A stretch of 35,695 nt of DNA from a virus. The stretch covers positions 1 through 35,695 of IMG/VR virus record IMGVR_UViG_3300021389_000068. One strand, 5' to 3'. Position numbers and translations under genes: made by a program. Under the pieces are notes generated by a model. It was not told the DNA's origin. It ran no database searches and saw only the letters and a program-made list of their open reading frames with translations. Positions 1 to 35,695 of the stretch are shown here, piece after piece (position 1 is the stretch's first letter; each line of letters begins with the position of its first letter).

Positions 1-882
1 CAAGAAATGTCTTCGGCACAGCTGTTAGACTTACAACAGCGAGCCGTTTATGTTTATGGATCTAATCCTTCTGCTCTACTTACAGTTGTTGGAAGTTCTG
101 GAAGTTTGGACAGTATGTCAGATACCAGAATGCAAGCTGGTGCATCCACAACAGATGTTACTAATTTTGATACGGCCGGCGAGACTCCTAATGTTTCTCA
201 AGTAACTCCAATAGTTTATGATAAGATAAATCAAGCTAATTCAAGCGTAAGCACTCCTACAGACACTAATAATAAATTCTATCCTGTGTACTACGACGGC
301 ACAGATATAAGAGCCATGAGCGCTACTGATGTGTTTGATACTATTATAAATGCTGCTATAGGTACGCTAGTTGATGGAAATGACAGAGGTGGTACGTTTA
401 GAATACATACTGCAACTTCTTTATCTCTTAACACTTTAATATCTTCAACCCCCGTTTTTACTGACACAATAGCAAATGTATCGGCTTATACTGCAGGCGG
501 AATTGGTGAAACACAAGATCAACCTACGACAATAACTAACTACTATTTATTTCGAACTAATCAAACTGTTGCTACAAGTTTTCAATCACCTCTGCAAATA
601 ACGAGTGGTAATGATTTACAAATATATACTGATGCTAATCTTGATGCAATGTTATTAGCTGAAATGAGACATCATACAGTAAACACTGCAGGTTCTAGAA
701 TTACTTATTCTATAAATGGAAGCGGAGCTAATAGAGGGACTGGTATGGTAGATACACGTCTTGACGGAGCAGGAAATTATCAAACAAGGTTTGTGAATGC
801 CAATGATTATCGTACTCAAGAATTTCCTAATGGTACAGCACAAACTGTAAGTACATACTTTTTAAAAATTGCAAGGAGTTAA
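1..882 (+). CDS. Virion structural protein, 5' end open
   Basis: The reading frame is open from base 1. The first ATG is at 7, with two in-frame codons before it, so the true start may lie outside the window. The 291 visible residues are rich in Thr, Ser, Asn and Ala, have no signal peptide or membrane segment, and end in STYFLKIARS. The composition and a central TDTNNKFYPVYYDG stretch resemble structural proteins of marine T4-like phages near the baseplate and fibre genes. I cannot assign a T4 gene number. It is followed after 2 nt by the next plus-strand gene, whose AAGGAG ribosome site (871-876) lies inside this gene's last codons. Its role as a virion protein is inferred from context and composition. 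Confidence 0.72.
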   Translation, partial: QEMSSAQLLDLQQRAVYVYGSNPSALLTVVGSSGSLDSMSDTRMQAGASTTDVTNFDTAGETPNVSQVTPIVYDKINQANSSVSTPTDTNNKFYPVYYDGTDIRAMSATDVFDTIINAAIGTLVDGNDRGGTFRIHTATSLSLNTLISSTPVFTDTIANVSAYTAGGIGETQDQPTTITNYYLFRTNQTVATSFQSPLQITSGNDLQIYTDANLDAMLLAEMRHHTVNTAGSRITYSINGSGANRGTGMVDTRLDGAGNYQTRFVNANDYRTQEFPNGTAQTVSTYFLKIARS

Positions 883-884
883 TT

Positions 885-1364
885 ATGGCAATCCCTGGAC
901 ATGAATTTGTAAGAGCACATTTTTCAAATAACGAAAGAACAATAGTTGAATCGTTTTGGACTGATGGGAAAGTAGAAAGAGTTGAATACATTGAAGCTAA
1001 AGAAGGTGATCCTAATTTTGAAAATCTATTAACTCATATTGATATTGATAACTTGCACGAAGCAACGTACAAACATATTAGAGAACAGCATGAAGCATTT
1101 GAAGATACTGTTATCACACTGGCAAAAGATAGAGGATTAATATACGATTTTAATGAGCAACACACTGATGTTCATAAAGCTTTAGCTCAATTTTTATTTA
1201 ATGAGTTTGACGCAGAAAGAGATAAAGAAAAACTATTTCTTTACAAACTGCAATTATTCGAGACACCTGCTATTAAAAAATCTACAAAGGCAAGTAAGAA
1301 AAAAGAATTGAGACAAGCAAAGACTATTAAAGAAGCCACATTAATCGCGTTGTCTATGAGTTAA
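885..1364 (+). CDS. Conserved hypothetical phage protein
   Basis: This 159-residue soluble protein is charged, with an N-terminal beta-like part (ERTIVESFWTDGKVERVEYI) and a helical remainder (HEATYKHIREQHEAFEDTV, then a Lys-rich KKSTKASKKKELRQAKTIKE near the C-terminus). AAGGAG at 871-876 supports the ATG at 885. It looks like a family I associate with the structural region of marine T4-like phages, but I know of no function. Its 3' end overlaps the minus-strand radical SAM gene by 24 bp (1341-1364), so two convergent genes share coding sequence here and no terminator hairpin is visible between them. Confidence 0.75.
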   Translation: MAIPGHEFVRAHFSNNERTIVESFWTDGKVERVEYIEAKEGDPNFENLLTHIDIDNLHEATYKHIREQHEAFEDTVITLAKDRGLIYDFNEQHTDVHKALAQFLFNEFDAERDKEKLFLYKLQLFETPAIKKSTKASKKKELRQAKTIKEATLIALSMS

Positions 1365-2486
1365 TCTAAACTGGCCTTCTTTATACTTATTTGAACAGCT
1401 GTAAACACAGTTTCTTATTGGATTCTCAGATTGTATTACGTAAGGTAACTCTTTCCACCAATCATTTTTTAGTATATCTTCTAATTTATTTTCATAAATA
1501 TTGTTATTATAATCGTAATACTTTCGAGCAAAAGGGTGTTGCTTCATCCAGCTTTTCTTGTTCATAACAGAAAAGTTTCCAAAAAAACAACACGGCCAGA
1601 CGTTTCCATCAAAATTAATATTTAACGTATTAGTTAACGACCAGCCACAAGTTGGTTTATTATCTAAATCTGCTATTGTAGTTCTGTTTATTTGAGCTCC
1701 ACGTTTTTTAAATTCATCTGTCCAATCTTCAGTCACTTTATTTAAACTTAGTTTTGTGTTGTTCTCATCGTAAAAAGTGTATACGTTACGATTTTCAACT
1801 TGTGGATCGTCTTCACCAAACCTATCACTTATAACTGACGAATGTTTTTCAGCTCCGTGTTCTTTACATAACTTAGTAATTTCTTCTAAGTAGTCTTGAT
1901 TGTGCTTAAATAATACGGTCTGAGTTTCAACTAGAACTGTTTCTTTAAACTCGGAACATATCTTTACGTGGTCTAACACTTTTTGTAGATTAGTATTTCT
2001 TCTATAAAGACCGTGCATATCTTGATCGATACCATCTACTGCAAAAACAATGTGTAGTCTTTTACTATGATATCGTGATTTATGTTTTATCGCCAAAGAA
2101 CAAAGTTTCCACCAATATAATTCATCTCTCATGCTTCCATTAGTGTTTATAGTAACTATTATACGCCAACTAGAACTTAAGAAATGTTCCACAATCTCAG
2201 CAGCGTGAGGATGCATCATGTGATCTCCCCATGTAGGACAAAGTTGTATAGAATGATATTTTAATAGTTCTTGTTGAGTAAACGTCTTTTTTATTTTTTC
2301 AAAAGGCACGTGTATCAATGGAAGTTCTTTTATTACATTCCCAGTAAAAGATAACTTTGCGCCTTCAGTAGAGTTTATTCTATGACATTGAGGACATTTT
2401 GCGTTACAATACGTCGTTGTGTCTAAAACTATATTATAATATGGTCTCCAACTTTTAAATTTACTTGAGTCTAGAGATTGTTTCAT
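1341..2486 (-). CDS. Radical SAM protein with SPASM/twitch-like C-terminus
   Basis: The 381-residue protein has the radical SAM CX3CX2C motif at Cys27, Cys31 and Cys34 (YCNAKCPQCHR), which binds a [4Fe-4S] cluster and cleaves S-adenosylmethionine. A second Cys set fits an auxiliary-cluster (SPASM or twitch) domain: Cys280-X13-Gly-X4-Cys299 and Cys300, then Cys360-X3-Cys364. Such proteins modify peptides, sugars or other small substrates; the substrate cannot be read from sequence. It is the last gene of the minus-strand cassette. Its start overlaps the upstream glycosyltransferase-like gene by 26 nt, with AGGA five bases before the ATG, which suggests translational coupling. Placement beside sugar-transfer and methyl-transfer genes suggests a shared modification pathway. 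Confidence 0.88.
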   Translation of the reverse strand: MKQSLDSSKFKSWRPYYNIVLDTTTYCNAKCPQCHRINSTEGAKLSFTGNVIKELPLIHVPFEKIKKTFTQQELLKYHSIQLCPTWGDHMMHPHAAEIVEHFLSSSWRIIVTINTNGSMRDELYWWKLCSLAIKHKSRYHSKRLHIVFAVDGIDQDMHGLYRRNTNLQKVLDHVKICSEFKETVLVETQTVLFKHNQDYLEEITKLCKEHGAEKHSSVISDRFGEDDPQVENRNVYTFYDENNTKLSLNKVTEDWTDEFKKRGAQINRTTIADLDNKPTCGWSLTNTLNINFDGNVWPCCFFGNFSVMNKKSWMKQHPFARKYYDYNNNIYENKLEDILKNDWWKELPYVIQSENPIRNCVYSCSNKYKEGQFRLTHRQRD

Positions 2487-3258
2487 GAAAATCCTTATTT
2501 ACTTGGTGTATTAAATGTACGCCAGACGTTACTTTAGTTACGATATCGTCTAAAATATAATTCCATTGTATTCCTATATTATTAAAATCTATGTTGTATC
2601 TTTCTAAAAGATAAGAAAGATAAACTTCATTATTTTTTATCCACGCTTTTGACATTAACTCTGGATATAAATTATCGTTAATAGCAATACTTAATTTTTT
2701 ATTCATATCATTCATTCTTTCTGTAAAAGATAGTTCTTCTGCAGATTTTTTATTTGCGCATACTACACCAGTGTTGACAATATTTTCATTTCCAATTATA
2801 TCGTCTATCATCAACATGGCGTTCTTAGCACAAACTTTAGAATACATCATCATAGGAGAAATACATTTTTTATCTTTAGTAGTTTCTGATATGTGCTTTA
2901 TGGTTTCCCTATTATTTATTTTTACAGTATAATCGTACACGCCAATTTTATTAAAGTTAAAACTTTTAAATATATTTTTTTTAGTAATAGGAACTATATC
3001 CATGTCAAAATATACTACGTTGTCATAGTACTTAGTAAGTTCTTCAAGCTTAAATATCTTATCGAACTGAACGTTCGTGTAATCTGTTGACTTAGGCGTA
3101 AATACTTCATAATCAGCTTTACAAAAGTATGCATAATTCTTTTGCAATTCAATTAACTTTTCTTTGTATTTTTTAATTGATTCTTTTTTATAATCATTTA
3201 CAGATGAATGTTGTTCTGTTAAATCTGACCATATACTATAAATGATATTTTTTGGCAT
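2461..3258 (-). CDS. DxD glycosyltransferase-like protein
   Basis: The frame extends to an ATG at 3360, but I place the start at 3258 (MPKNIIYSIWSD). The longer start would overlap the upstream gene by 125 nt and adds residues unlike its paralogue. The 265-residue protein carries VVYFDMDIVPIT with Asp85-X-Asp87, the metal and nucleotide-sugar binding motif of GT-A glycosyltransferases, and a later NTGVVCANK segment typical of GT8-like enzymes. It is paralogous to the next gene upstream: both have the DxD in the same setting, an NTG[IV]V segment and a C-terminal HxxNKxF. Donor and acceptor are unknown. The ribosome site is weak, so coupling to the upstream gene (23-nt overlap) is likely. Confidence 0.8.
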   Translation of the reverse strand: MPKNIIYSIWSDLTEQHSSVNDYKKESIKKYKEKLIELQKNYAYFCKADYEVFTPKSTDYTNVQFDKIFKLEELTKYYDNVVYFDMDIVPITKKNIFKSFNFNKIGVYDYTVKINNRETIKHISETTKDKKCISPMMMYSKVCAKNAMLMIDDIIGNENIVNTGVVCANKKSAEELSFTERMNDMNKKLSIAINDNLYPELMSKAWIKNNEVYLSYLLERYNIDFNNIGIQWNYILDDIVTKVTSGVHLIHQVNKDFHETISRLK

Positions 3259-4135
3259 ATGCTTTAATAAATTTAAAATTCTTGTTAATTGCGTGCACGA
3301 ATTTAGTTTCTTTAGGTATATAATTAATTTTTTTTCTGTAAGGAAAATGCCAAACATCATCTAGTTCTATTAAGTTGACATTATTAATTTTCATCTTAAA
3401 GCTAAATAATGTTTCGTTATCGTATCCAAAACAATTTTGTATAAACTTAGGCCAAAATCCTTCTTCATTTTTTATTCTGTGCATAAATTCTAAGGTGTCA
3501 TTAAAATTTTTAAAATAATTTAATTTTTTTAAATTATCTTTATTCGCTAAAACAATTCCAGTATTATATACATCATTGTTACCACTTAGTCCTTCTTCCA
3601 TTAGTAAAGCTCTACAGTTCCAATATTTAGCTTTAGGATCTCGTTCAGAAAAAGTTCTACCAGTTTTTAAAAAAGCTTTCTCTCTTTCTTTAATAATCTT
3701 AGGACTTAAGAAAGTCAAATAACTTTCTGGATTTCTTTCATGATTAACTTTGCAAGCAATACCATTTGCAACGTCTATGTTGTCAAAAATATTATCTTGA
3801 GTTAATGGCACTACATCAAAATCAATGTACAGTATTTCATCATAAGTTTTGCATAAATCATACATGATATGTATTTTATAAAAATTAATTATATTGTACT
3901 TAGAGATAAAAGGATAATTATCTTCAAAGTGTTTTCTGTAAGCTCTCCACTTCTCGTCGTCTTCATATAATATATAGGTTATACCTAATTTACGAGCGTA
4001 GTTCTCTTGTTTATGTTTTAAAAAATTATAATTGTTTTTAAATTCATTTTTATTTTTAATATTTTTTTGATAATCATGATCTTCCTCAAAGTCATCATTA
4101 TTAAAATCTATGTAAATGCTAAATATAACTCTCAT
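3236..4135 (-). CDS. DxD glycosyltransferase-like protein, paralogue
   Basis: The 299 residues include ILYIDFDVVPLT with Asp105-X-Asp107, then YNTGIVLANKDN, and near the C-terminus FVHAINKNFKF. This order matches the preceding paralogue and a GT-A fold transferase of the GT8-like type. The ATG at 4135 overlaps the methyltransferase stop as ATGA, a translational-coupling junction. Base composition is extremely A/T rich, with long runs of A and T, noticeably more than the flanking structural genes, which hints that the cassette was acquired separately. An active transferase is inferred from the DxD motif. Loss of activity and a purely structural role cannot be excluded. Confidence 0.82.
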   Translation of the reverse strand: MRVIFSIYIDFNNDDFEEDHDYQKNIKNKNEFKNNYNFLKHKQENYARKLGITYILYEDDEKWRAYRKHFEDNYPFISKYNIINFYKIHIMYDLCKTYDEILYIDFDVVPLTQDNIFDNIDVANGIACKVNHERNPESYLTFLSPKIIKEREKAFLKTGRTFSERDPKAKYWNCRALLMEEGLSGNNDVYNTGIVLANKDNLKKLNYFKNFNDTLEFMHRIKNEEGFWPKFIQNCFGYDNETLFSFKMKINNVNLIELDDVWHFPYRKKINYIPKETKFVHAINKNFKFIKAYAKKYHL

Positions 4136-4776
4136 TTGCCGATTATCATAAATCTATCGTATTCATCTTTGTGTCTCTTTGTTCCAGAATATAATACGTT
4201 TTTTAAAGAAATGCTTTTTATAAAATCTTCTAAATTATCTTTACAGTTAATATGGCTATCAACTTCATAATAATTATTAGATTGTAAACAAACTATCATG
4301 TTTGGATGTTTTTGTTGTAAAACAAAAGATAGTTCTTCATCGTCTATGTGTTCGCACGCTGTGCACACGAGTATTCTATCATAATAATTATGATTTAAAA
4401 AGTCTTCTAAACCATCTATTGTTTTAAAATGAATATTATCGTGCATCCTTAATTTTCGCGCAATCTTATTACAAACTTCATCTAATTCTATGTTAAGTAT
4501 TTTATTTTTAAATCCAGATTCAGCGAACAAATGTGAGAACAAACCATACCAGCTTCCTATTACCACGCATTCTTTGTATTCACTGTCAATTAACTTATTT
4601 AATTCTTCTACTGCCCACACTTTATTCATAATTTGACCCTCACTAAAAGAATCGAGTACATCTTTAAGTCTAAATAAATCGCCTCCAAAAGATTCTTTAT
4701 CGTAAGTTGTCGTAGTATAGATGTCAGTTATAATATTAAGTATCTTTCGATACATCGATGGTGTTATATATTCCAT
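4132..4776 (-). CDS. SAM-dependent methyltransferase-like protein
   Basis: The frame opens at 4824, but I choose the ATG at 4776 (MEYITPSMYRKIL) because GGAG lies 11 bases before it and the overlap with the upstream gene falls from 89 to 41 nt. This gives 214 residues. CVVIGSWYGLFSHLFAE fits the Rossmann-type SAM-binding loop (motif I) and ILNIELDEV the acidic residue after strand 2. DRILVCTACEHIDDEEL fits motif IV. No target-recognition domain for DNA is visible, so a sugar, protein or small-molecule acceptor is more likely given the flanking glycosyltransferase-like genes. It joins the downstream gene by ATGA. Confidence 0.8.
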   Translation of the reverse strand: MEYITPSMYRKILNIITDIYTTTTYDKESFGGDLFRLKDVLDSFSEGQIMNKVWAVEELNKLIDSEYKECVVIGSWYGLFSHLFAESGFKNKILNIELDEVCNKIARKLRMHDNIHFKTIDGLEDFLNHNYYDRILVCTACEHIDDEELSFVLQQKHPNMIVCLQSNNYYEVDSHINCKDNLEDFIKSISLKNVLYSGTKRHKDEYDRFMIIGK

Positions 4777-5287
4777 TGTCAAAGTTTCTCCACTGTATCT
4801 TTTCATGCCAAAAAAATCTGTCAATTCCTTTATATTTTCGTGTATGGTAATCTATGTTTTTACTAAAGATATTCCAAATATAAGAATTTTGTTTAGACGT
4901 CCAAGCAAGAACTGAGCTATTTAATTCTGTATCATATGCATGCTCGCTAAAGAACTTATCTTTTTTCCAACCGTCTCTCATGAATGTAGGGTAGTTCCAG
5001 TCAATATTGTTTATATATGGGAATGGATCGGAAAGTATTTTGATATCTAGATCAAATAATACGCACTTACCTTCTATTTCAAAGTCTTCTCTAAATAAAT
5101 GCATTTTATTCCACCACCTCATAAGTTTAGGTTTCTTTGGAATGTCAATGCAATCTATAATTACATTTGTTTTATCTTCAGTGAAACAATAAAAATTTGC
5201 AGAAGTATAATCTTTTAGAGAATGATAAATTTCATTTACATCATCAGCACTATATTTAGTACCGTGTTTTAATAATATAATATTCAT
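4736..5287 (-). CDS. Glycosyltransferase-like protein, first gene of cassette
   Basis: The frame runs back to 5416, but that region holds the divergent promoters, so I start at 5287 (MNIILLKHGTKYSADDVNEI). The N-terminus matches a family pattern I recognise (xGxKYxxxxVNxLY), followed by WWNKMHLF and KCVLFDLDIKIL with Asp79-X-Asp81, then a cysteine-poor C-terminal half ending NTIDVSKDT. At 183 residues it is short for a GT-A enzyme and may be minimal or act with a partner. Only five bases separate its ATG from a minus-strand TATAAATA (5293-5300), with no Shine-Dalgarno site, so the message is predicted to be leaderless. It heads the five-gene cassette. Confidence 0.82.
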   Translation of the reverse strand: MNIILLKHGTKYSADDVNEIYHSLKDYTSANFYCFTEDKTNVIIDCIDIPKKPKLMRWWNKMHLFREDFEIEGKCVLFDLDIKILSDPFPYINNIDWNYPTFMRDGWKKDKFFSEHAYDTELNSSVLAWTSKQNSYIWNIFSKNIDYHTRKYKGIDRFFWHEKIQWRNFDNGIYNTIDVSKDT

Positions 5288-5292
5288 AAATT

Positions 5293-5300
5293 TATTTATA
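5293..5300 (-). promoter_or_regulatory. T4-type late promoter for minus-strand cassette
   Basis: TATAAATA read on the minus strand is the T4 late promoter core, recognised by host polymerase with phage sigma gp55. It sits five bases before the ATG at 5287. In T4 the core occupies about -13 to -6, so the start of transcription would fall on or next to the start codon. It is the only TATAAATA I found on this strand. Confidence 0.7.
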
Positions 5301-5321
5301 ACACTTATAAAACTTAATTTG

Positions 5322-5329
5322 TATAAATA
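5322..5329 (+). promoter_or_regulatory. T4-type late promoter, plus strand
   Basis: TATAAATAG lies 54 bases before the ATG at 5384 and diverges from the minus-strand late promoter at 5293-5300. It would drive the small structural protein and the giant fibre. The leader contains the 8-bp palindrome CGATATCG (5347-5354) and a GGAG ribosome site at 5374-5377. Confidence 0.75.
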
Positions 5330-5383
5330 GTTTAAAATGGCAGGGGCGATATCGTCCGACAAAGAAATCAACCGGAGTATTTC

Positions 5384-5737
5384 ATGGCCACATATCAAGA
5401 GTTCACAATAGATCAAGGATCTGACGCAACCATAGAACTACATTTAGTAGATAAAAATGGTACAGCAAAAAATCTTACGGGTCACACATTAACAGCAAGA
5501 CTTAAGAAAAACTATAATGACAGTGCTGGCGAAGCAATTGCATTTACTAGTGTAGTAACTAATTCTTCTGGCGGAATAGCAACATTATCACTCACTAACA
5601 CACAAACTGATGCTTTAAAAGCAGGCAGACACGTATATGATGTAGAATTATCCAATGTTGATAGTGCTAGCGGTAACACAATTATTGAAAGAATTCTCGA
5701 AGGCAGGGTACAAATAACTCCATCAGTTACTAAGTGA
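5384..5737 (+). CDS. Small beta-sandwich virion structural protein
   Basis: The 117-residue protein begins MATYQEFTIDQGSD and has an alternating beta pattern: LHLVDKNGTAKNLTGHTLTA, GGIATLSLT, GRHVYDVELSN and ILEGRVQITP. This layout matches the Ig-like or BppU N-terminal-like domain found in phage baseplate and fibre-attachment proteins, where it links a fibre to the tail. GGAG at 5374-5377 supports the start. It precedes the giant fibre by 11 bases, so the two are probably made together, and this protein may be a connector for that fibre. The assignment is by pattern only. Confidence 0.72.
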   Translation: MATYQEFTIDQGSDATIELHLVDKNGTAKNLTGHTLTARLKKNYNDSAGEAIAFTSVVTNSSGGIATLSLTNTQTDALKAGRHVYDVELSNVDSASGNTIIERILEGRVQITPSVTK

Positions 5738-5748
5738 GGTAATGAGTA

Positions 5749-8700
5749 GTGTCAATTAAAGTAACAGTAGGTCAACAGACCTTCATAAAAAAGATAGTAC
5801 TCGGAACTCCAGTAACAACTGCCAGAGAAACACTATCTATCGATGAATTCACGGACTTTGACGTATCCACTAAATCGGATGGACAAATACTCGTATTTGA
5901 TTCTTCTGAAGCAGCATTTAAGAACTTTACATTCGATGTCGGTCAAGGATTAGCAAGAGAATACTCGCCTGGTAATGATAAATTAATCATTGCTATAGAT
6001 TCCGATAAAACACCAGTTGTAACAGGTCTTACAACAAAAGGCCACATTGTTCCTACATTAGATAGTTCATTTGACTTAGGCGACAGCGCCAAGAAATTTA
6101 GAGATTTATATTTAAGTGGATCTACAATACATCTTGGAGGTATAAACCTTAAAGATTCCGGCGGTGATTTTAGTGTTAAAGACAGCACAGGCACTGCGGT
6201 AAATATCGATTTAGCAGGATCTATTCAACAAATAAGAGGTTACTTTAGCTCAGGCGGCGATTTAAGTTATGACTCTACATCTGGTAGATTTGAGTTTGAT
6301 GTAGAACAAGTTTACACTAAGTCAAATTTTGACTCAGACTTAGGTTCAGCACTTGATGGTGGCGTAGGTATAGCATATGATTCTGCCACAGATACAATAA
6401 GAATTGACTCTGCAGAATTAGAAGCAAATTTCAAACAAGATATTCGTGGTTATTTTAGTGCTGGTGGAGATTTAACATATAATTCCGGCTCAGGCCAATT
6501 TACATTTGATGTAGAACAAGTTTATACAAGAGATAATTTTGAATCAGATTTAGGTGATGCACTTGCAGGTGGAACTGGTATTGCTTATGATTCAGCAAGT
6601 GATACAATCAATATAGATTCTTCAGAATTATCCGCGTATTTTAGACAAGACATTCGAAGTTATATTAGTGCAGTTGATGCAGGTGGCGATGGATCATTTA
6701 CATATAACAATGTCACAGGATTAATTACATACACTGGACCTTCTCCAACAGAAGTAAGAGCTCATCTTAATGTAACAGATGCGGGTGGTGATGGTAGTTT
6801 TACTTATGATTCTGCAACTGGTAAATTTACTTATACCGGACCTTCAGCTTCTGAAGTACGTGCACATTTCAGTGGTGGCGATGGTATTGGATATAATAAC
6901 GGAACAGGTGTAATAAGACTTGATTCTGCAGAATTATTAAGTTTATATAGACAAACTGTAAGAGGAATGTTTTCAGCTGGCGGTGATTTAACATATAATT
7001 CTGGAACCGGTGAATTTACATTTGATGTAGAACAGGTTTACACTAAAGCTAATTTTGATTCTGATTTAGGTGATGCAAATACCGGACAATTGCCGGAAGG
7101 CACTAATCTATACTACTTAAAATCAAGAGTTGATTCCGATATTGATTCTGCATTTGATGCAAATTCAACTACAAATCTATCTGAAGGAACTAACTTATAT
7201 TATACTGACACAAGAGCTGATAGTGCAGCAAGAAGCGCATTATTAGGAATCGATGCTGGAGGTGACGGATCATTTAGTTACGATTCTGCTACAGGTAAAT
7301 TTACATATACAGGACCAAGTGCATCCGAAACACGAGCTCATTTCACAGGTGGAACGGGTATTGCAATTACATCTGGTGATGTTAAAATTGATTCAAGTGA
7401 ATTAACGAGTTTATATAGACAAACAATAAGAGGTTATTTAAATACTGTTGATGCAGGCGGTGATGGAAGCTTTGCATATGATAGTGCTACCGGACAATTT
7501 ACGTATACTGGTCCAAATGCAAGTGAAGTAAGAGCACACTTTACCGGAGGATCTGGTATTGCAATTACTTCCGGCGATATTAAAATTGATTCTGCAGAAC
7601 TTACAAGCTTATTTAGACAACAAATAAGAGGATTCATAACTGTAACTGACGCAGGTGGTGATGGAAGTTTAGCTTATAATAATTCTACAGGAATTCTTAC
7701 ATACACTGGACCAAGTGCATCAGAAGTACGTGCGCATTTTAGTGGAACTAATGGTATTACATATAATAGTGGTACTGGTGAAATACGAGCTCCTCAACCA
7801 TTAGATTCTTCAGCTAATCCTACATTTAACCAATTAAGAGGTCCTGCTAATTTTGTAATTGATCCTGCTGCAATTGGTGATAATACCGGTACCGTACAAA
7901 TTCTTGGTAATTTGCAAGTTGAAGGTACACAAACAACTATCAATTCAACTACAGTTTCAATTAATGATAAAAATATAGTCCTTGCAGATTCTGCTGGAAA
8001 TGCTGCAGCCGCAGACGGTGCGGGTATCACAATAAATGGTGCAGGTGCTACAATAACATATGCTGCAACTGGTGATAAGTTTGTATTTAATAAACCATTT
8101 CAAGGATCTTTCTTAGGATTTGATTCAGACTTTAACGCTAAGTCTACATCTGATTTATCTGAAGGAACGAATTTATATTATACTACAGCTCGAGCAGATT
8201 CAGCCGCTCGAAGTTCTTTAGTTGCGGTAGATGCAGGTGGTGATGGATCATTTGGTTATGATTCGGCTACAGGTATATTTACATATACTGGCCCGAGTGC
8301 TTCAGAAGTAAGAGCACATATCACAGCTGGTGAAGGTATTGATATATCATCTGGAGAAATTTCAGGTGAAGATGCAACTACATCTAATAAAGGTATAGCG
8401 TCATTCAATACAGAACATTTTAGTGTTTCATCTGGTGCAGTAAGTATTAAAGCTGATGGAATAGATGATACACACATTGACTTCGGTACAGGTTCAAATC
8501 AAGTAAGTACTGCAGATATTCCTGAACAAACTAATTTATACTACACGGAAGCTCGTGCTGATAGCGCAGCAAGAAGTGCACTAGTTGCGGTTGACGCAGG
8601 TGGAGACGGTTCATTCGGTTATGATTCTGCAACTGGTATCTTTACATACACTGGTCCTTCTGCTTCTGAAGTAAGAGCTCATATAACTGCCGGCGAAGGT

Positions 8701-11568
8701 ATTGACATATCTTCTGGTGAAATATCTGGAGAAGATGCTACTGCATCAAACAAAGGTATAGCTTCTTTTAGTAGTGATCATTTTGATGTATCATCAGGTG
8801 CAGTTACAATCAAAGCAGATGGTATTGATGATACTCATATCGACTTTGGAACAGGCACAAATCAAGTAAGTACAGCTGATATTCCAGAACAAACTAATCT
8901 TTATTACACAGTGGCAAGAGCAGATTCTGCAGCAAGAAGTGCTTTAATAGGAATCGATGCTGGTGGTGATGGAAGCTTCTCATATGATTCTGCTACTGGT
9001 ATATTTACATACACAGGACCAAATGCAAGTGAAGTAAGAGCACACTTTGCGGGTGGTCACGGTATCGATTTAGCAGATGGTAATATTTCAGTTGATTCAT
9101 CAGAAATAAGAGGTTTATTCTCTGCTGGTGGAGATTTAACATATAACTCAGGAACAGGACAATTTACCTTTGATGTTGAATCAGTTTATACAAAAGAAAA
9201 CTTTGATAGTGATTATTTCTTTGCAAAAGATTCTGCAAATACTGCGGTTGAACGAAATCAACATACAGCAGTAACAAAAGAATTTGCTGTAACAGTTGCA
9301 ACACAAACTGCTGATCATGTTTATAATGGTCAAGGTAGTACTAATAAATACGTAATTGACGGCACATATTCTCCAATAATTCAATTACAAATTGGAAGAA
9401 CATATCAGTTTAACTTAAGTTCAAGTGATATGTCAAGTCATCCATTTAGATTCTACTATGATGCAGCAAAAACTACACAATACACTACCGGTGTATCAAC
9501 TGCAGCAACATATGCAAGAATCACAGTAACGGAGGCTACACCTCCAGTACTACATTATCAATGCTCTGCTCACGGGTACATGGGTCATGCACTCGTAATT
9601 GGAACACGCAACTTAACTGGATTTACTACATCAAACTTAACTGAAGGAAGTAATCTTTATTATACTGATGCAAGAGTTGCAAGTTATCTTGCAGCTGGTG
9701 AAGGTATCGATGTATCAGGTGGTACTATATCAGGTGAAGATGCTACATCATCTAATAAAGGTATCGCATCTTTTAGTAGTGATCACTTTGATGTCTCATC
9801 AGGAGCAGTAACACTTAAAGCTGATGGAATAGATGATACACATATCGATTTTGGTACAGGTACAAACCAAGTAAGTACCGCAGATATTCCTGAACAAACT
9901 AATCTCTATTATACAAATGCAAGAGTACAAGCAATAAGTATCGATTCTGCAGAAGCAATTGCTCTTATCGATTCTGCATATGTACAAGCAAGACAATCAC
10001 CGGGAACTGATTCTGCTGCAACAATAACACTTATGAATGCTAATGGAATACAAGCACCTGATGGAGGAGCTGCAGGAGGTTTAGCTAAATTATCAGTCGG
10101 TAATGATAGTGATTTAAAAATATTCCATACTGGAAGTCATAGTGTAATTCAAGATGCTGGAACAGGTTCTTTACAACTTCAGACAAATAACTTAACAGTT
10201 CAAAATGCAGCAGGTACTGAAAGTCAAATTACAGCATTATCAGGCGGTGCAGTATCATTATTCTTTAATAATCTTGCAAGATTAGCAACAACAGATTCTG
10301 GCGTAAATGTAACAGGTGAAATATCTGCAGACTCCGCAAAATTTACAAGATTAACTGCTGCTGGATTATTATTTCCAACATCTGATGGTTTGAATAATCA
10401 TGTAATTAGAACAGATGGTAGTGGTAACTTATCATTTGCTTCTGTAACTGCATTAAGTGGAAATATCGATTCTGCTGCAGTTATACAATTAATTGATTCT
10501 GCTTACATTCAACTTAGACAATCGGGTGGTGCAATCACCGTACAAGAAGAAGGATCTTCTTTATCAACCGCCGCAACAACGTTAAACTTTGTAGGTACCA
10601 GTGTAACTGCAACAGGATCTGGCGCAACAAAAACTATCACAATATCATCTGGTACTGATTCTTCTGCAACACAAGCAATGATAGATTCATCAATTGGATT
10701 TCAAGTTGATTCAGCTTATATTCAATTAAGACAATCATCTGTTGGTAGCGGAGGTGGTACTACTGGAACTATTAACAGTGTATCAACAAGTAGTTTCTCT
10801 GGCAATAATTCAACTAAAGTATTTACATTAACAGATACTCCGGCTGATTCTGATGATGCATTTGTATTTGTCAATGGTCTATTACAACACACAAATACAT
10901 ATAGCATATCAGGAAGTACATTAACACTTGATTCTGCACCCGATTCATCTTCTGAAATTGAAGTTCGAACTCATCAGTTACATTCTACTAACTTAATATT
11001 AAGAGATTATAAACCTTATCTCTACACATTAGGTGCGTTATCGGATTCTGTGAGTGGTGCTGATTCATCTGGAACAACATTGGCATATGATGTCGGTAAA
11101 GTAGAAGTATACTTAAACGGCGCAAGACTTGCAACTGGAAAAGATTTTACTGCAACTGATGGAACATCGATTGTATTTGATTCAGCTGTAAGTACAGGAA
11201 GTATTGTAGAAGTTGTATCACTCGCTAAAGCAACAACTGTAGAAATAAATGGAATAAGAGCAATTGATTCTGATTTAACTTCAACAGATTCAGGTCAAGT
11301 TATTCATACATTTGCAGCCGCAAGTTTTAGAACAATGAAATATATTGCACAACTCGAACATGATGCAAGTAGTAGTTATCACGCAGAAGAAATATTATTA
11401 ACACATAATGGATCAACTGTAGCCATGACGACATACGGACAAGTATTACTCGATTCAACACTTGGTACTTTTGATGCGGATATAAATAGTGGTAATGTAA
11501 GGTTAAAACTTAAACCAACAAAAACAAATGTAAGTTTTAAACTTAGAGAAATAAGGACACCTGCATAA
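5749..11568 (+). CDS. Giant repetitive tail fibre with cupredoxin-like domain
   Basis: This 1939-residue protein starts at GTG (5749), with GAGGT eight bases upstream. An ATG at 5742 in another frame closes after five codons. Residues 101-125 (DSSFDLGDSAKKFRDLYLSG) form a common fibre repeat. About 310-1100 is built from DAGGDGSF and TYTGPSASEVRAH repeats, interrupted near 726-743 by GTQTTINSTTVSINDKNI. A 121-residue unit with IDDTHIDFGTG and EQTNLYYT recurs with a 363-nt period. Residues about 1180-1285 resemble a cupredoxin (His1231, Cys1272, His1275, Met1278). VQEEGSSLSTAATTLNFVG starts near 1598, followed by two VNG-type beta modules and a C-terminal KYIAQLEHD domain. These modules are familiar from marine T4-like phage fibres, so a role in host adsorption is likely. 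Confidence 0.88.
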   Translation: MSIKVTVGQQTFIKKIVLGTPVTTARETLSIDEFTDFDVSTKSDGQILVFDSSEAAFKNFTFDVGQGLAREYSPGNDKLIIAIDSDKTPVVTGLTTKGHIVPTLDSSFDLGDSAKKFRDLYLSGSTIHLGGINLKDSGGDFSVKDSTGTAVNIDLAGSIQQIRGYFSSGGDLSYDSTSGRFEFDVEQVYTKSNFDSDLGSALDGGVGIAYDSATDTIRIDSAELEANFKQDIRGYFSAGGDLTYNSGSGQFTFDVEQVYTRDNFESDLGDALAGGTGIAYDSASDTINIDSSELSAYFRQDIRSYISAVDAGGDGSFTYNNVTGLITYTGPSPTEVRAHLNVTDAGGDGSFTYDSATGKFTYTGPSASEVRAHFSGGDGIGYNNGTGVIRLDSAELLSLYRQTVRGMFSAGGDLTYNSGTGEFTFDVEQVYTKANFDSDLGDANTGQLPEGTNLYYLKSRVDSDIDSAFDANSTTNLSEGTNLYYTDTRADSAARSALLGIDAGGDGSFSYDSATGKFTYTGPSASETRAHFTGGTGIAITSGDVKIDSSELTSLYRQTIRGYLNTVDAGGDGSFAYDSATGQFTYTGPNASEVRAHFTGGSGIAITSGDIKIDSAELTSLFRQQIRGFITVTDAGGDGSLAYNNSTGILTYTGPSASEVRAHFSGTNGITYNSGTGEIRAPQPLDSSANPTFNQLRGPANFVIDPAAIGDNTGTVQILGNLQVEGTQTTINSTTVSINDKNIVLADSAGNAAAADGAGITINGAGATITYAATGDKFVFNKPFQGSFLGFDSDFNAKSTSDLSEGTNLYYTTARADSAARSSLVAVDAGGDGSFGYDSATGIFTYTGPSASEVRAHITAGEGIDISSGEISGEDATTSNKGIASFNTEHFSVSSGAVSIKADGIDDTHIDFGTGSNQVSTADIPEQTNLYYTEARADSAARSALVAVDAGGDGSFGYDSATGIFTYTGPSASEVRAHITAGEGIDISSGEISGEDATASNKGIASFSSDHFDVSSGAVTIKADGIDDTHIDFGTGTNQVSTADIPEQTNLYYTVARADSAARSALIGIDAGGDGSFSYDSATGIFTYTGPNASEVRAHFAGGHGIDLADGNISVDSSEIRGLFSAGGDLTYNSGTGQFTFDVESVYTKENFDSDYFFAKDSANTAVERNQHTAVTKEFAVTVATQTADHVYNGQGSTNKYVIDGTYSPIIQLQIGRTYQFNLSSSDMSSHPFRFYYDAAKTTQYTTGVSTAATYARITVTEATPPVLHYQCSAHGYMGHALVIGTRNLTGFTTSNLTEGSNLYYTDARVASYLAAGEGIDVSGGTISGEDATSSNKGIASFSSDHFDVSSGAVTLKADGIDDTHIDFGTGTNQVSTADIPEQTNLYYTNARVQAISIDSAEAIALIDSAYVQARQSPGTDSAATITLMNANGIQAPDGGAAGGLAKLSVGNDSDLKIFHTGSHSVIQDAGTGSLQLQTNNLTVQNAAGTESQITALSGGAVSLFFNNLARLATTDSGVNVTGEISADSAKFTRLTAAGLLFPTSDGLNNHVIRTDGSGNLSFASVTALSGNIDSAAVIQLIDSAYIQLRQSGGAITVQEEGSSLSTAATTLNFVGTSVTATGSGATKTITISSGTDSSATQAMIDSSIGFQVDSAYIQLRQSSVGSGGGTTGTINSVSTSSFSGNNSTKVFTLTDTPADSDDAFVFVNGLLQHTNTYSISGSTLTLDSAPDSSSEIEVRTHQLHSTNLILRDYKPYLYTLGALSDSVSGADSSGTTLAYDVGKVEVYLNGARLATGKDFTATDGTSIVFDSAVSTGSIVEVVSLAKATTVEINGIRAIDSDLTSTDSGQVIHTFAAASFRTMKYIAQLEHDASSSYHAEEILLTHNGSTVAMTTYGQVLLDSTLGTFDADINSGNVRLKLKPTKTNVSFKLREIRTPA
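8506..9231 (+). repeat. 363-nt tandem coding repeats inside the giant fibre
   Basis: The motif that encodes STADIPEQTNLYYT begins at about 8506 and again at about 8869, exactly 363 nt (121 codons) later, with most of the sequence between them conserved. A further copy at about 9874 follows the cupredoxin-like segment, and a partial one lies upstream near 8150. Synonymous differences between copies show the duplication is not very recent. Confidence 0.7.
11481..11488 (+). promoter_or_regulatory. Possible internal late promoter
   Basis: TATAAATAG lies inside the 3' end of the giant fibre gene, encoding part of ADINSG, and 79 bases before the next gene's ATG at 11568. It has the same trailing G as the intergenic late promoters, so it could start the fibre array. 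In such AT-rich DNA a chance match inside a gene is quite possible. Confidence 0.35.
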
Positions 11569-11954
11569 TGGCAACGAAAATTCAAGCATTCAACTTACAT
11601 ACAAATGTTGATACACATGTAAAAGGTTTGATAGATTCTGATTATATTCAATTTAGACAAACTGCGGGTACAGATTCTGCCGCAACTCAGTCTATGATTG
11701 ATTCAGCTATTGGATTTCAAGTTGACTCTGCATACATAGCTCTACGACAAGATGCTGCAGACTCAGCCAGTATAAATACAATTATAACAACAACTACAAT
11801 TACAGGAAAGATTGCAGCAGATTTGAGAACAAATCCAAAAAATTTATCGAGAAGCCACATTATCGATTCAAATAGTAATGGATTATTAGTAGGTCCATTT
11901 AATGTAGACTCAGGTGTGACAATAACAGTTAACGGGACATTGATGGTAGTATGA
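11568..11954 (+). CDS. Short fibre protein, DSA-repeat stalk and AGP-type C-terminus
   Basis: The 128-residue protein begins MATKIQAFNLHTNVDTHV. Its middle (MIDSAIGFQVDSAYIALRQ) closely copies a segment of the giant fibre just upstream (MIDSSIGFQVDSAYIQLRQ), so the two genes share an ancestral piece. It ends with the recurring C-terminal module seen seven times in the window, here LLVGPFNVDSGVTITVNGT followed by LMVV. It overlaps the giant fibre by one base (TAATG) and the next gene as ATGA. A virion fibre or fibre-cap component is likely. No enzymatic motif is present. Confidence 0.75.
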   Translation: MATKIQAFNLHTNVDTHVKGLIDSDYIQFRQTAGTDSAATQSMIDSAIGFQVDSAYIALRQDAADSASINTIITTTTITGKIAADLRTNPKNLSRSHIIDSNSNGLLVGPFNVDSGVTITVNGTLMVV

Positions 11955-12469
11955 GTGATTTAAAAGTAAATACAGTAAAGACTGACGCTATTACAAATCA
12001 AGCAGGTTCGTTTAGCATTGCAACAATTGCAATGACTAATACACCTGCATTTCAAGCAAGGAATCTAAATGCTTTTCAATTTTCTGATAATACAGATACT
12101 AAAGTAACTGGATTTACTGAAGACTTCGACACAGATAATAACTTTGCATCAGATAGGTTTACTCCTACCACGGCAGGTAAATATTTTGTGAATATTACAG
12201 GAAGCATACAAAGCACTACTAATTACGATATGTATAATGGTAATATCAGTATTTATAAAAATGGCTCAAGGCTATTAAAAACAAGTTCACAAGGACATTC
12301 TAGTTCTAAGTCTCATAGATATGGTCTTAGTCTTTCCCTAGTAGTAGACATGAATGGTAGTTCTGACTATTTAGAAATGTATGTTTATCTTAATACTGTA
12401 ACTAATGGTGATGCTAGATTTGAAGCAGACACAATATCATTTGGTGCATATAAGTTGATAGGAGTTTAG
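11951..12469 (+). CDS. Fibre protein with C1q/TNF-like head
   Basis: The protein has 172 residues. The N-terminal tag MSDLKVNTVKTDAI is one version of the tag that recurs across the array. The head has the C1q-like pattern: FQARNLNAFQF, then FTPTTAGKYFVNITGSI, a KNGS turn, MNGSSDYLEMYVY, and a final FGAYKLIGV. C1q/TNF-like jelly rolls form trimers and serve as receptor-binding tips in several phage fibres. The start overlaps the previous stop as ATGA. Trimeric fibre-tip function is inferred from family resemblance. Confidence 0.75.
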   Translation: MSDLKVNTVKTDAITNQAGSFSIATIAMTNTPAFQARNLNAFQFSDNTDTKVTGFTEDFDTDNNFASDRFTPTTAGKYFVNITGSIQSTTNYDMYNGNISIYKNGSRLLKTSSQGHSSSKSHRYGLSLSLVVDMNGSSDYLEMYVYLNTVTNGDARFEADTISFGAYKLIGV

Positions 12470-12486
12470 AATGAATTGTAAACTAA

Positions 12487-12506
12487 GTGTGCAAAACATA
12501 GCACAC
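12487..12506 (+). other. Inverted repeat in the only long spacer of the array
   Basis: GTGTGC and GCACAC form a perfect 6-bp stem around an 8-base loop within the 67-base spacer 12470-12536. No T-run follows, so a classical terminator is unlikely. It could be an RNA processing or stability element. Confidence 0.35.
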
Positions 12507-12536
12507 ACGCATAAGAGCATAATTTAGGATAACAAT

Positions 12537-13697
12537 ATGACGAGTACACTTGGAATAAAAAAGATACAGTATCCAAACGGAACTAATTCTATTACGATTG
12601 ATAGTAGTGGAAGTGCAGCTATTACTACGGCTAATATTACTACGGCTGCAATTACTACGGCTAATGTCACGAACGCAACCGCGACCGGTACGATAACAAC
12701 TCCGTCGATAAACGGCGGTCAGGTCGGTGGACGAAGGAATATGATTATCAATGGCGCAATGCAAGTGGCACAGAGAGGTACGAGTTCAACTGGTGTAGGT
12801 GCTGCAGATAATTATTTTACTCTAGATAGATGGTACTGTGATACAAATTTAAATTCAGCTGGTCGTTTAACAATGACACAAACTGCAATCTCAGACTTAC
12901 CCGGATTTCAAAATTGTTTAAAATTTGCTTGTACTACAGCGGACACTTCAATAGCAGCTGCAGAAAGATTTAGGTTAGAATATAAAATGGAAGGTCAAGA
13001 TGCACAAGGTTTAGCAAAAGGAACTTCAAGTGCAAAACCAGTTACCGTTTCTTTTTATGTAAAAGGACATGACTCTGCAACATATACAGTTGGTTTATAT
13101 GAGGGAACTACTGGTAGAAAAATTGGAGCAACTTTTCCAGTCACAACTTCTTGGGTAAGACAGACTGTAACATTTCCAGGCGATACTACTGGAGTTATTC
13201 CAAATAATAATACTGCACAATTAATGTTAAGATTTTATTTACATGGGGGTTCTAATTATACAAGCGGTACATTAGGAACATCATGGAATGCTGATGGAAA
13301 CAGTACACAAATTAGTAGTAGTGGTAATTCAATATTTGAGAGTACTTCTGCTACGTTCTTTCTTACTGGAGTTCAAATGGAAGTAGGCTCTCAAGCAACA
13401 GAATTTGAGCATAGAGGATTTGGGGAAGAACTAGCTTTGTGTCAGAGGTATTTTTATAAACATAATATAAATAGTAGTTCTGGTCCAAGAGGCTGTCAAT
13501 ATCATAATAGTTACAAAATGATACACGATTTTTTTCCAGTTACTATGAGAGCTTTTCCAACAGCTACAGCAACATTTAATGCAAGTTTTTCCTCTAATAG
13601 TCTGAGTACAAATGTTGGTAAGTTTTATGTACTTTCATCTTATGATGCTGCTCATAATTATTTTATGGAATCGGGACAATACGATGCGGAGCTTTAA
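12537..13697 (+). CDS. Fibre protein, GGRRN/GEELALCQRYF family, copy 1
   Basis: The 386-residue protein starts with a tag (MTSTLGIKKIQYPNGTN), followed by a 5-residue stalk repeat (ITTAN, ITTAA, ITTAN). The signature INGGQVGGRRNMIINGAMQV leads into a carbohydrate-binding-like beta domain (VTVSFYVKGH, TTSWVRQTVTFPGD) and closes with VGSQATEFEHRGFGEELALC and QRYF, then a variable tip. Two more copies lie at 15646 and 17473; tags and tips differ while the signatures are nearly identical even in DNA. The family is common in marine phage fibres and probably binds the host surface. A mini-protein gene of 58 residues follows after two bases. Confidence 0.82.
   Translation: MTSTLGIKKIQYPNGTNSITIDSSGSAAITTANITTAAITTANVTNATATGTITTPSINGGQVGGRRNMIINGAMQVAQRGTSSTGVGAADNYFTLDRWYCDTNLNSAGRLTMTQTAISDLPGFQNCLKFACTTADTSIAAAERFRLEYKMEGQDAQGLAKGTSSAKPVTVSFYVKGHDSATYTVGLYEGTTGRKIGATFPVTTSWVRQTVTFPGDTTGVIPNNNTAQLMLRFYLHGGSNYTSGTLGTSWNADGNSTQISSSGNSIFESTSATFFLTGVQMEVGSQATEFEHRGFGEELALCQRYFYKHNINSSSGPRGCQYHNSYKMIHDFFPVTMRAFPTATATFNASFSSNSLSTNVGKFYVLSSYDAAHNYFMESGQYDAEL
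12621..12665 (+). repeat. Three 15-nt stalk repeats
   Basis: ATTACTACGGCT recurs at 12621, 12636 and 12651 with a 15-nt period and encodes ITTAN-ITTAA-ITTAN. Such a short in-frame tandem repeat can change fibre stalk length by slippage without breaking the frame. Confidence 0.75.
13381..13450 (+). repeat. GEELALCQRY DNA repeat, copy 1 of 3
   Basis: About 70 bases encoding VGSQATEFEHRGFGEELALC are nearly identical at DNA level to 16333-16402 and 18493-18560. The conservation includes third codon positions, unlike the flanking head sequence. This points to recent duplication or ongoing gene conversion among the three fibre genes. Confidence 0.7.
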
Positions 13698-13699
13698 CG

Positions 13700-13876
13700 A
13701 TGTCATATACTTATAAATCACTTGGGAACGATCCCGTAGAATTAGGTGGCAAGCCTGTAGAATATATTTTAAGAAAAGAAGATGGAGCTTTTATTCCAAT
13801 TAGTGAAGATAACAGAGATTATCAAGAGTACTTAAAATGGGTATCTAAAGGTAATACAATAGAGGAAGCCGATTAA
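13700..13876 (+). CDS. Fibre-linked mini-protein, GNTIEEAD family, copy 1
   Basis: This 58-residue protein runs from MSYTYKSLGNDPVELGG to WVSKGNTIEEAD. The C-terminal DYQEYLKWVSKGNTIEEAD matches a second mini-protein at 16732 (DYQAIQEWVAEGNTIEEAD). Both follow directly behind a GGRRN-type fibre gene, here with a 2-base gap, and this one ends in a TAATG overlap with the next gene. Small proteins ending this way are common beside marine phage fibre genes. A dedicated fibre-assembly chaperone or a small fibre partner is a reasonable guess, but no function is established. Confidence 0.75.
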   Translation: MSYTYKSLGNDPVELGGKPVEYILRKEDGAFIPISEDNRDYQEYLKWVSKGNTIEEAD

Positions 13877-14103
13877 TGAGTACAATAGGTGTAAAAGCAA
13901 TACAATATCCTGATGGCGATTCTGCTTCACCTGCAGTTTTAGTTACAGGTGGTAAGGGTATCAAACAGAGTTTTGCAATAAATTATGCAAACTTAGGAGT
14001 AAACGTCACTATTGATTCTGCAGAACGTGCGATGGTGGTAGGTCCATATAGTATTGATTCAGATGTAAACTTAAAAATTAACGGAGTGTTAACGATAGTA
14101 TGA
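13876..14103 (+). CDS. Short fibre protein with AGP-type C-terminal module
   Basis: The 75-residue protein has the tag MSTIGVKAIQYPDGDSASP, a short linker, and the recurring C-terminal module AMVVGPYSIDSDVNLKINGV ending LTIV. It therefore consists of little more than an anchor tag and one terminal module. It overlaps the upstream mini-protein by one base (TAATG) and the next gene as ATGA. The codons for INGV contain GGAG at 14083-14086, 13 bases before the next ATG, a rather long spacing. It is likely a structural fibre or spacer subunit. Confidence 0.75.
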   Translation: MSTIGVKAIQYPDGDSASPAVLVTGGKGIKQSFAINYANLGVNVTIDSAERAMVVGPYSIDSDVNLKINGVLTIV

Positions 14104-14606
14104 CCAGTATTTTAGGAACACAGAGTATACAACATCCGAATGGAACAGCTGCAGCAACTATTGATGCTACAGGCAGAATTTTACAGCCAGCTAAACCATC
14201 ATTCTTTGCACATGGAACTACTGGAACGTGGCAATCAGTTAGTAGTGGCGGTATTGTTACTGAGCTAGATGCAACAGATCATAATATAGGTGGTCATTAC
14301 GATACTTCAAACGGAAGATTTACAGTGCCGATTACAGGTGTATATTGTTTTCAGTTTAACTTATATATTAAACAAACTTCAAATTCAGCATCATGGTCAA
14401 TTTATCATAGTGGAAGTGAATTTAGAGAAAGTGGATTTCCACTAATTAGAGTATTTAGAAATGATGGCGATGCAAATGATGAAACAATAGGTACTACTTG
14501 GACATATCAGTACTCACAAGGAACTTATATAGAAATTCGAGCGAGTGGTACAACATCTGAGTATGTTCCAATAAGAAGTTATTTTAGTGGATTTTTAGTA
14601 GGATAA
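14100..14606 (+). CDS. Fibre protein with C1q/TNF-like head ending FLVG
   Basis: The protein has 168 residues. The tag MTSILGTQSIQHPNGTAAAT is followed by PAKPSFFAHG, HYDTSNGRFTVPITGVYCFQ and a final YFSGFLVG. The order (aromatic entry strand, FTVPxTGVY core strand, hydrophobic terminal strand) is the C1q-like pattern, shared with the head of the gene at 31074, whose C-terminus is FQGFLVG. It is expected to trimerise and act as a fibre tip. The start overlaps the preceding gene as ATGA. Confidence 0.78.
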   Translation: MTSILGTQSIQHPNGTAAATIDATGRILQPAKPSFFAHGTTGTWQSVSSGGIVTELDATDHNIGGHYDTSNGRFTVPITGVYCFQFNLYIKQTSNSASWSIYHSGSEFRESGFPLIRVFRNDGDANDETIGTTWTYQYSQGTYIEIRASGTTSEYVPIRSYFSGFLVG

Positions 14607-14609
14607 AAA

Positions 14610-15137
14610 ATGGTAAGCATATTAAAAACAGATAAAATTCAGGCAAGCCACGGTAGCACTATTGAGATACCGAATGGAAATGTATTACAAGCACCAGGTC
14701 ATGTCTTGCAAGTTACTGCGGGAGGCACGACTTCTAGGATAACTACTACATCTACAAGTTATGCTGACATAGGTGTATCAGCTAGTATAACTCCTAGTAG
14801 TACTTCTTCAAAAGTTTTAATAATCGTTACGGGAGTAATGGGTAATAGTGCCGCTGGCAATAGAACTACAATAATTCTTAAAAGAGAAGACACTGAAATA
14901 GGTAGTGGTACTGGAAGTTCTAATAATGAATTTAGTTCAATGCTACAAGAAGCAAATTCAGGTTATCATTATTCAGGATTTGGCCAAACGTTTTTAGATT
15001 CTCCATCTACGACATCGGCTACTACTTATAAAATATTTATGAAAGCCGCGAATGCTACTGCAGCTTTAGGTGGAAGAGCTGATAACAACGATATAGGAGT
15101 TCCTACTCGAATAGTTCTAATGGAGATCGCACAATGA
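14610..15137 (+). CDS. Fibre protein, SSKVLI/MEIAQ family
   Basis: The 175-residue protein begins MVSILKTDKIQASHGSTIEI and APGHVLQV, then shows the family core TSTSYADIGVSASITPSSTS followed by SKVLIIV. DSPSTTSATTYKIFMKA follows, and the C-terminus is RIVLMEIAQ. Seven array genes share this plan. The codons for MEIAQ contain GGAG (15122-15125), eight bases before the ATG of the next gene, so this C-terminus also serves as the next ribosome site. The stop and next start overlap as ATGA. Likely a beta-rich fibre tip. Confidence 0.8.
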   Translation: MVSILKTDKIQASHGSTIEIPNGNVLQAPGHVLQVTAGGTTSRITTTSTSYADIGVSASITPSSTSSKVLIIVTGVMGNSAAGNRTTIILKREDTEIGSGTGSSNNEFSSMLQEANSGYHYSGFGQTFLDSPSTTSATTYKIFMKAANATAALGGRADNNDIGVPTRIVLMEIAQ

Positions 15138-15649
15138 GTAAGATTGAAGTAAATGAAATAACGGCAAGGTCTGGAACAACTATAACTGTACCTACGGGTG
15201 ATACTCTTGCTGTAACTAGTAACGCAACTGTAGGCGGTACTCTTGGTATAACTAGTAACGCAACTGTAGGCGGTACACTTGCGGTTACAGGTGTTCATAC
15301 TATAGGAACTAACGCGGTCTTTACGTCAGATGGTGGTGGAACTTCATTACTTCTTAGAAGAAGTGTTGCAAAACTTTTTGTAAACTATGCAGAAAATGCT
15401 TCAATTAATGATCAAATAAATATTTCAAGTATAACTGATGGTGGTACGGGTGTACATACATGTAACATTACATCTAATATGGGTAATAGTGTTTATACTC
15501 TTGTTTCAGGATGTGGAGGTTATCACGAACATTGCTGTTTCGCAGGTAGAAACACTACCAGTTTTCCAAGTTATGGTAGAGACAACGAATCTAACTCAGG
15601 AAATTATGATATAAATGCAATGATAGTAGGATTTGGAGACTTAGCATGA
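15134..15649 (+). CDS. Fibre protein, GDLA family with duplicated stalk
   Basis: The protein has 171 residues. The tag MSKIEVNEITARSGTTITVP is followed by two copies of a 12-residue stalk unit (TSNATVGGTLGI, TSNATVGGTLAV), then the head: LLLRRSVAKLFVNYAENASI, SSITDGGTGVHTCNI, and the C-terminus VGFGDLA. The head is a divergent member of the seven-gene GDLA family. GGAG in the GDLA codons (15635-15638) lies seven bases before the next ATG, and the junction is ATGA. It is probably a fibre subunit; the cysteine-containing SGCGGYHEHCCFAG stretch is unusual for the family. Confidence 0.78.
   Translation: MSKIEVNEITARSGTTITVPTGDTLAVTSNATVGGTLGITSNATVGGTLAVTGVHTIGTNAVFTSDGGGTSLLLRRSVAKLFVNYAENASINDQINISSITDGGTGVHTCNITSNMGNSVYTLVSGCGGYHEHCCFAGRNTTSFPSYGRDNESNSGNYDINAMIVGFGDLA
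15215..15286 (+). repeat. Two 36-nt stalk repeats
   Basis: ACTAGTAACGCAACTGTAGG begins at 15215 and again at 15251, a 36-nt (12-codon) direct repeat, the two copies nearly identical. It codes for the fibre stalk and could vary in copy number without shifting frame. A related fragment (GCAACTGTAGG) recurs near 15739 in the next gene. Confidence 0.8.
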
Positions 15650-16722
15650 CAGGTATAGTTAAAACAGATCAGTTACAAGGTGCGCAGTCTTCAACGATAA
15701 CGATACCTACTGGAAATAAAATCAGTATTGCGGATAGCGCAACTGTAGGAACACTTAACGCAACTACAATGAGTGGTACTCCAACATTTAGTGGTGATAT
15801 TACTTTACCATCGATAAACGGTGGACAAATAGGTGGGAGAAGAAATCTTATTATTAATGGCGCTATGGCTGTAAATCAAAGAGGAGCCACATCAGGAATT
15901 ACATCAGGATATTTCGTTGATAGATTTAGATTATCAGGTTGTAGCGCTTCTGCCGTGATAACAAGTAACACACCAACCGAGTTTCCAACTGCTATAACTG
16001 TTAGTGCTACATCAGGTAATCCGATAGTTAGTCAAAGAGTTGAAAGCAAAAACGTGCAACATATGTCAGGTAAAACTGTTACAGCGAGTTTTTTAGCTAA
16101 AAATGTATCTAATGCTACGACATTATATGTGAGTTTAGCATATGCTGGAAGTGCAGATAGTTGGGGTTCAAGCACAACAATATCAGAACAAAATTTAGGC
16201 ACTCTTACAGGTAATTGGGTTAAATATACGGCATCATGGACTGTGCCAGCTGGAGGATTGAATGGTCTTGGATTAAATATTTTATGTGCGGGGTCAAGTA
16301 CGTTCACTATGGGTGTTGCTGGAGTTCAGCTTGAAGTTGGATCTCAAGCCACAGCATTTGAGCATAGGTCATTTGGGGAAGAACTAGCTTTGTGTCAGAG
16401 ATACTTTTGTGAATTTGCAAGTGGGAATGAATTAATTGGAGGTGGTGGCTATCAGAGTAGTACCTTTCCAGACGTTGTTGTTCAGTTTCCAGTACCAATG
16501 AGAACTGGACCAACATTAGTACAAACGTCTGGTAGTGGTTATTATGGTGTTACAACACATAATAACTTGCCTGTAACTTTTAATGACTTTACAGTTGCCT
16601 ATACTACTTCAAATATAAATCAACTTTTATATCCAAACCAAAGTGTATCTGGAACACAAGGTAGCTATGGTCGTTTTCATTGTCAAAGCAATGGCAGAAT
16701 ATCTATCAATGCAAAACTATAG
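15646..16722 (+). CDS. Fibre protein, GGRRN/GEELALCQRYF family, copy 2
   Basis: The protein has 358 residues. The tag MTGIVKTDQLQGAQSSTITI leads to a short stalk, then INGGQIGGRRNLIINGAMAV, a beta domain with KTVTASFLAKN and NWVKYTASWTVPAGG, and the signature VGSQATAFEHRSFGEELALC plus QRYF. The variable tip ends RISINAKL. The tag differs from copy 1 and instead resembles those of the MEIA and GDLA families, evidence of module exchange. It starts in an ATGA overlap and is followed after nine bases by a GNTIEEAD mini-protein, as copy 1 is. Confidence 0.82.
   Translation: MTGIVKTDQLQGAQSSTITIPTGNKISIADSATVGTLNATTMSGTPTFSGDITLPSINGGQIGGRRNLIINGAMAVNQRGATSGITSGYFVDRFRLSGCSASAVITSNTPTEFPTAITVSATSGNPIVSQRVESKNVQHMSGKTVTASFLAKNVSNATTLYVSLAYAGSADSWGSSTTISEQNLGTLTGNWVKYTASWTVPAGGLNGLGLNILCAGSSTFTMGVAGVQLEVGSQATAFEHRSFGEELALCQRYFCEFASGNELIGGGGYQSSTFPDVVVQFPVPMRTGPTLVQTSGSGYYGVTTHNNLPVTFNDFTVAYTTSNINQLLYPNQSVSGTQGSYGRFHCQSNGRISINAKL
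16333..16402 (+). repeat. GEELALCQRY DNA repeat, copy 2 of 3
   Basis: Near-identical to 13381-13450 and 18493-18560. A second DNA block encoding SINGGQIGGRRN is shared by the same genes, starting at about 12705, 15811 and 17832. Confidence 0.7.
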
Positions 16723-16731
16723 GGGATAAAG

Positions 16732-16911
16732 ATGAACATTAAAAAAGCAAAATATTATCATTATGGTTCTGAAACAGAGCCAACAGGTATTAGAGTAGAA
16801 TTAAATGATAGCAATATTGTACTTTGTGTGCCAATAAATTTAGAAAATACAGACTACCAAGCAATCCAAGAATGGGTAGCTGAAGGAAATACAATAGAAG
16901 AAGCTGATTAA
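16732..16911 (+). CDS. Fibre-linked mini-protein, GNTIEEAD family, copy 2
   Basis: The 59-residue protein begins MNIKKAKYYHYGSETEPTGI and ends DYQAIQEWVAEGNTIEEAD. AGGGGAT at 16721-16727 is a clear ribosome site. Its C-terminal 19 residues match the mini-protein at 13700 while the N-terminal halves differ, so the C-terminus is probably the functional or interaction part. It is the last gene before the late promoter at 16916 and closes the first fibre unit. A fibre-assembly partner is the likeliest role (inference). Confidence 0.75.
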   Translation: MNIKKAKYYHYGSETEPTGIRVELNDSNIVLCVPINLENTDYQAIQEWVAEGNTIEEAD

Positions 16912-16915
16912 AAGG

Positions 16916-16923
16916 TATAAATA
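16916..16923 (+). promoter_or_regulatory. T4-type late promoter, unit 2
   Basis: TATAAATAG lies in the 17-base gap between genes. The next ATG (16929) is five bases downstream, so initiation at the usual T4 late distance would give a leaderless message. Read-through transcripts would have only AAAGG (16911-16915) as a weak ribosome site. Confidence 0.75.
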
Positions 16924-16928
16924 GTAAC

Positions 16929-17126
16929 ATGACAAAAGCAAGAGAATTAGCAGATTTCGGACAAGCAATCACGGTAGTTGATAATAAAATCAACATAGAT
17001 AGAACTATCGAAGTTCCGGGATTACTCGATTCAGCACAGGTTTTAGTAATTTCTACTGATTCTTCAGAAGTAACAACAATTGCCGATAATCAGGCTTTGC
17101 TTAATTCATTGATTTTCGGAGGATAA
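16929..17126 (+). CDS. Small fibre-unit leading protein, copy 1
   Basis: This 65-residue protein begins MTKARELADFGQAITVVD, a start shared loosely with 28481 (MTRARETAKSG), and ends ADNQALLNSLIFGG. Together with the following gene it forms a pair that is repeated at 20875 and 21091: both pairs stand directly behind a TATAAATAG promoter and both first members are 65-70 residues ending in a short Gly-containing hydrophobic tail. It has no enzymatic motif. Probably a fibre stalk or anchor protein. Confidence 0.7.
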   Translation: MTKARELADFGQAITVVDNKINIDRTIEVPGLLDSAQVLVISTDSSEVTTIADNQALLNSLIFGG

Positions 17127-17129
17127 CAA

Positions 17130-17471
17130 ATGGCAAATACTTTAAAAAATTTATTGCATACACAATTAAGTACAGATTCTGCTACATTATATACTTGTCC
17201 GAGTGCTACTAAAACAATAGTTATAGGTATGTCAGCCGCAAACGTTTTATCGAACAATAATGTAAACTTTAGTGCAGGTATTCAAGACTCAAGCGGTGCA
17301 GCAGGACAAGTTACACACATCGTTAAGAATGCAACAATATCTCCAGGAGGTACTGAAGTCATTGTAGGTGGTGATCATAAAATTATAATGCAAACAGGTA
17401 ATATATTAAAAGCAGTTTCATCAGATTCAGATTCATTAGATATTATAGTATCGTTCGTGGAGCAAACATAA
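17130..17471 (+). CDS. Small beta-barrel virion protein, copy 1
   Basis: The 113 residues include MANTLKNLLHTQLSTDSATL, YTCPSATKTIVIGMSAANV, a GG turn (ISPGGTEVIVGGDHKIIM) and SLDIIVSFVEQT. The paralogue at 21091 shares the MANT start, YTCPSAT, the GGxxxxVGG-type turn and the final strand. Small proteins of this pattern recur in marine phages beside fibre genes and probably form a fibre collar or cap. The downstream gene begins one base after its stop, with GGAG in this gene's last codons. Confidence 0.75.
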   Translation: MANTLKNLLHTQLSTDSATLYTCPSATKTIVIGMSAANVLSNNNVNFSAGIQDSSGAAGQVTHIVKNATISPGGTEVIVGGDHKIIMQTGNILKAVSSDSDSLDIIVSFVEQT

Positions 17472-17472
17472 A

Positions 17473-18879
17473 TTGTCAACACTAGGTCAAAAACCAGCAA
17501 CTCAGCATGTAAGTTTCCAGAAGCAAACAATTACTGGAAACGGTGGTACATCATATACACTACAACAAAGTGTATCACAAGCTTCTGATATTGAAGTCTT
17601 TGTAAATAATACGAGACAAGAACCTACAGTAGCATATACAGCAAATAATACAACATTAACAATGACTGGTGCGGTAAATGCATCAGATAGTTTCTATGTA
17701 ATATTTCAAGGTAAAGCAATTCAAACTGCAGGATTACCGGTTGATGCCGCGATAACTGCATCAACTATAACTACGTCACAGACAATCACATCAACAGGAA
17801 ATATTACTACAAGTGGTACTGTAAATACGCCGTCAATAAATGGTGGACAGATCGGTGGGCGAAGGAATATTGTTATTAATGGGGGTATGCAAATATCGCA
17901 GAGAGGAACTTCATTCTCGGTATCAGATAACATTTACACTTTAGATAGATTTCTTACAGAATTTAGTGGACTCGGTGCATTTACTTTAACCCAAAGCACA
18001 GATGCACCTGATGGCTTTGGCAATTCTTTAAAATTAGATTGTACTACAGCAGATGCTTCTCCTGCATCAGGGGATGTATTTCAGTTGTTTTATAGAATTG
18101 AGGGTCAGAATTTACAACAATTAAAAAAGGGTACATCTAGTGCTGAAAAAGTAACATTAAGTTTTTTTGTAAAATCTAATAAAACTGGAAATATGCAAGT
18201 TAATTTAAGAGATGCTAATAGTAGAATTATAGGTGCTACTTATGCAATTAGCAGTGCAAATACTTGGGAACGCAAAACTATAACTTTTGATGGTGATACG
18301 TCAGGCTCTATTGCAAATGACAACACATCAGAATTAACCATAGAATTTCCAGTAGGGTCAGGCTCTAACTATACAAGTGGTGCAGTTCCAACTGCTTGGG
18401 AAGCATCTTCAGACGCAGATAGAAATGCAGGTTCAAATATTAACATAGCAGATAACACAGCTAATGAATGGTATCTAACTGGCTTACAACTAGAAGTAGG
18501 CTCACAAGCCACACCATTTGAGCATAGGTCATTTGGAGAAGAATTAGCTTTGTGTAGAAGATATTATTTTCAAAAAATAAATGGCAATAGCCAACCAGTA
18601 GGAATAGGAACATATATATCATCTGGTCAAATAAGAACATACATTGATTTTCCAGTAGAAATGAGAGCAAACCCAACAGTAGTTACATCGAGTGGCACTG
18701 CTCATTTTAATATGGAAAACCCAAGTGATGATTTTGATGGTGGTTGGGTTCTTTTGCAAGTTAATAAAAATAGTGCAACTCTTTATGCTACTGGTAATGT
18801 AAGTGGAACAACCTCTTATAGTGGTATCATAAGGTCAAAATCAGCTGATTCAAGATTAGCATTTGCATCGGAGTTATAA
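17473..18879 (+). CDS. Fibre protein, GGRRN/GEELALCQRYF family, copy 3
   Basis: The 468-residue protein is the longest of the three copies. The start is TTG at 17473 (MSTLGQKPATQHVSFQKQTI), with GGAG about 10 bases upstream. A VNG-type beta module (IEVFVNNTRQEPTVAYTANN) precedes a Thr-rich stalk. INGGQIGGRRNIVINGGMQI begins the head, which ends VGSQATPFEHRSFGEELALC followed by RRYY and a tip. Copy 3 shares head segments with copy 1 (KLDCTTADASP versus KFACTTADTSI). No GNTIEEAD mini-protein follows this copy. Confidence 0.82.
   Translation: MSTLGQKPATQHVSFQKQTITGNGGTSYTLQQSVSQASDIEVFVNNTRQEPTVAYTANNTTLTMTGAVNASDSFYVIFQGKAIQTAGLPVDAAITASTITTSQTITSTGNITTSGTVNTPSINGGQIGGRRNIVINGGMQISQRGTSFSVSDNIYTLDRFLTEFSGLGAFTLTQSTDAPDGFGNSLKLDCTTADASPASGDVFQLFYRIEGQNLQQLKKGTSSAEKVTLSFFVKSNKTGNMQVNLRDANSRIIGATYAISSANTWERKTITFDGDTSGSIANDNTSELTIEFPVGSGSNYTSGAVPTAWEASSDADRNAGSNINIADNTANEWYLTGLQLEVGSQATPFEHRSFGEELALCRRYYFQKINGNSQPVGIGTYISSGQIRTYIDFPVEMRANPTVVTSSGTAHFNMENPSDDFDGGWVLLQVNKNSATLYATGNVSGTTSYSGIIRSKSADSRLAFASEL
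18493..18560 (+). repeat. GEELALCQRY DNA repeat, copy 3 of 3
   Basis: Near-identical to 13381-13450 and 16333-16402. The final codons diverge here (CRRYY instead of CQRYF). Confidence 0.7.
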
Positions 18880-18881
18880 TA

Positions 18882-19415
18882 ATGAGTAGTTTAACAGTTC
18901 AAAATATACAAGGTTCGGCGAGTAGTAGTAATACTATAAACGTTGCGAGTGGACATAAGATAAGTGGAGCTGCTGGATCTATAGTTGCACCGGGGCAGGT
19001 AATACAGGTATTACAACATAACACACTGACACAAGTAACTATGAATTCTACTAGCTATGCCTCAACAGGTTTAGTGCTTGCTATAACACCAAGTTCAAGT
19101 TCATCTAAAGTATTGATTAACTTTAACACTGCTACTTACCAAACTGGTACAGGCACATGGAGTGTTTTTGATATATTTAGAGGAACAGTAAGTGGAACTG
19201 CTTTAAGTGGTGGGGCATCATATGGGATAGCACAAAATTATTCTGCTAGTGGCGGTCAACTAGTAACTGTAAGTGGTATGGTTTTAGATTCTCCTAATAC
19301 GACAAGTGCGACTACATATACAGTAGGCATCAAAAGAGCAGGTACTTCTGCTAATGTGTCTGCTCAAGAAAACAGTTCTCTAGGCACAATTACATTAATG
19401 GAGATCGCAGGATGA
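18882..19415 (+). CDS. Fibre protein, SSKVLI/MEIAG family
   Basis: The protein has 177 residues. The tag MSSLTVQNIQGSASSSNTIN continues with ASGHKISGAAGSIVAPGQVI, a linker repeated almost base for base at 21492 and 26574. The core TPSSSSSKVLINF, DSPNTTSATTYTVGIKRAG and the C-terminus TLMEIAG define the family. GGAG in the MEI codons (19400-19403) is eight bases before the ATG at 19412, and the junction is ATGA. Probably a trimeric fibre tip. Confidence 0.8.
   Translation: MSSLTVQNIQGSASSSNTINVASGHKISGAAGSIVAPGQVIQVLQHNTLTQVTMNSTSYASTGLVLAITPSSSSSKVLINFNTATYQTGTGTWSVFDIFRGTVSGTALSGGASYGIAQNYSASGGQLVTVSGMVLDSPNTTSATTYTVGIKRAGTSANVSAQENSSLGTITLMEIAG
18945..18994 (+). repeat. Shared anchor DNA (GHKISGAAGSI), copy 1
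   Basis: GCGAGTGGACATAAGATAAG and the following bases, up to about 18994, recur with few changes at 21492-21541, in part at 26574-26620, and more weakly at 30437-30470. Each copy lies at the same place in a MEIA-family gene, between the tag and the head. Such blocks are natural crossover points for head exchange. Confidence 0.7.
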
Positions 19416-19882
19416 GTACTCTCGGCAAGTCTCCACAGTTTGGAATATATCAAAGAATGGATGCGATCACTGGCACAAGTGATTCATCATATACACTGAA
19501 GATCAATACGATACCACAACCAAACTTTATTGCGGAACAGTTAATAGTTTCAGTTAATGGTGTAATACAATCACCAAACTCTGCATATACAGTAAATGGA
19601 ACTACGATAACATTTTCAGAAGCAATTGATTCTACTGATGCAATTGATTTTATAACTGCGATGGGACATGCACATAGTACAAGCACAGTTTCAGATAATG
19701 TGATAACTGCATCTAAGTTGAATGATGCGATAGGAATTACGAGTACGCCAGTAAGAAAGAATCGAAATAGTATATCAACAGGATTTACTTTAGACTCAAA
19801 TGATAATGCAATGGTTGCAGGACCAATAACGATTGACTCAGGAGTTTCGGTAGTCATTAACGGATCAATGTCGATAGTGTAG
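19412..19882 (+). CDS. Fibre protein with VNG beta module and AGP-type C-terminus
   Basis: The protein has 156 residues. The tag MSTLGKSPQFGIYQRMDAIT resembles that of 25304 (MAYLGRAPQFGEFRKVD). A beta module follows (LIVSVNGVIQSPNSAYTVNG), then an SDNVITASKL segment, and the recurring C-terminal module AMVAGPITIDSGVSVVINGS ending MSIV. It is likely a fibre shaft or adaptor. The VNG module is also present twice in the giant fibre and twice in 25304. The start overlaps the previous gene as ATGA. Confidence 0.77.
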   Translation: MSTLGKSPQFGIYQRMDAITGTSDSSYTLKINTIPQPNFIAEQLIVSVNGVIQSPNSAYTVNGTTITFSEAIDSTDAIDFITAMGHAHSTSTVSDNVITASKLNDAIGITSTPVRKNRNSISTGFTLDSNDNAMVAGPITIDSGVSVVINGSMSIV

Positions 19883-19890
19883 GAGAAGAC

Positions 19891-20496
19891 ATGACATTAA
19901 CTAAATTAGACCTTGCAAATGGAGTAAAAGGCCAGTTAGATCTCGCAAATGACGTCACTGGAATAACTGCTGTAGCTAATGGTGGTACTGGAAGATCATC
20001 AGACAACAAAGGTTTATTTCAAGTATATTCTGGTGCAGATCAAGCTGTTGCTAATAATACTACTACTTTAGTCAATCTTAATACAAAAGTTTTTGATTTA
20101 GATAATTATTTTAACACATCAACTTATCGTTACACACCACAAGTAGCTGGTTATTATTATATTGAATGTAAAGTTCACTGGCGACCTGACAATGGCGATG
20201 ACAATGTTAATCTTGCTAGTTATATATTTAAAAATGGTAACAATTATCATTCTACTGGTGCATCTCCATATTTGTCAGGAAACACAACTGCACGACCTAT
20301 TGGTTCAATGGCTATGAAAGTAGGTGCAGGGAAAGAAGTTGAAACTGAAATACATTCATTGGTTCATTTTAATGGTTCTAGTGATTACGTTGATTTACGA
20401 GGTTACATATACAATTATACCAGTTCAGGAAACAATGACCTGATGGGTCATGCAACCTTAATGGTTACATATATGCTTGGCTACAGAGTATTATAG
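19891..20496 (+). CDS. Fibre protein with C1q/TNF-like head
   Basis: The 201-residue protein has AGGAG in the gap before the ATG. MTLTKLDLANGVKGQLDLAN and VTGITAVANGGTGRS form a short shaft; ANGGTG is a turn often seen in phage fibres. The C1q-like head shows FQVYSGADQAVANNTT, YRYTPQVAGYYYIECKVHW, FNGSSDYVDLRGYIYN and the terminal strand TYMLGYRVL. It resembles the head at 11951 (MNGSSDYLEMYVY). Receptor-binding tip function is inferred from the fold family. Confidence 0.77.
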   Translation: MTLTKLDLANGVKGQLDLANDVTGITAVANGGTGRSSDNKGLFQVYSGADQAVANNTTTLVNLNTKVFDLDNYFNTSTYRYTPQVAGYYYIECKVHWRPDNGDDNVNLASYIFKNGNNYHSTGASPYLSGNTTARPIGSMAMKVGAGKEVETEIHSLVHFNGSSDYVDLRGYIYNYTSSGNNDLMGHATLMVTYMLGYRVL

Positions 20497-20505
20497 GAGA
20501 ACATA

Positions 20506-20832
20506 ATGGCAGGATTAACAGCTAAAATAAAATTATATCTTGAAGCAAATTCAAAAACTTTGGATTTAGAAAAAGATAACATGATGTTGCAGAATGATGG
20601 TTCTGGCGATTATATAAAATCTTGGTCGGTTAGTGGTCTTGATAAACCAACTGATGAACAATTAACTTCTTATGAAACAGCAGGTAATACAGAAGAGTCA
20701 AACGACACTATTCGTATGAATCGCAAGTTAGCTTATGGAGATATAGGTGAGCAACTAGATGAGATATACAAAGATATAGATGCTTGGAAAAACCGTATTA
20801 AAAAGATTAAAGATGATAATCCGAAAGGTTAA
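20506..20832 (+). CDS. Small helical tail accessory protein
   Basis: The 108-residue charged protein ends with RKLAYGDIGEQLDEIYKDID and AWKNRIKKIKDDNPKG. The motif AYGDIGEQLDxIY recurs in small phage proteins beside tail-fibre genes, often annotated as hypothetical or as assembly proteins. It closes transcription unit 2, five bases before the next late promoter (20837), the position held by the GNTIEEAD mini-protein in unit 1. An assembly or chaperone role is plausible but unproven. Confidence 0.75.
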   Translation: MAGLTAKIKLYLEANSKTLDLEKDNMMLQNDGSGDYIKSWSVSGLDKPTDEQLTSYETAGNTEESNDTIRMNRKLAYGDIGEQLDEIYKDIDAWKNRIKKIKDDNPKG

Positions 20833-20836
20833 AACG

Positions 20837-20844
20837 TATAAATA
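20837..20844 (+). promoter_or_regulatory. T4-type late promoter, unit 3
   Basis: TATAAATAG in the 42-base gap between 20832 and 20875, with a normal leader containing GGGGAGAG before the ATG. It heads the unit that starts with the second copy of the small leading-protein pair. Confidence 0.8.
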
Positions 20845-20874
20845 GAATTATAACACATTGGGGAGAGTGAACCG

Positions 20875-21087
20875 ATGCCAACAGCACAACACCATAACTT
20901 TGTTGTCAAGAACGGACTAGAAGTAAAAGATTCTATCAAGCTTGGTAGCAAAACAATCACAAATTTTATAGATTCAGCCGAGATAGCATTAATAGCACGT
21001 TCTGTGGCAGTTGACTCTGCCGGCGATTTAACAGGATTAGCTGATCCTGCAGGCACGGCTGTAGCATTGGCAATAGCGTTAGGATAA
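20875..21087 (+). CDS. Small fibre-unit leading protein, copy 2
   Basis: The 70-residue protein begins MPTAQHHNFVVKNGLEVKDS. HNFVVKNGLEV is a frequent opening of marine phage fibre proteins. It continues with a DSA-type segment (FIDSAEIALIARSVAVDSAG) and ends VALAIALG. In position and size it matches 16929, although sequence similarity is limited to the DSA/DS pattern and the tail. Strong ribosome site GGAGAG about 10 bases upstream. Likely a short shaft or anchor subunit. Confidence 0.72.
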   Translation: MPTAQHHNFVVKNGLEVKDSIKLGSKTITNFIDSAEIALIARSVAVDSAGDLTGLADPAGTAVALAIALG

Positions 21088-21090
21088 GAC

Positions 21091-21420
21091 ATGGCAAATA
21101 CATTTAAAGTTAAAACAATTAATAATGTCGGAACAACAGACTCTGATGTATATACTTGTCCATCAGCCACGGCAACAACTATCATCGGAATGAATTTAGC
21201 TAATATCACAACAAGCGCAGTTGCTGCAGATATTACACTCGTTAATAATGATGGAGCAAATGTAAGTATAGTGAAAGGTGCACCAATACCAGCAGGCGGT
21301 TCGTTAGTCGCAATCGGTGGAGAACAAAAATTAGTTATGGAAGCGAGTGACATCATTAAAGTTAAATCAGATACAGCTACTTCTATTGACGTAGCGCTGA
21401 GTATTTTGGAGATTACATAA
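21091..21420 (+). CDS. Small beta-barrel virion protein, copy 2
   Basis: The 109 residues comprise MANTFKVKTINNVGTTDSDV, YTCPSATATTIIGMNLANI, IPAGGSLVAIGGEQKLVM and IDVALSILEIT. It is the paralogue of 17130 over its full length: same MANT start, YTCPSAT, the double-Gly turn and the final strand. It ends with TAATG overlapping the next gene, and GGAG within its last codons supplies the next ribosome site. Probably a small structural cap or collar protein of the fibres. Confidence 0.77.
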   Translation: MANTFKVKTINNVGTTDSDVYTCPSATATTIIGMNLANITTSAVAADITLVNNDGANVSIVKGAPIPAGGSLVAIGGEQKLVMEASDIIKVKSDTATSIDVALSILEIT

Positions 21421-22013
21421 TGGCAGGTACATTAAGTGTACAAAAAATTCAAGGATTAGCGAGTTCTGCTACACCTACAACTGTGGAGATTGCGAGTGGA
21501 CATAAGATAACTGGAGCTGCAGGATCTATAATACAGCCCGGTATGACATTACAGACAAAAAGCTTTACTACTAGCGGTAGTGCTACAACTACTAGTAACT
21601 CGTTTGTTGACAGTGGCTTTTTTGCTGCTCAGTTTGATAATACATTGCAGGCTAATAGCCAAGTTTTTGTAATAGTGCATGCTAACATAGGTCAGCCATA
21701 TGACGGTTCATGGGCGGCATTAAATTATATTACTATTTTCGATGGTAGCACAGATAAAGGAGCTTCTAATGATCTTGGTATTGGAGGCGGAGCTCCATTA
21801 GGAGGATCATGGGCAGGAACGGGATATATTCAATACGATACTACACAAATTACCGGTACCGTACAATTTACGCCGTCTTCAAATAATCCAACTATAAAGC
21901 TTGCATATAGAACTCACAGTAGTGTTGGATTAAGAATAGGTGGTAACTATAACTATAGCTCTGCTAATTTTCATACTACAACTAGAATGACTATTCAGGA
22001 GATCGCACAATGA
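21420..22013 (+). CDS. Fibre protein, variant MEIAQ-family (QEIAQ)
   Basis: The protein has 197 residues. The tag MAGTLSVQKIQGLASSATPT runs into the shared linker ASGHKITGAAGSI. The head departs from the usual core: SNSFVDSGFFAAQFDNTLQA, VFVIVHANIGQPYDGSW, then LRIGGNYNYSSANFHTTTRM and the C-terminus TIQEIAQ. So the anchor and the last residues are family-typical while the middle is new, as expected for head replacement. GGAG (21998-22001) in the QEI codons is eight bases before the next ATG (ATGA junction). Confidence 0.76.
   Translation: MAGTLSVQKIQGLASSATPTTVEIASGHKITGAAGSIIQPGMTLQTKSFTTSGSATTTSNSFVDSGFFAAQFDNTLQANSQVFVIVHANIGQPYDGSWAALNYITIFDGSTDKGASNDLGIGGGAPLGGSWAGTGYIQYDTTQITGTVQFTPSSNNPTIKLAYRTHSSVGLRIGGNYNYSSANFHTTTRMTIQEIAQ
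21492..21541 (+). repeat. Shared anchor DNA (GHKITGAAGSI), copy 2
   Basis: Matches 18945-18994 at almost every base through GGATCTATA, then diverges at the start of the head. The abrupt loss of identity marks a possible recombination joint. Confidence 0.7.
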
Positions 22014-22507
22014 GCCGTGTAGTTGTAAATGAGATCGAGGCAAAAGTCGGTAATGATATTACATTTAACGACACTGTTAAGATAAGTACTGCTCAAATTG
22101 ATACTGTAAGAGGTAAGACGACTGCAGATGTCATTAATGTTACAACTGGAAGTGTAACCACAGTTTTGCAATTAGGAATTGCATCACACGCTTTACACTA
22201 CAATCATCAAACACCAGCAATAATAAAATCATGGAATACTAGCAGCGTGGAAGACCAAGGTTTAGGAAGATATGTAGTAACTATAACATCGGCTTATGCT
22301 GATATAAATTCTATATTTACTAATTCAAATAATTTTGATACTAATGGAGAAGCTGATGCTGCTGGTGGTCAATTACATTCTCATAACTCTACAGGAAATG
22401 AAGTGCCACCTACAACTACTACGTATCAAGTTAGAACAGATAAATCAGGAACATCTAGTGGTGATTTAAAATATAATTACACATCTATTCACGGAGACCT
22501 CGCATAA
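22010..22507 (+). CDS. Fibre protein, GDLA family
   Basis: The 165-residue protein begins MSRVVVNEIEAKVGNDITFN. A DTVRGKTTADVINVTTGS segment links to the family head: LQLGIASHALHYNHQTPAII, GLGRYVVTITSAYADINSIF, and VPPTTTTYQVRTDKSGTSSG, ending SIHGDLA. The NLQQGL entry motif is altered to LQLGIASHALHY. GGAG in the GDLA codons (22493-22496) is ten bases before the ATG of the next gene, and the junction is TAATG. Likely a fibre tip or shaft protein. Confidence 0.77.
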   Translation: MSRVVVNEIEAKVGNDITFNDTVKISTAQIDTVRGKTTADVINVTTGSVTTVLQLGIASHALHYNHQTPAIIKSWNTSSVEDQGLGRYVVTITSAYADINSIFTNSNNFDTNGEADAAGGQLHSHNSTGNEVPPTTTTYQVRTDKSGTSSGDLKYNYTSIHGDLA

Positions 22508-23061
22508 TGGCGTACATAGGTGCAAATGCTAATAATCAAATAGAGTTAAGAACAACTCGTTTTCGATTTACTGCAACCGAAGGTCAAACTACTTTTACTG
22601 GTAATGACGCAAATGGTGTATCACTAACTGGTGTTGATAGTTCAAGTCACGTGTTCTTAAACGGTGCTAAACTTTCTCCGGATGGCGACTTTACGACAAC
22701 AGGATCAAATGTAGTATTATCAACTGCAGCATTCTTAAATGATATATTAGAAGTTGTTGAAGTATCACAAGTTACAGTGACTGACGTAGGTGGTGCGGCT
22801 AAGAGATCTGGTGATATCTTTACAGGAGGAGTTACTGCTCCGACAATAACATTAAATGATGCATCACAACCTACAGGAAGTCAGGCAGTGAAATATAGCA
22901 ATGCACCTTGGTTAGGAACGAATTCAATAATAAGAACAAATGCAAATAATATTGCAGAAAATATTACGGTTGACTCTGCAACTAACGGTATGAGTGCAGG
23001 ACCGATACAGATTGACTCAGGATTTACTGTGACAGTCAATGGTGAATGGAGTATAGTATGA
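22507..23061 (+). CDS. Fibre protein with VNG-like module and AGP-type C-terminus
   Basis: The protein has 184 residues. MAYIGANANNQIELRTTRFR leads to FTATEGQTTFTGNDANG and the beta module VFLNGAKLSPDGDFTTTGSN. A DASQPTGSQAVKYSNAPW linker follows, and the C-terminal module is GMSAGPIQIDSGFTVTVNGE ending WSIV. It is the same modular plan as 19412 and 25304. GGAG in the codons for EWS (23048-23051) lies six bases before the next gene's ATG (23058), so here too the C-terminus carries a ribosome site. The junction is ATGA. Confidence 0.77.
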   Translation: MAYIGANANNQIELRTTRFRFTATEGQTTFTGNDANGVSLTGVDSSSHVFLNGAKLSPDGDFTTTGSNVVLSTAAFLNDILEVVEVSQVTVTDVGGAAKRSGDIFTGGVTAPTITLNDASQPTGSQAVKYSNAPWLGTNSIIRTNANNIAENITVDSATNGMSAGPIQIDSGFTVTVNGEWSIV

Positions 23062-23579
23062 GTACGTTAAAGACAAATACAATACAAGCGGCAACTGGAA
23101 GTACAGTAAATGTTGCGAGTGGACAGGTTTTTACTGCGCCTGGGCATGTGATACAAGTTGTAAGTGCATCAACTTCAGATCAAACTACGCACGATCAAAC
23201 TTCTATAAAAGATATCACTGGATTAACTTTAAATATAACGCCTAGATCAACATCTTCAGAAATATTAATAACTGTAAGCATTGGTTCGTGTGGTAGAGAT
23301 GGCAATGGAGATCTAATATTTTATATAGCAAGAGATGGAACTGCTATAAATGTCGGAACTGGAGGAACATATAATTCTAATTTTGTAATAAGAGCATCCT
23401 CTGAAATAAGTGGAGGAATGAGTTATACATTTAAAGATACTCCTAATACTACAAGTCAAGTAAATTATAAAGTACAAGTTCAACAGTCTGGAAGTGGCAA
23501 CTTAAAAGTTAATGGTAGACAGTCTGATTCTGCTTTTAAAACTACAAGTACTATTACAGCGATGGAGATCGCACAATGA
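23058..23579 (+). CDS. Fibre protein, SSKVLI/MEIAQ family
   Basis: The frame is open to an ATG at 23046, but the ATG at 23058 gives the usual tag (MSTLKTNTIQAATGSTVN), an ATGA junction and a well-spaced GGAG. The resulting 173 residues show VASGQVFTAPGHVIQVV, TLNITPRSTSSEILITV, KDTPNTTSQVNYKVQVQQ and the C-terminus TITAMEIAQ. GGAG at 23564-23567 in the MEI codons is eight bases before the ATG at 23576. A typical member of the seven-gene MEIA family, presumably a fibre head. Confidence 0.8.
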   Translation: MSTLKTNTIQAATGSTVNVASGQVFTAPGHVIQVVSASTSDQTTHDQTSIKDITGLTLNITPRSTSSEILITVSIGSCGRDGNGDLIFYIARDGTAINVGTGGTYNSNFVIRASSEISGGMSYTFKDTPNTTSQVNYKVQVQQSGSGNLKVNGRQSDSAFKTTSTITAMEIAQ

Positions 23580-24886
23580 CGACTAGAATAAAAACCGCAA
23601 GTATAGCTGATAGTTCAATACATTCAAGTAAAATTGCAGACAATGCTGTAACAGATTCTAAACTAAATCTTACAAGCACAGGTGGCTTAGATATACCGGT
23701 TGGTACTACCGCTCAAAGGCCGGGTAGTCCTGATACTGGTAACTTTAGATTTAATACCACATTCAATTCAATTGAATTTTGGAATGGTAGTTCATGGTTA
23801 AGTACGCATTTAATTCCAGTAATTAGTGCATTAAGTGGAAATATTACAAACGGAACAGGAACAACACTAACGCTCACGGTTTCAGATACTACGAGCACAA
23901 TTAATGTTATCTATAAAGTAGGTGGTTCAGAGGTAGGACGAAATACAGGAATCTCTGTGTCAAGTGGCTCTGCTTCATGTACTGTTCCATCGGGTGTTCA
24001 TGGCCAATCTATTGGAGCCACAGTTGTTGTCACTGTTGAAAATACCGCAAAGGGGAACGTTGAATCAACTACAAGTCAGAGTAAAGTTGTTCAAGGTGTT
24101 GCAACTGGTGGTACAGTATCAACATATTCAAGCGGTGGTACAAACTATAAAGTACATAAATTTACTTCTTCCGGAAATTTGGTAGTTCCTACGGGACTTA
24201 CTTTGTCAAATTGTAATATTGTTATCGTTGGCGGTGGCGGTGGTTCCGGCGCCTATGGTAACGGCGGAGGCGGCGGCGGAGGCGGCGGCGGTGGTTATGG
24301 AAATGCTACCGTGTCATCTTTAACTGCAGGTACATACTCAATTACAATAGGTGCTGGTGGTGCACAACACGCAACAGGTTCAAATACGTCTGTGCCAAGC
24401 GCATTTCAAGGGAATTTGAGTAGTACACATTTCAATAGTGGAACCTTTGGAGGCGGAGGAGCAGGAGCTTATGGCTCAAACGCAGCAGGAAATATTGGCG
24501 CATCTGGCGGTGGTGGTAATCCAGTTAGTGGTGGTGCAGGAAGTACATATTTTAGTGGAACACAAGGAAATATAGGTGGCTCTGTAGGTTCATTAAGTCA
24601 AGGTGACAACGGTGCCGCAGGAGGTGGAGGTGCTGGTTCAGCAGGAAGTAATGCTTCTTGGACAAACTCTGGTTCTGGTGGAGGTGCTGGAGTTGCCCTT
24701 ACAATAGTGGATGGTTCAACTAGTGTTACTTATTCGGCTGGTGGTCGCGGTGGTAATGGTACATATCATGGAAATACTGGCAGGGTTGGAGTTGCTAATA
24801 CTGGAGAAGGTGGTTTAGGACCTAAGGCAAGTATTGCAGGATATGCAGGCGGTAGTGGTATAGTAATAATAAGATATACAGTGTAG
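23576..24886 (+). CDS. Fibre protein with glycine-rich tip domain
   Basis: The protein has 436 residues. SSIHSSKIADNAVTDSKLN forms a short shaft and PVGTTAQRPGSPDTGNFRFN with FWNGSSWLS forms a common phage fibre module. An Ig-like middle follows (TLTVSDTTSTINVIYKVGG). From residue about 185 a glycine-rich domain begins: YKVHKFTSSGNLVVPTGLTL, IVIVGGGGGSGAYG, a run of 11 Gly (residues 230-240), AGTYSITIGAGGA, and further GGGG segments up to GGSGIVIIRYTV. This fits the Gly-rich domain of phage tail tips. Glycine-rich adhesins such as T-even gp38 determine host range, so this is a candidate receptor-binding protein. Confidence 0.82.
   Translation: MTTRIKTASIADSSIHSSKIADNAVTDSKLNLTSTGGLDIPVGTTAQRPGSPDTGNFRFNTTFNSIEFWNGSSWLSTHLIPVISALSGNITNGTGTTLTLTVSDTTSTINVIYKVGGSEVGRNTGISVSSGSASCTVPSGVHGQSIGATVVVTVENTAKGNVESTTSQSKVVQGVATGGTVSTYSSGGTNYKVHKFTSSGNLVVPTGLTLSNCNIVIVGGGGGSGAYGNGGGGGGGGGGGYGNATVSSLTAGTYSITIGAGGAQHATGSNTSVPSAFQGNLSSTHFNSGTFGGGGAGAYGSNAAGNIGASGGGGNPVSGGAGSTYFSGTQGNIGGSVGSLSQGDNGAAGGGGAGSAGSNASWTNSGSGGGAGVALTIVDGSTSVTYSAGGRGGNGTYHGNTGRVGVANTGEGGLGPKASIAGYAGGSGIVIIRYTV
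24263..24295 (+). repeat. GGN trinucleotide tract (11 Gly)
   Basis: Eleven consecutive Gly codons, seven of them GGC, form a very G+C-rich tract in an AT-rich region where GGT and GGA prevail. In-frame slippage here would change tip length without a frameshift. Confidence 0.85.
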
Positions 24887-24896
24887 GAGTTTTAAC

Positions 24897-25304
24897 ATGG
24901 GTCATTATGCAAAAGTTAAAGATGGTAAAGTTACGGAAGTAATAGTTGCTACATATGATTATATACAAACAAGAGAAGACAAAAATGATTGGATAAAAAC
25001 TTCATACAATACAAGAGGTGGTAGGCATTATGAATCAAATGTTGGTGATACACTTTCTGATAATCAAACAAAAGCATTGAGGTGGAATTTTGCAGGTATT
25101 GGTTATAATTATGATAAAGATGCTGATGCTTTTTATGCGCCAAAGCCTTTTGACAGCTGGATATTAGATAAAGGAAAATGGCAATGGAGAGCACCAAGTA
25201 CAATGCCAGAAGGACCGTGTTGGTGGGATGAAGATAATAAGAAGTGGCAAGAAGTTACACAAGAAGCGGACTTAAGTAATCCGCCTTCTGACGGGGATGA
25301 TTAA
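24897..25304 (+). CDS. Conserved marine T4-like phage protein (SYNTRGG family)
   Basis: The 135-residue protein begins MGHYAKVKDGKVTEVIVATY and contains the signature WIKTSYNTRGGRHYES, FAGIGYNYDKDADAFYAPKP, SWILDKGKWQWRAP and CWWDEDNKKWQEV. I recognise this pattern (W-x3-SYNTRGG-x-H, then GIGYxYDxxxDAFxxPKPF) from many cyanophages and other marine T4-like phages, where it is small and of unknown function, often near structural genes. Many Trp and Tyr residues suggest a ligand- or sugar-binding surface, which is speculation. GGAG ten bases before the ATG, and a TAATG junction with the next gene. Confidence 0.8.
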   Translation: MGHYAKVKDGKVTEVIVATYDYIQTREDKNDWIKTSYNTRGGRHYESNVGDTLSDNQTKALRWNFAGIGYNYDKDADAFYAPKPFDSWILDKGKWQWRAPSTMPEGPCWWDEDNKKWQEVTQEADLSNPPSDGDD

Positions 25305-26065
25305 TGGCGTATTTAGGTAGAGCACCACAATTTGGAGAATTTAGAAAAGTTGATGTTTCATCTTGGACATTCAACGCTTCAAATATTTCGTTTCCTTTAG
25401 GTAAACAAGTCGGTGATGCAAATCAATTAATAGTTTCTCTTAACGGTGTTATACAACAGCCAACAACAGACTTTTTACTCCAAGCTGGTGGTAATAATCT
25501 TGTGTTTACAACTGCACCGGATTCTGGAGATTCATGTTTTGCATTAGTGATGGGAAACTCTGGAGCTTCAATTACAACAGGAAGTATTACGGAAGATAAA
25601 CTTGCAGCAAACTTAAAGACATTTGATGAATTTACGAGAATATTTCAAGGTGAATCTGACAGTTGTACATTATCATTTACACCATCAGCAAAAGGTGCAC
25701 TACTCGTTTCAATCGATGGTGTGATACAAGCACAGAATAACTTTACACTTGTGAGTAATACAATATCATTTGACTCAGCACTTGACTCAAACTCAATATT
25801 AAGAGTTGTAGATCTTGGAATCAAGAGTGCGGTATTTGTACCAGTTGATGGATCAGTAACTTCAGGTAAACTTGCAGATCAATCTGTAAAAGTTTCAAAT
25901 CTTGATTCATCGATAGTAATAAATAATGTACCGATACGAGTTAATACACAAAACATTATAAGTAGTATTACAGTGGATTCAGGAAAGAACGCATCAGTGA
26001 TAGGACCAATAACAATAGACTCAGGAGTTAACATAACGGTTAACGGAAACTTTACGGTGATATAA
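25304..26065 (+). CDS. Fibre protein with two VNG modules and AGP-type C-terminus
   Basis: The protein has 253 residues. The tag MAYLGRAPQFGEFRKVDVSS leads to two consecutive beta modules: LIVSLNGVIQQPTTDFLL with TTAPDSGDSCFALVMG, then LLVSIDGVIQAQNNFTL with DSALDSNSILRVVDLG. An SGKLADQSVKVSNLDSS shaft segment and the C-terminal module ASVIGPITIDSGVNITVNGN, ending FTVI, complete it. The same order occurs in 19412 with one VNG module, so the second was gained by duplication or lost there. TAATG junctions on both sides. Confidence 0.78.
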   Translation: MAYLGRAPQFGEFRKVDVSSWTFNASNISFPLGKQVGDANQLIVSLNGVIQQPTTDFLLQAGGNNLVFTTAPDSGDSCFALVMGNSGASITTGSITEDKLAANLKTFDEFTRIFQGESDSCTLSFTPSAKGALLVSIDGVIQAQNNFTLVSNTISFDSALDSNSILRVVDLGIKSAVFVPVDGSVTSGKLADQSVKVSNLDSSIVINNVPIRVNTQNIISSITVDSGKNASVIGPITIDSGVNITVNGNFTVI

Positions 26066-26514
26066 TGGCAGGAATAGTAGGACTTACAGAATTACAACAC
26101 ACTAACGGAAATAGTATGTTAACTGTTGCTACAACAGGTGACGGTAATGTTAAGAGCGAAGGTGGAGCAGCAACAACAAGTTTACGACAAGGGTTGGCTA
26201 AACATTGGGTTAATATTAATGGCACAGGCACGATTGCTACTAGAGATAGTTTCAATTTAAGTAGTGCAGTAGATAATGGTACTGCCAATTACACATTCAA
26301 TTTAACTAACGCACATAGTAATATTAACTATACTTTGACTTGTTCTGGTTCTGAACCGGGAGCAAATAAAGCTCATGTTGCTGTACCTTTTGTTGTGAGT
26401 GACACAGAATACGCACCAACGACTAGTTCGTATCGTATAGGTATGTTAGAACCGGGAACAGCTTGGACTGATGCAAAGTACGTTTTGGGCGTTACACACG
26501 GAGACCTCGCATGA
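26065..26514 (+). CDS. Fibre protein, GDLA family
   Basis: The protein has 149 residues. The tag MAGIVGLTELQHTNGNSMLT and TTGDGNVKSEGGAATTSLRQ precede GLAKHWVNINGTGTIATRDS, FNLSSAVDNGTANYTFNLTN and the C-terminus GVTHGDLA. This is the canonical GDLA head with K-x-W-x-N-x-NGTGT and DSFNxSS. GGAG at 26500-26503 in the GDLA codons is seven bases before the next ATG (26511), junction ATGA. Widely seen in marine phage fibre genes; receptor-binding or shaft role inferred. Confidence 0.8.
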   Translation: MAGIVGLTELQHTNGNSMLTVATTGDGNVKSEGGAATTSLRQGLAKHWVNINGTGTIATRDSFNLSSAVDNGTANYTFNLTNAHSNINYTLTCSGSEPGANKAHVAVPFVVSDTEYAPTTSSYRIGMLEPGTAWTDAKYVLGVTHGDLA

Positions 26515-27041
26515 CCGGTCAAATAAATGTAAATAAGATTGCGGCAAGAACTGGAAACACTATTACGATTAACAGTGGTGATAAGATAAGTGGAGCTGCA
26601 GGATCTATAGTTGCACCGGGAAATTTATTACAAGTTAAACAGACAGTACTACCTCATGCTAGTCAATTTTCTTCGACTACTACAAGTATGATCACTACCG
26701 GACATTCGGTGACAATCACTCCAACAAGTGCTACTAGTAAAGTATTGCTTAATGCAACTTGTAATTTGTATAATGGAAGTGGACATAACATTAAAATAAC
26801 AATAACTAGAAATCATTCTGGAATCAGTGAAACAGACTTAGGTACTGGAACTGATCAGGGTTTTACTCAATTACACACACCATCTTCAGCAATAGGTAGT
26901 GGTGGAGCTATAGTATTTCTTGATAGTCCATCAACTACTAATGAAGTAACTTATACAGTAAAAATGAGAGTAAGCGGAGGAACAGGATATTATAATATAG
27001 GTGGTGATGCAGTTTTAGTTGCAATGGAGATTGCAGGATGA
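26511..27041 (+). CDS. Fibre protein, SSKVLI/MEIAG family
   Basis: The 176-residue protein begins MTGQINVNKIAARTGNTITI, then carries the shared linker GDKISGAAGSIVAPGNLLQV. The core is HSVTITPTSATSKVLLNATC, DSPSTTNEVTYTVKMRVSGG, ending VLVAMEIAG. The first residues resemble GDLA-family tags (15134 has VNEITARSGTTIT) but the head is of the MEIA family, another sign of tag and head reassortment. GGAG at 27026-27029 is eight bases before the ATG at 27038, junction ATGA. Confidence 0.8.
   Translation: MTGQINVNKIAARTGNTITINSGDKISGAAGSIVAPGNLLQVKQTVLPHASQFSSTTTSMITTGHSVTITPTSATSKVLLNATCNLYNGSGHNIKITITRNHSGISETDLGTGTDQGFTQLHTPSSAIGSGGAIVFLDSPSTTNEVTYTVKMRVSGGTGYYNIGGDAVLVAMEIAG
26574..26620 (+). 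repeat. Shared anchor DNA (ISGAAGSIVAPG), copy 3
   Basis: GTGGTGATAAGATAAGTGGA through the codons for SIVAPG matches 18945-18994 closely, especially GGATCTATAGTTGCACCGGG. The N-terminal tags before the block differ between the two genes. Confidence 0.7.
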
Positions 27042-27490
27042 GTACGATATTTGCTGACAAGTTTAAGAATACATCCGGCGGTAATAACGTTAAGGTTAAT
27101 CAGTTAAGTGGAATTGATACTGCAGGTTCTATACTTGTTACAGGTGAAGGCAATAGTACAACAACTAATCTGCAACAAGGATTAGTAAAATCATTTGTAA
27201 GAACAAGCACTCCGGGAACTGTAACAGACAGTTTTAATGTATCTTCAAATTCAGACGTAGGGTCAGGACGACATAAGAGTATCTACACAAACAATATGTC
27301 AGGAGCAGAAAATATTTCCGTAGCTACAGGTTGCGATGGTGCTGTAAACACAAATACTATTATTTGTGAAATAACAAGTAATGAAAGTGCTTCTCAAATA
27401 GAGGTTATAACCTTATTACTTAGTGGAACAAGCAGTCATTCTCTTAGTGACCATCATGTTGCTGTAACAATTCATGGAGACCTCGCATAA
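27038..27490 (+). CDS. Fibre protein, GDLA family
   Basis: The 150 residues begin MSTIFADKFKNTSGGNNVKV, followed by GIDTAGSILVTGEGNSTTTN, LQQGLVKSFVRTSTPGTVTD, SFNVSSNSDVGSG and the C-terminus VTIHGDLA. It has the standard NLQQGL entry, but the NGTGT loop is replaced by RTSTPGT. GGAG at 27476-27479 in the GDLA codons is ten bases before the ATG at 27490, junction TAATG. Presumed fibre subunit. Confidence 0.79.
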   Translation: MSTIFADKFKNTSGGNNVKVNQLSGIDTAGSILVTGEGNSTTTNLQQGLVKSFVRTSTPGTVTDSFNVSSNSDVGSGRHKSIYTNNMSGAENISVATGCDGAVNTNTIICEITSNESASQIEVITLLLSGTSSHSLSDHHVAVTIHGDLA

Positions 27491-28068
27491 TGCCGATACA
27501 AAGAGCAAAACCAAGATTAGTTGACTTAGATCAAACACCGTTAACCTCGGTAACGTCATCAAACTTACCGGCTGGGAGTTGTTTACAAGTAGTTCACCGA
27601 AACTATAATCCTTTAATATCATCGACGACACAAACTTTTACTGATATTACAAATTTTAATGTTACGATAACTCCTACTTCTGCATCGAATAAAGTTTTTT
27701 TAATGTTAGCCGTAAGTTGGAGTAACAATGGCCACTGCAGTCTTAGAATAACTCGTAAAATTGGAAGTGCATCTGCCGCTGTCCTTGCTAATAGTGTTGG
27801 AGATCAAGAGCTAGGTAGTAATAGAACCGCTGCTACCTTACATGGTTATCGCTATACTACAAATAATTTACATTATGATCAAAGGCATGACAGTATTAAT
27901 ATTTTAGATACGCCAAATACAACTGAAGCTGTTATATACCAACTTCAGGGAGCAAATCCTCACAATTCAGCTTATAGTTTTGTTATCAATCGTCAGGCAG
28001 GTGATGCTGATCAAAACTATTCTGCACGAGTAAGAAGTTCGTTTTCAGCAATGGAGATTAAAGGATAA
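27490..28068 (+). CDS. Fibre protein, MEIA family variant ending MEIKG
   Basis: The protein has 192 residues. The opening MPIQRAKPRLVDLDQTPLTS differs from the usual tag. The core is family-typical: GSCLQVVHRNYNPLISSTTQ, VTITPTSASNKVFLMLAVSW, LDTPNTTEAVIYQLQGANP, ending FSAMEIKG. It is the last gene of unit 3. The GGAG in its MEI codons has no coupled gene after it; instead a tandem late-promoter-like sequence (28067-28083) overlaps the stop codon. Its altered last residues fit with loss of the coupling constraint. Confidence 0.78.
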   Translation: MPIQRAKPRLVDLDQTPLTSVTSSNLPAGSCLQVVHRNYNPLISSTTQTFTDITNFNVTITPTSASNKVFLMLAVSWSNNGHCSLRITRKIGSASAAVLANSVGDQELGSNRTAATLHGYRYTTNNLHYDQRHDSINILDTPNTTEAVIYQLQGANPHNSAYSFVINRQAGDADQNYSARVRSSFSAMEIKG

Positions 28069-28083
28069 TAAATAGTATAAATA
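28067..28083 (+). promoter_or_regulatory. T4-type late promoter, unit 4, with tandem core
   Basis: TATAAATAG at 28076 is immediately preceded by AATAAATAG at 28067, a 9-base direct repeat overlapping the previous gene's TAA. The downstream copy matches the late consensus; the upstream one fits the relaxed NATAAATA form used in some marine T4-like phages. The ATG at 28107 has AGGAG upstream. Confidence 0.75.
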
Positions 28084-28106
28084 GTCATATTAAAAGGAGA
28101 ACTTAA

Positions 28107-28481
28107 ATGAAATATGATATCGCAGCCGCGCTCCAAGCACTTAAACCGGGTGCAGAGTGGGTACTTAGAGGTAGCGAATGGTCTGGATTAGAATGGTTAG
28201 ACAAGAGTCAAACTGCTCCATCTGAGGCTGAAGTTACTGCACAAATTAAAACTATGGATGATGCCGAAGCGGCAAGACTCTTAAGAGTTGAGAGAGACGC
28301 TAAGCTCGCAGCACTTGACTGGGAAGTCGTAAAAGCTTACTCAAATGGTGTGGCAGTAGATACTAAACTTAAGACTTATATGCAAGCATTAAGAGACTTA
28401 CCCGCTAGTGCAAGTCCTACAACAGACGCAGCTGGTGAGTTAGTAACTTCATCTGTAACTTGGCCAACAAGAGCTAGTTAA
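28107..28481 (+). CDS. Tail fibre assembly chaperone-like protein
   Basis: The 124-residue protein begins MKYDIAAALQALKPGAEWVL with a SEWSGLEW segment. A charged helix (EAARLLRVERDAKLAALDWE) leads to KTYMQALRDLPASAS and ends VTWPTRAS. The order R-x-x-x-D-x-x-L-x-x-x-D-W followed by Y-x-QALRDLP and a final WP matches the phage tail assembly chaperone family (Phage_tail_APC, DUF4376-like). These act during folding or attachment of fibres and are usually not in the virion. It opens unit 4. A relative, 30032, lies 2 kb downstream. Confidence 0.8.
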   Translation: MKYDIAAALQALKPGAEWVLRGSEWSGLEWLDKSQTAPSEAEVTAQIKTMDDAEAARLLRVERDAKLAALDWEVVKAYSNGVAVDTKLKTYMQALRDLPASASPTTDAAGELVTSSVTWPTRAS

Positions 28482-28687
28482 TGACGAGGGCAAGAGAGAC
28501 TGCTAAATCTGGATTTCTTACGGAAAAGACATTTCCGACAGGATCGAATATTGTCTTTCGCTTGAATGATAATAACCTGTCAACGAGTGTCACGATAGAT
28601 TCCGATAAGAATGCTATGGTTGCTGGTCCTCTTTCAATTGACAGTGGTCAGACGTTAACATTACAAGGTAACTTAAGTATAGTATAA
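28481..28687 (+). CDS. Short fibre protein with AGP-type C-terminal module
   Basis: The protein has 68 residues. MTRARETAKSGFLTEKTFPT carries the MTRARE opening seen in many marine phage fibre proteins, a short middle (NIVFRLNDNNLSTSVTIDSD), then AMVAGPLSIDSGQTLTLQGN ending LSIV. It is among the smallest members of the seven-gene set with this C-terminus. It is joined on both sides by TAATG overlaps. Likely a structural spacer or cap. Confidence 0.76.
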   Translation: MTRARETAKSGFLTEKTFPTGSNIVFRLNDNNLSTSVTIDSDKNAMVAGPLSIDSGQTLTLQGNLSIV

Positions 28688-29352
28688 TGGCAAGTATTTT
28701 AAAAGTAGATAAGATAAGAGGAACCGGACTCGACAGTGATACTATAACACTTGACGGTAGTGGTAACATTACGATTCCAAAGAACGTTACTTTCAGTGGC
28801 ACAACTACAGGTGCTGGTTCAGTAACCTTATTAAAGACAGTTACCCCGTCAACCGTTTCAAGTGTAGACTTTGTTCATGGCAGCGGTGGAGTTGTATTAG
28901 ACAGTACTTATAAAAGATATGAAATACAGATAGATACTTTAGTTCCTGCTTCAGCGGGGCCATACTTTGGTATTTTCTTAAGTCAAAATAGCGGAACCTC
29001 ATATGGAGGAAACGATGCGTACATGTGTGTAAACTGGAGGTATTATACTAATAGTAGTACAACAGGTACGCAGGTTCAACATAATCCAAATTTTTGTGGT
29101 TTTCATGACGCACAGGTAAGTTCTACTGCTAGTAACGGTGGAGTCAGTGGAAAGGTCGTGTTTTCCGGAGCAGGAACTGCACATAGACAAGTTTTTAAAT
29201 CAGATTTTTATACGTATGGACATAACAGCTATAATATTTTTTCAGAATGCGTTGGTAGTTTAAAAAACAGTAATGCCGTCAACGGAGTTAGAGTGTCATT
29301 TAACAGCGGCAATATAGCCAGCGGAACAGTTAAATTATTTGGATATAAGTAA
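28687..29352 (+). CDS. Fibre protein, YKRYEIQID head family, copy 1
   Basis: The protein has 221 residues. The tag MASILKVDKIRGTGLDSDTI with GSGNITIPKNVTFSGTT is followed by the head LLKTVTPSTVSSVDFVHGSG, VLDSTYKRYEIQIDTLVPAS, DAYMCVNWRYYTNSS and NIASGTVKLFGYK. The next gene carries the same plan (NNYRIVINTMRPSN, NVADGAVTLYGLK), so these are tandem paralogues. The head type (DxxYxxYxxxxxxxxP) is frequent in marine phage fibres. Junctions on both sides are TAATG. Receptor binding is inferred. Confidence 0.79.
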   Translation: MASILKVDKIRGTGLDSDTITLDGSGNITIPKNVTFSGTTTGAGSVTLLKTVTPSTVSSVDFVHGSGGVVLDSTYKRYEIQIDTLVPASAGPYFGIFLSQNSGTSYGGNDAYMCVNWRYYTNSSTTGTQVQHNPNFCGFHDAQVSSTASNGGVSGKVVFSGAGTAHRQVFKSDFYTYGHNSYNIFSECVGSLKNSNAVNGVRVSFNSGNIASGTVKLFGYK

Positions 29353-30020
29353 TGAGTAGATTAATAGTATCAAATATCGAAACTCAGAACATTAAGTTTG
29401 ATTCTGACACCACGGCTTTTACTATAGGATCTGGAGGAAACATATCCGCGGGTTCACACGGTCTAAATCAAGGTTATAAGTTTTTAGCACACACTAAAAT
29501 TGATATTGGAGGTTCTGCCGCGGCTAGCATAGGATTTGATGATAGTGTGGTAACGTCTGCTTTTAATAATTACAGAATAGTTATCAATACGATGAGGCCA
29601 TCAAATAACGGAGTACAAGCTATTTTAAGTTGTAGTTTAAATAATGGAAGTAGTACTATGGCCAACAACCAAGGACAAAAAACTTATTTTAGAATTTCTG
29701 ATGGCGCAACTGGTAGTGAAAGTGATAACGGTGCAAACACACACGAGCTTGCTACCAATGTAGGTAACGATCAATATGATGGAATTACTGGATACGTTGA
29801 CATATATAATACTGGAAATAATTCAATAAACCTGCAAAGAACGATGGTTATACAATCAAGATTAACTGGTCGTGAAGACAGCGCTTGGTATAAGTGGGAC
29901 GGAGCTAGTTACGTGGCACCTGGAACAAGAACTGCAATGATTAACAATTTTTATTTAAGGTTTGATGCTGGTAATGTAGCAGATGGTGCTGTAACATTAT
30001 ACGGATTAAAAGAAAGTTAA
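29352..30020 (+). CDS. Fibre protein, YKRYEIQID head family, copy 2
   Basis: The protein has 222 residues. The tag MSRLIVSNIETQNIKFDSDT continues with TAFTIGSGGNISAGSHG. The head includes FLAHTKIDIGGSAAASIGFD, FNNYRIVINTMRPSNNGVQ, SINLQRTMVIQSRLTGREDS and NVADGAVTLYGLKES. Its tag is close to that of 32133 (NIEVTNIKYDSDTT), although the two heads belong to different families, which again shows reassortment. A 12-base gap with AGGAG precedes the next gene. Confidence 0.79.
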   Translation: MSRLIVSNIETQNIKFDSDTTAFTIGSGGNISAGSHGLNQGYKFLAHTKIDIGGSAAASIGFDDSVVTSAFNNYRIVINTMRPSNNGVQAILSCSLNNGSSTMANNQGQKTYFRISDGATGSESDNGANTHELATNVGNDQYDGITGYVDIYNTGNNSINLQRTMVIQSRLTGREDSAWYKWDGASYVAPGTRTAMINNFYLRFDAGNVADGAVTLYGLKES

Positions 30021-30031
30021 AGGAGAAAAAA

Positions 30032-30322
30032 GTGCCAAGATTTAAGATGGTAAACGGAGAAAGAATTCAGTTTACGGCAGAAGAAGAAACAGCGAGAGAT
30101 GCTGAAGAGAAAACATGGGCTGATGCTGCACCTGCACGAAGAATGGTCAATTTAAGAGAACAACGTAATCGACTCTTAGCTGAGACTGATTGGATGGGAA
30201 ACTCTGATATTACTATGACAGACGCATGGAAGACATACAGACAGGCACTTAGAGATATAACAAAAACAACGCCAGCAGATGATGCGTTAAGTAATATTAC
30301 ATGGCCAACAAAACCGGAGTAA
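30032..30322 (+). CDS. Tail assembly chaperone-like protein (Phage_tail_APC type)
   Basis: The 96-residue protein uses a GTG start (30032) with AGGAG about 7 bases upstream. The N-terminus MPRFKMVNGERIQFTAEEET is followed by a helical charged part and REQRNRLLAETDWMGNSDIT, AWKTYRQALRDITKTTPAD and a final ITWPTKPE. This is the typical Phage_tail_APC layout (RNxLLAxTDW, YRQALRDI, WP). The family is thought to assist fibre assembly. It sits between two fibre genes inside unit 4 and resembles 28107 in the same motifs. Confidence 0.83.
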   Translation: MPRFKMVNGERIQFTAEEETARDAEEKTWADAAPARRMVNLREQRNRLLAETDWMGNSDITMTDAWKTYRQALRDITKTTPADDALSNITWPTKPE

Positions 30323-30325
30323 ACT

Positions 30326-30907
30326 GTGGTAAGTACACTTAAAGTAAATAAGATTCAGATACCTAATAGTGATAGTGACGTATTATCATTTAATTCGAGT
30401 ACAGGCAATATGACTATAGCTACAGGTAAGACTTTGTCAGGAGCTGCAGGATCTATTATAGCACCGGGTCAGGTAATACAAACGGTTGTTAGCCAGTTTA
30501 ACACTCCCACATCTATTGCTACAGCAAGTTTTACATCTACTGGTCATTCAGTAACTATTACTCCAAAATTTGCCACTAGTAAAATACTACTTACTTGCTT
30601 TGGTGGTCATGCTTGGAATGGAAATAATTCAAATAAAGTTAGATGCTTTACGATATATAGAGGTTCTACAGATTTAGGTCATGGTACTGGTGGTTTATGG
30701 ACGCATTACTGTAACGCTTATAATGCACAACCGCACGCAGGTTCTGTTTTAGATTCACCAAATACAACAAGCTCTACAACTTATACAACTTATTTTAGAG
30801 GTCAAGACACCTCAACACAATGGTATACTGTTGATATTGGTGGTGGCGGAGCCGGCTCTAGCAACGTTCCAACAGTAACTTTAACTGCAATGGAGATCGC
30901 ACAATAA
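30326..30907 (+). CDS. Fibre protein, SSKVLI/MEIAQ family
   Basis: The start is GTG (30326), with GGAG at 30316-30319. The 193 residues contain the tag MVSTLKVNKIQIPNSDSDVL, the shared linker LSGAAGSIIAPGQVIQ, the core HSVTITPKFATSKILLTCFG, LDSPNTTSSTTYTTYFRG and the C-terminus VTLTAMEIAQ. GGAG in the MEI codons (30892-30895) is 11 bases before the ATG of the 56-residue gene that follows, and the junction is TAATG. A typical MEIA-family fibre head. Confidence 0.8.
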   Translation: MVSTLKVNKIQIPNSDSDVLSFNSSTGNMTIATGKTLSGAAGSIIAPGQVIQTVVSQFNTPTSIATASFTSTGHSVTITPKFATSKILLTCFGGHAWNGNNSNKVRCFTIYRGSTDLGHGTGGLWTHYCNAYNAQPHAGSVLDSPNTTSSTTYTTYFRGQDTSTQWYTVDIGGGGAGSSNVPTVTLTAMEIAQ

Positions 30908-31077
30908 TGGCATTAAGTAGAATAGGAAAAAGTATAGGATTTAAAATTACACTGAAGACTGTAACTGCAAATACAACTATCGAGGCTACAGAGAACGCGA
31001 TGATAGCAGGACCGATTACAGTTACGAGTGGAGTAACACTGACAGTGAACAGTGGAGGAAGGTTAGTAGTCGTATGA
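30907..31077 (+). CDS. Minimal fibre protein with AGP-type C-terminus
   Basis: The 56-residue protein begins MALSRIGKSIGFKITLKTVT and ends AMIAGPITVTSGVTLTVNSG followed by GRLVVV. It is the smallest of seven genes with this C-terminal module, and almost nothing else is present. It is tightly packed: TAATG overlap with the MEIAQ gene upstream and ATGA overlap with the C1q-like gene downstream, with GGAGG in its own last codons (about 31053) ahead of the next start. Such conserved packing supports that it is a real gene. Confidence 0.75.
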   Translation: MALSRIGKSIGFKITLKTVTANTTIEATENAMIAGPITVTSGVTLTVNSGGRLVVV

Positions 31078-31673
31078 GTACTTTAGGCATTGAAAATATA
31101 GAACATACTAATGGTACTAGTGTAGCAACTGTTGCTAGTGATGGAAAAGTAAGTTTTCCTGCAGGTTTTGGCAATACGCCTTCAACGCCAAATCGACCGG
31201 CCTTCATTGCAACCAGACATGGATCAGACCAAACTGGAATAACTGGAAGTGCCAGTTCTCCGACTACGATGATTTTCACAGATACAAGTGCTCCATTTGG
31301 CATTAATACTGGTAATCATTACAACACAAGTACTGGAATATTTACAGCACCAGTAGCTGGCATTTATTTCTTCTGCTTTAGTGTATTAATTAATAGCGTA
31401 GACAATAGTGATGATCAAATACATATATCAATGGTATATCAGTTTGCAAGTGGTAGTATGGCCGGTCAAACTCAACTTCACTTTTTTTCTAGAACTAATG
31501 GTGAGGCAGCAAATGGAACTTATGGTTATGGTGGATATTTACCTTGGAATGGGTCAATAATGTTTAATATGTTGGAGAATGATACTGTTAAAATGGCCGT
31601 TGGTAGTAATGGTAATATTGGTCTTTATAATGATCGATCTCAAAATCGTTTTCAAGGATTTTTAGTAGGATAA
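31074..31673 (+). CDS. Fibre protein with C1q/TNF-like head ending FLVG
   Basis: The protein has 199 residues. The tag MSTLGIENIEHTNGTSVATV resembles that of 14100 (LGTQSIQHPNGTAAAT), and the head does too: RPAFIATRHGSDQTG, HYNTSTGIFTAPVAGIYFFC, and the final strand NRFQGFLVG. GIFTAPVAGIYFF is a clear C1q-like core strand. The two genes are therefore full-length paralogues separated by 17 kb. Expected to form a trimeric receptor-binding tip. Confidence 0.82.
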   Translation: MSTLGIENIEHTNGTSVATVASDGKVSFPAGFGNTPSTPNRPAFIATRHGSDQTGITGSASSPTTMIFTDTSAPFGINTGNHYNTSTGIFTAPVAGIYFFCFSVLINSVDNSDDQIHISMVYQFASGSMAGQTQLHFFSRTNGEAANGTYGYGGYLPWNGSIMFNMLENDTVKMAVGSNGNIGLYNDRSQNRFQGFLVG

Positions 31674-31677
31674 AGAT

Positions 31678-32136
31678 ATGCCGAGTCAAATAAAAGTAGA
31701 TGAGATTAAAAACGTTGCAGGTCAGTATGAGATCAAGACTGATACTTTCAAAGGACAGACGACTGCGGGTTCTATAACAGTACAAGGTGAAGGTACTGCT
31801 ACAACAAATTTACAACAGGGACTATCAAAGTGTTGGGTAAGATGGAACGGGACTGGCACCGCTGCAAATAATGATAGTTTAGGAGTTTCTAGCATTACTG
31901 ATCATAGTACTGGTACACAATCGCAGACCTTTACAAATGCTTTTAATAATACAGATTTTAGTATTTTAACAGGAATAGGAGAATTAGGTGGAGGTGGTAA
32001 TAGAGGCATAGGCATCCAGATTGCACCAACAACAACAACTACAAAATTTTATACTTTTTATTTTCCCGGTAGTGGAGGTACTACTGTAGATGATGTTGAT
32101 TTAAATTCTGCAGCTTGGCAAGGAGACCTCGCATGA
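31678..32136 (+). CDS. Fibre protein, GDLA family, first of a tandem triplet
   Basis: The protein has 152 residues. The tag MPSQIKVDEIKNVAGQYEIK is followed by FKGQTTAGSITVQGEGTATT, NLQQGLSKCWVRWNGTGTAA, NNDSLGVSSITDHSTG and the C-terminus AAWQGDLA. Three GDLA-family genes lie in tandem here (31678, 32133, 32564) with similar entries and different tips. GGAG at 32122-32125 in the GDLA codons is seven bases before the next ATG, junction ATGA. Probable fibre subunit. Confidence 0.8.
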   Translation: MPSQIKVDEIKNVAGQYEIKTDTFKGQTTAGSITVQGEGTATTNLQQGLSKCWVRWNGTGTAANNDSLGVSSITDHSTGTQSQTFTNAFNNTDFSILTGIGELGGGGNRGIGIQIAPTTTTTKFYTFYFPGSGGTTVDDVDLNSAAWQGDLA

Positions 32137-32567
32137 GTACAATAGTAGGAACAAATATTGAAGTTACAAATATCAAGTATGACTCTGATACGACCTCTAT
32201 GATTATATCGAGTGCTGGTCAGGTTTCTGTAAAAAGTGAAGGACAAGCTAACACAACGAATCTCCAGCAAGGTTTAACAAAGGCATGGTTTACAAGCAAT
32301 AGCTCAATGGCTCTCACAGATTCATTTAATCTTGCATCTGTTACAGATGTCTCTGCTGGACAACTAGGAGTAACTTTTTCAACGGCTTTTGGCAATACAA
32401 CGTATTCTTCAACTGGAAGTTGTAGTACAAATGCAAATATTAATGTTGTAACAAATTGGAATGAAACACTTACTACAACTTTAACTAGATTCGGAATGTT
32501 GCAAGTAAACGGCCAAGCATATACAGATGGTGGGTTAAGCGGCCATATTTGTGGAGATTTAGCATGA
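32133..32567 (+). CDS. Fibre protein, GDLA family, second of triplet
   Basis: The frame reaches an ATG at 32115, but the start at 32133 gives the standard tag (MSTIVGTNIEVTNIKYDSDT), an ATGA junction and a GGAG seven bases before it. The 144-residue protein continues SVKSEGQANTTNLQQGLTKA, FTSNSSMALTDSFNLASVTD and ends GGLSGHICGDLA. GGAG at 32553-32556 again lies seven bases before the next ATG. Presumed fibre subunit; the tag is shared with 29352. Confidence 0.8.
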   Translation: MSTIVGTNIEVTNIKYDSDTTSMIISSAGQVSVKSEGQANTTNLQQGLTKAWFTSNSSMALTDSFNLASVTDVSAGQLGVTFSTAFGNTTYSSTGSCSTNANINVVTNWNETLTTTLTRFGMLQVNGQAYTDGGLSGHICGDLA

Positions 32568-32959
32568 GTACATTAGTTATAGATACTATACAAGGTAAGA
32601 CAGCTGCCGGTTCTATTAACGTTCGTGGTGAAGGTTCGAATAACACAAACTTACAACAAGGTTTAATCAAAGCTTGGGGAAACTTTGATGGAAGTGGTAC
32701 TGTAGGAATTAACGATAGTTTTAATATGGATGCTCTTACGGACAATGGCACAGGTAATTATACTATAAACATAACAAATGATTTTGCAAACGCTCACGGT
32801 TGTATGAGTGGTTACAGTATAATGGACGGATTGTGTTATGGAGATGTTAATAACGTTTCTAGTACAGGAAGTTTTAGAATGAGAGTTGTCGTAGGTTCTA
32901 GTAATAGTTTAATGGATCCAGACGAGTTTCATACACAAATGGCAGGAGATTTAGCATGA
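32564..32959 (+). CDS. Fibre protein, GDLA family, third of triplet
   Basis: The frame is open to an ATG at 32549, but 32564 is preferred (MSTLVIDTIQGKTAAGSINV, ATGA junction, well-spaced GGAG). The 131 residues include NTNLQQGLIKAWGNFDGSGT, SFNMDALTDNGTGNYTINIT and the C-terminus FHTQMAGDLA. It is the most compact family member and close to the canonical motif. GGAG at 32945-32948 is seven bases before the ATG of the next, unrelated gene, so the coupling element works beyond the fibre family. Confidence 0.8.
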   Translation: MSTLVIDTIQGKTAAGSINVRGEGSNNTNLQQGLIKAWGNFDGSGTVGINDSFNMDALTDNGTGNYTINITNDFANAHGCMSGYSIMDGLCYGDVNNVSSTGSFRMRVVVGSSNSLMDPDEFHTQMAGDLA

Positions 32960-33426
32960 CAATTGAAACACCTGAATTTCAGGGAACGCATTTATGGGAG
33001 CGATTACACTGGGCAAAAGAAAAACTTGAGCCTATACAATCTGATTACAGAGTTGTTTGGGAAGATCCAAACGAACCTGATGAACCTGCAAAGGTTACAA
33101 TACCAGATCCTAACTGGCTGGCATGTGCAATGCAAGGTGGAATACTACCACCAGTTCAATCTTATTGGGAACTGAAGAAAGATGAAGCACAACCTGATTT
33201 TAAGAAACATACGAGAGGTTATCTACTACATAATACGCAACCGGTTGATAAGATGACTGAAGAAGAAGCAATAGAATATTTAATTATGAAAGACATACCA
33301 GAACACGTATGGAAAGATTATGATAAGTCTAATCGTAAGAGATTAGTAATTTGTAAAAAACAAAATCTCCCTGGCCATAGAACATGGCGCAATTCATGGA
33401 AGATAAATCAAGAGCTAGTAGCATAA
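32956..33426 (+). CDS. Conserved phage protein of the pre-neck region
   Basis: The 156-residue protein begins MTIETPEFQGTHLWERLHWA and has VVWEDPNEPDEPAKVTIPDP, NWLACAMQGGILPPVQSYWE, TEEEAIEYLIMKDIPEHVW and RTWRNSWKINQELVA. NWLACAxxGGILPPV and the final FRNxW-like segment are patterns I associate with marine T4-like phage proteins of unknown function near fibre genes. It is not built from fibre modules; the Trp-rich, charged composition suggests a soluble accessory factor. The start is an ATGA junction with the GDLA gene. Confidence 0.75.
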   Translation: MTIETPEFQGTHLWERLHWAKEKLEPIQSDYRVVWEDPNEPDEPAKVTIPDPNWLACAMQGGILPPVQSYWELKKDEAQPDFKKHTRGYLLHNTQPVDKMTEEEAIEYLIMKDIPEHVWKDYDKSNRKRLVICKKQNLPGHRTWRNSWKINQELVA

Positions 33427-33436
33427 GGAGATAAGA

Positions 33437-33805
33437 ATGACTACAATGATTCAAGACAAAAATGGTGTAATTGCTGCAACACCATCGTCAGTACCAGACA
33501 GGCATTTTCGAAATGCGTGGATGTTCGATAGTGCACAGACTGCTATCACTGAAGACATTACAGCGGCAAAGGTAATATTTAAAGATAAGATAAGAGAAGT
33601 AAGAGGACCATTACTTACTGCAGAAGATGTTGTATATATGAAAGCTTTAGAAGCGAACGATTCAGATGCAAAAGTAGCAAGTGTTGCAAAGAAAGTTGCA
33701 CTAAGAAATGCACCTGCGGGATCAGCTATTACAAATGCAACTACTATTACTGCTCTGAAAGATGCATGGGATAGCGATGTTTTAGGTGCAAGTCCTTATA
33801 AATAG
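33437..33805 (+). CDS. Conserved small phage protein (HFRNAW family)
   Basis: The 122-residue protein includes MTTMIQDKNGVIAATPSSVP, DRHFRNAWMFDSAQTAITED, AKVIFKDKIREVRGPLLTAE and DVVYMKALEANDSDAKVASV. The order HFRNAW - AK.IxxDxIRxxRxPLL - D.xYMxALE is one I recognise from many marine phages beside fibre and tail genes. It probably assists fibre or tail assembly, but the function is not known. Its last two sense codons and stop (Tyr-Lys-stop, TATAAATAG) are the late promoter of the neck operon, so coding and promoter use are superimposed. Confidence 0.77.
   Translation: MTTMIQDKNGVIAATPSSVPDRHFRNAWMFDSAQTAITEDITAAKVIFKDKIREVRGPLLTAEDVVYMKALEANDSDAKVASVAKKVALRNAPAGSAITNATTITALKDAWDSDVLGASPYK
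33797..33804 (+). promoter_or_regulatory. T4-type late promoter for neck genes
   Basis: TATAAATAG overlaps the end of the preceding gene as its last codons TAT AAA TAG. The ATG of gp13 is 20 bases downstream, with AAGGA as ribosome site. It is expected to drive gp13, gp14 and following tail and neck genes. Confidence 0.78.
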
Positions 33806-33824
33806 AATAAAATAAGGATTCAAC

Positions 33825-34580
33825 ATGGCAGTTCCTAATTCACGTGCAACATTAATAGATTATTGCAAAAGGCGTTTAGGCGAACCTGTAATTGAAATTA
33901 ATGTAGATGAAGATCAACTTGAAGATAGAGTTGATGAATCGCTACAATTTTATCAAGAGTATCATTCAGATGCCACGGTACGCACATTCTTAAAACATTT
34001 AGTAACTGCAGATGATGTTACTAATGAGTACATACCAATACCATCAAACATATTATTTGTTTCAAAGTTACTTCCTTTAACTAGCTCTTTTAATACAAGT
34101 AGAAACTTTTTTGATATTAAATACCAAATGATGTTGAATGATATTGCAGACTTAATGAATTTTGCAGGTGATTTAGCTTACTACGAACAAATGCAACAAT
34201 ACCTGTCATTACTTGATAATAAACTTAATGGACATCCTCAAACACAATTTGCCAGAAGACAGGACAGATTGTATATTTTCGGTGATTTTGCCGATAAAGA
34301 TATTCAAGCTGGAGATTATCTGGTTGCTGAAGTGTATACGATAGTAAATCCTGATACTCACACATCTGTATATAATGATATGTTTGTAAAAGAATATACT
34401 ACTGCACTTATAAAGCAACAGTGGGGAATGAACTTAATTAAGTTTGAAGGTATGCAATTGCCAGGAGGAGTCATTTTAAACGGAAGACAATTATATGATG
34501 ATGCTACTGCAGAAATCGAAAGATTAAGAGAAAGCATGAGATTAGAACAAGAACTTCCACCAGACTTTTTCGTAGGATGA
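33825..34580 (+). CDS. gp13: Neck protein gp13
   Basis: The 251-residue protein begins MAVPNSRATLIDYCKRRLGE followed by PVIEINVDEDQLEDRVDESL and QFYQEYHSDA, an opening highly conserved in gp13 of marine T4-like phages. The end LPGGVILNGRQLYDDATAEI with EELPPDFFVG-like residues (EQELPPDFFVG) is equally typical. In T4, gp13 with gp14 forms the neck that closes the filled head and receives the tail. Position before gp14 and behind a late promoter agrees. AAGGA lies upstream of the ATG. Confidence 0.92.
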   Translation: MAVPNSRATLIDYCKRRLGEPVIEINVDEDQLEDRVDESLQFYQEYHSDATVRTFLKHLVTADDVTNEYIPIPSNILFVSKLLPLTSSFNTSRNFFDIKYQMMLNDIADLMNFAGDLAYYEQMQQYLSLLDNKLNGHPQTQFARRQDRLYIFGDFADKDIQAGDYLVAEVYTIVNPDTHTSVYNDMFVKEYTTALIKQQWGMNLIKFEGMQLPGGVILNGRQLYDDATAEIERLRESMRLEQELPPDFFVG

Positions 34581-34581
34581 T

Positions 34582-35695
34582 ATGGCAACTAATTTATACT
34601 TCAGTCAAAAGGTAAAGTCAGAACAGAACCTGTACGAAGACATCGTAATTGAATCTCTTAAAATGTACGGCCAAGATGTATACTACTTGCCGAGAGATTT
34701 AGTTAACGAAGATCGTATACTAGGCGATGACCCTGAATCAAGTTTTAATTCATCACACGTATTAGAAATGTATATCGAGAACACCGAAGGTTTTGAAGGT
34801 GAAGGAGATTTATTTACACGATTTGGTGTAGAGATACGTGATGAAGCAACGTTTGTAGTATCAAGAAAAAGATGGGAACAAACTGTACAAAGATACGACA
34901 ATGAAATAACATCGACAAGACCGTCTGAAGGTGACTTAATATATTTACCATTATCTAAATCATTATTTCAAATATCTCATGTAGAACATGAGATGCCGTT
35001 TTATCAATTAAGCAACTTACCAGTTTACAAATTAAGATGTCAGTTATTCGAATACACTGGAGAAGATTTAGATACGGGTGTAGATACAATTGATGATATT
35101 GAAAGAAAATACGCGTACAAATATGTACTTACATTAACAAATACACGTGATTCTGCAGAAGCGAGTGTAACTCTTAATAGTGGACAACTCTCAAGTGTTT
35201 CTATCGTAGATAGTGGTAATAATTATTTTACTGCTCCAACCGTGACTATTTCAGATTCTAACGGTGTAGGTGCTGCTATTGTTGCAACAGTGGATAGTAA
35301 CAGTGGTGAAATTAATGGTCTTACTATTACTAACCCGGGTACTGGTTACACTAATCCAACAATAGTGTTCTCATCACCAGCTCCAACTCAATTTGAAATC
35401 GGTGAAACTATAATAACACCGACAGGCGATACCAATATGAGAGCTGAAGTAGCTAAATACTCAGACTCTGATGATAAGCTACACTTAATACATGCAGGTG
35501 CAGACGATGGTGTATTCCACACATTTAATGTCGGTAAGAGGGTTGTTGGATTAAAGACGGGTGCAGGCGGAGTTATTAATTTAGTAGTAGAAGATAATCA
35601 GCTTTCTCAGAATGAACAAAATACTGATTTTAGTACAGGTACAGATTTTATAGACTTTTCAGAAAATAACCCGTTTGGAGATGTGAGTAACAACT
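34582..35695 (+). CDS. gp14: Neck protein gp14, 3' end outside window
   Basis: The gene starts at ATG 34582, one base after the gp13 stop, with AGGA in the gp13 end. MATNLYFSQKVKSEQNLYED, YGQDVYYLPRDLVNEDRILG and NTEGFEGEGDLFTRFGVEIR are diagnostic of gp14 in marine T4-like phages. The 371 visible codons already exceed T4 gp14 (about 256 residues). Residues about 200-275 form an extra beta-repeat segment (YFTAPTVTISDSNGVGAAI, then NPGTGYTNPTIVFSSP) of a type found in other marine phage virion proteins. The frame remains open at the window edge. Confidence 0.92.
   Translation, partial: MATNLYFSQKVKSEQNLYEDIVIESLKMYGQDVYYLPRDLVNEDRILGDDPESSFNSSHVLEMYIENTEGFEGEGDLFTRFGVEIRDEATFVVSRKRWEQTVQRYDNEITSTRPSEGDLIYLPLSKSLFQISHVEHEMPFYQLSNLPVYKLRCQLFEYTGEDLDTGVDTIDDIERKYAYKYVLTLTNTRDSAEASVTLNSGQLSSVSIVDSGNNYFTAPTVTISDSNGVGAAIVATVDSNSGEINGLTITNPGTGYTNPTIVFSSPAPTQFEIGETIITPTGDTNMRAEVAKYSDSDDKLHLIHAGADDGVFHTFNVGKRVVGLKTGAGGVINLVVEDNQLSQNEQNTDFSTGTDFIDFSENNPFGDVSNN

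Follow-up and report, generated by a model that had tools for sequence, protein, structure and literature searches.

A tail-fibre array of about 24 ordered slots with conserved tags and exchangeable heads in a marine T4-like virus

What kind of system is formed by the 43 tandem plus-strand genes (11568 to 33805) that lie between a 1,939-aa giant fibre and neck gene 13 in a marine T4-like virus? The window, that is, the whole stretch of DNA analysed (35,695 nucleotides), contains all of these ORFs (Table 1), including very short ones (58–59 aa at 13700 and 16732; 56 aa at 30907), and thus bears out the 43 consecutive genes of a preliminary description. All-against-all BLASTP also recovered, with significant E-values, the eight recurring families of about 33 genes proposed there: 33 of the 43 genes belong to the MEIA (7), GDLA (7), AGP (7), C1q-like (4), GGRRN (3), YKR (2), MANT (2) and Gly-rich (1) families. 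The 10 genes outside them include tail-assembly chaperones (PF16778; 28107 and 30032), an XkdW-like gene (20506), 24897, two short S-type genes (16929 and 20875), 32956, 33437 and the 58–59 aa paralogues 13700 and 16732, each of which follows a GGRRN gene. Two described starts, 32115 and 32549, proved to be too far upstream; the conserved starts are 32133 and 32564. T4-type neck genes adjoin the array (gp13 at 33825 and gp14 at 34582), a T4 portal is encoded by the array-bearing relatives G026, G031 and G032, and glycosyltransferase and radical SAM matches were found at 1341–5416. A megablast comparison of the array with cultivated phages and an NCBIfam search of the tested array proteins gave no match; Pfam matches above cut-offs within the array were limited to the chaperones, XkdW and the Gly-rich domain, and PHROG matches were to the C-termini of long tail fibres.

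Table 1. Coordinates of the array, its borders and associated motifs within the window
Feature	Position	Strand	Remarks
Giant repetitive tail fibre, 1,939 aa	5749..11568	+	Upstream border; homologues in other loci
Anchor A1, AGP family	11568..11954	+	92% mean identity between contigs
Slot v1	11951..12469	+	C1q-like head in window; MEIA head in relatives
Slot v2	12537..13697	+	GGRRN head in window, C1q in relatives; phrog_4492 tail fibre C-terminus
58-aa EAD protein	13700..13876	+	Accompanies GGRRN heads
Anchor A2, AGP	13876..14103	+	BLASTP family and contig comparison
Slot v3	14100..14606	+	C1q-like head
Slot v4	14610..15137	+	MEIA head
Slot v5	15134..15649	+	GDLA head in window; MEIA in relatives
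Slot v6	15646..16722	+	GGRRN head
59-aa EAD protein	16732..16911	+	BLASTP family and contig comparison
TATAAATA, T4-late-promoter-like motif	16916..16923	+	Before anchor 16929 in 3/6 contigs
Anchors: short S-type protein 16929 and MANT protein 17130	16929..17471	+	
Slot v7	17473..18879	+	GGRRN head in window; same tag elsewhere with MEIA, C1q or unlabelled heads
Slot v8	18882..19415	+	MEIA head
Anchor A3, AGP	19412..19882	+	
Slot v9	19891..20496	+	C1q head in window; MEIA in relatives
XkdW-like accompanying protein	20506..20832	+	PF09636
TATAAATA, late-promoter-like motif	20837..20844	+	11/11 contigs
Anchors: short S-type protein and MANT protein	20875..21420	+	
Slot v10	21420..22013	+	MEIA head
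Slot v11	22010..22507	+	GDLA head
Anchor A4, AGP	22507..23061	+	79% mean identity
Slot v12	23046..23579	+	MEIA head
Slot v13	23576..24886	+	Gly-rich head (PF21722) in window; GGRRN, YKR or MEIA elsewhere
24897, accompanying protein of Gly-rich heads	24897..25304	+	phrog_7759
Anchor A5, AGP, 253 aa	25304..26065	+	80–95% identity in 13/14 loci; 57% in partial locus
Slot v14	26065..26514	+	GDLA head in window; C1q or unlabelled elsewhere
Slot v15	26511..27041	+	MEIA head in window; GDLA elsewhere; structure predicted
Slot v16	27038..27490	+	GDLA head
Slot v17	27490..28068	+	MEIA head
TATAAATA, late-promoter-like motif	28076..28083	+	11/15 contigs
Anchor, tail-assembly-chaperone-like protein	28107..28481	+	PF16778
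Anchor A6, AGP, 68 aa	28481..28687	+	88% mean identity
Slot v18	28687..29352	+	YKR head in window; MEIA elsewhere
Slot v19	29352..30020	+	YKR head
Anchor, chaperone-like protein	30032..30322	+	PF16778
Slot v20	30326..30907	+	MEIA head in window; GDLA elsewhere
Anchor A7, AGP, 56 aa	30907..31077	+	95% mean identity
Slot v21	31074..31673	+	C1q-like head
Slot v22	31678..32136	+	GDLA head
Slot v23	32133..32567	+	GDLA head; conserved start 32133
Slot v24	32564..32959	+	GDLA head; conserved start 32564; structure predicted
Conserved terminal pair 32956 and 33437	32956..33805	+	Common to podovirus HMO-2011
TATAAATA, late-promoter-like motif before gp13	33797..33804	+	10/14 contigs
gp13 neck protein	33825..34580	+	Downstream border

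Comparison with about 25 related marine contigs resolves the array into about 24 slots that follow a set order and are interspersed with conserved anchors. The anchors and their order are kept in about 20 array-bearing contigs; in other close relatives, a few long fibres occupy the locus instead. The fibre repertoire described earlier is therefore confirmed as an array, not as a loose accumulation of genes but as a conserved, ordered scaffold. Because assigning slots by tag similarity is partly circular for tag identity, identities were taken from slots assigned by synteny only: tag identity is 0.70 within slots versus 0.23 between slots, whereas heads of the same family reach 0.308 and 0.288, respectively. 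The head family changes in many slots between relatives, and slots differing in head family still have tags at 0.59 identity. In trees built on tag-similarity-based slots, the tags require 12 slot changes for MEIA (minimum 11) and 8 for GDLA (minimum 8), and the heads require 30 (minimum 11, shuffled 36.5) and 35 (minimum 8, shuffled 42.9), so that head trees still carry some slot signal. Full agreement of tag and head trees, or a lack of variation between related genomes, would have refuted the preliminary description; neither was found, as tags track the slot, heads hardly do so, and the relatives vary strongly. The tag that it considered common to 29352 and 32133 proved to be two distinct though similar tags, and each is conserved as a slot in its own right. 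In contig L088, two whole tag-plus-head genes occupy other map positions, indicating that tags and order are imperfectly tied. Contig L105 looks rearranged and may be a chimera.

Phages with a single long fibre, or a few, are already known to swap fibre heads. In the array, near-identical heads were found in different slots: 21 cross-slot head pairs share 60–99% amino acid identity, versus 38 same-slot pairs, and the head of slot v20 in the window is the same as that of slot v15 in L033 and L109. In eight cross-slot pairs aligned at the DNA level, homology starts in or near the common linker, and in 7/8 it ends at the stop codon or within 10 nt of it; where heads differ, it is by replacement of the whole domain. 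The direct repeats of the window, namely the MEIA linker, the GDLA ends and the MEIA ends (D3, D4, D5), together with a single GGRRN-head repeat, do not resemble a template copy. Neither the window nor any of seven related records, among them a 123-kb record and two cultivated phages, gave a reverse transcriptase (PF00078) match, and within this scope, in which the window and most of the records are fragments, a diversity-generating retroelement was rejected. An invertible shufflon was likewise rejected, since no inverted repeat of at least 32 nt occurs in the array (shorter repeats were outside the search) and all 43 genes are on one strand.

The seams have a further property, in that the "GDLA" and "MEIA" C-termini contain the Shine-Dalgarno site of the next gene, the start of which overlaps or abuts the stop codon of the head. 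The terminal Gly codon is GGA in 236/237 cases, against a background of 37% and against 26/153 for the internal Gly codon of QQGL, and the Glu codon is GAG in a ratio of 65:1 when a start lies nearby downstream but 12:10 without one. This codon usage indicates that almost all MEIA and GDLA junctions have predicted ribosome-binding sites subject to selection at the codon level. The C-terminal signatures noted earlier as protein motifs are accordingly such only in part, being partly a ribosome-binding signal at the DNA level. Since the head end carries the Shine-Dalgarno site and the next start lies at the stop codon, a swapped head leaves translation of the next slot intact; selection at synonymous sites would thus preserve polycistronic expression and thereby the swappability of the cassettes.

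T4-late TATAAATA motifs, across contigs, stand before anchor genes rather than slots. They precede the anchors S20875, APC124 and gp13 in 11/11, 11/15 and 10/14 contigs, compared with 0/71 for GDLA and 1/89 for MEIA. The count over the whole window (10 versus 6.2 expected) is not significant, and the evidential weight therefore rests on this placement. Neither sigma-70-like promoters nor terminators clearly exceeded the expectation from shuffling.

Structure prediction for the MEIA head of slot v15 (26511), using an alignment of the loci only, with two cultivated-phage rows left out, gave a model with pLDDT 85.7 that superimposes on the TNF-like lectin PLTL (9ib7) with Z 14.8 and an rmsd of 1.9 Å over 123 residues. 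MEIA heads are thus predicted to adopt TNF/C1q-like lectin folds. The MEIA sequence also matches the C-terminus of PDB 9efk orf22 (E 7e-30), a tail-fibre homologue whose solved structure comprises 18 deposited chains. The GDLA model (slot v24, 32564; pLDDT 77.5) weakly resembles C-termini of phage tailspikes or fibres (Z 5.6–6.9, all under 8); its top match has Z 6.9 at 3.0 Å over 91 residues (Foldseek E 0.03), and a PDB sequence search with GDLA gave no match. No depolymerase domain was recognised in the array proteins.

The array probably represents about 24 address-tagged adhesin slots with exchangeable heads. A conserved N-terminal anchor joined to an exchangeable C-terminal domain is one mark of a modular receptor-binding protein, and the slot genes have both, although no receptor-binding data are available. 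Each short gene would encode three parts: a slot-specific N-terminal tag about 20–30 residues long, a linker, and a head at the C-terminus that binds the receptor. By inference, each tag fixes its protein, probably a trimer, to a single site in a tail-fibre or baseplate assembly, of which the conserved anchors (AGP, MANT and short proteins) and the giant fibre may be the components. TNF/C1q-like lectins, GDLA sandwiches and GGRRN, YKR and Gly-rich heads would serve as interchangeable cassettes, which recombination would exchange between phages and between slots through crossovers in or near the linker and at the gene end, with a MEIA or GDLA head bringing the Shine-Dalgarno site of the next gene. 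Fixed tags and heads swapped at precise seams suggest a plug-in system that changes what the virus binds; this host-range function is inferred. If the late-promoter motifs are active, which is also an inference, they would transcribe the array as several late operons, in which case all slots are probably made together and each virion carries many different adhesins. That the virion contains all of the products is likewise an inference, made without virion proteomics. The chances are about even for the fuller proposal of combinatorial, addressable display, in which one virion bears some two dozen small, tag-docked lectins or adhesins, with RBS-bearing cassette ends and heads drawn from a pool that spans slots, phages and, in part, morphotypes.

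Other readings of the locus can be weighed against this one. The products could be joined in series into one composite fibre or a few, with every tag attached to the protein before it and only distal heads exposed; the strict gene order, the interspersed AGP proteins, which are similar to the C-terminal ends of long fibres, and the few long fibres at this locus in other close relatives are all compatible with such a structure. Hypervariable heads in every slot, including the middle ones, are not expected of buried segments, however, and the tags of the relocated L088 genes keep their identity, making this arrangement unlikely. Hypervariable heads that move between slots would also suit a silent reservoir donating heads by gene conversion to one or a few virion proteins, as in antigenic-variation loci, and no proteomic data exist to contradict it. 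Such an archive would leave unexplained the codon-level selection on putative ribosome-binding sites, the uninterrupted ORFs with tight gene junctions and the late-promoter motifs distributed along the array; moreover, the conservation of anchors and tags extends to every slot and there is no single privileged expression site, so this reading is held to be distinctly improbable.

A role away from the virion, such as that of secreted lectins or of superinfection blockers, might be inferred from the bacterial TNF-like lectins that provide the closest fold of MEIA and from the surface-modification genes that are typical of the locus in relatives (PMC7029224) and present at 1341–5416. It is nevertheless very hard to reconcile with an array bordered by a giant tail fibre and by neck genes, furnished with late-promoter motifs and tail-assembly chaperones, and having tail-fibre C-termini as homologues, one of them in the 18-chain structure. 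An apparent repertoire created by chimeric assembly and over-called ORFs is scarcely credible: the sequences are metagenomic, common linkers or heads could mislead assemblers, and L105 has the look of a rearranged contig, but tag–head junctions recur in separate contigs, the window equals L116 over 6,140 nt, the pairs L088/L132, L103/L218 and L224/L225 agree over 8–14 kb, and the same gene types and embedded ends occur in cultivated HMO-2011 and Melnitz.

The tagged-slot array is the known T4-like "host recognition cluster", which in pelagimyophages and cyanomyophages lies upstream of the neck genes, is hypervariable and contains tail fibres and glycosyltransferases (PMC7029224). Both its location, in the structural region upstream of gp13/gp14, and its content, with fibre genes and glycosyltransferases that vary extensively between close relatives, agree with this assignment. 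Since position and hypervariability were already known, the earlier impression of an "unusual" array holds only for the internal architecture: the cluster of pelagimyophages was described as a large non-syntenic island (PMC7029224), which characterises the examples known so far but does not define the locus, whereas the array, in the roughly 20 contigs in which its anchor order is kept, is syntenic, with conserved anchors, fixed slots, conserved tags, swapped heads and embedded ribosome-binding sites. No description of this architecture was found in the literature searched. A whole hypervariable island thereby becomes readable as fixed addresses, interchangeable heads and translation-preserving seams, which offers a concrete way of reading oceanic phage host-recognition islands, separates, as a prediction, the parts that set host range from those that form the scaffold, and provides a testable rule for phages of uncultured marine bacteria, namely that the tag gives the position and the head the target.

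Metaviromic islands of marine phages likewise combine conserved N-termini with variable C-terminal recognition domains, but with few fibre or C1q genes per phage among those analysed, rather than about 24 slots with heads shared between them (PMC3909814). Conserved N-terminal anchors, exchangeable C-terminal binding domains and several receptor-binding proteins (RBPs) per virion are also found in other modular, multi-RBP systems, namely the branched RBPs of Klebsiella phages (PMC6872550), the ten adsorption-complex proteins of RaK2 (PMC10253068) and the Ackermannviridae tailspike complex (PMC11414711); their RBPs are fewer, longer and in many cases have depolymerase activity, in contrast to the many 130–200 aa proteins of the array, whose heads move between slots. 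Among cultivated phages, the SAR116 podovirus HMO-2011 (Puniceispirillum phage), for which the literature search found no virion proteomics, and its relatives carry MANT, AGP, GDLA, C1q and GGRRN genes around the 32956/33437 pair, with gene ends as in the array (GGAGA...GCATGA or GCATAATG), but HMO-2011 has a shorter array without the 24-slot scaffold. The T4-like OM43 phage Melnitz (Methylophilales phage) carries a shorter version as well, with about 22 genes, mostly short, between giant fibre and neck and with Gly-rich, GGRRN, MEIA and MANT families, but fewer of its heads are recognised, its fibres are longer and the neck genes are followed by a second MEIA pair. The morphologically distinct Alteromonas phages A5 and V22 have in common a recognition module of one fibre plus a chaperone (PMC10579305), whereas here a fragment of an array is shared.

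The window, a virus record from IMG/VR, comprises 35,695 bases. Self-comparison of its proteins recovered the eight fibre families and 33 members that the preliminary description had proposed for the 43 tandem plus-strand genes lying between a giant repetitive fibre and the neck gene gp13. Outside these families, the array encodes chaperone-like proteins (PF16778, XkdW), short companion proteins, and a conserved pair preceding gp13. The earlier gene calls were amended at the starts 32115 and 32549, which were replaced by 32133 and 32564, positions at which related contigs align and where the ATG follows a Shine-Dalgarno site. The head type is tracked by small companions, namely the 24897 family and the EAD protein, which swap jointly with the head and may serve as its chaperones.

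Main features of the window
Feature	Position	Strand	Remark
Five genes upstream of the giant fibre	885-5384	minus	
Radical SAM protein	within 885-5384	minus	weak NCBIfam maturase match
Two 299-aa proteins, related to each other	within 885-5384	minus	no family match
Gene 4132	4132	minus	no match
Glycosyltransferase	4736	minus	one family match
Repetitive fibre	5749-11568		1,939 aa
Fibre gene array	11568-33805	plus	43 genes
EAD protein	13700-13876, 16732-16911		with GGRRN heads
24897 family	24897-25304		with Gly-rich heads
APC124 anchor	28107		PF16778
32956/33437 anchor pair	32956-33805		
gp13	33825		T4-type neck gene

For comparison, gp13 homologues (69-92% identity) were taken from viral contigs, followed by anchor-protein loci and longer stretches of their records, and the ORFs of all loci were labelled by iterated profile HMMs. 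Among close gp13 relatives whose upstream sequence is long enough, most hold a few long fibres or other genes at this locus; the array is present in approximately 25 contigs. The T4 portal was identified in three array-bearing records (G026, G031 and G032), and in the longest, of 123 kb, the array is continuous up to gp13 in a single piece. Several junctions are shared by separate contigs; the window and contig L116, for instance, are 100% identical over 6,140 nt.

The anchors, which have mean identities of 59-95%, occur in a conserved order comprising seven AGP proteins (128, 75, 156, 184, 253-254, 68 and 56 aa), two S/MANT pairs, two PF16778 proteins, and the 32956/33437 pair. When the variable genes were assigned to slots solely by position between these anchors, the first 22 residues (the tag) were 70% identical within a slot vs 23% between slots, whereas the last 70 residues of the same head family were 31% identical in the same slot vs 29% in different slots. 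Even slot-mates with different head families retain tags that are 59% identical. As had been proposed, tags and heads are variously combined, single tags being found with heads of several families across contigs: MVSTLKVNKIQIPNSDSDV carries a MEIA head in the window and a GDLA head in L088, L113 and L203; MTGQINVNKIAARTGN carries either; and MSTLGQKPATQHVS carries GGRRN, MEIA or C1q heads, as well as heads from none of these families. Separate trees, the comparison suggested by the preliminary description, disagree in the same sense, tags following the slot and heads barely doing so. The MEIA head tree requires 30 slot changes (36.5 with shuffled labels; minimum 11) and the tag tree 12; the corresponding GDLA values are 35 (42.9; minimum 8) and 8. 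Slot memory is thus slight in heads and almost complete in tags, although the slots used here were assigned by tag, so that the tag-tree result is partly built in. In L088, v16 and v15 tags were also found on additional GDLA genes at other map positions (intervals C96-A7 and A7-32956), indicating that whole genes can move yet retain their tag.

Among head pairs with at least 60% identity, 38 are same-slot and 21 cross-slot, with a maximum of 99% at the amino acid level. DNA alignment of eight cross-slot pairs shows homology of 80-99.7% that begins in or near the linker. For MEIA it starts at GGAGCTGCAGGATCT...CAGGTAATACAA or within the next few codons, and for GDLA mostly at the ACAACTAAT TTACAACAAGGG stretch. 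Seven of these homologous tracts stop 0-10 nt short of the last nucleotide of the stop codon; the eighth, between L105 and L218, runs on downstream. In L105 (positions 1-2655), the v14-v17 slot block is fused directly to the S20875 anchor, a join that may be either a chimera or a real rearrangement via a shared MEIA head. Of the five direct-repeat families of the window, four map to linkers or gene ends, and the fifth is within GGRRN heads; no inverted repeats of at least 32 nt were found in the window.

GDLA and MEIA heads usually end in GGAGAYYTNGCATGA and ATGGAGATYGCACAATGA, respectively, and the next ATG overlaps (ATGA) or abuts (TAATG) their stop codons. Of 237 distinct GDLA genes, 236 use GGA for the terminal Gly, as compared with 37% of all Gly codons in these genes and 26/153 at the internal QQGL glycine, and the MEIA Glu is GAG in 65/66 genes with a nearby start vs 12/22 without (Fisher p = 1e-6). 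Kinship among the sequences makes such p-values overstated, and the within-gene contrast carries the argument. The C-terminal signatures thus serve in part as a signal for translation of the next slot. The GDLA genes of HMO-2011 have the same ends.

The T4 late promoter core, TATAAATA, was identified upstream of S20875 (11/11), APC124 (11/15), gp13 (10/14) and S16929 (3/6), and before 0/71 GDLA, 0/15 YKR and 1/89 MEIA head genes. The array probably forms several late operons with an anchor gene at the head of each; promoter activity of these motifs is inferred by analogy with T4.

The predicted structure of MEIA 26511 (pLDDT 85.7) is a jelly roll whose closest matches are the TNF-like lectin PLTL (Z 14.8; 1.9 A over 123 residues) and Bc2L-C (Z 13.4). 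The MEIA profile matches the orf22 C-terminus in PDB 9efk (E 7e-30), an entry that contains 18 copies of this 658-residue chain. Pam3 gp24, a trimeric myophage fibre with a TNF-like domain and an N-terminal docking helix (PMC9608196), provides a precedent for such a domain in this setting. For GDLA 32549 (pLDDT 77.5), the four highest-ranking matches are C-terminal domains of phage tailspikes or fibres (Z 5.6-6.9), a likeness that is suggestive only.

A unit of MANT, AGP, three GDLA genes, 32956 and 33437 was found in other phage contigs (L139, L143, L158, L174 and L189), and in several of them C1q genes or genes for chaperone-like proteins come next, along with GGRRN and an EAD protein of 52-60 aa; it is a portable mini-array, apparently outside T4-like phages. 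The 32956/33437 pair comes after GDLA genes in both T4-like arrays and HMO-2011-type phages, and may be a dedicated assembly factor for GDLA heads. The 32956 protein, which belongs to no known family, shows 67% identity to its HMO-2011 counterpart. A homologue with 51% identity occurs in HQ332136 (Dunaliella viridis virus SI2, labelled an algal virus), which may be phage sequence under a wrong host label.

From homology, position and expression signals, without experiment, it is inferred that tags dock the proteins, that a virion has every slot filled, and that host range is determined by the heads. It is also possible that the array is a store of heads, most of them silent, or that its products form a segmented fibre.

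The array locus is the host recognition cluster of T4-like pelagic phages, known to be hypervariable (PMC7029224), and the minus-strand genes at 1341-5416 resemble surface-modification genes reported in pelagimyophage recognition clusters. Variable C1q and tail-fibre genes of marine phages have been reported as metaviromic islands (PMC3909814), and phages with many receptor-binding proteins and conserved N-terminal anchors (PMC10253068, PMC6872550, PMC11414711), as well as recognition modules common to different morphotypes (PMC10579305), are already known. Neither ordered tag-defined slots with interchangeable heads nor heads embedding the ribosome-binding site of the next gene were described in the papers searched, subscription literature being outside the search. 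The cultivated phages HMO-2011 (a SAR116 podovirus) and Melnitz carry the same gene types, but in shorter arrays.
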